A stretch of 64,000 nucleotides of DNA from assembly GCA_947650365.1 (NCBI GenBank), contig OX393551.1, positions 61,559,173 through 61,623,172 of the forward strand, read 5' to 3'. Origin of the DNA: Chamaelirium japonicum. Its lineage: Eukaryota > Streptophyta > Magnoliopsida > Liliales > Melanthiaceae. Below the pieces are notes generated by a model that saw only the letters and a program-made list of their open reading frames with translations, ran no database searches and had not been told where the DNA came from. Positions within the stretch are counted from its first letter, which is position 1. Each line of letters starts with the position of its first letter. Made by a program: the position numbers and the translations under genes. Below, in pieces: positions 1 to 64,000 of the stretch.

Positions 1-1
1 T

Positions 2-1081
2 CCAAAGGTCAAGACGGTGGGAAAACTTAAAGTCTGGGTTCCAAAATCTCAAAATGAACATTCGTGTATCACTTTATCCAATACTTTTGCAGTTCTGGAA
101 GCAGATGAAGATGAAGTAATTCACTCTGGAGTAAACCTGACAGCAGATTCAATATTAAAGTTACCAGTTGGGAAAGGAAAAGAGGTAGTTACTCAGTATA
201 AATCTGTCAAGGAAAAGGTCTCTAAAGGTATTGCTAAGCACAGAAATCAGGAGTTTGATATCCTAGTTGATGGAGAGTCTAACAGTTCTACAGCTAATTC
301 TATAAAGGATGTTGTTATTAACAGTTCTACAGCTAACTCTATGAAGGATGCTGTTATGGAATCTGAGCATAACTCTATAAAGGATGCTGTTACTAACAGT
401 TATATCTCTGATTCAGATAAGGTTACTGTTCTTGCAGATTCTGAGAGTTCTTTTAATCCTTCAATTGATTTCTCTACTAGTTTTTCTGAGCAGTTTAACA
501 GCTCTTCAGATTATTCCAAACGAGATATTGTAGAGGAATCTGAGCAAAATTTAAAGCTTAACTCTAGCTTATGTCTAAATGACTCAGAAAAGGATGCTAC
601 CCTGGCAGTTTCTGAACTTAACTATGGAGCCCCTACACAAAAGGTTTCAAGGGGTGAAGATATTTTCAAATATCAGGAATTTGGGCCTATAGCTGATGGT
701 AGTTTGAATTCCTCAGTGGATATTTCTACTAGTACACCTGGTAATGGTCTGGGTGAGGAAAGAGATGTTTTAGAAGCCTTAGAGCAGCAAAACTGCAAAT
801 CAAATATCACAAAGGCAGTAGAAGATTTGAAGGAAAAAGAAATTCTCCAGGTTTTAAGAAACAAGGCCAATGCTAACTATATCATGGCTATAAAAAGATC
901 AAATACTGAAGGCCCTCAAACAGAAGTGCAAGCTTATAGGAAAGCTGCTCGTATTCGTGTGATAAATTCTTTTGCTTTAGACAGTCATAAATCAGCTGAA
1001 GCAGAAGTCCAAACTGATAAGGAATTGGATAAAAATGACTTTATCTCCATGTCTTCTGTGGGTGACACAATGTACAAATAA
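2..1081 (+). CDS. LINE ORF1 protein, C-terminal part (truncated by window edge)
   Basis: The frame is open from base 2, where it reads P-K-V-K-T-V-G-K-L-K-V-W-V-P-K, to the TAA at 1079-1081. The GTG at 17 is therefore not a real start, and the N-terminus lies to the left. In plant L1 elements ORF1 encodes an RNA-binding protein (DUF4283 plus a CCHC knuckle) that coats the LINE RNA. Neither domain is visible here, so the identification rests on position just upstream of ORF2 and on the WVPK-type segment often found after the knuckle. The remainder is acidic, Ser/Asn-rich and low in complexity, with internal repeats at 281-394 and no membrane segment. The stop is 8 nt before the ORF2 ATG in another frame, so ORF2 translation would need reinitiation or another non-standard route. 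Function is inferred. Confidence 0.65.
   Translation, partial: PKVKTVGKLKVWVPKSQNEHSCITLSNTFAVLEADEDEVIHSGVNLTADSILKLPVGKGKEVVTQYKSVKEKVSKGIAKHRNQEFDILVDGESNSSTANSIKDVVINSSTANSMKDAVMESEHNSIKDAVTNSYISDSDKVTVLADSESSFNPSIDFSTSFSEQFNSSSDYSKRDIVEESEQNLKLNSSLCLNDSEKDATLAVSELNYGAPTQKVSRGEDIFKYQEFGPIADGSLNSSVDISTSTPGNGLGEERDVLEALEQQNCKSNITKAVEDLKEKEILQVLRNKANANYIMAIKRSNTEGPQTEVQAYRKAARIRVINSFALDSHKSAEAEVQTDKELDKNDFISMSSVGDTMYK
281..394 (+). repeat. 39-bp in-frame tandem repeat inside ORF1
   Basis: Two 39-bp units (281-319 and 320-358) are nearly identical, and a diverged 36-bp third follows (359-394). They encode the repeated peptide NSSTANS-[I/M]-KD-[V/A]-V, with the third copy reading SEHNSIKDAV. 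Because unit lengths are multiples of three, the frame is kept, which suggests local slippage tolerated in a disordered linker. Confidence 0.85.
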
Positions 1082-1089
1082 ATTTACAA

Positions 1090-1731
1090 ATGAATGTTGC
1101 AGTTTGGAATACCAGGGGGTTAAATAGTTCAGACAGGTGTGAGGACACTAGTTCTTTGCTAGCTAAGTATAGTATTGGCATTATGGGGCTAGTAGAGACT
1201 AAAGTCAAGTTGAAGAACATTGAGAGGATTCATCGAAAAATTAATCCTCAATGGGGGATTCTGACTAATCATGATTCTCATGTGGCAGGGAGGATTTTGC
1301 TTATCTGGAATTCCCAGAATTTTGAAGTTTCTAGAATTAAAGAATCTGACCAAATGCTTCACTGTAATGTTAAGTGGAAGCCAGGTAAGAAAGAATTTCT
1401 CTTCTCTATCATTTACGGCCATAACTCTTCTACAGAGAGAAGTATTCTTTGGAAGCAGCTGAAAGATATTAGTCTAGGAGTTAAAGGGCCGTGGCTTGTT
1501 GCTGGAGACTTCAATATGGTTAGAGCCTCTGTGGAAAAAATAGGGGGTAATGCAGTACCCTCTAGTGCCATGAGAGAACTTAACGATACTCTTGAAGACT
1601 GTAATCTAGATGATATGGATTCCTATGGTGCCTTTCATACTTGGAATAATAGAGCTGATACTACTCGTATTGCAGCTAAGTTAGATAGAGCTTTAGTCAA
1701 CCATCATTGGGTTTTTTGGGTTCCCGAATAG
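1090..1731 (+). CDS. LINE ORF2 N-terminal part: L1 endonuclease domain
   Basis: This 213-residue open frame is the APE-like (exo-endo-phosphatase) endonuclease that nicks target DNA to prime reverse transcription. Visible motifs are WNTRGL (N7), LVETK with the metal-binding E36, IIYG (Y109), AGDFN (D140 and N142) and KLDRAL near the end. The final SDH motif of the family is not in this frame: it appears just downstream at residues 11-12 of the next frame (SDHTPI). The frame breaks in the T6 run at 1712-1717 and ends at TAG 1729-1731. One extra T explains the shift, since downstream codons read FPNSVASY in the other frame. The ATG at 1090 suits the family, whose proteins start just before the WNxRG motif. 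The element as it stands cannot make a continuous ORF2 protein unless the extra T is a sequencing error. Confidence 0.9.
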   Translation: MNVAVWNTRGLNSSDRCEDTSSLLAKYSIGIMGLVETKVKLKNIERIHRKINPQWGILTNHDSHVAGRILLIWNSQNFEVSRIKESDQMLHCNVKWKPGKKEFLFSIIYGHNSSTERSILWKQLKDISLGVKGPWLVAGDFNMVRASVEKIGGNAVPSSAMRELNDTLEDCNLDDMDSYGAFHTWNNRADTTRIAAKLDRALVNHHWVFWVPE

Positions 1732-1732
1732 T

Positions 1733-4700
1733 GTGGCCTCTTATTGTAACCAGGGTACCTCTGATCATACTCCAATTATCATCAAAATGAATCATATTTG
1801 GTCTTTTGGCTCCCCACCTTTTAAGTATATGAAGATTTGGGAAACTCATGCAGATTTTCAAAAAATTGTAGCTGATAGCTGGAATGATCCAATCCATGGG
1901 GACCCTTTTTTCAAATTCTGCTCTAAACTCAAGCGCCTCAAGGCTGTTCTTAAGCTATGGAATAAAAATCACTTTGGTCATACCATGCTTCGTTGTAGTC
2001 AGGCAGAGAAAATTCTGGAGGATATTCAGAATCAACTTAATTTGGATCCTTTAAACGTTTCTTTGGCTTTGAAGGAAAGGAATGCTCTAGTTCAACTAAA
2101 GAAAGAGAGGGATCTAAATGATGAAGTTCTAAGAATGAAATCCAGAGTAAATTGGCTTTCAAAAGGTGATACTAATACCAAATTCTTCTATGCTGCTATT
2201 CAAGGTAGATATTCTAAAACCAGGATTTATTCTATTATGTCAGCTGAAGATGTTCTGTTAGAAGACCCTGACAGAATTAAGGATGAAGCTGTTTCTTACT
2301 TCACAAACTTGTTTAAAGAGAAAAACTGTGAGCCATTCTCCTTTAGCAATATGCAGAAACTGTCTATTGAACAAGCTAGCTGGATTGATAGTGATTTCAC
2401 CTATGAGGAGATTTATGGTGCAGTGTATGATAGTCCAAAGGATAAAGCCCCAGGTGCAGATGGCTTTTCTGATGCATTCTACAGAAAATGTTGGCCTGTC
2501 ATCAAAGCTGATTTTGTTGCTATGATACAGTACTTTCATGATCATCCACAAAAAGTTGAATATCTAAATCATACTCTGATAGCTCTGATACCTAAAGAGG
2601 ATCAAATTACTAGCTTTGCTAGTTGTAGGCCTATATCCCTCTGCAATTTCTCCTATAAAGTCATTTCCACTATATTAGCCAATAGAATTAAGAAATTTCT
2701 TCCCCATTTGATCATGGAGAATCAATCAGCATTCATAAATGGGAGGCATATCCAAGATGCTGTAATGCTTGCTCATGAGCTTTTGAACAAATTTCATATT
2801 AAAGCTGGTGCTCCAAGAATGTGTTTGAAGATTGATTTAAGGAAGGCTTTTGACACTGTCAACCATTCTTTCCTCCTTCAGGTTTTGACAGCTATGAATT
2901 TCCCTAGTAGATGGATTATGTGGATTAAAGAATGCATATCTTCAGTCAAATTTTCAGTTCTTATTAATGGCACTGCAGTAGGGTTTTTCAAAACTTATAG
3001 AGGACTCAGGCAGGGTGATCCTATCTCTCCCTATCTGTTTTGTATTGTTATTAATGTCTTTTCAAATATGATTCAGCAAGCTGAAATTCAGAACCAGGTT
3101 GACATTCCTTCACTGGGGGGATTCCCTATATCTCATTTGGCTTATGCTGATGATTTGCTACTCTTTTGTAAAGCTAACACTCATTCAGCAGAAGGTATTA
3201 AGTCTATTATCAGTATTTTCAGTAGTCAGTCAGGCCTTGAGATAAATCAGGACAAGTCCAAAGTCTTTTTCAGTGCTAATGTGCATCAAAAACATATGTT
3301 GCTGTCTATTCTTGGTATGGGTGAAGCTCAGCTCCCTGTGAAGTACCTTGGGTTGCCTCTTCTGTCCAAGAGCCTTAAGCATGCTGACTGTCAAGGTTTA
3401 ATTGATAAAATCAGAATTAGAATTGGCTCTTGGAGTAAGAATTTTCTTTCTCTGGCAGGGAGGATAGAGCTCATTAAATCTGTTCTTAATTCTTTACACT
3501 TATATTGGTCAGGGATTTTTATTTTCCCTAAATCTGTTACAAATGAAATTGAAAGACTGTTCAGCAGATTTCTATGGGGAGGCAGTACTCTTGCTAGGAA
3601 AATTGTTCCAATAGCCTGGAATAAGTTATGTTACCCAAAGAAGGAGGGAGGAATTGGTTTTAGAAGCCTGGAGGATTGGAATAAGGCTGCATTGGCTAAA
3701 CACCTCTGGAAAATCTGTACTAAAGAAGACTCACTTTGGTTGAGATGGGTATCTGTTAAATACCTTAAGCATGAAGGCATTTGGGACTGTAAGAAAACCT
3801 CTACTGCATCAGGTATTTGGAAGGGGATTTTAAATGTCAGAAAGTTGTTTCAGCCGTGTATTCTTAATATTGTTGGGGATGGGAATATGACAAAATTCTG
3901 GTGGGATAACTGGCTTCCTCAAGGCAGAATTGTGGATAATTTTGATAGGAGAGCTATCTATGATTTGGGCTATGACTCTGAGTTCACAGTAAATCAGCTC
4001 ATTGCAGATGGTAACTGGGTTCTTCCTCCTCCCTCTTCAGCTGATCTTATCAGTATTTTCAAAACTGTGACAGACTATGTTCTTCAATACCCAACACTCC
4101 CTGATTTAATTGTTTGGAAGCAAGATAGTTGTGGGGTTTTCTCTACTAAATCAGCTTGGGAATTCATTCGAAATAAAGGGTCAGCTTTCCCAGCAGTTAA
4201 TTGGATTTGGCATAAGCAAAGGATTGAAAGCCATGCTATCTGCTTATGGAGGGCTTATATTCAGAAATTACTCACCTGTGACAAATTGCATAAAAGGGGT
4301 GTTCTTGTTCCTTCTCTTTGTTTTCTTTGCTGGTCTGACAGGGAGACTCATGAGCATCTATTTTTTAGTTGCTCCTATTCTAATTGGATATGGAGGTCTA
4401 TTCTTGCTAGATTTGGTATTAGTCCAACTTCTATTGGCAACCTTGCATCTGAAATTAATAGATTGAAGTCAAGATTTACTGGGAGTGGTCAAATAGCTTC
4501 TTTGGCCAAAATTGCTACTGGCTGTATGGTTAAGACTCTATGGAAGGAAAGATGTAGTAGAATTTTTGATAAAGTTACTAAGCATAAGAGAGCTTTATTG
4601 GCTGATATTACCAAAACAGTCCTACTTAGATTGTCTTGCTGTGAAGAAACAGATGTTGATACTTTTGAAAATCAAACTATTATGGCTAAATGGGGTAGTT

Positions 4701-5236
4701 TTTTGAAGACTTCTCCTTATGAGCCTCAGTATGTCAAATGGACTAAGCCTTTACAAAATTGGTTCAAGATCAACACTGATGGTTCCTTAACTCAAAGTTC
4801 AGCTGCAATTGGAGGGATTATTAGAGATAGTAATGGTGCAGCTACTCTGGGTTTCTATGGGTCTTCCAAATATAGAAATATCTTAAATGTTGAGCTGGAA
4901 GCCATTGAGAAAGGACTGAATTATGCTGAGGATATGAATATCAGTCAGCTCTGGGTTGAATCTGACTCTCTAGTTGCTGTAAAATGTATTCAAGGCTCTT
5001 ATGCTATTCCTTGGTCAGCAGCTCATCAAGTCCAGCATATTTGTAGTCAATTGGATAGATTCCAAAAGCATAAAATTTCTCATGTGTGGAGAGAAGGAAA
5101 TATTCCTGCTGATATATTGTCTAAAGATAGTCATGCAATAGATCATATGGTTAGACTGTTTCCAAAAGATTTCAGTGAAAATCTACGGATTGCTATAGAG
5201 AGGGATCAAAATGGAAACATTTATAAGAGACATTGA
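1733..5236 (+). CDS. LINE ORF2 C-terminal part: reverse transcriptase, zf-RVT, RNase H
   Basis: This frame has 1167 codons. The GTG at 1733 is only the edge of the open frame after the frameshift, not a start. In order it shows the end of the endonuclease (SDHTPI, D11-H12), a linker with SRVNWLSKGDTNTKFF, and a reverse transcriptase. The RT has CRPISLCN, motif A (D368, AFD to 374), GLRQGDP (424-430) and YADD (471-474). A zf-RVT finger follows (C863, C866, H875, C880), then an RNase H domain with D1016 (NTDGS), E1054 (VELEAI), D1078 (ESDS) and D1127 (PADILSK). All expected catalytic acids are present. The protein would copy LINE RNA at a nicked chromosomal site in the nucleus. The terminal RNase H domain is typical of plant L1s and absent from mammalian L1. 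It ends at TGA 5234-5236. Confidence 0.95.
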   Translation: MASYCNQGTSDHTPIIIKMNHIWSFGSPPFKYMKIWETHADFQKIVADSWNDPIHGDPFFKFCSKLKRLKAVLKLWNKNHFGHTMLRCSQAEKILEDIQNQLNLDPLNVSLALKERNALVQLKKERDLNDEVLRMKSRVNWLSKGDTNTKFFYAAIQGRYSKTRIYSIMSAEDVLLEDPDRIKDEAVSYFTNLFKEKNCEPFSFSNMQKLSIEQASWIDSDFTYEEIYGAVYDSPKDKAPGADGFSDAFYRKCWPVIKADFVAMIQYFHDHPQKVEYLNHTLIALIPKEDQITSFASCRPISLCNFSYKVISTILANRIKKFLPHLIMENQSAFINGRHIQDAVMLAHELLNKFHIKAGAPRMCLKIDLRKAFDTVNHSFLLQVLTAMNFPSRWIMWIKECISSVKFSVLINGTAVGFFKTYRGLRQGDPISPYLFCIVINVFSNMIQQAEIQNQVDIPSLGGFPISHLAYADDLLLFCKANTHSAEGIKSIISIFSSQSGLEINQDKSKVFFSANVHQKHMLLSILGMGEAQLPVKYLGLPLLSKSLKHADCQGLIDKIRIRIGSWSKNFLSLAGRIELIKSVLNSLHLYWSGIFIFPKSVTNEIERLFSRFLWGGSTLARKIVPIAWNKLCYPKKEGGIGFRSLEDWNKAALAKHLWKICTKEDSLWLRWVSVKYLKHEGIWDCKKTSTASGIWKGILNVRKLFQPCILNIVGDGNMTKFWWDNWLPQGRIVDNFDRRAIYDLGYDSEFTVNQLIADGNWVLPPPSSADLISIFKTVTDYVLQYPTLPDLIVWKQDSCGVFSTKSAWEFIRNKGSAFPAVNWIWHKQRIESHAICLWRAYIQKLLTCDKLHKRGVLVPSLCFLCWSDRETHEHLFFSCSYSNWIWRSILARFGISPTSIGNLASEINRLKSRFTGSGQIASLAKIATGCMVKTLWKERCSRIFDKVTKHKRALLADITKTVLLRLSCCEETDVDTFENQTIMAKWGSFLKTSPYEPQYVKWTKPLQNWFKINTDGSLTQSSAAIGGIIRDSNGAATLGFYGSSKYRNILNVELEAIEKGLNYAEDMNISQLWVESDSLVAVKCIQGSYAIPWSAAHQVQHICSQLDRFQKHKISHVWREGNIPADILSKDSHAIDHMVRLFPKDFSENLRIAIERDQNGNIYKRH

Positions 5237-5470
5237 TAGCTGCTGCAGTTTTTACAGATTATCCTGGTTTCTGTAGCTAGACCTGGTGGTGCTTATTTCA
5301 AAATTTTCAGATTTGAGGCTGGATAGCTGCTGCATTTTCTACAGCTAATCCTGGTTTTCTATAGCATCTGAAACTAGTCCTGGTGTTTGTTATCTTCAGA
5401 ACTTTCAGATTTGAGGCTGGATAGCTGCTGCAGTTCCTAAAGCTAGTTCTGGCTTTCAGATTTGCTGTTA
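5235..5470 (+). repeat. Imperfect ~90-100 bp tandem repeat in the LINE 3' UTR
   Basis: Three successive segments begin with GATAGCTGCTGCA at 5235, 5322 and 5420. The first two units (87 and 98 bp) end with the shared phrase TTTCAGATTTGAGGCTG, and the third is partial. The first unit overlaps the ORF2 stop codon. Such repeats in a LINE 3' UTR probably arose by slippage during reverse transcription. Confidence 0.75.
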
Positions 5471-5665
5471 TGCTGATGGTGCTGGATGGTTGCTAGCAAG
5501 TGCTGGTGCTGAAAATTCAGATAGGTTGCTGGATGATAGTTGATGTAGGTTCTGAAGCTAACATTTCCTCATTCTAGCATTGTATTTGTCTTTCTTTTCT
5601 TTCTCTGATGTCTTGATTCTACCAGAGTTTGTAATTGTTTGTTTACATTCTTGGGCGGGGTCCCA
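5471..5665 (+). other. Remainder of LINE 3' UTR
   Basis: This is non-coding sequence rich in GCTGGTGCT- and GATGGTTGCT-like words, followed by a T-rich stretch, leading into the G-rich tail motif GGGCGGGG at about 5653. No separate gene or RNA structure was recognised. Confidence 0.7.
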
Positions 5666-5696
5666 AATAAAATCCCCTAGCTTTGAGTAAAAAAAA
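5653..5696 (+). promoter_or_regulatory. LINE 3' tail: G-rich/C-rich motif, AATAAA signal, poly(A)
   Basis: The tail contains GGGCGGGGTCCC, one variable base, then AATAAAATCCCCTAG, with the AATAAA at 5666-5671, and ends in eight A residues. The same tail is kept in the second LINE at about 38815-38864, although the 3' UTRs are otherwise different. The GGGG and CCCC runs could pair around the AATAAA as a short hairpin. The motif may serve polyadenylation, RT recognition, or both. Confidence 0.75.
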
Positions 5697-6981
5697 GAAT
5701 GGATCGTACGAATGAATCAGAATGGATCGTACGAATGAATTAGAATGAATAGTACGAATGAATTAGAATGGATACATTCGAACGAATGAATTAGAATAGA
5801 TCATAGGAATGAATTAGAATGGATCATACGAATGAATTAGAATTGATCGTGCGAATGAATTAGAATGGATTGTACGAATGAATTAGAATGGATACATTCG
5901 TGCGAATGAAGTAGAATGGATCGTACGAATGAATTAGAATGGATCGTACGAATGAATTAGAATGAATCGTACGAATGAATTAGAATGGATACATTCGAAC
6001 GAATGAATTAGAATAGATCGTAGGAATGAATTAGAATGGACCATACGAATGAATTAGAATTGATCGTGCGAATGAATTAGAATGGATTGTACGAATGAAT
6101 TAGAATGGATACATTCGTGCGAATGAATTAGAATAGATCGTACGAATGAATAAGAATGGATCATGTGAATGAATTTGAATGGATCATATGAATGAATAAG
6201 AATGGATCGTACGAATGAATTAGAATGGATACATTCGAGCGAATGAATAAGAATGGATCGTACGAATGAATTAGAATGGATCATGCGAATGAATTTGAAT
6301 GGATCGTACGAATGAATAAGAATGGATCGTACGATTGAATTAGAATGGATACATTCGAGCGAATAAATTAGAATAGATCGTAGGAATGAAATAAAATGGC
6401 TGATACGAATGAATTAGAATGGATCGTGCGAATGAATTAGAATGGATCGTACGAATCAATTAGAATGGATCGTACGAATGAATTAGAATGGATATATTTA
6501 TGCGAATGAATTAGAATGGATCGAACGAATGAATTAGAATGGATACATTTGTGCGAATGAATTAGAATGGATCGTACGAATGAATTAGAATGGTTACATT
6601 CGTGCGAATGAATTAGAATGGATCGTACGAATGGATTAGAATGGATCGTACGAATGGATTAGAATGGATCGTACGAATGAATTAGAATGGATCGTACAAA
6701 TGAATTAGAAAGGTTACATTTATGAGAATGAATTAGAATGGATCGTACGAATGGATTAGAATTGATCGTACGAATGGATTAGAATGGATCGTACGAATGG
6801 ATAAGAATGGATCGTACGACTGGATTAGAATGGATCGTACGAATGAATTAGAATGGATCATACAAATGAATTAGAAAGGTTACATTCGTGAGAATGAATT
6901 AGAATGGATCGTGCGAATGAATGAGAATTGATCATACGGATGAATTAGAATGGATCGTACGAATGAATTAGATTGCATCGT
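5697..6981 (+). repeat. Satellite block 1 (+)
   Basis: The first ~430 bp follow HOR order. The rest is irregular and monomeric, with private variants such as AAAGGTTACATT. It ends at the palindrome CGTACG (6979-6984). Confidence 0.9.
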
Positions 6982-9549
6982 ACGATCCATTCTAATTCAT
7001 TCACACGATCCATTCCAATTCATTAGTACGATCCATTCTAATTCATTCGCACGAATGTATCCATACTAATTCATTCGTACGAATGTATCCATTCTAATTT
7101 ATTCGTACGATCAATTCTAATTCATTCGTACGATCCATTCTAATTCATTCGCACGAATGTATCCATTCTAATTCATTCACACAATCCATTCTAATTCATT
7201 CGCACGAATGTATCCATTCTAATTTATTCGTACGATCCAGTCTAAATCATTCGTACGATCCATTCTAATTCATTCGCACGAATGTATCCATTCTAATTCA
7301 TTCGTAAGATCCATTCTAATTCTTCATACGATCCATTCTAATTCATTCGCACGATCCATTCTAATTCATTCGTACGATCTATTCTAATTCCATTCTAATT
7401 CATTCGTACAATCCATTCTAATTCATTCGCACGATCCATTCTAATTCATTCGTATGATCTATTCTAATTCATTCCTACGATCTATTCTAATTCATTTGTT
7501 CGAATGTATCCATTCTAATTCATTCGTACGATCCATTCTAATTCATTCGTACGATCCATTCTAATTCATTCGCACGAATGTATCCATTCTAATTCCTTCG
7601 TACAATCCATTCTAATTCATTCGCACGATCAATTCTAATTCATTCGTATGATCCATTCTAATTCATTCCTACGATCTATTCTAATTCATTAGTTCGAATG
7701 TATCCATTCTAATTCATTCGTACGATTCATTCTAATTCATTCGTACGATCCATTCTAATTCATTCGTACGATCCATTCTACTTCATTCACACGAATGTAT
7801 CCACCATTCTATCGCACAAATGTATCCATTCTAATTCATTCGCTCGAATATATCCATTTTAATTCATTCGTACGATCCATTTTAATTCATTCGTACGATC
7901 TAATTCATTCATACGATCCATTATAATTCATTCGTATGATCGATTCTAATTCATTTGCACGATCCATTCTAATTCATTCGTACGATCCATTCTAATTCAT
8001 TCGTACGAATGTATCTATTCTAATTCATTCGTACAATCCATTCTAATTCATTCGCACGATCAATTCTAATTCATTCGTATGATCCATTCTTATTCATTAC
8101 TACGATCTATTCTAATTCATTCGTTCGAATGTATCCATTCTAATTCATTCGTACGATTCATTCTAATTCATTCGTACGATCCATTCTAATTCATTCGTAC
8201 GATCCATTCTACTTCATTCGCACGAATGTATCCATTCTAATTCATTCGTACAATCCATTCTAATTCATTCGCACGATCAATTCTAATTCATTCGTATGAT
8301 CCATTCTAATTCATTCCTACGATCTATTCTAATTCATTCGTTCGAATGTTTCCATTCTAATTCATTCGTACGATTCATTCTAATTCATTCGTATGATCCA
8401 TTCTGATTCATTCGTACGATCCATTCTACTTCATTCGCACGAATGTATTCATTCTAATTCATTCGTGTAATCCATTCTAATTCATTCACACGATCAATTC
8501 TAATTCATTCGTATGATCCATTCTAATTCATTCCTACGATCTATTCTAATTCATTCGGTCGAATGTATCCATTCTAATTCATTCGTACAATCCATTCTAA
8601 TTCATTCGCACGATCAATTCTAATTCATTCGTATGATCCATTCTAATTCATTCCTACGATCTATTCTAATTCATTCGTTCGAATGTTTCCATTCTAATTC
8701 ATTCGGACGATTCATTCTAATTCATTCGTACGATCCATTCTGATTCATTCGTACGATCCATTCTAATTCATTCGTACGATCCATTCTACTTCATTCGCAC
8801 GAATGTATCCATTCTAATTCATTCGTACGATCCATTCTACTTCATTCGCACGAATATATCCATTCTAATTCATTCGTACGATCCATTCTAATTCATTCGT
8901 ACGATCCATTCTAATTCATTCGTACGATCCATTCTACTTCATTCGCACGAATGTATCCATTCTAATTCATTCGTACAATCCATTCTAATTCTTTCGCACG
9001 ATCAATTCTAATTATTTCCTATGATCCATTCTAATTCATTCCTACGATCTATTCTAATTCATTCGTTCGAATGTATCCATTCTAATTTATTCGTACGATT
9101 CATTCTAATTCATTCGCACGATCAATTCTAATTCATTCGTATGATCCATTATAATTCATTCCTACGATCTATTCTAATTTATTCGTTCGAATGTATCCAT
9201 TCTAATTCATTCGTACGATTCATTCTAATTCATTCGTACGATCCATTCTAATTCATTCGCACGATCCATTCTACTTTATTCGCACGAATATATCCATTCT
9301 AATTCATTCGTACAATCAATTCTAATTCATTCGCACGATCAATTCTAATTCATTCGTATGATCCATTCTAATTCATTCCTACGATCTATTCTAATTCATT
9401 CGTTCGAATGTATCCATTCTAATTCATTCGTACGATTCATTCTAATTCATTCGTACGATCCATTCAAATTCATTCGTACGATCCATTCTACATCATTCGC
9501 ACGAATGTATCAATTCTAATTCATTCGTACGATCTATTCTAATTCATTC
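6982..9549 (-). repeat. Satellite block 2 (-)
   Basis: The reverse-complement monomer (CATTCTAATTCATTCG) is read. It is irregular up to about 8000 and HOR-ordered after that. It ends at ATTCATTCGTATGAATTAG, near 9550. Confidence 0.9.
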
Positions 9550-10824
9550 GTATGAATTAGAATGGATCGTACGAATGAATTAGAATGAATCGTACGAATG
9601 AATTAGAATGGATACATTCGAACGAATGAATTAGAATAGATCGTAGGAATGAATTAGAATGGATCATACGAATGAATTAGAATTGATCGTGCGAAAGAAT
9701 TAGAATGGATTGCACGAATGAATTAGAATGGATATATTCGTGCGAATGATGTAGAATGGATCGTACGAATGAATTTGAATGGATCGTACAAATGAATTAG
9801 AATGAATCGTACGAATGAATTAGAATGGATACATTCGAATGAATGAATTAAAATAGATCGTAGGAATGAATTAGAATGGATCATACGAATGAATTAGAAT
9901 TGATCGTGCGAATGAATTAGAATTGATTGTACGAATGAATTAGAATGGATACATTCGTGCGAATGAAGTAGAATGGATCGTGCGAATGAATTAGAATGGA
10001 TCGTACGAATGAATTAGAATGAATCGTACGAATGAATTAGAATGGATACATTCGAACGAATAAATTAGAATAGATCGTAGGAATGAATTAGAATGGATCA
10101 TACGAATGAATTAGAATTGATCGTGCGAATGAATTAGAATGAATCGTACGAATAAATTAGAATAGATACATTCGAACGAATGAATTAGAATAGATCGTAG
10201 GAATGAATTAGAATGGATCATACGAATGAATTAGAATTGATCGTGCGAAAGAATTAGAATGGATTGTACGAATGAATTAGAATGGATACATTCGTGCGAA
10301 TGAAGTAGAATGGATCGTACGAATGAATTAGAATGGATCGTACGAATGAATTAGAATGAATCGTACGAATAAATTAGAATGGATACATTCGAACGAATGA
10401 ATTAGAATAGATCGTAGAAATGAATTAGAATGGATCATACGAATGAATTAGAATTGATCGTGCGAATGAATTAGAATGGATTGTACGAATGAATTAGAAT
10501 GGATACATTCGTGCGAATGAAGTAGAATGGATCGTACGAATGAATTAGAATGGATCGTACGAATGAATTAGAATGAATCGTACGAATGAATTAGAATGGA
10601 TACATTCGAACGAATGAATTAGAATAGATCGTAGGAATGAATTAGAATGGACCATACGAAAGAATTAGAATTGATCGTGCGAATGAATTAGAATGGATTG
10701 CACGAATGAATTAGAATGGATACATTCGAGCGAATGAAGTAGAATGGATCGTACGAATGAATTAGAAATGATCGTGCGAATGAATTAGAATGGATTGTAC
10801 GAATGAATTAGAACGGATACATTC
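9550..10824 (+). repeat. Satellite block 3 (+)
   Basis: Consists mostly of 217-bp HORs with some shortened copies. The right junction is GATACATTCCGTACAATCC. Confidence 0.9.
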
Positions 10825-12965
10825 CGTACAATCCATTCTAATTCATTCGCACGATCAATTCTAATTCATTCGTATGATCCATTCTAATTCATTCCTACGA
10901 TCTATTCTAATTCATTCGTTCAAATGTATCCATTCTAATTCATTCGTACGATTCATTCTAATTCATTCGTACGATCCATTCTAATTCATTTGTACGATCC
11001 ATTCTACTTCATTCGCACGAATGTATGCATTCTAATTCATTCGTACAAACCATTTTAATTCATTCCTACGATTCATTCTAATTCATTCGTACGATCCATT
11101 CTAATTCATTCGTACGATCCATTCTACATCATTCGCACGAATGTATCCATTCTAATTCATTCGTACGATCCATTCTAATTCATTTGCACGATCCATTCTA
11201 ATTCATTCTCACAAATTTAACCTTTCTAATTCATTTGCACGATCTATTCAAATTCATTCGCACTATCCATTCTAATTCATTTGTATAATCCATTCTAATT
11301 CATTCGTACGATCCATTCTAATCCATTCGTACGATCCATGGTAATTCATTCGTACGATCCATTCTAATTCATTCCTACGATCCATTCTACTTCATTCGCA
11401 CGAATGTATCCATTCTAATTCATTCGTACAATCCATTCTAATTCATTCGCACGATCAATTCTAATTCATTCGTATGATCCATTCTAATTCATTCCTACGA
11501 TCTATTCTAATTCATTCGTTCGAATGTATCCATTCTAATTCATTCGTACGATTCATTCTAATTCATTCGTACGATCTATTCTAATTCATTCGTACGATCC
11601 ATTCTACTTCATTCGCTCGAATGTATCCATTCTAATTCATTCGTGCAATCCATTCTAATTCATTCGCACGATCAATTCTAATTCATTCGTATGATCCATT
11701 CTAATTCATTCCTACGATCTATTCTAATTCATTCGTTCGAATGTATCCATTCTAATTCATTCGTACGATTCATTCTAATTCATTCGTACGATCCATTCTA
11801 ATTCATTCGTACGATCCATTCTACTTCATTCGCACGAATGTATCCATTCTAATTCATTCGTACAATCCATTCTAATTCATTCGCACGATCAATTCTAATT
11901 CATTCGTTCGAATGTATCCATTCTAATTCATTTCTACGATCCATTCTAATTTATTCGTTCGAATGTATCCATTCTAATTCATTCGTACGATTCATTCTAT
12001 TTCATTCGTACGATCCATTCTAATTCATTCGTACGATCCATTCTAATTCATTCATACAATCCATTCTAATTAATTCGCACGATCAATTCTAATTCATTCG
12101 TATGATCCATTCTAATTCATTCCTACGATCTATTCTAATTTATTCGTTCGAATGTATCCATTCTAAGTCATTCGTACGATCCATTCTAACTAATTTGATC
12201 GAATGGATCCATTCTACTTCATTTGTACGATCCATTCTAATTCATTCACACGTTCTATTCTAATTCATTCATACGATCCATTCTAATTCATTCGTACGAT
12301 CCATTCTAATTCATTCTTACGATCTATTCTAATTCATTCGTTCGAATGTTTCCATTCTAATTCATTCGTACGATCAATTCCAATTCATTCGTACGATTCA
12401 TTCTAATTCATTCGTACGATCCATTCTAATTCATTCGTACGATCCATTCTACTTCATTCGCACGAATGTATCCATTCTAATTCATTCGTACGATCCATTC
12501 TACTTCATTCGCACGAATGTATCCATTCTAATTCATTCGTACTAATTCATTCGTACGATTCATTCTAATTCATTCCTACGATCTATTCTAATTCATTCGT
12601 TCGAATATTTCCATTCTAATTCATTCGTACGATTCATTCTAATTTATTCGTACGATCCATTCTAATTCATTCGTACGATCCATTCTACTTCATTCGCACG
12701 AATGTATCCATTCTAATTCATTCGTAAGATCCATTCTACTTCATTCGCACGAATGTATCCATTCTAATTCATTCGTACAATCCATTCTAATTCATTCGTA
12801 AGATCAATTCTAATTCATTCGTATGATCCATTCTAATTCATTCCTACGATCTATTCTAATTCATTCGTTCGAATGTTTCCATTCTAATTCATTCGTACGA
12901 TTCATTCTAATTCATTCGTACGATCCATTCTGATTCATTCGTACGATCCATTCTAATTCATTCGT
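10825..12965 (-). repeat. Satellite block 4 (-)
   Basis: HOR-ordered stretches are mixed with irregular ones. It contains an inverted copy of the rare CAAATTAGTTAG cassette (about 12178-12290). It ends at CGTACG (12963-12968), the centre of a ~40-bp perfect palindrome. Confidence 0.9.
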
Positions 12966-13486
12966 ACGAATGAATTAGAATGGATACATTCGTGGGAATG
13001 AAGTAGAATGGATCGTACGAATGAATTAGAATGGATCGTGCGAATGAAGTAGAATGGATCGTACGAATGAATTAGAGTGGATCGTACGAATGAATTAGAA
13101 TGAATCGTACGAATGAATTAGAATGGATACATTCGAACGAATGAATTAGAATAGATCGTAGGAATGAATTAGAATGGATCATACGAATGAATTAGAATTG
13201 ATCGTGCAAATGAATTAGAATGGATTGTAGGAATGAATTAGAATCGATTGTACGAATGAATTAGAATGGATACATTCGTGCGAATGAAGTAGAATGGATC
13301 GTACGAATGAATTAGAATGGATCGTACGAATGAATTAGAATGGATCAGACGAATGAAGTTGAATGGATCGTACGAGTGAATTAGAATAGATCGTAGGAAT
13401 GAATTAGAATGGATCATACGAATGAATTAGAATTGATCGTGCGAATGAATTAGAATGGATTGTACGAATGAATTAGAATGGATTGT
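12966..13486 (+). repeat. Satellite block 5 (+)
   Basis: A short block of about two disturbed HORs. The right junction is GATTGTACGATCC. Confidence 0.88.
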
Positions 13487-15652
13487 ACGATCCATTCTAA
13501 TTCATTCGTATGATTCATTCTAATTCATTCGTACGATCCATTCTAATTCATTCGTACGATCCATTCTACTTCATTCGTATGATCCATTCTAATTCATTCC
13601 TACGATCTATTCTAATTCATTCGTTCGAATGTATCCATTCTAATTCATTCGTACGATTCATTCTAATTCATTTGTACGATTCATTCTAATTCATTCGTAC
13701 GATCCATTCTAATTCATTCGTACGATCCATTCTACTTCATTCGCATGAATATATCCATTCTAACGAATGAATTAGAAATCTAATTCATTCGTACAATCCA
13801 TTCTAATTCATTCGCACGATCAATTCTAATTCATTCGTATGATCCATTCTAATTCATTCGTACGATCCATTCTAATTCATTCGTACGATCCATTCTACTT
13901 CATTCTCACGAATGTATCCATTCTAATTCATTCGTACAATCCATTCTAATTCATTCGCACGATCAATTCTAATTCATTCGTATGATCCATTCTAATTCAT
14001 TCCTACGATCTATTCTAATTCATTCGTTCGATCAATTCTAATTCATTCGTATAATCCATTCTAATTCATTCCTACGATCTATTCTAATTTATTCGTTCGA
14101 ATGTATCCATTCTAATTCATTCGTGCGTTCCATTCTACTTCATTCGCACGAATGTATCCATTCTAATTCATTCGTACAATCCATTCTAATTCATTCGCAC
14201 GATCAATTCTAATTCATTCGTATGATCCATTCTAATTCATTTGTATGATCCATTCTAATTCATTCGTACGATCCATTCTAATCCATTCGTACGATCCATG
14301 GTAATTCATTCGTACGATCCATTCAAATTCATTCGTACGATCCATTCTACTTCATTCGCACGAATGTATCCATTCTAATTCATTCGTACAATCCATTCTA
14401 ATTCATTCGCACGATCAATTCTAATTCATTCGTATGATCCATTCTAATTCATTCCTACGATCTATTCTAATTCATTCGTTCGAATGTATCCATTCTAATT
14501 CATTCGTATAATTCATTCTAATTCATTCGTACGATCCATTCTAATTCATTCGTACGATCCATTCTACTTCATTCGCACGAATGTATCCATTCTAATTCAG
14601 TCATACGATCCATTCTAATTCATTCACACGATCCATTCTAATTCATTTATACGATCCATTCTAATTCATTCGTACGATCCATTCTAATTCATTCGCACAA
14701 TCTATTCTAAGTCATTCGTACGATCCATTCTAATTCATTAGCACGATCCATTCTAATTCATTCGTACGATCCATTCTATTTCATTCGTACGATCCATTCT
14801 TACTCATTCGTACGATCCATTCTAATTCATTCGCATGAATGTATCCATTCTAATTCATTCGTACGATCCATTCTAATTCATTAGCACGATCCATTCTAAT
14901 TCATTCATACAATCCATTCTAATTCATTCACACGATCAATTCTAATTCATTCGTATGATCCATTCTAATTCATTCCTACGATCTATTCTAATATTCATTC
15001 GTTCGAATGTATCCATTCTAATTCATTCGTACGATTCATTCTAATTCATTAGTACGATCCATTCTAATTCATTCGTACGATCCATTCTACTTCATTCGCA
15101 CGAATGTATCCATTCTAATTCATTCCCATTCTAATTCATTCATACTATCCATTCTAATTCATTCGTACGATCCATTCTAATTCATACGTACGATCCATTC
15201 GAATTCATTCCTACGATCCAGTCTAATTCTTTGATACGATCCATACTAATTCATTCGCACGAATGTATCCATTCTAATTCATTTGTATGATCCATTCTAA
15301 TTCATTCGCACGATCCAATCTAATTCATTCGCACGATCCATTCTAATTCGTTCGTACGATCCATTCTATTTCATTCGTACGATCCATTCTTACTCATTCG
15401 TACAATCCATTCTATTTCATTCGTACGATCCATTCTTACTGATTCGTACGATATATTCTAATTTATTCGTTCGAATGTATCCATTCTAATTCATTCGTAC
15501 GATTCATTCTAATTCATTCGTACGATCCATTCTAGTTCATTCGTATGATCATTAAGGCAATTTGATTATCCTCACAAAAAATTAACAAAATCTGAAACTT
15601 CTAAGGGCGCCGATTGAATCAAACGTTTCTGAACCGTCTAATTCATTCGTTC
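13487..15652 (-). repeat. Satellite block 6 (-)
   Basis: Largely irregular. A ~14-bp micro-inverted piece sits at 13764-13777, and the non-satellite island 15551-15636 lies near the end. Orientation flips at TTCGAA (15650-15655). Confidence 0.88.
15551..15636. other. Non-satellite island A (86 bp)
   Basis: The satellite stops after CGTATGATC and restarts at TCTAATTCATTCG. The 86 bp between have no monomer words. The stretch 15586-15611, read in reverse complement, contains GGCGCCCTTAGAAGTTTC and matches island B at 28119-28144 with about five differences. No coding frame, terminal repeats or RNA gene were recognised. It is probably a remnant of another sequence trapped in the array. Confidence 0.85.
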
Positions 15653-15765
15653 GAATGGATACATTCGTGCGAATGATGTAGAATGGATCGTACGAATGAA
15701 TCAGAATGGATCGTACGAATAAATTAGAATGAATCGTATGAATGAATTAGAATGGAAACATTCGT
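15653..15765 (+). repeat. Satellite block 7 (+)
   Basis: Only about five monomers long. It ends inside a GGAAACATTCG monomer at CGTACG (15763-15768). Confidence 0.85.
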
Positions 15766-16102
15766 ACGATTCATTCTAATTCATTCGTACGATCCATTCT
15801 AATTCATTCGTACGATCCATTCTAGTTCATTCGCACGAATTTATCCATTCTAATTCATTCGTATGATCCATTCTAATTCATTCCTATGATCAACTCTAAT
15901 TCATTCGTACGATCCATTCTACGATCAACTCTAATTCATTCCTACGATCAACTCTAATTCATTCGCACGAATGTATCCATTCTAATTCATTCCAACGATC
16001 AACTCTAATTCATTCCTACGATCAACTCTAATTCATTCGTACGATCCATTCTGATTCATTCGTACGATCCATTCTACATCATTCGCACGAATGTATCCAT
16101 TC
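15766..16102 (-). repeat. Satellite block 8 (-)
   Basis: Carries a local run of CGATCAACTCTAATTC monomers not common elsewhere. It ends at TTCGAA (16100-16105). Confidence 0.85.
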
Positions 16103-19100
16103 GAACGAATGAATTAGAATAGATCGTAGGAATGAATTAGAATGGATCATACGAATAAATTAGAATTGATCGTGCGAATGAATTAGAATGGATCGTACGA
16201 ATGAATTAGAATGAATCGTACGAATGAATTAGAATGGATACATTCGAACGAATGAATTAGAATAGATCGTACGAATGAATTAGAATGGATACATTCGTGA
16301 GAATGAAGTAGAATGGATCGTACGAATGAATTAGAATGGATCGTACGAATGAATTAGAATGAATCGTACGAATGAATTAGAATTGATCGTACGAATGAAT
16401 TAGAATGGAAACATTCAAACGAATGAATTAGAATAGATCGTAGGAATGAATTAGAATGGATCGTACGAATGAATTAGAATGGATCGTATGAATGAATTAG
16501 AATAGAACGTGTGAATGAACTAGAATGGATCGTACGAATGAAGTAGAATGGATCCATTCGAGCAAATTAGTAAGAATGGATCGTACGAATGACTTAGAAT
16601 GGATCGTACGAATGAATTAGAATGGCTAGAATGGATCGAACGGATCGTACGAATGAATTAGAATGGATCGTACGAATGAATTAGAATGAATCGTACGAAT
16701 GAATTAGAATGGATACATCCGAATGAATGAATTAGAATAGATCGTAGGAATGAATTAGAATGAATCGTACGAATGAATTAGAATGGATACATTCGAACGA
16801 ATGAATTACACTAGATCGTAGGAATGAATTAGAATGGATCATACGAATGAATTAGAATTGATCGTGCGAATGAATTAGAATGGATTGTACGAATGAATTA
16901 GAATAGATCGTAGGAATGAATTAGAATGGATCATACAAATGAATTAGAAATGATGGTGCGAATGAATTAGAATGGATTGCACGAATGAATTAGAATGGAT
17001 ACATTCGTGCGAATAAAGTAGAATGGATCGTACGAATGAATTAGAATGGATCGTACGAATGAATTAGAATGAATCGTACGAATGAATTAGAATGGATACA
17101 TTCGAACGAATGAATTAGAATAGATCGTAGGAATGAATTAGAATGGATCATACGAATGAATTAGAATTGATCGTGCGAATGAATAAGAATGGATTGTACG
17201 GATGAATTAGAATGGATACATTCGTGCGAATGAAGTAGAATGGATCGTACGAATGAATTAGAATGGATCGAACGAATGAATTAGAATGGATACATTCGAA
17301 TGAATGAATTAGAATAAATAGTAGGAATAAATTAGAATGGATCATACGAATGAATTAGAATTGATCGTGCGAATGAATTAGAATGGATTGTACGAATGAA
17401 TTAGAATGGATACATTCGTGCGAATGAAGTAGAATGGATCGTACGAATGAATTAGAATGGATCGTACGAATGAATTAGAATGAATCGTATGAATGAATTA
17501 GAATGGATACATTTGAACGAATGAATTAGAATAGATCGTAGGAATGAATTAGAATGGATCATACGAATGAATTAGAATTGATCGTGCGAATGAATTAGAA
17601 TGGATTGTACGAATGAATTAGAATGGATACATTCGTGAGAATGAAGTAGAATGGATCGTACGAATGAATTAGAATGGATCATACGAATGAATTAGAATGA
17701 ATCATACAAATGAATTAGAATTGATACATTCGAACGAATGAATTAGAATAGATCGTAGGAATGAATTAGAATGGATCATACGAATGAATTAGAATTGATC
17801 GTGTGAATGAATTAGAATGGATCGTATGAATGAATTAGAAAGGATCATGCGAAGGAATTAGATTGGATCGTACGAATGAATTAGAATGGATACATTCGAA
17901 TGAATGAATTAGAATAGATCGTAGGAATGAATTACAATGGATACATTCGTCCGAATGAATTAGAATGGATCATACGAATGAATTAGAATAGATCGTACGA
18001 ATGAATTAGAATGGATCGTACGAATGAATTAGAATGGATCATAAGAATGAATTAGAATTGATCGTGCGAATGAATTAGAATGGATTGTACGAATGAATTA
18101 GAATGGATACATTCGTGCGAATGAAGTAGAATGGATCGTACGAATGAATTAGAATGAATCATACGAATGAATTAGAATTGATCGTGCGAATGAATTAGAA
18201 TGGATTGTACGAATGAATTAGAATGGATACATTCGTGCGAATGAAGTAGAATGGATCGTATGAATAAATTAGAATGAATCATACGAATGAATTAGAATTG
18301 ATCGTGCGAATGAATTAGAATGGATTGTACGAATGAATTAGAATGGATACATTCGTGCGAATGAATTAGAATGGATTGTACGAATGAATTAGAATGGATA
18401 CATACGTGCGAATAAAATAGAATGGATCGTACGAATGAATTAGAATGGATCGTACGAATGAATTAGAATGAATCGTACGAATGAATTAGAATGGATACAT
18501 TCGAACGAATGAATTAGAGTAGATCGTAGGAATGAATTAGAATGGATCATACGAATGAATTAGAATTGATCGTGCGAATTAATTAGAATGGATTGTACGA
18601 ATGAATTAGAATGGATACATTCGTGCGAATGAAGTAGAATGGATCGTATGAATGAATTAGAATAGATCGTACGAATGAATTAGAATGAATCGTACGAATG
18701 AATTTGAATGGATACATTCGAACGAATGAATTAGAATAGATCGTAGGAATGAATTAGAATGGATCATACGAATGAATTAGAATTGATCGTGCGAATGAAT
18801 TAGAATGGATTGTACGAATGAATTAGAATGGATACATTCGTGCGAATGAAGTAGAATGGATCGTACGAATGAATCAGAATGGATCGTACGAATGAATTAG
18901 AATGAATCGTACGAATGAATTAGAATGGATACATTCGAACGAATGAATTAGAATAGATCGTAGGAATGAATTAGAATGGATCATACGAATGAATTAGAAT
19001 TGATCGTGCGAATGAATTAGAATGGATTGTACGAATGAATTAGAATGGATACATTCGTGCGAATGAAGTAGAATGGATCGGACGAATGAATTAGAATGGA

Positions 19101-19983
19101 TCGTACGAATGAATTAGAATGAATCGTACGAATGAATTAGAATGGATACAATCGAACGAATGAATTAGAATAGATCGTAGGAATGAATTAGAATGGATCA
19201 TACGAATGAATTAGAATTGATCGTGCGAATGAATTAGAATGGATTGTACGAATGAATTAGAATGGATACATTCTTGCGAATGACGTAGAATGGATCGTAC
19301 GAATGAATCAGAATGGATCGTACGAATGAATTAGAATGAATCGTACGAATAAATTAGAATGGATACATTCGAACGAATGAATTAGAATAGATCGTAGGAA
19401 TGAATTAGAATGGATCATACGAATGAATTAGAATTGATCGTGTGAATGAATTAGAATGGATTGTACGAATGAATTAGAATGGATACATTCGTGCGAATGA
19501 AGTAGAATGGATCGTACGAATGAATTAGAATGGATCGTACGAATGAACTAGAATTAATCGTACGAATGAATTAGAATGGATACATTCGAACGAATGAATT
19601 AGAATAGATTGTACGAATGAATTAGAATGGATCATACGAATGAATTAGAATTGATCGTGCGAATGAATTAGAATGGATTGTACGAATGAATTAGAATGGA
19701 TACATTCGTGCGAATGAAGTAAAATGAATCAGAATGGATCGTACGAATGAATTAGAATGAATCGTACGAATGAATTAGAATAGAAACATTCGAACGAATG
19801 AATTAGAATAGATCGTAGGAATGAATTAGAATGGATCATACAAATGAATTAGAATTAATCGTGCGAATGAATTAGAATGGATTGTACGAATGAATTAAAA
19901 TGGATACATTCGTGTGATTGAAGTAGAATGGATCGTACGAATGAATTAGAATGGGATCGTACGAATGAATTTGAATGGATCGT
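16103..19983 (+). repeat. Satellite block 9 (+)
   Basis: A long block. Irregular before 17000, with the rare cassette at 16495-16636, and regular 217-bp HORs from about 18400 to 19900. The right junction is GGATCGTACAATCC. Confidence 0.92.
16495..16636 (+). repeat. Rare monomer cassette, copy 1
   Basis: An ordered run of unusual monomers (GAACGTGTGAATGAACTAG, GGATCCATTCGAGC, CAAATTAG, GAATGACTTAG, GGCTAGAATGG). It recurs at 32151-32310 and 37851-38010, and inverted at about 12178-12290. Confidence 0.8.
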
Positions 19984-20521
19984 ACAATCCATTCTAATTC
20001 ATTCGCACGATCAATTCTAATTCATTCGTATGATCCATTCTAATTCATTCCTACGATCAATTCTAATTCATTCGTTCGAATGTATCCATTCTAATTCATT
20101 CGTACGATCCATTCTACTTCATTCGCACGAATGTATCCATTCTAATTCATTCGTACAATCCATTCTAATTCATTCGTACAATCCATTCTAATTCATTCGT
20201 ACGATCTATTCTAATTCATTCGCACGATCAATTCTAATTCATTCGTATGATCCATTCTAATTCATTCATACGATCTATTCTAATTTATTCGTTCGAATGT
20301 ATCCATTCTAATTTATTCGTACGATTCATTCTAATTCATTCGTACGATCCATTCTAATTCATTCGTACGATCCATTCTACTTCATTCGCACGAATGTATT
20401 CATTCGGACAATCTATTCTAATTTATTCGTACGATCTATTCTAATTCATTAGCACGATCCATTCTAATTCATTCGTACAATCCATTCTAATTCATTCGCA
20501 TGATCATTCTAATTCATTCGT
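19984..20521 (-). repeat. Satellite block 10 (-)
   Basis: Mixed monomers with a partial HOR. It ends in CGTACG near 20519-20524. Confidence 0.88.
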
Positions 20522-21459
20522 ACGAATGGATTAGAATGGATCGTACGAATGAATTAGAATGGATCATACAAATGAATTAGAATGGATAGTGCGAATGAAT
20601 TTGAATAGATCGTGCCAATGAATTAGAAAGGTTAAATTTGTGAGAATGAATTAGAATGGATCGTGCGAATGAATTAGAATGGATCGTACGAATGAATTAT
20701 AATGGATCGTACGAATGAATTAGAATAGATCTTGGAATTGAATTAGAATAGATCGTACGAATGAATTAGAATGGATACATTCGTGCGAATGAACTAGAAT
20801 GGATACATACATTCATGCGAATGAATTAGAATGGATCGTATGAATGAGTTAGAATGGATCGTATGAATGAATTAGATTAGAATGGATCGTGCGAATGAAT
20901 TAGAATAGATTATACGAATGAATTAGAATGGATACATTCATGCGAATGAATTAGAATAGATCGTAGGAATGAATTAGAATGGATCATACGAATGAATTAG
21001 AATGGATCGTGGGAATGAATTAGAATGGATTGTACGAATGAATTAGAATGGAATTAGAATGGATTGTACGAATGAATTAGAATGGATCGTGCGAATGAAT
21101 TAGAATGGATCGTATGAAGAATTAGAATGGACCGTACGAATGAATTAGAATGGATACATTCGTACGAATGAATTAGAATGGATCGTACGAATGAATAAGA
21201 CTGGATCGTACGAATAAATTAGAATGGATACATTCGTGCGAATGAATTAGAATGGATTGTGTGAATGAATTAGAATGGATACATTCGTGCGAATGAATAA
21301 GAATGGATCGTACGAATGAATTAGACTGGATCGTACGAATAAATTAGAATGGATACATTCGTACGAATGAATTAGTATGGATACATTCGTGCGAATGAAT
21401 TAGAATGGATCGTACTAATGAATTAGAATGGATCGTGCGAATGAATTAGAATGGATCGT
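20522..21459 (+). repeat. Satellite block 11 (+)
   Basis: Irregular, with no clear HOR and many one-off variants, which suggests older sequence. It ends at CGTACG (21457-21462). Confidence 0.88.
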
Positions 21460-21815
21460 ACGATGCAATCTAATTCATTCGTACGATCCATTCTAATTTA
21501 TCCGTATGATCAATTCTCATTCATTCGCACGATCCATTCTAATTCATTCTCACGAATGTAACCTTTCTAATTCATTTGTATGATCTATTCAAATTCATTC
21601 GTACGATCCATTCGTACGATCCATTCTAATTCATTCGCACGATCCATTCTAATTCATTCGTACAATCCATTCTACTTCATTTGCACGAATGTATCCATTC
21701 TAATTCACTCGTACAATCCATTCTAATTCATTTGCACGATCATTTCTAATTCATTCGTATGATCCATTCTAATTCATTCCTACGATCTATTATAATTCAT
21801 TCGTTCGAATGTATC
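21460..21815 (-). repeat. Satellite block 12 (-)
   Basis: The first ~135 bp are the reverse complement of 6858-6984 in block 1. It ends at GTATCCAATGAATTAG. Confidence 0.87.
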
Positions 21816-22684
21816 CAATGAATTAGAATGGATCATACGAATGAATTAGAATTGATCGTGCGAATGAATTAGAATGGATTGTACGAATGAATTAGAATGG
21901 ATACATTCATGCGAATGAAGTAGAATGGATCGTACGAATGAATTAGAATGGATACATTCATGCGAATGAAGTAGAATGGATCGTACGAATGAATTAGAAT
22001 GGATCGTACGAATGAATTAGAATGAATCGTACGAATGAATTAGAATTGATCGTGCGAATGAATTAGAATGGATTGTACGAATGAATTAGAATGGATACAT
22101 TCGTGCGAATGAAGTAGAATGGATCATACGAATGAATTAGAATGGATCGTACGAATGAATTAGAATGAATCATACGAATGAATTAGAATAGATCGTAGGA
22201 ATGAATTAGAATAGATCGTAGGAATGAATTAGAATGGATCATACGAATGAATTAGAATGGATCATACGAATGAATTAGAATTGATCGTGTGAATGAATTA
22301 GAATGGATTGTACGAATGAATTAGAATGGATACATTCGTGCGAATGAAGTAGAATGGATCGTACGAATGAATTAGAATGGATCGTGCGAATGAATTAGAA
22401 TTGATCGTGCGAATGAATTAGAATGGATTGTACGAATGAATTAGAATGGATACATTCGTGCGAATGAAGTAGAATGGATCGTACGAATGAATTAGAATGG
22501 ATCGTGCGAATGAATTAGAATAGATCGTACGAATGGATCGTACGAATGAATTTGAATAGATCATACAAATGAATTAGAAAGGTTACATTCGTGAGAATGA
22601 ATTAGAATGGATCGTGCGAATGAATGAGAATTGATCATACGGATGAATTAGAATGGATCGTACGAATAAATTAGATTGCATCGT
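21816..22684 (+). repeat. Satellite block 13 (+)
   Basis: HOR-like at first. The last ~125 bp repeat 6858-6984 at a constant offset of 15703 bp, including the GCATCGTACG junction (22678-22687). Confidence 0.87.
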
Positions 22685-22782
22685 ACGATCCATTCTAATT
22701 CATTCGCACGATCCATTCTAATTCATTTGCACGATCAATTCTAATTCATTCGTATGATCCATTCTAATTCATTCCTACGATC
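22685..22782 (-). repeat. Satellite block 14 (-)
   Basis: About four monomers. It flips back at CCTACGATCGAATGAATCG. Confidence 0.85.
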
Positions 22783-23125
22783 GAATGAATCGTACGAATG
22801 AATTACAATGGATCGTACGAATGAATTAGAATGGATCATACGAATGAAGTCGAATGGATCGTACGAATGAATTAGAATGGATCGTACGAATGAATTAGAA
22901 TGAATCGTACGAATGAATTAGAATGGATAAATTCGAACGAATGAATTAGAATAGATCGTAGAAATGAATTAGAATGGATCATACGAATGAATTAGAATTG
23001 ATCGTGCAAATGAATTAGAATGGATTGTACGAATGAATTAGAATGGATACATTCGTATGAATGAAGTAGAATGGATCGTACGAATGAATTAGAATGGATT
23101 GTACGAATGAATTAGAATGAATCGT
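22783..23125 (+). repeat. Satellite block 15 (+)
   Basis: About 1.5 HORs. It ends at CGTACG (23123-23128). Confidence 0.85.
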
Positions 23126-23238
23126 ACGAATGTTTCCATTCTAATTCATTCGTACGATTCATTCTAATTCATTCGTACGATCCATTCTGATTCATTCGTA
23201 CAATCCATTCTACATCATTCGCACGAATGTATCTATTC
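23126..23238 (-). repeat. Satellite block 16 (-)
   Basis: About five monomers. It ends at TTCGAA (23236-23241). Confidence 0.85.
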
Positions 23239-23550
23239 GAACGAATGAATTAGAATAGATCGTAGGAATGAATTAGAATGGATCATACGAATGAATAAGA
23301 ATTGATCGTGCGAATGAATTAGAATGGACTGTACGAATGAATTAGAATGGATACATTTGTGCGAATGAAGTAGAATGGATCGTACGAATGAATTAGAATG
23401 GATCGTACGAATGAATCAGAATGGATCGTACGAATGAATTAGAATGATTCGTACTAATGAATTAGAATGGAAACATTCGAACGAATGAATTAGAATAGAT
23501 CGTAGGAATGAATTAGAATGGATCATACGAATGAATTAGAATTGATCGTG
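23239..23550 (+). repeat. Satellite block 17 (+)
   Basis: Slightly more than one HOR. The junction is TTGATCGTGGCACAATC. Confidence 0.85.
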
Positions 23551-24700
23551 GCACAATCTATTCTAAGACATTCGTACGATCCATTCTAATTCATTAGCAC
23601 GATCCATTCTAATTCATTCATACGATCCATTCTATTTCATTCGTACGATCCATTCTTACTCATTCGTACGATCCATTCTAATTCATTCGCATGAATATAT
23701 CCATTCTAATTCATTCGTATGATCCATTCTAATTCATTAGCACGATCCATTCTAATTCATTCGTACGATCCATTCTATTTCATTCGTACGATCCATTCTT
23801 ACTCATTCGTACGATCCATTCTAATTCATTCGCATGAATGTATCCATTCTAATTCATTCGTACGATCCATTCTAATTCATTCGTACGATTCATTCTAATT
23901 CATTCGTACGATCCATTCTAATTCATTCGTACGATCCGTTCTACTTCATTCGCACGAATGTATCCATTCTAATTCATTCGTGCAATCCATTCTAATTCAT
24001 TCGCACGATCAATTCTACTTCATTCGCACGAATGTATCCATTCTAATTCATTCGTACAATCCATTCTAATTCATTCGCACGATCAATTCTAATTCATTCG
24101 TATGATCCATTCTAATTCATTCCTACGATCTATTCTAATTCATTCGTTCGAATGTATCCATTCTAATTCATTCGTACGATTCATTCTAATTCATTCGTAC
24201 GATCTATTCTAATTCATTCGTACGATCCATTCTACTTCATTCGCACGAATGTATCCATTCTAATTCATTCGTACAATCCATTCTAATTCATTCGCACGAT
24301 CAATTCTAATTCATTCGTATGATCTATTCTAATTCATTCCTACGATCTATTCTAATTTATTCGTTCGAATGTATCCATTCTAATTCATTCGTACGATTCA
24401 TTCTAATTCATTCGTACGATCCATTCTAATTCATTCGTACGATCCATTCTACTTCATTCGCACGAATGTATCCATTCTAATTCATTCGTACAATCCATTC
24501 TAATTCATTCGCACGATCAATTCTAATTCATTCGTACGATCCATTCTAATTCATTCGTACGATCCATTCTACTTCATTCGCACGAATGTATCCATTCTAA
24601 TTCATTCGCTCGAATATATCCATTTTAATTCATTCGTACGATCCATTCTAATTCATTCGTACGATCTAATTCATTCATACGATCCATTCTAATTCATTCG
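23551..24700 (-). repeat. Satellite block 18 (-)
   Basis: Irregular to about 23900, then HOR-ordered. The junction is ATTCATTCGCGAATGAAG. Confidence 0.88.
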
Positions 24701-25368
24701 CGAATGAAGTAGAATGGATCGTACGAATGAATGTGAATGGATCGTACGAATGAATTAGAATGAATCGTACGAATGAAGTAGAATGGATACATTCGAACGA
24801 ATGAATTAGAATAGATCGTAGGAATGAATTAGAATGGATCATACGAATGAATTAGAATTGATCGTGCGAATGAATTAGAATGGATTGTACGAATGAATTA
24901 GAATGGATACATTCGTGCGAATGAAGTAGAATGGATCGTACGAATGAATTAGAATGGATCGTACGAATGAATTGGAATGAATCGTACGAATGAATTAGAA
25001 TGGATACATTCGAACGAATGAATTAGAATAGATCGTAGGAATGAATTAGAATGGATCATACGAATGAATTAGAATTGATCGTGCGAATGAATTAGAATTG
25101 ATTGTACGAATGAATTAGAATGGATACGTTCGTGCGAATGAAGCAGAACGGATCGTACGAATGAATTAGAATGGATCGTACGAATGAATTAGAATGAATC
25201 GTACGAATGAATTAGAATGGATCGTACGAATGAATTAGAATGGATACATTCATGCGAATGAATTAGAATGGATCGTACGAATGAGTAAGAATGGATCGTA
25301 CGAATGAAATAGAATGGATCGTACGAATGAATTAGAATGGATCATTCTAATGAATTAGAATAGATTGT
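24701..25368 (+). repeat. Satellite block 19 (+)
   Basis: About three HORs. The junction is GATTGTACGATCC, at GTAC 25367-25370. Confidence 0.87.
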
Positions 25369-25735
25369 ACGATCCATTCTAATTCATTCGTATGATTCAT
25401 TCTAATTCATTCGTACGATCCATTCTAATTCATTCGTACGATCCATTCTACTTCATTCGTATGATCCATTCTAATTCATTCGTACGATCCATTCTAATTC
25501 ATTCGTGCGATCCATTCTACTTCATTCGCACGAATGTATCCATTCTAATTCATTCGTACAATCCATTCTAATTCATTCGTACAATCTATTCTAATTTATT
25601 CGCACGATCAATTCTAATTCATTCGTATGATCCATTCTAATTCATTCCTACGATCTATTCTAATTCATTCGTTCGAATGTATCCATTCTAATTCATTCGT
25701 ACGATCCATTCTAATTCATTCGTTCGAATGTATCC
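25369..25735 (-). repeat. Satellite block 20 (-)
   Basis: About 1.7 HORs. It ends at GTATCCAATGAATTAG, the same junction sequence as at 21815, which suggests a copied breakpoint. Confidence 0.87.
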
Positions 25736-26993
25736 AATGAATTAGAATGGATCATACGAATGAATTAGAATTGATCGTGCGAATGAATTAGAATGGATTG
25801 TACGAATCAATTAGAATGGATACATTCGAACGAATGAATTAGAATAGATCGTAGGAATGAATTAGAATGGATCATACGAATGAATTAGAATTGATCGTGC
25901 GAATGAAGTAGAATGGATCGTACGAATGAATTAGAATTGATCGTGGGAATGAATTAGAATGGATTGTACGAATGAATTAGAAGTAGAATGGATCGTACGA
26001 ATGAATTAGAATGGATCGTACGAATGAATTAGAATGGATCAAACGAATGAATTAGAATGAATGGTACGAATGAATTAGAATGGATACATTCGAACGAATG
26101 AATTAGAATAGATCGTAGGAATGAATTAGAATGGATCATACGAATGAATTAGAATTGATCGTGCGAATGAATTAGAATGGATTGCACGAATGAATTAGAA
26201 TGGATACATTCGTGCGAATGAAGTAGAATGGATCGTACGAATGAATTAGAATGGATCGTACGAATGAATTAGAATGAATCGTATGAATGAATTAGAATGG
26301 ATACATTCGAACGATTGAATTAGAATGGATCGTACGAATGAATTAGAATGGATCGTACGAATGAATTAGAATGAATCGTACGAATGAATTAGAATGGATA
26401 CATTTGAACGAATGAATTAGAATAGATCATAGGAATGAATTAGAATGGATCATACGAATGAATTAGAATGGATCGTACGAATGAATTAGAATGAATCGTA
26501 CGAATGAATTAGAATGGTGGATACATTCGTGCGAATGAAGTAGAATGGATCGTACGAATGAATTAGAATGGATCGTACGAATGAATTAGAATGAATCGTA
26601 CGAATAAATTAGAATGGATACATTCGAACGAATGAATTAGAATAGATCGTAGGAATGAATTAGAATGGATCATACGAATGAATTAGAATTGATCGTGCGA
26701 ATGAATTAGAATGGATTGTACGAATGAATTAGAATGGATACATTCGTGCGAATGAAGTAGAATGGATCGTACGAATGAATTAGAATGGATCGTACGAATG
26801 AATTAGAATGATGGAAACATTCGAACGAATGAATTAGAATAGATCGTAGGAATGAATTAGAATGGATCATACGAATGAATTAGAATTGATCGTGCGAATG
26901 AATTAGAATGGATTGTACGAATGAATTAGAATGGATACATTCGTGCGAATGAAGTAGAACGGATCGTACGAATGAATTAGAATGGATTGTACG
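25736..26993 (+). repeat. Satellite block 21 (+)
   Basis: HORs with several internal deletions. The right junction has a five-T run (TTGTACGTTTTTAATTC). Confidence 0.88.
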
Positions 26994-29900
26994 TTTTTAA
27001 TTCATTCGTTCGAATGTATCCATTCTAATTCATTCGTACGATTCATTCTAATTCATTCGTACGATCCATTCTAATTCATTCGTACGATCCATTCTACTTC
27101 ATTCGCATGAATGTATCCATTCTAATTCATTCGTACAATCCATTCTAATTCATTCGCACGATCAATTCTAATTCATTCGTATGATCCATTCTAATTCATT
27201 CCTACGATCTATTCTAATTCATTCGTTCGAATGTATCCATTCTAATTCATTCGTACGATTCATTCTAATTCATTCGTACGATCCATTCTAATTCATTCGT
27301 ACGATCCATTCTACTTCATTCGCACGAATGTATCCATTCTAATTCATTCGTACAATCCATTCTAATTCATTCGCACGATCAATTCTAATTCATTCGTATG
27401 ATCCATTCTAATTCATTTCTACGATCTATTCTAATTTATTCGTTCGAATGTATCCATTCTAATTCATTCGTACGATTCATTCTAATTCATTCGTACGATC
27501 CATTCTAATTCATTCGTACGATCCATTCTACTTCATTCGCACGAATGTATCCATTCTAATTCATTCGTACAATCCATTCTAATTCATTCGCACGATCAAT
27601 TCTAATTCATTCGTATGATCCATTCTAATTCATTTCTACGATCTATTCTAATTTATTCGTTCGAATGTATCCATTCTAATTCATTCGTACGATTCATTCT
27701 AATTCATTCGTACGATCCATTCTAATTCATTCGTACGATCCATTCTACTTCATTCGCACGAATGTATCCATTCTAATTCATTCGTACAATCCATTCTAAT
27801 TCATTCGCATGATCTATTCTAATTCATTCATATGATCCATTCTAATTCATTCCTACGATCTATTCTAATTCATTCGTTCGAATGTATCCATTCTAATTCA
27901 TTCGTATGATTCATTCTAATTCATTCGTACGATCCATTCTAATTCATTCGTACGATCCATTCTACTTCATTCTCACGAATGCATCCATTCTAATTCATTC
28001 GTATAATCCATTCTAATTCATTCGCACGATCAATTCTAATTCATTCGTATGATCCATTCTAATTCATTCCTACGTTCTATTCTAATTCATTCGTTCCATA
28101 AATTTAAATAACACATTTGACGCCCTTATAAGTTTCCGAATTTGCTGATCCATTTTAATTCATTCGTACGATCCATTCTAATTCATTCGCACAAATGTGT
28201 CCATTCTAATTCATTCGCTCGAATATATCTATTTTAATTCATTCGTACGATCCATTCTAATTCATTCGTACGATCTAATTCATTCATACGATCCATTCTA
28301 ATTCATTCGTATGATCGATTCTAATTCATTTGCACGATCCATTCTAATTCATTCGTACGATCCATTCTAATTCATTCATATGATTCATTCTAATCCATTC
28401 GTACGATCCATTTAATTCATTCGTACGATCAATTCTAATTCATTCTCACAAATGTAACCTTTCTAAATCATTTGTACGATCCATTCAAATTCATTCGTAC
28501 GATCCATTCTAATTCATTCCTACGATCTATTCTAATTCATTCGTTCGAATGTATCCATTCTAATTCATAATTACGATCTATTCTAATTCATTCGTACGAT
28601 CCATTCTACTTCATTCGCACGAATGTATCCATTCTAATTCATTCGTACAATCCATTCTAATTCATTCGCACGATCAATTATAATTCATTCGTATGATCCA
28701 TTCTAATTCATTCCTATGATCTATTCTAATTCATTCGTTCGAATGTATCCATTCTAATTCATTCGTATGATTCATTCTAATTCATTCGTACGATCCATTC
28801 TATTTCATTCGTAAGATCCATTCTACTTCATTCGCACGAATGTATCCATTCTAATTCCATCGTACAATCCATTTTAATTCATTCGCACGATCAATTCTAA
28901 TTCATTCGTATGATCCATTCTAATTCATTCCTATGATCTATTCTAATTCATTAGTTCGAATGTATCCATTCTAATTCATTCGTACGATTCATTCCAATTC
29001 ATTCGTACGATCTATTCTAATTCATTCGTACGATCCATTCTACTTCATTCGCACGAATGTATCCATTCTAATTCATTCGTACAATCCATTCTAATTCATT
29101 CGCACGATCAATTCTAATTCATTCGTATGATCCATTCTAATTCATTCCTACGATCTATTCTAATTCATTCGTTCGAATGTATCCATTCTAATTCATTCGT
29201 ACGATTCATTCTAATTCATTCGTACGATCCATTCTACATCATTCGTACGATCCATTCTACTTCATTCGCACGAATGTATCCATTCTAATTCATTCGTACA
29301 ATCCATTCTAATTCATTCGCACGATCAATTCTAATTCATTCGTATGATCCATTCTAATTCATTCCTACGATCTATTCTAATTCATTCGTTCGAATGTATC
29401 CATTCTAATTCATTCGTACGATTCATTCTAATTCATTCATACGATCCATTCTAATTCATTCGTACGATCCATTCTAATTCATTCGCACGAATGTATTCAT
29501 TCTAATTCATTCGTACAATCCATTATAATTCATTCGCACGATCCATTCTAATTCATTCGCACGATCAATTCTAATTCATTCGTATGATCCATTCTAATTC
29601 ATTCCTACGATCTATTCTAATTCATTCGTTCGAATGTATCCGTTCTAATTCATTCGTACGATTCATTCTATTTCATTCGTACGATCCATTCTAATTCATT
29701 CGTACGATCCATTCTACTTCATTCGCACGAATGTATCCATTGCACGAATGTATCCATTCTAATTCATTCGTACAATCCATTCTAATTCATTCGCACGATC
29801 AATTCTAATTCATTCGTATGATCCATTCTAATTCATTCCTACGATCTATTCTAATTCGTTCGAATGTTTCCATTCTAATTCATTCGTACGATTCATTCTA

Positions 29901-30171
29901 ATTCATTCGTACGATCCATTCTGATTCATTCGTACGATCCATTCTACTTCATTCGCACGAATGTATCCATTCTAATTCATTCGTGCAATCCATTCTAATT
30001 CATTCGCACGATCAATTCTAATTCATTCGTATGATCCATTCTAATTCTTTCCTACGATCTATTCTAATTCATTCGTTCGAATGTATCCATTCTAATTCAT
30101 TCGTACAATCCATTAATTCATTCGCACGATCAATTCTAATTCATTCGTATGATCCATTCTAATTCATTCGT
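26994..30171 (-). repeat. Satellite block 22 (-)
   Basis: Well ordered HORs at 27000-28080 and 28600-30100, with a disordered centre around island B (28097-28146). It ends at CGTACG (30169-30174), the centre of a ~40-bp perfect palindrome. Confidence 0.92.
28097..28146. other. Non-satellite island B (~50 bp)
   Basis: A monomer stops at TCATTCGTTC, and about 50 bp without satellite words follow before GATCCATTTTAATTC resumes. The core 28119-28144 contains GACGCCCTTATAAGTTTC and matches island A in reverse complement. No gene or terminal repeat was recognised. Confidence 0.85.
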
Positions 30172-32577
30172 ACGAATGAATTAGAATGGATACATTCGAA
30201 CGAATGAATTAGAATAGATCGTAGGAATGAATTAGAATGATTCATACGAATGAATTAGAATTGATCGTGCGAATGAATTAGAATGGATTGTAAGAATGAA
30301 TTAGAATGGATACATTCGTGCGAATGAAGTAGAATGGATCGTACGAATGAATTAGAATGGATCGTACGAATGAATTAGAATGAATCGTATGAATGAATTA
30401 GAATGGATAAATTCGAACGAATGAATTAGAATAGAACGTAGGAATGAATTAGAATGGATCATACGAATGAATTAGAATTGATCGTGCGAATGAATTAGAA
30501 TGGATTGTACGAATGAATTAGAATGGATACATTTGTGAGAATGAAGTAGAATGGATCGTACGAATGAATTAGAATGGATCGTACGAAAGAATTAGAATGA
30601 ATCATACGAATGAATTAGAATGGATACATTCGAACGAATGAATTAGAATAGATCGTAGGAATCAATTAGAATGGATCATACGAATGAATTAGAATTGATC
30701 GTGCGAATGAATTAGAATGGATTGTACGAATGAATTAGAATGGATACATTCGTGCGAATGAAGTAGAATGGATCGTACGAATGAATTAGAATGGATCGTA
30801 CGAATGAATTAGAATGAATCATACGAATGAATTGGAATGGATACATTCGAACGAATGAATTAGAATAGATCGTAGGAATGAATTAGAATGGATCATACGA
30901 ATGAATTAGAATTGATCGTGCGAATGAATTAGAATGGATTGTACGAATGAATTAGAATGGATACATTCGTGCGAATGAAGTAGAATGGATCGTACGAATG
31001 AATTAGAATGGATCGTACGAATGAATTAGAATGAATCATACGAATGAATTAGAATGGATACATTCGAACGAATGAATTAGAATAGATCGTAGGAATGAAT
31101 TAGAATGGATCATACGAATGAATTAGAATTGATCGTGCGAATGAATTAGAATGGATTGTACGAATGAATTAGAATGGATACATTCGTGCGAATGAAGTAG
31201 AATGGATCGTACGAATGAATTAGAATGGATCGACGAATGAATTAGAATTGATCGTGCGAATGAATTAGAATGGATTGTACGAATGAATTAGAATGGATAC
31301 ATTCGTGCGAATGAAGTAGAATGGATCGTACGAATGAATTAGAATGGATCGTTCGAATGAATCAGAATGGATCGTATGAATGAATTAGAATGAATCGTAC
31401 GAATGAATTAGAATGAAAACATTCGGACGAATGAATTAGAATAGATCGTAGGAATGAATTAGAATGGATCATACGAATGAATTAGAATTGATCGTGCGAA
31501 TGAATTAGAATGGATTGTACGAATGAATTAGAATGGATACATTCGTGCGAATGAAGCAGAATGGATCGTACGAATGAATTAGAATGGATCGTACGAATGA
31601 ATTAGAATGAATCGTACGAATGAATTAGAATGGATACATTCGAACGAATGAATTAGAATAGATCGTAGGAATGAATTAGAATGGATCATACGAATGAATT
31701 AGAATTGATCGTGCGAATGAATTAGAATGGATTGTACGAATGAATTAGAATGGATATATTCGTGCGAATGAAGTAGAATGGATCGTACGAATGAATTAGA
31801 ATGGATACATTCGTGCGAATGAAGTAGAATGGATCGTACGAATGAATTAGAATGGATCGTACAACTGAATTAGAATGAATCGTATGAATGAATAAGAATG
31901 GATACATTCGAACGAATGAATTAGAATAGATTGTACAAATGAATTAGAATGGATACATTCGTGCGAATGAAGTAGAATGGATCGTACGAATGAATTAGAA
32001 TGGATCGTGCGAATGAATTAGAATGGATTGTACGAATGAATTAGAATGGATACATTCGTGCGAATGAAGTAACGAAAGAATTAGAATAGATCGTAGGAAT
32101 GAATTAGAATGGATCTTACGAATGAATTAGAATGGATCGTATGAATGAATTAGAATAGAACGTGTGAATGAACTAGAATGGATCGTACGAATGAAGTAGA
32201 ATGGATCCATTCGAGCAAATTAGTTAGAATGGATCGTACGAATGACTTAGAATGGATCGTACGAATGAATAAGAATGGATTGTACGAATGAATTAGAATG
32301 GCTAGAATGGATCGTACGAATGAATTAGAATGAATTGTACGAATGAATTAGAATGGATACATTCGAACGAATAAATTAGAATAGATCGTAGGAATGAATT
32401 AGAATGGATCATACGAATGAATTAGAATTGATCGTGCGAATGAATTAGAATGGATTGTACGAATGAATTAGAATGGATACATTCGTGCGAATGAAGTAGA
32501 ATGGATCGTACGAATGAATTAGAATGGATCGTACGAATGAATTAGAATGAATCACGAATGAATTAGAATAGAATAGA
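30172..32577 (+). repeat. Satellite block 23 (+)
   Basis: Clean 217-bp HORs from 30180 to about 31230, then disturbed copies, with rare cassette copy 2 near the end. The junction is GATCACGAATGTATCC. Confidence 0.92.
32151..32310 (+). repeat. Rare monomer cassette, copy 2
   Basis: Same ordered unusual monomers as at 16495. It is collinear with copy 3 at an offset of exactly 5700 bp. Confidence 0.85.
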
Positions 32578-34034
32578 TCACGAATGTATCCATTCTAATT
32601 CATTCATACGATCCATTCTACTTCATTCACACGAATGTATCCATTCTAATTCATTCGTTCAATCCATTCAAATTCATTCGCACGATCAATTCTAATTCAT
32701 TCGTATGATCCATTCTAATTCATTCCTACGATCTATTCTATTTCATTCGTTCGAATGTATCCATTCTAATTCATTCGTACGATCTATTCTAATTCATTCG
32801 CACGAATGTATCCATTCTAATTCATTCGTACAATCCATTCTAATTCATTCGCACGATCAATTCTAATTCATTCGTATGATCCATTCTACTTCATTCGCAC
32901 GAATGTATCCATTCTAATTCATTCGTACAATCCATTCTAATTCATTCACACGATCAATTCTAATTCATTCGTATGATCCATTCTAATTCATTCCTACGAT
33001 CTATTCTAATTCATTCGTTCGAATGTTTCCATTCTAATTCATTCTAATTCATTCGTTCGAATGTATCCATTCTAATTCATTCGTACGATCCATTCTAATT
33101 CATTCGTACGATCCATTCTACTTCATTCGCACGAATGTATCCATTCTAATTCATTCGTACAATCCATTCTAATTCATTCGCACGATCAATTCTAATTCAT
33201 TCGTATGATCCATTCTAATTCATTCCTACGATCTATTCTAATTCATTCGTTCGAATGTATCCATTCTAATTCATTCGTACGATTCATTCTAATTCATTCG
33301 TATGATCCATTCTAATTTATTCGTACGATCCATTCTACTTCATTCGCACGAATGTATCCATTCTAATTCATTCGTGCAATCCATTCTAATTCATTCGCAC
33401 GATCATTTCAAATTCATTCGTATGATCCATTCTAATTCATTCCTACGATCTATTCTAATTCATTCGTACAATCCATTCTAATTCATTCGCACGATCAATT
33501 CTAATTCATTCGTATGACCCATTCTAATTCATTCCTACGATCTATTCTAATTCATTCGTTCGAATGTATCCATTCTAAATCATTCGTACGATTCATTCTA
33601 ATTCATTCGTACGATCCATTCTAATTCATTCGTACGATCCATTCTACTTCATTCGCACGAATGTATCCATTCTAATTCATTCGTACAATCCATTCTAATT
33701 CATTCGCACGATCAATACTAATTCATTCGTATGATCCATTCTACTTCATTCGCACGAATGTATCCATTCTAATTCATTCGTGTAATCCATTCTAATTCAT
33801 TCGCACGATCAATTCTAATTCATTCGTATGATCCATTCTACTTCATTCGCACGAATGTATCCATTCTAATTCATTCGTACAATCCATTCTAATTCATTCG
33901 TACGATCAATTCTAATTCATTCGTATGATCCATTCTAATTCATTCCTACAATCTATTCTAATTCATTCGCACGAATGTATCCATTCTAATTCATTCGTAC
34001 AATCCATTCTAATTCATTCGCACGATCAATTCTA
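32578..34034 (-). repeat. Satellite block 24 (-)
   Basis: HOR-ordered with several shortened copies. It is paralogous to 42239-44019. The junction is CAATTCTAAGAATGG. Confidence 0.9.
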
Positions 34035-34909
34035 AGAATGGATCGTACGAATGAATCAGAATGGATCGTACGAAGGAATTAGAATGAATAATACGAATTA
34101 ATTAGAATGGATACATTCGAACGAATGAATTAGAATAGATCATAGGAATGAATTAGAATGGATCATACGAATGAATTAGAATTGATCGTGCGAATGAATT
34201 AGAATGGATTGTACGAATGAATTAGAATGGATACATTCGTGAGAATGAAGTAGAATGGATCGTACGAATGAATTAGAATGGATCGTAGGAATGATGTAGA
34301 ATGGATCGTATGAATTAATTAGAATGGATCGTACGAATGAATTAGAATGGATCGTACGAATGAATTAGAATGGATCGTACGAATGAATTAGAATGGATAC
34401 ATTCGTGCGAATGAAGTAGAATGGATCAAACGAATGAATTAGAATAGATTGTAGGAATGAACTAGAATGGATCATACGAATGAATTAGAATTGATCGTGC
34501 GAATGAATTAGAATGGATTGCACGAATGAATTAGAATGGATACATTCGTGCGAATAAAGTAGAATGGATCGTACGAATGAATTAGAATGGATCGTACGAA
34601 TGAATTAGAATGAATCGTACGAATGAATTAGAATGGATACATTCGAACGAATAAATTAGAATAGATCGTAGGAATGAATTAGAATGGATCATACGAATGA
34701 ATTATAATTGATCGTGCGAATGAATTAGAATGGATTGTACGAATGAATTAGAATGGATACATTCATGCGAATGAAGTAGAATGGATCGTACGAATGAATT
34801 AGAATGGATCGTACGAATGAATTAGAATGAATAGTACGAATGAATTAGAATGGATACATTCGAACGAATGAATTAGAATAGATCGTAGGAATGAATTAGA
34901 ATGGATCAC
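34035..34909 (+). repeat. Satellite block 25 (+)
   Basis: Paralogous to 44020-44848, including the rare monomers GTAGGAATGATGTAG and ATTATAATTGATCG. The junction is GGATCACGAATGTATCC. Confidence 0.9.
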
Positions 34910-35839
34910 GAATGTATCCATTCTAATTCATTCGTACGATCCATTCTACTTCATTCGCACGAATGTATCCACTCTAATTCATTCGTACAATCCATTCTAA
35001 TTCATTCGCACGATCAATTCTAATTCATTCGTATGATCCATTCTAATTCATTCCTACGATCTATTCTAATTCATTCGTTCGAATGTTTCCATTCTAATTC
35101 ATTCGTACGATTCATTCTAATTCATTCGTACGATCCGATCTGATTCATTCGTACGATCCATTCTAATTCATTCGTACGATCCATTCTACTTCATTCGCAC
35201 GAATGGATCCATTCTAATTCATTCGTACAATCCATTCTAATTCATTCGTACGATTCATTCTAATTCATTCCTACGATCTATTCTAATTCATTCGTTCGAA
35301 TGTTTCCATTCTAATTCATTCGTACGATTCATTATAATTCATTCATACGATCCATTCTAATTCATTCGTACGATCCATTCTACTTCATTCGCACGAATGT
35401 ATCCATTCTAATTCATTCGTACGATCCATTCTACTTCATTCGCACGAATGTATCCATTCTACTTCATTCGCACGAATGTATCCATTCTAATTCATTCGTA
35501 CAATCCATTCTAATTCATTCGCACGATCAATTCTAATTCATTCGTATGATCCATTCTAATTCATGCCGATCCATTGCATTCTAATTCATTCGTACAATCC
35601 ATTCTAATTCATTCGCACGATCAATTCTAATTCATTCGTATGATCCATTCTAATTCATTCCTATGATCTATTCTAATTCATTCGTTCGAATGTATTCCTT
35701 CTAATTCATTCGTACGATCCATTCTAATTCATTCGTACGATCCATTCTACTTCATTCGCACGAATCGCACGATCATTTGTAATTCATTCGTATGATCCAT
35801 TCTAATTCATTCCTACGATCTATTCTAATTCATTCGTTC
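34910..35839 (-). repeat. Satellite block 26 (-)
   Basis: Paralogous to 44849-45751; both hold the odd phrase TCATGCCGATCCATTGCATT (35561 and 45473). It ends at TTCGAA (35837-35842). Confidence 0.9.
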
Positions 35840-37850
35840 GAATGAATTAGAATAGATCATAGGAATGAATTAGAATGGATCATACGAATGAATTAGAAAT
35901 GATCGTGCGAATGAATTAGAATGGATTGTACGAATGAATTAGAATGGATACATTCGTGCGAATGAAGTAGAATGGATCGTACGAATGAATTAGAATGGAT
36001 CGTACGAATGAATTAGAATGAATCGTACGAATGAATTAGAATGGATACATTCGAACGAATGAATTAGAATAGATTGTAGGAATAAATTAGAATGGATCAT
36101 ACGAATGAATTAGAATTGATCGTGCGAATGAATTAGAATGGATTGTACGAATGAATTAGAATGGATACATTCGTGCGAATGAAGTAGAATGGATCGTACG
36201 AATGAATTAGAATGGATCGTACGAATGAATTAGAATGAATCATACGAATGAATTAGAATGGAAACATTCGAACGAATGAATTAGAATAGATCGTAGGAAT
36301 GAATTATAATGAATCGTACGAATGAATTAGAATGGATTGTACGAATGAATTAGAATGGATCCATTCGTGCGAATGAAGTAGAATGGATCGTACGAATGAA
36401 TTAGAATGGATCGTACGAATGAATTAGAAGGAATACATTCGAACGAATGAATTAGAATAGATCGTAGGAATGAATTAGAATGGATCATACGAATGAATTA
36501 GAATTGATCGTGCAAATGAATTAGAATGGATTGTACGAATGAATTAGAATGCAATGGATCGGAATGAATTAGAATGGATCATACGAATGAATTAGAATTG
36601 ATCGTGCGAATGAATTAGAATGGATTGTACGAATGAATTAGAATGGATACATTCGTGCGAATGAAGTAGAATGGATCGTACGAATGAATTAGAATGGATC
36701 GTACGAATGAATTAGAATGAATCGTACGAATGAATTAGAATGGATACATTCGAACGAATGAATTAGAATAGATCGTAGGAATGAATTAGAATAGATCATA
36801 CGAATGAATTAGAATTGATCGTGCGAATGAATTAGAATGGATACATTCGAACAAATGAATTAGAATAGATCGTAGGAATGAATTAGAATGGATCATACGA
36901 ATGAATTAGAATTGATCGTGCGAATGAATTAGAATGGATTGTACGAATGAATTAGAATGGATACATTCGTGCGAATGATGTAGAATGGATCGTACGAATG
37001 AATCAGAATGGATCGTATGAATGAATTAGAATGAATCGTACGAATAAATTAGAATGGATACATTCGAACGAATGAATTAGAATAGATCATAGGAATGAAT
37101 TAGAATGGATCATACGAATGAATTAGAATTGATCTTGCGAATGAATTAGAATGGATTGTACGAATGAATTAGAATGGATACATTCGTGCGAATGAAGTAG
37201 AATGGATCGTACGAATGAATTAGAATGGATCGTACGAATGAATTAGAATGAATCGTACGAATGAATTAGAATGGATACATTCGAACTAATGAATTAGAAT
37301 AGATCATAGGAATGAATTAGAATGGATCATACGAATGAATTAGAATTGATCGTGCGAATGAATTAGAATGGATTGTACGAAGGAATTAGAATGGATACAT
37401 TCGTGCGAATGAAGTAGAATGGATCATACGAATGAATTAGAATGGATCATACGAATGAATTAGAATAGATACATTCGAACGAATGAATTAGAATAGATCA
37501 TAGGAATGAATTAGAATGGATCATACGAATGAATTAGAATTGATCGTGTGAATGAATTAGAATGGATACATTCGTGCGAATGAATTAGAATTGATCGTGC
37601 GAATGAATTAGAATGGATTGTACGAATGAATTAGAATGGATACATTCGTGCGAATGAATTAGAATGGATTGTACGAATGGATCGTACGAATGAATTAGAA
37701 TAGATCGTGCGAATGAATTAGAATGGATTGTACGAATGAATTAGAATGGATACATTCGTGTGAATGAAGTAACGAATGAATTAGAATAGATCGTAGGAAT
37801 GAATTAGAATGGATCATACGAATGAATTAGAATGGATCGTATGAATGAAT

Positions 37851-38010
37851 TAGAATAGAACGTGTGAATGAACTAGAATGGATCGTACGAATGAAGTAGA
37901 ATGGATCCATTCGAGCAAATTAGTTAGAATGGATCGTACGAATGACTTAGAATGGATCGTACGAATGAATAAGAATGGATCGTACGAATGAATTAGAATG
38001 GCTAGAATGG
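37851..38010 (+). repeat. Rare monomer cassette, copy 3
   Basis: Collinear with copy 2 (32151-32310) at an offset of 5700 bp, with only a few substitutions. Confidence 0.85.
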
Positions 38011-38243
38011 ATCGTACGAATGAATTAGAATGAATCGTACGAATGAATTAGAATGGATACATTCGAACGAATAAATTAGAATAGATCGTAGGAATGAATT
38101 AGAATGGATCATACGAATGAATTAGAATTGATCGTGCGAATGAATTAGAATGGATTGTACGAATGAATTAGAATGGATATATTCGTGCGAATGAAGTAGA
38201 ATGGATCGTACGAATGAATTAGAATGGATCGTACGAATGAATT

Positions 38244-38258
38244 AGAATGAATCATACG
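38244..38258 (+). repeat. Target-site duplication, left copy
   Basis: AGAATGAATCATACG here is repeated after the poly(A) at 38864-38878; the first A may belong to the tail. Removing the LINE and one copy restores satellite monomers in perfect register. Confidence 0.9.
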
Positions 38259-38654
38259 TACTGTGGTCCTTCCAGGCATAAGCAAATTGCAGAAGTTGAA
38301 TTGGAGGCTATAGAGCAAGGGCTGGTTTATGCAGAAAATCTGAATATATCTCAGTATTGGATTGAATCAGATTCTCTTTTAGCTGTGAACTATATTAAAA
38401 ACGTTTATTCTATCCCTTGGAATTGTTCTCATCAAGTTCAGTATATTCAGAAGAAGCTGAATCAGTTTAGGCATTTCCAAATTACTCATATTCTGAGAGA
38501 AGGAAATCAAGCAGCTGATGTGCTCTCTAAAATGGGACAGAATATGGATCATGTTACTGAACTTTATTCTGAGGATCTTAAAGGCAATTTGAGAATTGCT
38601 ATTGAAGCTGATAATATGCAAAAAGGTTATGACAGGAAAGATAATAGCTTTTGA
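38259..38654 (+). pseudogene. LINE ORF2 C-terminal fragment: partial RNase H domain
   Basis: The frame remains open through the insert to TGA 38652-38654. An ATG at 38247 lies in satellite DNA and is a chance start. Counting from it, the fragment has E18 (VELEAI), D42 (IESDS) and D91 (QAADVLSK), equivalent to E1054, D1078 and D1127 of the first LINE. The first catalytic aspartate (NTDGS) and all upstream domains are missing because of 5' truncation, so it cannot act as an RNase H or support transposition. No internal stop or frameshift is visible, which fits a dead-on-arrival but young copy. Confidence 0.9.
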
Positions 38655-38850
38655 TGCTGATATTGCTGAAAGATTAAGGCAGAAGGGCTGTGCTGGAGTG
38701 GAATTGGATCTGTAATTGGAGTTCTTTTTCCTTTGTGTCTAGTTGTAAATTTTGGTTTGGTTTTGATTTTTTGGACTTGTATGGAAGTCTTTAGTTGTAA
38801 TGATGTTCTTTGAAGGGCGGGGTCCCTAATAAAATCCCCTAGATTTGATC
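38655..38850 (+). other. 3' UTR and tail of second LINE
   Basis: T- and G-rich non-coding sequence unlike the 3' UTR of the first LINE until the common tail at about 38815. The AATAAA signal is at 38828-38833. It lacks the GATAGCTGCTGCA repeats of the first LINE. Confidence 0.8.
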
Positions 38851-38864
38851 AAAAAAAAAAAAAA

Positions 38865-38898
38865 GAATGAATCATACGAATGAATTAGAATGGATCGT
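38865..38898 (+). repeat. Satellite block 27 (+), right of second LINE
   Basis: Starts with GAATGAATCATACG, the right copy of the target-site duplication. After about 34 bp it flips at GGATCGTACAATCC. Confidence 0.9.
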
Positions 38899-41800
38899 AC
38901 AATCCATTCTAATTCATTCGTACAATCCATTCTAATTCATTCGCACGATCAATTCTAATTTATTCGTATGATCCATTCTAATTCATTCCTACGATCTATT
39001 CTAATTCATTCGTTCGAATGTATCCATTCTAATTCATTCGTACGATCCATTCTAATTCATTCGTACGATCCATTCTACTTCATTCGCACGAATGTATCCA
39101 TTCTAATTCATTCGTACAATCCATTCTAATTCATTCGCACGATCAATTCTAATTCATTCGTATGATCCATTCTAATTCATTCCTACGATCTATTCTAATT
39201 CATTCGTTCGAATGTATCTATTCTAATTCATTCGTATGATCCATTCTAATTCATTCGTACGATCCATTCTACTTCATTCGCTCGAATGTATCCATTCTAA
39301 TTCATTCGTACAATCCATTCTAATTCATTCGCACGATCAATTCTAATTCATTCGTATGATCCATTCTAATTCATTCCTACGATCTATTCTAATTTATTCG
39401 TCGATCCATTCTACTTCATTCGCACGAATGTATCCATTCTAATTCATTCGTACAATCCATTCTAATTCATTCGCACGATTAATTCTAATTCATTCGTATG
39501 ATCCATTCTAATTCATTCCTACGATCTATTCTAATTCATTCGTTCGAATGTATCCATTCTAATTCATTCGTACGATTCATTCTAATTCATTCGTACGATC
39601 CATTCTAATTCATTCGTACGATCCATTCTACTTCATTCGCACGAATGTATCCATTCTAATTCATTCGTACAATCCATTCTAATTCATTCGCACGATCAAT
39701 TCTAATTCATTCGTATGATCCATTCTAATTCATTACTACGATCTATTCTAATTCATTAGTTCGAATGTTTCCATTCTAATTCATTCGTACGATTCATTCT
39801 AATTCATTCATACGATCCATTCTAATTCATTCGTACGATCCATTCTACTTCATTCGCACGAATGTATCCATTCTAATTCATTCGTACAATCCATTCTAAT
39901 TCATTCGCACGATCAATTCTAATTCATTCGTCGATCCATTCTAATTCATTCGTACGATCCATTCTACTTTATTCGCACGAATGTATCCATTCTAATTCAT
40001 TCGTACAATCCATTCTAATTCATTCGCACGATCAATTCTAATTCATTCGTATGATCCATTCTAATTCATTCCTACGATCTATTCTAATTCATTCGTTCGA
40101 ATGTATCCATTCTAATTCATTCGTACGATTCATTCTAATTCATTCGTATGATCCATTCTAAGTCATTTGTACAATCCATTCTACTTCATTCGCACGAATG
40201 TATCCATTCTAATTCATTCGTACAATCCATTCTAATTTATTCGCACGATCAATTCTAATTCGTTCGTATGATCCATTCTAATTCATTCCTATGATCTATT
40301 CTAATTCATTAGTTCGAATGTTTCCATTCTAATTCATTCGTACGATTCATTCTAATTCATTCGTACGATCCATTCTAATTCATTCGTATGATCCATTCGT
40401 ATGATCCATTCTAATTCATTCGTTCGAATGTATCCATTCTAATTCATTCGTATGATCCATTCTAATTCATTCGTATGATCCATTCTACTTCATTCGCACG
40501 AATATATCCATTCTAATTCCTTCGTACAATCCATTCTAATTCATTCGCACGATCAATTCTAATTCATTCGTATGATCCATTCTAATTCATTCCTATGATC
40601 TATTCTAATTCATTAGTTCGAATGTTTCCATTCTAATTCATTCGTACGATTCATTCTAATTCATTCGTACGATCCATTCTAATTCATTCGTACGATCCAT
40701 TCTACTTCATTCGCACGAATGTATCCATTCTAATTCATTCGTACAATCCATTCTAATTCATTCGCACGATCAATTCTAATTCATTCGTATGATCCATTCT
40801 AATTCATTCCTACGATCTATTCTAATTCATTAGTTCGAATGTTTCCATTCTAATTCATTCGTACGATTCATTCTAATTCATTCATACGATCCATTCTAAT
40901 TCATTCGTACGATCCATTCTACTTCATTCGCACGAATGTATCCATTCTAATTCATTCGTACAATCCATTCTAATTCATTCGCACGATCAATTCTAATTCA
41001 TTCGTCGATCCATTCTAATTCATTCGTACGATCCATTCTACTTTATTCGCACGAATGTATCCATTCTAATTCATTCGTACAATCCATTCTAATTCATTCG
41101 CACGATCAATTCTAATTCATTCGTATGATCCATTCTAATTCATTCCTACGATCTATTCTAATTCATTCGTTCGAATGTATCCATTCTAATTCATTCGTAC
41201 GATTCATTCTAATTCATTCGTATGATCCATTCTAAGTCATTTGTACAATCCATTCTACTTCATTCGCACGAATGTATCCATTCTAATTCATTCGTACAAT
41301 CCATTCTAATTTATTCGCACGATCAATTCTAATTCATTCGTATGATCCATTCTAATTCATTCCTATGATCTATTCTAATTCATTCATTCGAATGTATCCA
41401 TTCCAATTCATTCGTACGATTCATTCTAATTCATTCGTACGATCCATTCTAATTCACTCGTACGATCCATTCTACTTCATTCGCACGAATGTATCCATTC
41501 TAATTCATTCGTACAATCCATTCTAATACATTCGCACGATCAATTCTAATTCATTCGTATGATCCATTCTAATTCATTCCTACGATCTATTCTAATTCAT
41601 TCGTTCGAATGTATCCATTCTAATTCATTCGTATGATTAATTCTAATTCATTCGTACGATCCATTCTAATTCATTCGTACGATCCATTCTACTTCATTCT
41701 CACGAATGTATCCATTCTAATTCATTCGTACAATCCATTCTAATTCATTCGCACGATCAATTCTAATTCATTCATATGATCCATTCTAATTCATTCCTAC

Positions 41801-42193
41801 GTTCTATTCTAATTCATTCATTCGAATGTATCCATTCTAATTCATTCATACGATTCATTCTAATTCATTCGTACGATCCATTCTACTTCATTCGCACGAA
41901 TGTATCCATTCTAATTCATTCGTACAATCCATTCTAATTCATTCACACGATCAATTCTAATTCATTCGTATGAATCATTCTAATTCATTCCTACGATCTA
42001 TTCTAATTCATTCGTTCGAATGTATCCATTCTAATTCATTCGTACGATTCATTCTAATTCATTCGTACGATCCATTCTAATTCATTCGTACGATCCATTC
42101 TACTTCATTCGCACCAATGTATCCATTCTAATTCATTCGTATAATCAATTCTAATTCATTCGCACGATCATTTCTAATTCATTCGTATGATCC
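38899..42193 (-). repeat. Satellite block 28 (-)
   Basis: HOR-ordered. A segment around 39751-40320 is repeated 1074 bp downstream with private variants in common. The junction is ATGATCCAACGAATG. Confidence 0.92.
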
Positions 42194-42238
42194 AACGAAT
42201 GAATTAGAATAAATCGTAGGAATAAATTAGAATAGATC
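42194..42238 (+). repeat. Satellite block 29 (+)
   Basis: Only two monomers, ending at AGATCACGAATGTATCC, the same junction as at 32577. Confidence 0.85.
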
Positions 42239-44019
42239 ACGAATGTATCCATTCTAATTCATTCGTACGATCCATTCTACTTCATTCGCACGAATGTATC
42301 CATTCTAATTCATTCGTACAATCCATTCTAATTTATTCGCACGATCAATTCTAATTCATTCGTATGATCCATTCTAATTCATTCCTACGATCTATTCTAA
42401 TTCATTCGTTCGAATGTTTCCATTCTAATTCATTCGTACGATTCATTCTAATTCATTCGTACGATCCATTCTGATTCATTCGTACGATCCATTCTAATTC
42501 ATTCGTACGATCCATTCTACTTCATTCGCACGAATGTATCCATTCTAATTCATTCATACAATCCATTCTAATTCATTCGCACGATCAATGCTAATTCATT
42601 CGTATGATCCATTCTAATTCATTCCTACGATCTATTCTAATTCATTCGTTCGAATGTATCCATTCTAATTCATTCGTACGATCCATTCTAATTCATTTGT
42701 ACGATCCATTCTACTTCATTCGCAGGAATGTATCCATTCTAATTCATTCGTACAATCCATTCTAATTCATTCGCATGATCAATTCTAATTCATTCGTATG
42801 ATCCATTCTAATTCATTCCTACGATCTATTCTAATTCATTCGTTCGAATGTATCCATTCTAATTCATTCGTACGATTCATTCTAATTCATTCGTACGATC
42901 CATTCTAATTCATTCGTATGATCCATTCTAATTCATTCCTACGATCTATTCTAATTCATTCGTTCGAATGTTTCCATTCTAATTCATTCTAATTCATTCG
43001 TTCGAATGTATCCATTCTAATTCATTCGTACGATCCATTCTAATTCATTCGTACGATCCATTCTACTTCATTCGCACGAATGTATCCATTCTAATTCATT
43101 CGTACAATCCATTCTAATTCATTCGCACGATCTAATTCATTCGTATGATCCATTCTAATTCATTCCTACGATCTATTCTAATTCATTCGTTCGAATGTAT
43201 CCATTCTAATTCATTCGTACGATTCATTCTAATTCATTCGTATGATCCATTCTAATTCATTCGTACGATCCATTCTACTTCATTCGCACGAATGTATCCA
43301 TTCTAATTCATTCGTGCAATCCATTCTAATTCATTCGCACGATCATTTCTAATTCACTCGTATGATCCATTCTAATTCATTCCTACGATCTATTCTAATT
43401 CATTCGTACAATCCATTCTAATTCATTCGCACGATCAATTCTAATTCATTCGTATGATCCATTCTAATTCATTCCTACTATCTATTCTAATTCATTCGTT
43501 CGAATGTATCCATTCTAATTCATTCGTACGATTCATTCTAATTCATTCGTACGATCCATTCTAATTCATTCGTACGATCCGTTCTACTTCATTCGCACGA
43601 ATGTATCCATTCTAATTCATTCGTACAATCCATTCTAATTCATTCGCACGATCAATTCTAATTCATTCGTATGATCCATTCTACTTCATTCGCACGAATG
43701 TATCCATTCTAATTCATTCGTGCAATCCCTTCTAATTCATTCGCACGATCAATTCTAATTCATTCGTATGATCCATTCTAATTCATTCGTACGATCTATT
43801 CTAATTCATTCGTTCGATCCATTCTACTTCATTCGCACGAATGTATCCATTCTAATTCATTCGTACAATCCATTCTAATTCATTCGCACGATCAATTCTA
43901 ATTCATTCGTATGATCCATTCTAATTCATTCCTACGATCTATTCTAATTCATTCGCACGAATGTATCCATTCTAATTCATTCGTACAATCCATTCTAATT
44001 CATTAGCACGATCAATTGT
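42239..44019 (-). repeat. Satellite block 30 (-)
   Basis: Paralogous to block 24. The junction CAATTGTAAGAATGG differs from that at 34034 by one base. Confidence 0.9.
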
Positions 44020-44848
44020 AAGAATGGATCGTACGAATGAATCAGAATGGATCGTACGAATGAATTAGAATGAATCATACGAATGAATTAGAATGGATAC
44101 ATTCGAACGAATGAATTAGAATAGATCGTAGGAATGAATTAGAATGGATCATACGAATGAATTAGAATTGATCGTGCGAATGAATTAGAATGGATTGTAC
44201 GAATGAATTAGAATGGATACATTCGTGCGAATGAAGTAGAATGGATCGTACGAATGAATTAGAATGGATCGTAGGAATGATGTAGAATGGATCGTACGAA
44301 TTAATTAGAATGGATCGTACGAATGAATTAGAATGGATACATTCGTGCGAATGAAGTAGAATGGATCGAACGAATGAATTAGAATAGATTGTAGGAATGA
44401 ACTAGAATGGATCATACGAATGAATTAGAATTGATCGTGCGAATGAATTAGAATGGATTGCATGAATGAATTAGAATGGATACATTCGTACGAATAAAGT
44501 AGAATGGATCGTACGAATGAATTAGAATGGATCGTACGAATGAATTAGAATGAATCGTACGAATGAATTAGAATGGATACATTCGAACGAATAAATTAGA
44601 ATAGATCGTAGGAATGAATTAGAATGGATCATACGAATGAATTATAATTGATCGTGCGAATGAATTAGAATGGATTGTACGAATGAATTAGAATGGATAC
44701 ATTCATGCGAATGAAGTAGAATGGATCGTACGAATGAATTAGAATGGATCGTACGAATGAATTAGAATGAATCGTACGAATGAATTAGAATGGATACATT
44801 CGAACGAATGAATTAGAATAGATCGTAGGAATGAATTAGAATGGATCA
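44020..44848 (+). repeat. Satellite block 31 (+)
   Basis: Paralogous to block 25 but two monomers (46 bp) shorter. Confidence 0.9.
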
Positions 44849-45751
44849 CGAATGTATCCATTCTAATTCTTTCGTACCATCCATTCTACTTCATTCGCAC
44901 GAATGTATCCATTCTAATTCATTCGTACAATCCTTTCTAATTCATTCGCACAATCAATTCTAATTCATTCGTATGATCCATTCTAATTCATTCCTACGAT
45001 CTATTCTAATTCATTCGTTCGAATGTTTCCATTCTAAATCATTCGTATGATTCATTCTAATTCATTCGTACGATCCGATCTGATTCATTCGTACGATCCA
45101 TTCTAATTTATTCGTACGATCCATTCTACTTCATTCGCACGAATGGATCCATTCTAATTCATTCGTACAATCCATTCTAATTCATTCGTACGATTCATTC
45201 TAATTCATTCCTACGATCTATTCTAATTCATTCGTTCGAATGTTTCCATTCTAATTCATTCGTACGATTCATTCTAATTCATTCGTACGATCCATTCTAA
45301 TTCATTCGTACGATCCATTCTACTTCATTCGCACGAATGTATCCATTCAAATTCATTCGTACGATCCATTCTACTTCATTCGAACGAATGTATCCATTCT
45401 AATTCATTCGTACAATCCATTCTAATTCATTCGCACGATCAATTCTAATTCATTCGTATGATCCATTCTAATTCATGCCGATCCATTGCATTCTAATTCA
45501 TTCATACAATCCATTCTAATTCATTCGCACGATCAATTCTAATTCATTCGTATGATCCATTCTAATTCATTCCTACGATCTATTCTAATTCATTCGTTCG
45601 AATGTATTCCTTCTAATTCATTCGTACGATCCATTCTAATTCATTCGTACGATCCATTCTACTTCATTCGCACGAATCACACGATCATTTCTAATTCATT
45701 CGTATGATCCATTCTAATTCATTCCTACGATCTATTCTAATTCATTCGTTC
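44849..45751 (-). repeat. Satellite block 32 (-)
   Basis: Paralogous to block 26. It ends at TTCGAA (45749-45754), as block 26 does. Confidence 0.9.
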
Positions 45752-46587
45752 GAATGAATTAGAATAGATCGTAGGAATGAATTAGAATGGATCATACGAA
45801 TGAATTAGAAATGATCGTGCGAATGAATTAGAATGGATTGTACGAATGAATTAGAATGGATACATTCGTGCGAATGAAGTAGAATGGATCGTACGAATGA
45901 ATTAGAATGGATCGTACGAATGAATTAGAATGAATCGTACGAATGAATTAGAATGGATACATTTGAATGAATGAATTAGAATAGATCGTAGGAATGAATT
46001 AGAATGGATCATACGAATGAATTAGAATTGATCGTGCGAATGAATTAGAATGGATTGTACGAATGAATTAGAATGGATACATTCGTGCGAATGAAGTAGA
46101 ATGGATCGTACGAATGAATTAGAATGGATCGTACGAATGAATTAGAATGAATCGTACGAATGAATTAGAATGGATACATTCGAACGAATAAATTAGAATA
46201 GATCATAGGAATGAATTAGAATGGATCATACGAATGAATTAGAATTGATCGTGCGAATGAATTAGAATGGATTGTACGAATGAATTAGAATGGATACATT
46301 CATGCGAATGAAGTAGAATGGATCGTACGAATGATGTAGAATGGATCGTACGAATGAACCAGAATGGATCGTACGAATGAATTAGAATGAATCGTACGAA
46401 TGAATTAGAATGGAAACATTCAAACGAATGAATTAGAATAGATCGTAGGAATGAATTAGAATTGATACATTCGTGTGAATGAATTAGAATGGATCATATG
46501 AATGAATTACAATGGATCGTATGAATGAATTAGAATGGATCGTACGAATGAATTAGAATGGATCGTGCTAATGAAGTAGAATGGATC
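45752..46587 (+). repeat. Satellite block 33 (+)
   Basis: HOR-ordered. The last ~130 bp hold rare monomers (GCTAATGAAGTAG) and end at ATCGAT (46585-46590). This junction is repeated 2043 bp downstream. Confidence 0.9.
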
Positions 46588-46855
46588 GATTCTAATTCAT
46601 TTGCACGATCCATTCTAATTCATTCGTACGATCCATTCTACTTCATTCTTACGATCCATTCTACTTCATTCGCACGAATGTATCCATTCTAATTCATTCG
46701 TACAATCCATTCTAATTCATTCGCACGATCAATTCTAATTCATTCGTATGATCCATTCTAATTCATTCCTACGATCTATTCTAATTCATTCGCACGAATG
46801 TATCCATTCTAATTCATTCGTACAATCCATTCTAATTCATTCGCACGATCAATTG
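46588..46855 (-). repeat. Satellite block 34 (-)
   Basis: About one HOR. The junction is CAATTGGAAGAATGG. Confidence 0.87.
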
Positions 46856-48630
46856 GAAGAATGGATCGTATGAATGAATCAGAATGGATCGTACGAATGA
46901 ATTAGAATGGATCGTACGAATGAATTAGAATGAATCGTACGAATGAATTAGAATGGATACATTCGAACGAATAAATTAGAATAGATCATAGGAATGAATT
47001 AGAATGGATCATACGAATGAATTAGAATTGATCGTGCGAATGAATTAGAATGGATTGTACGAATGAATTAGAATGGATACATTCGTGCGAATAAAGTAGA
47101 ATGGATCGTACGAATGAATTAGAATGGATCGACGAATGAATTAGAATTGATCGTGCGAATGAATTAGAATGGATTGTACGAATGAATTAGAATGGATACA
47201 TTCGTGCGAATGATGTAGAATGGATCGTACGAATGAATCAGAATGGATCGTACGAATGAATTAGAATGAATCATACGAATGAATTAGAATGGATACATTC
47301 GAACGAGTGAATTAGAATAGATCGTAGGAATGAATTAGAATGGATCATACGAATGAATTAGAATTGATCTTGCGAATGAATTAGAATGGATTGTACGAAT
47401 GAATTAGAATGGATACATTCGTGCGAATGAAGTAGAATGGATCGTACGAATGATTTAGAATGGATCGTACGAATGAATTAGAATGGATACATTCGAACTA
47501 ATGAATTAGAATAGATCGTAGGAATGAATTAGAATGGATCATACGAATGAATTAGAATTGATCGTGCGAATGAATTAGAATGGATTGTACGAAGGAATTA
47601 GAATGGATACATTCGTACGAATGAAGTAGAATGGATCATACGAATGAATTAGAATGGATCGTACGAATGAATTAGAATGGATACATTCGAACGAATGAAT
47701 TAGAATAGATCGTAGGAATGAATTAGAATGGATCATACGAATGAATTAGAATTGATCGTGCGAATGAATTAGAATGGATACATTCGTGCGAATGAATTAG
47801 AATTGATCGTGCGAATGAATTAGAATGGATTGTACGAATGAATTAGAATGGATACATTCGTGCGAATGAATTAGAATGGATTGTACGAATGAATTAGAAT
47901 GGATACATTCGTGCGAATGAAGTAGAATGGATCGTACGAATGAATTAGAATGGATCGTACGAATGAATTAGAATGAATCGTACGAATGAATTAGAATGGA
48001 TACATTCGAATGAATAAATTAGAATAGATCGTAGGAATGAATTAGAATGGATCATACGAATGAATTAGAATTGATCATGCGAATGAATTAGAAAGGATTG
48101 TACGAATGAATTAGAATGGATACATTCGTGCGAATGAAGTAGAATGGATCGTACGAATGAATTAGAATGGATCGTACGAATGAATTAGAATGAATCGTAC
48201 GAATGAATTAGAATGGATACATTCAAACGAATAAATTAGAATAGATCATAGGAATGAATTAGAATGGATCATACGAATGAATTAGAATTGATCGTGCGAA
48301 TGAATTAAAATGGATTGTACGAATGAATTAGAATGGATATATTCATGTGAATGAAGTAGAATGGATCGTACGAATGATGTAGAATGGATCGTACGAATGA
48401 ATCAGAATGGATCGTACGAATGAATTAGAATGAATCGTACGAATGAATTAGAAGGGAAACATTCGAACGAATGAATTAGAATAGATCGTAGGAATGAATT
48501 AGAATTGATACATTCGTGTGAATGAATTAGAATGGATCATATGAATGAATTACAATGGATCGTATGAATGAATTAGAATGGATCGTACGAATGATTTAGA
48601 ATGGATCGTGCTAATGAAGTAGAAGGGATC
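46856..48630 (+). repeat. Satellite block 35 (+)
   Basis: HOR-ordered, with 47165-47900 paralogous to block 27. It ends at ATCGAT (48628-48633). Confidence 0.9.
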
Positions 48631-50618
48631 GATTCTAATTCATTTGCACGATCCATTCTAATTCATTCGTACGATCCATTCTACTTCATTCTTACGATCC
48701 ATTCTACTTGATTCGCACGAATGTATCCATTCTAATTCATTCGTACAATCCATTCTAATTCATTCGCACGATCAATTCTAATTCATTCGTATGATCCATT
48801 CTAATTCATTCCTACGATCTATTCTAATTCATTCGTTCGAATGTATCCATTCTAATTCATTCGTACGATTCATTCTAATTCATTCGTACGATCCATTCTA
48901 ATTCATTCGTACGATTCATTCTAATTCATTCGTACGATCCATTCTAATTCATTCGTACGATCCATTCTACTTCATTCGCATGAATGTATCCATTCTAATT
49001 CATTCGTACAATCCATTCTAATTCATTCGCACGATCAATTCTAATTCATTCATATGATCCATTCTAATTCATTCCTATGATCTATTCTAATTTATTCGTT
49101 CGAATGTATCCATTCTAATTTATTCGTACGATTCATTCTAATTCATTCGTACGATCCATTCTAATTCATTCATACGATCCATTCTACTTCATTCGCACGA
49201 ATGTATCCATTCTAATTCATTCGTACAATCCATTCTAATTCATTCGCACGATCAATTCTAATTCATTCGTATGATCCATTCTAATTCATTCCTACGATCT
49301 ATTCTAATTCATTCGTTCGAATGTATCCATTCTAATTCATTCGTACGATTCATTCTAATTCATTCGTACGATCCATTCTAATTCATTCGTACGATCCATT
49401 CTACTTAATTCGCACGAATGTATCCATTCTAATTCATTCGTACAATCCATTCTAATTCATTCGCACGATCAATTCTAATTCATTCGTATGATCCATTCTA
49501 ATTCATTCCTACTATCTATTCTAATTTATTCGTTCGAATGTATCCATTCTAATTCATTCGTACGATTCATTCTAATTCATTCGTACGATCCATTCTAATT
49601 CATTCGCACGATCCATTCTACTTCATTCACACGAATGTATCCATTCTAATTCATTCGTACAATCCATTCTAATTCATTCGCACGATCAATTCTAATTCAT
49701 TCATATGATCCATTCTAATTCATTCGTACGATCCATTCTAATTCATTCGTACGATCCATTCTACTTTATTCGCACGAATGTATCCATTCTAATTCATTCG
49801 TACAATCCATTCTAATTCATTCGCACGATCAATTCTAATTCATTCGTATGATCCATTCTAATTCATTCCTACAATCTATTCTAATTTATTCGTTCGAATG
49901 TATCCATTCTAATTCATTCGTACGATTCATTCTAATTCATTCGTAAGATCCATTCTAATTCATTCGCAAATTCATTTGTACGATCCATTCAAATTCATTC
50001 GTACGATCCATTCAAATTCATTCCTACGATCTATTCTAATTCATTCGTTCGAATGTATCTATTCTAATTCATTCGTACGATTCATTCTAATTCATTCGTA
50101 CGATCCGTTCTAATTCATTCGTACGATCCATTCTACTTCATTCGCACGAATGTATCCATTCTAATTCATTCGTACAATCCATTCTAATTCATTCGCACGA
50201 TCAATTCTAATACATTCGTATGATCCATTCTAATTCATTCCTACGATCTATTCTAATTCATTCGTTCGAATGTATCCATTCTAATTCATTCGTACGATCC
50301 ATTCTAATTCATTCGTACGATCCATTCTACTTCATTCGCACGAATGTATCCATTCTAATTCATTCGTACAATCCATTCTAATTCATTCGCACGATCAATT
50401 CTAATTCATTCGTATGATCCATTCTAATTCATTCCTACGATCTACTCTAATTCATTCGTACAATCCATTCTAATTCATTCGTATGATCCATTCTAATCCA
50501 TTCGTACGAATGTATCCATTCTAATTCATTCGTACGATTCATTCTAATTCATTCGTACGATCCATTATAATTCATTCGTACGATCCATTCTACTTCATTC
50601 GCACGTATGTATCCATTC
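48631..50618 (-). repeat. Satellite block 36 (-)
   Basis: Mostly regular HORs, disturbed near 49970-50040. The junction is GTATCCATTCGTGCGAATG. Confidence 0.9.
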
Positions 50619-51073
50619 GTGCGAATGAATTAGAATGGATTGTACGAATGAATTAGAATGGATACATTCGAACGAATGAATTCGAATTGATCGTACGAAT
50701 GAATTAGAATGGATACATTCGTGCGAATGAAGTAGAATGGATCGTACGAATGAATTAGAATGGATCGTACGAATGAATTAGAATGGATCGTACGAATGAA
50801 TTAGAATGAATCGTACGAATGAATTAGAATGGATACATTCGAACGAATGAATTAGAATAGATCGTAGGAATGAATTAGAATGGATCATACGAATGAATTA
50901 GAATTGATCGTGCGAATGAATTAGAATGGATTGTACGAATGAATTAGAATGGATACATTCGTGTGAATGAAGTAGAATGGATCGTACGAATGAATTAGAA
51001 TGGATCGTACGAATGAATTAGAATGAATCGTACGAATGAATTAGAATGGATCGTACGAATGAATTAGAATGGA
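50619..51073 (+). repeat. Satellite block 37 (+)
   Basis: About two HORs. It ends at the palindrome GGATCC (51071-51076). Confidence 0.88.
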
Positions 51074-52241
51074 TCCATTCTTATTCATTCGTACAATCCA
51101 TTCTAATTCATTCTACTTCATTCTACATCATTCGCACGAATGTATCCATTCTAATTCATTCGTACAATCCATTCTAATTCATTCGCACGATCAATTCTAA
51201 TTCATTCGCACGATCAATTCTAATTCATTCGTATGATCCATTCTAATTCATTCCTACGATCTATTCTAATTCATTCGTTCGAATGTATCCATTCTAATTC
51301 ATTCGTACGATTCATTCTAATTCATTCGTACGATCCATTCTAATTCATTCGTACGATCCATTCTAATTCATTCGTACGATCCATTCTACTTCATTCGCAC
51401 TAATGTATCCATTCTAATTCATTCGTACGATCAATTCTTATTCATTCGTTCGAATGTATCCATTCTAATTCATTCGTACAATCCATTCTAATTCATTCGC
51501 ACGATCAATTCTAATTCATTCGTATGATCCATTCTAATTCATTCCTACGATCTATTCTAATTCATTCGTTCGAATGTATCCATTCTAATTTATTCGTACG
51601 ATTCATTCTAATTCATTCGTACGATCCATTCTAATTCATTCGTACGATCCATTCTACTTCATTCGCACGAATGTATCAATTCTAATTCATTCGTACAATC
51701 CATTCTAATTCATTCGCACGATCAATTCTAATTCATTCGTATGATCCATTCTAATTCATTCGTACGATTCATTCTAATTCATTCGTACGATCCATTCTAA
51801 TTCATTCGTACGATCCATTCTACTTCATTCGCACGAATGTATCCATTCTAATTCATTCGTGCAATCCATTCTAATTCATTCGCACGATCATTTCTAATTC
51901 ATTCGTATGATCCATTCTAATTCATTCCTACGATCTATTCTAATTCATTCGTTCGAATGTATCCATTCTAATTCATTCGTACAATTCATTCTAATTCATT
52001 CGTACGATCCATTCTAATTCATTCGTACGATCCATTCTACATCATTCGTATGATCCATTCTAATTCATTCCTACGATCCATTCTAATTCATTCGTACGAT
52101 TCATTCTAATTCATTCGTACGATCCATTCTAATTCATTCGTACGATCCATTCTACTTCATTCACACGAATGTATCCACTCTAATTCCTTCGTACAATCCA
52201 TTCTAATTCATTCGCACGATCAATTCTAATTCATTCGTATG
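51074..52241 (-). repeat. Satellite block 38 (-)
   Basis: HORs with local deletions near the left end. The junction is TTCGTATGTGGATACATTC. Confidence 0.9.
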
Positions 52242-53578
52242 TGGATACATTCGAACGAATGAATTAGAATAGATCGTAGGAATGAATTAGAATGGATCAT
52301 ACGAATGAATTAGAGTTGATCGTGCGAATAAATTAGAATGGATTGTACGAATGAATTAGAATGGATCGTACGAATGAATTAGAATGGATCGTACGAATGA
52401 AGTAGAATGAATCGTACGAATGAATTAGAATGTATACATTCGAACGAATGAATTAGAATAGATCGTAGGAATGAATTAGAATGGATCATACGAATGAATT
52501 AGAATTAATCGTGCGAATGAATTAGAATGGATTGTACGAATGAATTAGAATGGATACATTCGTGCGAATGAAGTAGAATGGATCGTACGAATGAATTAGA
52601 ATGGATCGTACGAATGAATTAGAATGGATCATATGAATGAATTAGAATTGATCGTGCGAATGAATTAGAATGGATTGTACGAATGAATTAGAATGGATAC
52701 ATTCGTGTGAATGAAGTAGAATGGATCGTGCGAATGAATTAGAATGGATCGTACGAATGAATTAGAATGAATCGTACGAATGAATTAGAATGGATACATT
52801 CGAATGAATAAATTAGAATAGATCGTAGGAATGAATTAGAATGGATCATACGAATGAATTAGAATTGATCGTGCGAATGAATTAGAATGGATTGTACGAA
52901 TGAATTAGAATGGATACATTCGTGCGAATTAAGTAGAATGGATCGTACGAATGAATTAGAATGGATCGTACGAATGAATTAGAATGAATCGTACGAATGA
53001 ATTAGAATTGATCGTGCGAATGAATTAGAATAGATTGTACGAATGAATTAGAATGGATACATTCGTGTGAATGAAGTAGAATGGATCGTGCGAATGAATT
53101 AGAATGGATCGTACGAATGAATTAGAATGAATCGTACGAATGAATTAGAATGGATACATTCGAACGAATAAATTAGAATAGATCGTAGGAATGAATTAGA
53201 ATGGATCATACGAATGAATTAGAATTGATCGTGCGAATGAATTAGAATGGATTGTACGAATGAATTAGAATGGATACATTCGTGCGAATTAAGTAGAATG
53301 GATCGTACGAATGAATTAGAATGGATCGTACGAATGAATTAGAATGAATCGTACGAATGAATTAGAATGGATACATTCGAACGAATGAATTAGAATAGAT
53401 CGTAGGAATGAATTAGAATGGATCATACGAATGAATTAGAATTGATCGTGCGAATGAATTAGAATGGATTGTACGAATGAATTAGAATGGATACATTCGT
53501 GCGAATGAAGTAGAATGGATCGTATGAATGAATTAGAATGGATCGTACGAATGAATTAGAATGGATCGTACGAATGGA
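52242..53578 (+). repeat. Satellite block 39 (+)
   Basis: HOR-ordered, with a repeated variant GCGAATTAAGTAG at 52925 and 53285. It ends at CGAATGGATCTATTC. Confidence 0.9.
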
Positions 53579-56169
53579 TCTATTCTAATTCATTCGTACG
53601 ATTCATTCTAATTCATTCGTACGATCCATTCTAATTCATTCGTACGATCCATTCTACTTCATTCGCACGAATGTATCCATTCTAATTCATTCGTACAATC
53701 CATTCTAATTCATTCGCATGATCAATTCTAATTCATTCGTATGATCCATTCTAATTCATTCCTACGATCTATTCTAATTCATTCATTCGAATGTATCCAT
53801 TCTAATTCATTCGTACGATTCATTCTAATTCATTCGTACGATCCATTCTAATTCATTCGTACGATCCATTCTACTTCATTCGCACGAATGTATCCATTCT
53901 AATTCATTCGTACAATCCATTCTAATTCATTCGCACGAATGTATCCATTCTAATTCATTCGTACAATCCATTCTAATTCATTCGCACGATCAATTCTAAT
54001 TCATTCGCACGAATGTATCCATTCTAATTCATTCGCACGATCAATTCTAATTCATTCATATGATCCATTCTAATTCATTCCTATGATCTATTCTAATTCA
54101 TTCGTTCGAATGTATCCATTTTAATTCATTCGTACGATCCATTCTAATTCATTCGTATGATCCATTCTACTTCATTCGCACGAATGTATCCATTCTAATT
54201 CCTTCGTACAATCCATTCTAATTCATTCGCACGATCAATTCTAATTCATTCGTATGATCCATTATAATTCATTCCTACGATCTATTCTAATTCATTAGTT
54301 CGAATGTATCCATTCTAATTCAGTCGTACGATTCATTCTAATTCATTCGTACGATCCATTCTAAATCATTCGTACGATCCATTCTACTTCATTCGCACGA
54401 ATGTATCCATTCTAATTCATTCGTACAATCCATTCTAATTCATTCGCAAGATCAATTCTAATTCATTCGTATGATCCATTCTAATTCATTCCTACGATCT
54501 ATTCTAATTCATTCGTTCGAATGTATCCATTCTAATTCATTCGTACGATTCATTCTAATTCATTCGTACGATCCATTCTGATTCATTCGTACGATCCATT
54601 CTACATCATTCGCACGAATGTATCCATTCTAATTCATTCGTACAATCCATTCTAATTCATTCGCACGATCAATTCTAATTCATTCGTATGATCCATTCTA
54701 ATTCATTCCTACGATCTATTCTAATTCATTTGTTTGAATGTATCCATTCTAATTGATTCGCACGATCAATTCTAATTCATTCGTATGATCCATTCTAATT
54801 TATTCCTACGATCTATTCTAATTCATTCGTTCGAATGTATCCATTCTAATTCATTCGTATGATTCATTCTAATTTATTCGCACGATCAATTCTAATTCAT
54901 TCGTACGATCCATTCTAATTCTTTCGTACGATCAATTCTACTTCATTCGTACGATCCATTCTAATTCATTCGTACGATCCATTCTACTTCATTCGCACGA
55001 ATGTATCCATTCTAATTCATTCGTACAATCCATTCTAATTCATTCGCACGATCAATTCTAATTCATTCGTATGATCCATTCTAATTCATTCCTACGATCT
55101 ATTCTAATTCATTCGTTCGAATGTATCCATTCTAATTCATTCGTACGATCCATTCTAATTCATTCATACGATCCATTCTACTTCATTCGCACGAATGTAT
55201 CCATTCTAATTCATTCGTACAATCCATTCTAATTCATTCGCACGATCAATTCTAATTCATTCGTATGATCCATTCTAATTCATTCCTACGATCTATTCTA
55301 ATTTATTCGTTCGAATGTATCCATTCTAATTCATTCGTACGATTCATTCTAATTCATTCGTACGATCCATTCTAATTCATTCGTACGATCCATTCTACTT
55401 CATTCGCACGAATGTATCCATTCTAATTCATTCGTACAATCCATTCTAATTCATTCGCACGATCAATTCTAATTCATTCATATGATCCATTCTAATTCAT
55501 TCCTACGATCTATTCTAATTCATTCGTTCGAATGTATCCATTCTAATTCATTCGTACGATTCATTCTAATTCATTCGTACGATCCATTCTAATTCATTCG
55601 TACGATCCATTCTACTTCATTCGCACGAATGTATCCATTCTAATTCATTCGTACAATCCATTCTAATTCATTCGCACGATCAATTCTAATTCATTCGTAT
55701 GATCCATTCTAATTCATTCGTACGATCTATTCTAATTCATTCGCACGATCCATTCTACTTCATTCGCACGAATGTATCCATTCTAATTCATTCGTACAAT
55801 CCATTCTAATTCATTCGCACGATCAATTCTAATTCATTCGTATGATCCATTCTAATTCATTCCTACGATCTATTCTAATTTATTCGTTCGAATGTATCCA
55901 TTCTAATTCATTCGTACGATCCATTCTAATTCATTCGTACGATCCATTCTACTTCATTCGTACGATCCATTCTACTTCATTCGCACGAATGTATCCATTC
56001 TAATTTATTCGTACGATCCATTCTACTTCATTCGCACGAATGTATCCATTCGATTCATTCTAATTCATTCGTACGATCCATTCTAATTCATTCGTACGAT
56101 CCATTCTACTTCATTCGCACGAATGTATCCATTCTAATTCATTCGTACAATCCATTCTAATTCATTCGC
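53579..56169 (-). repeat. Satellite block 40 (-)
   Basis: HOR-ordered with rearranged monomers at 53930-54060 and 54740-54960. The junction is TTCATTCGCAATTAGAATG. Confidence 0.92.
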
Positions 56170-59100
56170 AATTAGAATGAATCGTACGAATGAATTAGAA
56201 TGGATACATTCGAACGAATGAATTAGAATAGATCGTAGGAATGAATTAGAATGGATCATACGAATGAATTAGAATTGATCGTGCGAATGAATTAGAATGG
56301 ATTGTACGAATGAATTAGAATGGATACATTCATGCGAATGAATTAGAATGGATCGTACGAATGAGTAAGAATGGATCGTACGAATGAATTAGAATGGATA
56401 CATTCGTGCGAATGAAGTAGAATGGATCGTACGAATGAATTAGAATGGATCGTACGAATGAATTAGAATGATTCGTACGAATGAATTAGAATGGATACAT
56501 TCGAATGAATGAATTAGAATAGATCGTAGAAATGAATTAGAATGGATCATACGAATGAATTAGAATTGATCGTGCGAATGAATTAGAATGGATTGTACGA
56601 ATGAATTAGAATGGATACATTCGTGCGAATGAAGTAGAATGGATCATACGAATGAATTAGAATGGATCGTACGAATGAATTAGAATGGATACATTCGAAC
56701 GAATGAATTAGAATAGATCGTAGGAATGAATTAGAACGGATCATACGAATAAATTAGAATTGATCGTGCGAATGAATTAGAATGGATTGTATGAATGAAT
56801 TAGAATGGATACATTCGTGCGAATGAAGTAGAATGGATGGTACGAATGAATTAGAATGGATCGTACGAATGAATCAGAATGGATCGTACGAATGAATGAA
56901 TTAGAATAGTTCGTGCGAATGAATTAGAATTGATCATGCGAATGAATTAGAATGGATCATACGAATGAATTAGAATTGATCGTGCGAATGAATTAGAATG
57001 GATTATACGAATGAATTAGAATGGATACATTCGTGCGAATGAAGTAGAATGAATCAGAATGGATCGTACGAATGAATTAGAATGAATCGTACGAATGAAT
57101 TAGAATGGAAACATTCGAACGAATGAATTAGAATAGATCGTAGGAATGAATTACAATGGATCATACGAATGAATTAGAATTGATCGTGCGAATGAATTAG
57201 AATGGATTGTACGAATGAATTAGAATGGATACATTCGTGCGAATGAAGTAGAATGGATCATACGAATGAATTAGAATGGATCGTACGAATGAATCAGAAT
57301 GGATCGTACGAATGAATTAGAATGAATCGTACGAGTGAATTAGAATGGAAACATTCGAACGAATGAATTAGAATAGATCGTAGGAATGAATTAGAATGGA
57401 TCATACGAATGAATTAGAAATGATCGTACGAATGAATTAGAATGGATTGTACGAATGAATTAGAATGGATACATTCGTGCGAATGAAGTAGAATGGATCG
57501 TACGAATGAATTAGAATGGATCGTACGAATGAATTAGAATGAATCGTACGAATGAATTAGAATGGATACATTCGAACGAATGAATTAGAATAGATCGTAG
57601 GAATGAATTAGAATGGATCATACGAATGAAATAGAATTGATCGTGCGAATGAATTAGAATGGATTGCACGAATGAATTAGAATGGATACATTCGAGCGAA
57701 TGAAGTAGAATGGATTGTACGAATGAATTAGAAATGATCGTGCGAATGAAGTAGAATGGATGCATTCGTGCGAATGAAGTAGAATGGATCGTACGAATGA
57801 ATTAGAATGGATCGTACGAATGAATTAGAATGGATACATTCGAACGAAGGAATTAGAATAGATCGTAGGAATGAATTAGAATAGATCATACGAATGAATT
57901 AGAATTGATCGTGCGAATGAATTAGAATTGATTGTACGAATGAATTAGAATTGATACATTCGTGCGAATGAAGTAGAATGGATCGTACGAATGAATTAGA
58001 ATGGATCGTACGAATGAATCAGAATGGATCGTACGAATGAATTAGAATGGAAACATTCGAACGAATGAATTAGAATAGATCGTAGGAATGAATTAGAATG
58101 GATCATACGAATGAATTAGAATTGATCGTGCGAATGAATTAGAATGGATTATACGAATGAATTAGAATGGATACATTCGAACGAATGAAGTAGAATGGAT
58201 CGTACGAATGAATTAGAATGGATCATACGAATGAATTAGAATTGATCGTGCGAATGAATTAGAATGGCTTGTACGAATGAATTAGAATGAATCGTACGAA
58301 TGAATTAGAATGGAAACATTCGAACGAATGAATTAGAATAGATCGTAGGAATGAATTAGAATGGATCATACGAATGAATTAGAATTGATCGTGCGAATGA
58401 ATTAGAATGGATTATACGAATGAATTAGAATGGATACATTCGAACGAATGAAGTAGAATGGATCGTACGAATGAATTAGAATGGATCATACGAATGAATT
58501 AGAATTGATCGTGCGAATGAATTAGAATGGCTTGTACGAATGAATTAGAATGGATACATTCGTGCGAATGAAGTAGAATGGATCGTACGAATGAATTAGA
58601 ATGGATCGTACGAATGAATCAGAATGGATCGTACGAATGAATTAGAATGAATCGTACGAATGAATTAGAATGGAAACATTCGAATGAATGAATTAGAATA
58701 GATCGTAGGAATGAATTAGAATGGATCATACGAATGAATTAGAATTGATCGTGCGAATGAATTAGAATGGATTGTACGAATGAATTAGAATGGATACATT
58801 CGTGCGAATGAAGTAGAATGGATCGTATGAATGAATTAGAATGGATCGTACGAATGAATTAGAATGGATACATTCGAACGAATGAATTAGAATAGATCGT
58901 AGGAATGAATTAGAATGGATTATACGAATGAATTAGAATTGATCGTGCGAATGAATTAGAATGGATTGCACGAATGAATTAGAATGGATACATTCGTGCG
59001 AATGAAGTAGAATGGATCGTACGAATAAATTAGAATGGATCGTACGAATGAATTAGAATGAATCGTACGAATGAATTAGAATGGATACATTCGAACGAAT

Positions 59101-62100
59101 GAATTAGAATAGATCGTAGGAATGAATTCGAATGGATCATACGAATGAATTAGAATTGATCGTGCGAATGAATTAGAATGGATTGTACGAATGAATTAGA
59201 ATGGATACATTCGTGCGAATGAAGTAGAATGGATCGTACGAATGAATTAGAATGGATCGTACGAATGAATTAGAATGGATACATTCGAACGAATGAATTA
59301 GAATAGATCGTAGGAATGAATTAGAATGGATCATACGAATGAATTAGAATTGATCGGGCGAATGAATTAGAATGGATTGTACGAATGAATTAGAATGGAT
59401 ACATTCGTGCGAATGAAGTAGAATGGATCGTACGAATGAATTAGAATGGATCGTACGAATGAATCAGAATGGATCGTACGAATGAATTAGAATGAATCGT
59501 ACGAACGAATTAGAATGGAAACATTCGAACGAATGAATTAGAATAGATCGTAGGAATGAATAATAATGGATCATACTAATGAATTAGAATTGATCGTGCG
59601 AATGAATTAGAATGGATTGTACGAATGAATTAGAATGGATACATTCTTGCGAATGAAGTAGAATGGATCATACGAATGAATTAGAATGGATCGTACGAAT
59701 GAATTAGAATGAATCGTACGAATGAATTAGAATGGATACATTCGAACGAATGAATTAGAATAGATCGTAGGAATGAATTAGAATGGATCATACGAATGAA
59801 TTAGAATTGATCATGCGAATGAATTAGAATGGATTGTACGAATGAATTAGAATGGATACATTCCTGCGAATGAAGTAGAATGGATCGTACAAATGAATTA
59901 GAATGGATCGTACGAATGAATTAGAATGGATACATTCGAACGAATGAATTAGAATAGATCGTAGGAATGAATTAGAATGGATCATACGAATGAATTAGCA
60001 TTGATCGTGCGAATGAATTAGAATGGATTGTATGAATGAATTAGAATGGATACATTCGTGCGAATGAAGTAGAATGGATCGTACGAATGAATTAGAATGG
60101 ATCGTACGAATGAATCAGAATGGATCGTACGAATGAATCAGAATGGATCGTACGAATGAATTAGAATGAATCGTACGAATGAATTAGAATGGAAACATTC
60201 GAACGAATGAATTAGAATAGATCGTAGGAATGAATTAGAATGGATCATACGAATGAATTAGAATTGATCGTGCGAATGAATTAGAATGGATTGTACGAAT
60301 GAATTAGAATGGATACATTCGTGCGAATGAAGTAGAATGGATCGTACGAATGAATTAGAATGGATCGTACGAATGAATTAGAATGAATCGTACGAATGAA
60401 TTAGAATGGATACATTCGAACGAATGAATTAGAATAGATCGTAGGAATGAATTAGAATGGATCATACGAATAAATTAGAATTGATCGTGCGAATGAATTA
60501 GAATGGATTGCACGAATGAATTAGAATGGATACATTCGTGCGAATGAAGTAGAATGGATCGTACGAATGAATTAGAATGGATCGTACGAATGAATTAGAA
60601 TGAATCGTACGAATGAATTAGAATGGATACATTCAAACGAATGAATTTGAATAGATCGTAGGAATGAATTAGAATGGATCACACGAACGAATTAGAATTG
60701 ATCGTGCGAATGAATTGATGTAGAATGAAGTAGAATGAATTAGAATGGATCATACGAATGAATTTGAATGGATCGTACATGGATTGTACGAATGAATTAG
60801 AATGGATACATTCGTGCGAATGAAGTAGAATGGATCGTACGAATGAATTAGAATGGATCGTACGAATGAATTAGAATGAATCGTACGAATGAATTAGAAT
60901 GGATACATTCGAACGAATGAATTAGAATAGATCGTAGGAATGAATTAGAATGGATCATACGAATGAATTAGAATTGATCGTGCGAATGAATTAGAATGGA
61001 TTGTACGAATGAATTAGAATGGATACATTCGTGCGAATGAAGTATAATGGATCGTACGAATGAATTAGAATGGATCGTACGAATGAATTAGAATGAATCG
61101 TACGAATGAATTAGAATGGATACATTCGAACGAATGAATTAGAATAGATCATAGGAATGAATTAGAATGGATCATACGAATGAATTAGAATTGATCGTGC
61201 GAATGAATTAGAATGGATTACACGAAGGAATTAGAATGGATACATTCATGCGAATGAAGTAGAATGGATCATACGAATGAATTAGAATAGATCGTACGAA
61301 TGAATTAGAATGAATCGTACGAATGAATTAGAATGGATACATTCGAACGAATGAATTAGAATAGATCGTAGGAATGAATTAGAATGGATCATACGAATGA
61401 ATTCGAATTGATCGTGCGAATGAATTAGAATGGATTGTACGAATGAATTAGAATGGATACATTCGTGCGAATGAAGTAGAATGGATCGTACGAATGAATT
61501 AGAATGGATCGTACGAATGAATTGGAATGAATCGTACGAATGAATTAGAATGGATACATTCGAACGAATGAATTAGAATAGATCGTAGGAATGAATTAGA
61601 ATAGATCGTACGAATGAATTAGAATGGATGCATTCGAACGAATGAATTAGAATAGTTCGTAGGAATGAATTAGAATGGATCATACGAATGAATTAGAATT
61701 GATCGTGCGAATGAATTAGAATGGATTGTACGAATGAATTAGAATGGATACATTCGTGCGAATGAAGTAGAATGAATCAGAATGGATCGTACGAATGAAT
61801 TAGAATGAATCGTACGAATGAATTAGAATGGAAACATTCGAACGAATGAATTAGAATAGATCGTAGGAATGAATTAGAATGGATCATACGAATGAATTAG
61901 AATTGATCGTGCGAATGAATTAGAATAGATTGTACGAATGAATTAGAATGGATACATTCATGCGAATGAAGTAGAATGGATCGTACGAATGAATTAGAAT
62001 GGATCGTACGAATGAATCAGAATGGATCGTACGAATGAATTAGAATGAATCGTACGAATGAATTAGAATGGAAACATTTGAACGAATGAATTAGAATAGA

Positions 62101-64000
62101 TCGTAGGAATGAATTAGAATGGATCATACGAATGAATTAGAAATGATCGTGCGAATGAATTAGAATGGATTGTACGAATGAATTAGAATGGATACATTCG
62201 TGCGGATGAAGTAGAATGGATCGTACGAATGAATTAGAATAGATCGTACGAATGAATTAGAATGAATCGTACGAATGAATTAGAATGGATACATTCGAAC
62301 GAATGAATTAGAATAGATCGTAGGAATGAATTAGAATGGATCATACGAATGAATTAGAATTGATCGTGCGAATGAATTAGAATGGATTGCACGAATGAAT
62401 TAGAATGGATACATTCGTGCGAATGAAGTAGAATGGATCGTACGAATGAATTAGAATGGTTCGTACGAATGAATTAGAATGAATCGTACGAATGAATTAG
62501 AATGGATACATTCGAACGAATGAATTAGAATAGATCGTAGGAATGAATGAGAATGGATCATACGAATGAATTGATCGTGCGAATGAATTAGAATGGATTG
62601 TACGAATGAATTAGAATGGATACATTCGTGCGAATGAAGTAGAATGGATCGTACGAATGAATTAGAATGGATCGTACGAATGAATTAAAATGGATACATT
62701 CGAACGAATGAATTAGAATAGATCGTAGGAATGAATTAGAATGGATCATACGAATGAATTAGAATTGATCGTGCGAATGAATTAGAATGGATTGTACGAA
62801 TGAATTAGAATGGATACATTCGTGCGAATGAAGTAGAATGGATCGTACGAATGAATAAGAATGGATCGTACGAATGAATTAGAATGGATTGTGCGAATGA
62901 AGTAGAATGGATACATTCGTGCGAATGAAGTAGAATGGATTGTACGAATGAATTAGAATGGATCGTACGAATGAATTAGAATGGATACATTCGAACGAAT
63001 GAATTAGAATAGATCGTAGGAATGAATTAGAAAGGATCATACGAATGAATTAGAATTGATCGTGCGAATGAATTAGAATGGATTGTACGAATGAATTAGA
63101 ATGGATACATTCGTGCGAGTGAAGTAGAATGGATCGTACGAATGAATTAGAATGGATCGTACGAATGAATCAGAATGGATCGTACGAATGAATTAGAATG
63201 AATCGTACGAATGAATTAGAATGGAAACATTCGAACGAATGAATTAGAATAGATCGTAGGAATGAATTAGAATGGATCATACGAATGAATTAGAATTGAT
63301 CGTGCGAATGAATTAGAATGGATTGTACGAATGAATTAGAATGGATATATTCGTGCGAATGAAGTAGAATGGATCGTACGAATGAATTAGAATGGATCGT
63401 ACGAATGAATTAGAATGAATCGTACGAATGAATTAGAATGGATACATTCGAACGAATGAATTAGAATAGATCGTAGGAATGAATTAGAATGGATCATACG
63501 AATGAATTAGAATTGATCGTGCGAATGAATTAGAATGAATTGTACGAATGAATTAGAATGGATACATTCGTGCGAATGAAGTAGAATGGATCGTACGAAT
63601 GAATTAGAATGCATCGTACGAATGAATTAGAATGGATACATTCGAACGAATGAATTAGAATAAATCGTAGGAATGAATTAGAATGGATCGTACGAATGAA
63701 TTAGAATTGATCGTGCGAATGAATTAGAATGGATCGTACGAATGAATTAGAATGAATCGTACGAATGAATTAGAATGGATACATTCGAACGAATGAATTA
63801 GAATAGATCGTAGGAATGAATTAGAATGGATCATACGAATGAATTGATCGTGCGAATGAATTAGAATGGATTGTACGAATGAATTAGAATGGATACATTC
63901 GTGCGAATGAAGTAGAATGGATCGTACGAATGAATTAGAATGGATCGTACGAATGAATTAGAATGGATACATTCGAACGAATGAATTAGAATAGATCGTA
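56170..64000 (+). repeat. Satellite block 41 (+), longest uniform block
   Basis: 7.8 kb in one orientation, continuing past the window. 217-, 194- and 240-bp HOR forms alternate (for example 194 bp between 59109 and 59303, 217 bp between 60434 and 60651, 240 bp between 57133 and 57373). Only 60716-60790 is badly scrambled. High uniformity suggests recent homogenisation. Confidence 0.95.

Follow-up and report, generated by a model that had tools for sequence, protein, structure and literature searches.

Among the matches listed for LINEs that target satellites in plants, the direct case is that of the L1-CS elements of the dodder Cuscuta europaea, which are described as inserting in the 389-bp satellite CUS-TR24 at two sites, 5'-TTCTA-3' and 5'-TTTCAA-3'; their ends are displaced by about 13 to 16 bp (PMC8091179). 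Celine, a centromeric LINE of Populus, has an upper-strand motif that reads AA/GA or AA/TA when taken strictly, and leaves duplications with a mean length of 15 bp, of which 90% begin with G or T, usually preceded by A (PMC11288735). In one plant L1 group covered in a review by Ohshima, the last few dozen nucleotides are far more conserved than the remainder of the element (PMC3747384).

The window analyzed here, a stretch of 64,000 nucleotides of Chamaelirium japonicum (contig OX393551.1, positions 61,559,173 to 61,623,172 of the forward strand), contains two LINEs and a 23-bp satellite (Table 1). It resembles the dodder system in that a plant L1 with endonuclease, reverse transcriptase (RT), and RNase H occurs at TTCTA in a satellite. 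Here the site reads TTCT/AATT and the duplication spans 15 bp, compared with TTCTA and the 13- to 16-bp shift of L1-CS (PMC8091179). The sharing of one site by both LINEs is ordinary, as it is the only point of the repeat where cutting by an L1 enzyme would be expected, and a similar case is already known from dodder. The satellites themselves differ: the published probe for CUS-TR24 (PMC8091179) reaches no more than 52% against the window, and the best match of the L1-CS primers, at 68%, settles nothing on the lineage of the present LINEs. The Cuscuta elements also often lie in reverse to the consensus of their satellite (PMC8091179), the strand of that consensus being an arbitrary choice. 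Celine shares with the present elements a poly(A) tail, and with the second of them a duplication of about 15 bp, but resides in CENH3-binding domains together with CRM elements (PMC11288735).

Pattern searches with the satellite and the tails gave 0 matches in viral_contigs, the ORF2 protein found none there, and 0 of 5 pattern matches to it were confirmed in genome_contigs. Because neither is a plant collection, this absence of relatives says little. Strings of 15 to 17 bases from the satellite monomer were not found in the open-licence literature.

Two LINEs and a 23-bp satellite

Table 1. Features of the 64,000-nucleotide window (positions counted from its first letter)
Feature	Position	Strand	Details
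First L1-type LINE	1..5696	+	right boundary is the start of the satellite model at 5696
Open frame upstream of ORF2, in the position of ORF1	2..1081	+	no Pfam match
First LINE, ORF2 endonuclease part (Exo_endo_phos)	1066..1731	+	Pfam E=2.9e-9
First LINE, ORF2 remainder: RVT_1, zf-RVT, C-terminal RNase H (RVT_3)	1697..5236	+	Pfam; other frame
First LINE, conserved 3' tail, GGGCGGGGTCCC.AATAAAATCCCCTAG.TTTGA	5653..5688	+	32/36 aligned bases identical to second LINE
First LINE, poly(A), 8 A	5689-5696	+	final A may be the satellite's
Satellite array, 23 bp, consensus TCGTACGAATGAATTAGAATGGA	5696..64000	.	second LINE and brief stretches of other sequence lie within it
Satellite run adjoining 3' end of first LINE	5696..6977	+	strand model
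Copy of left flank of second LINE, without LINE	31990..32554	+	sequence comparison
Target-site duplication, upstream copy, AGAATGAATCATACG	38244..38258	+	15 bp
Second LINE, 5'-truncated inside RNase H domain	38259..38863	+	RVT_3 E=1.4e-15; boundaries from satellite model
Second LINE, conserved 3' tail	38815..38850	+	alignment to first LINE
Second LINE, poly(A), 14 A	38851-38864	+	last A common to tail and duplication
Target-site duplication, downstream copy, AGAATGAATCATACG	38864..38878	+	15 bp; perfect match to upstream copy
Satellite orientation switch, + to -	38894..38895	.	31 bp past end of second LINE

The first LINE reaches the left edge of the window; its 5' end and upstream flank lie beyond, and only its 3' junction is readable. 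Its ORF2 is split, since the endonuclease frame stops at 1731. The endonuclease part matches the LINE-1 ORF2 endonuclease 1vyb (E=1.4e-5), and the remainder gives Pfam E values of 7.7e-47 (RVT_1), 4.2e-18 (zf-RVT), and 5.7e-20 (RVT_3). For the RT, chains bearing the name LINE-1 ORF2 protein, the strongest at E=7.8e-46, outrank R2 (E 4e-13). Its RPISLCN motif is presumably less like that of LINE-CS than like those of other plant L1 groups and is taken as a lead only. An L1-type APE endonuclease and an L1-type RT are present in the first LINE only, the second being truncated, while an RVT_3-type RNase H at the C terminus was found in both by Pfam. Such a domain is a mark of plant L1s, and an L1 that has it indicates a flowering plant. 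Cuscuta LINEs likewise carry RNase-H (PMC8091179). Both elements have poly(A), and a duplication can be checked for the second alone.

As judged from domains and alignments, both elements are plant-type L1 LINEs, very probably of different subfamilies. The difference between them is seen directly, and they represent separate insertion events: they share 50.8% amino acid identity over 126 aligned residues of ORF2 and 234 of 354 bases in the RNase H region. Their 3' untranslated regions measure 460 bp (first) and 209 bp (second), poly(A) included; a global alignment of these regions reached an identity of 0.796 but was heavily gapped and was set aside. Another possible sign of independence, that the two elements occupy different places within the 217-bp higher-order unit, was considered and dropped, because several alignments compete and this period is not rigid near the first LINE (0.773 at 217, 0.849 at 120).

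Against this divergence, the two 3' ends are alike. Both close with GGGCGGGGTCCCnAATAAAATCCCCTAG followed by poly(A), the conserved tails contain AATAAA, and their identity is well above that of the coding region, as far as two sequences can tell. The likeness to the plant L1 group reviewed by Ohshima lies in this conserved 3' end; that group has a hairpin with compensatory changes (PMC3747384), and in the two present tails no stable one was found, both folding no better than shuffled sequences (z of -0.24 and +0.76). The conserved tail may have a role in recognition.

The satellite totals about 57.5 kb, of which 30.4 kb lies in the + and 27.1 kb in the - orientation under the strand model; beyond the monomer, periods of 97, 120, and 217 bp are reported. 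Elsewhere in the array, the left flank of the second LINE recurs as a copy that lacks the element. Identity is 99.2% across 32159-32554 (396 bp), and 50-bp tiles score 0.96 to 1.00 for 37700 to 38249 at an offset of 5,700. The copy holds the equivalent of the duplication once, carrying a 2-bp deletion, and then 13 identical bases before the regions diverge. The stretch at 31990-32554 had been a candidate for a complete empty site; since the likeness stops 13 bp past the duplication, it was downgraded to a copy of the unoccupied left side, and for the same reason it does not settle the order of duplication and insertion.

Insertion phase and nick preference

Both 3' junctions can be read directly. 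After each poly(A) tail the satellite resumes with GAATG, and a 23-phase model of the array places both insertions between AATTA and GAATG and in the same orientation, as the initial annotation had proposed. The 15-bp duplication that it reported around the second LINE is likewise observed, its two copies being identical. Its further reading of an L1-like lower-strand nick at TTCT/AATT agrees with our scoring, in which this is the best match to TTTT/AA in the consensus monomer, and its remark that most monomers supply such a site is borne out by 2,217 TTCT/A sites at the observed phase for about 2,499 monomer equivalents. The first A of the duplication can be assigned to the tail as well, so that the lower-strand cut is either CATTCT/AATT or CATTC/TAATT; this ambiguity is identical for both LINEs.

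How surprising the shared phase is depends on the cutting assumed. Under uniform cutting, the probability of the same phase and strand is 0.022. When every nick position of the consensus monomer, 46 in all, is scored against the L1 consensus TTTT/AA, CATTCT/AATT on the lower strand is the sole nick to match at 5 of 6 positions, one other matches at 4, and the remaining 44 match at 3 or fewer, a uniqueness visible in the consensus itself. We then phased the candidate sites of the array with a 46-state model. Among TTTT/AA sites matching at 5 of 6 or better, 1,972 of 2,020 fall at the observed phase and strand (coincidence P=0.953), as do 2,217 of the 2,234 TTCT/A sites (P=0.985). The caveat of the initial annotation, that ordinary preference could also yield the same phase, is thereby given numbers.

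Published motifs fit to differing degrees. For upper-strand A/GA, assigning the ambiguous A to the tail puts 2,313 of 2,636 sites at this point, with a coincidence of 0.780. Taken strictly, the Celine motif (PMC11288735), in contrast, would favor another phase in this satellite: 274 of its 467 array sites are at phase 3 and 30 at phase 0 (coincidence 0.377), and across these sites it fails to predict the observed phase. The strict poplar motif would place most cuts elsewhere, and the relaxed A/GA fits. The second Cuscuta site, TTTC/AA, occurs once in the satellite. With the strict Celine motif and TTTC/AA aside, an L1-type nick preference is sufficient for the shared phase.

Very probably, then, two L1s of different subfamilies inserted next to or into the 23-bp satellite by separate, ordinary target-primed reverse transcription. 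A lower-strand nick by the endonuclease at CATTCT/AATT would be the start from which the RNA was reverse transcribed at its poly(A) end, and cutting again some 15 bp from the first cut would give rise to the target-site duplication. The phase and orientation are common to both elements because each monomer offers a single good L1-type nick site, counting either strand. The nick preference of the enzyme we infer from L1 homology and from published plant L1 sites, and satellite probably also lay upstream of the first LINE.

Support for ordinary target-primed reverse transcription comes from the poly(A), the 5' truncation, and the perfect 15-bp duplication, together with the L1-type endonuclease, RT, and RNase H. 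Its weak points are that the insertions number two and that the duplication of the first lies beyond the window.

Orientation switches in the array

The repeated reversal of the array's orientation is more unusual than the phase of the LINEs. The strand model finds at least 41 direct switches in 57.5 kb, and a simpler count gives 43 orientation runs for the whole window. Many of the switches are copies, since the 41 collapse into 24 groups by their 40-bp context. In 12 of the 41 switches, which make up 3 groups, the axis of reflection is the 8-bp palindrome of the monomer, TCGTACGA, or a close variant of it; 7 and 5 others reflect about two axes off the palindrome, and because such axes recur the palindrome is not the sole pivot. 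The reversals may stem from fold-back or from template switching at the palindrome, and assembly effects may also play a part.

To the right of the second LINE the satellite changes orientation after some 30 bp, and the left flank of the first is outside the window. Nick preference leaves this nearness of the second LINE to a switch unaccounted for. Among 1,937 candidate TTCT/AA sites, 4.2% are within 31 bp of a switch, so that chance is plausible for its place.

Satellite targeting and other readings

The initial annotation had raised the idea of a satellite-homing LINE. Insofar as it leaned on the shared phase it finds no support, because the monomer has essentially one L1-type site; the idea itself is not refuted, TTCT/A being about 8 times denser in the satellite (2,234 sites across its 57.5 kb; the remaining 6.5 kb, a small control that is nearly all LINE, has 31). 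In its most tenable form, a satellite-targeting L1 lineage would have an endonuclease preferring TTCTA, about one site per monomer, and copies in the satellite far above the satellite's share of the genome. We hold this to be possible but rather unlikely. Besides the density of TTCT/A, it could appeal to the only two non-satellite stretches longer than 120 bp in the window, which are these L1s with the same tail, and to the precedent of dodder, where 91% of 97,860 L1-CS elements are associated with CUS-TR24 (PMC8091179). The shared phase itself does not discriminate, however, and for a general preference of the TTTT/AA kind the excess of sites in the satellite is only about 1.35-fold (2,020 sites in 57.5 kb versus 169 in 6.5 kb), with perfect TTTTAA rarer in it (13 in 57.5 kb versus 5 in 6.5 kb). 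The more specific proposition, that a second plant L1 lineage has a TTCTA-preferring endonuclease and an unrelated 23-bp satellite as its main home, is a shade more doubtful still.

R1, SART/TRAS, and Tx1-like elements are target-specific LINEs. Homing of this kind, with a dedicated recognition that takes in more of the satellite than the nick hexamer, appears very improbable here. That both of the two insertions agree in phase and strand would suit it, as would a tail of about 36 nucleotides conserved between otherwise different elements, but nick preference alone predicts the phase, and to the eye the LINE tails are unlike the satellite monomer. A fixed position beyond general nick preference, as expected of target-specific LINEs, was not found in these two insertions, for which that preference already gives P=0.953. 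Finally, a single ancestral insertion duplicated with the array, which would have inherited its phase, can be dismissed almost entirely, for although segmental duplications are common in the array, its satellite copies are often 93 to 99% alike and the two LINEs diverge far more in protein, bases, and length of the 3' untranslated region; we rejected it on the amino acid and base identities.

With ordinary insertion as the preferred reading, the locus illustrates that unrelated L1 insertions will look targeted in a short tandem repeat that has only one good nick site, and it warns that homing is not to be inferred from phase alone. If a genome-wide enrichment of these LINEs in the satellite were true, this would be a second case beside Cuscuta and would suggest that satellites serve as L1 sinks by virtue of their base sequence. 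Should a second TTCTA-preferring lineage indeed have its main home in this repeat, colonization of satellites by L1s via a short common motif would have arisen more than once, and satellites would be sinks that draw L1s away from genes.

Two LINEs and their satellite surroundings

The 3' tails of the first LINE, a plant-type L1 (tail at 5653-5688), and the second, a 5'-truncated L1 (38815-38850), are identical at 32 of 36 positions in elements that otherwise diverge, and no stable hairpin was found in either tail. ORF2 of the first LINE, elsewhere open, changes frame at 1697-1731, between the endonuclease and the reverse transcriptase; the change may be genuine, or a sequencing error may have produced it.

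An orientation switch, a point at which the satellite changes strand (38894), lies 31 bp from the end of the second LINE, and 4.2% of the 1937 candidate sites (TTCT/AA nick sites in the satellite) lie equally close to a switch. In a copy of this LINE's left flank that lacks the LINE (31990-32554), the match to the second LINE's surroundings is lost at most 13 bp from the insertion site.

Inverted structure of the satellite

Across 57.5 kb of satellite (5696-64000), the strands are near balance (30.4 kb + versus 27.1 kb -) and change directly at 41 switches; in 12 of these, falling into three context groups, the monomer palindrome TCGTACGA or a near variant is the reflection axis. Two short non-satellite inserts (15541-15630 and 28091-28150) have GAAACTT.TAAGGGCG in common on opposite strands and are perhaps remnants of one unknown sequence.

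Two series of four switches, spaced 9.7-10.0 kb apart, have matching contexts, a sign that a segment of the inverted mosaic was duplicated.

Four-switch series in the satellite
Series	Positions	Contexts match
First	32586-35833	Second series
Second	42245-45745	First series
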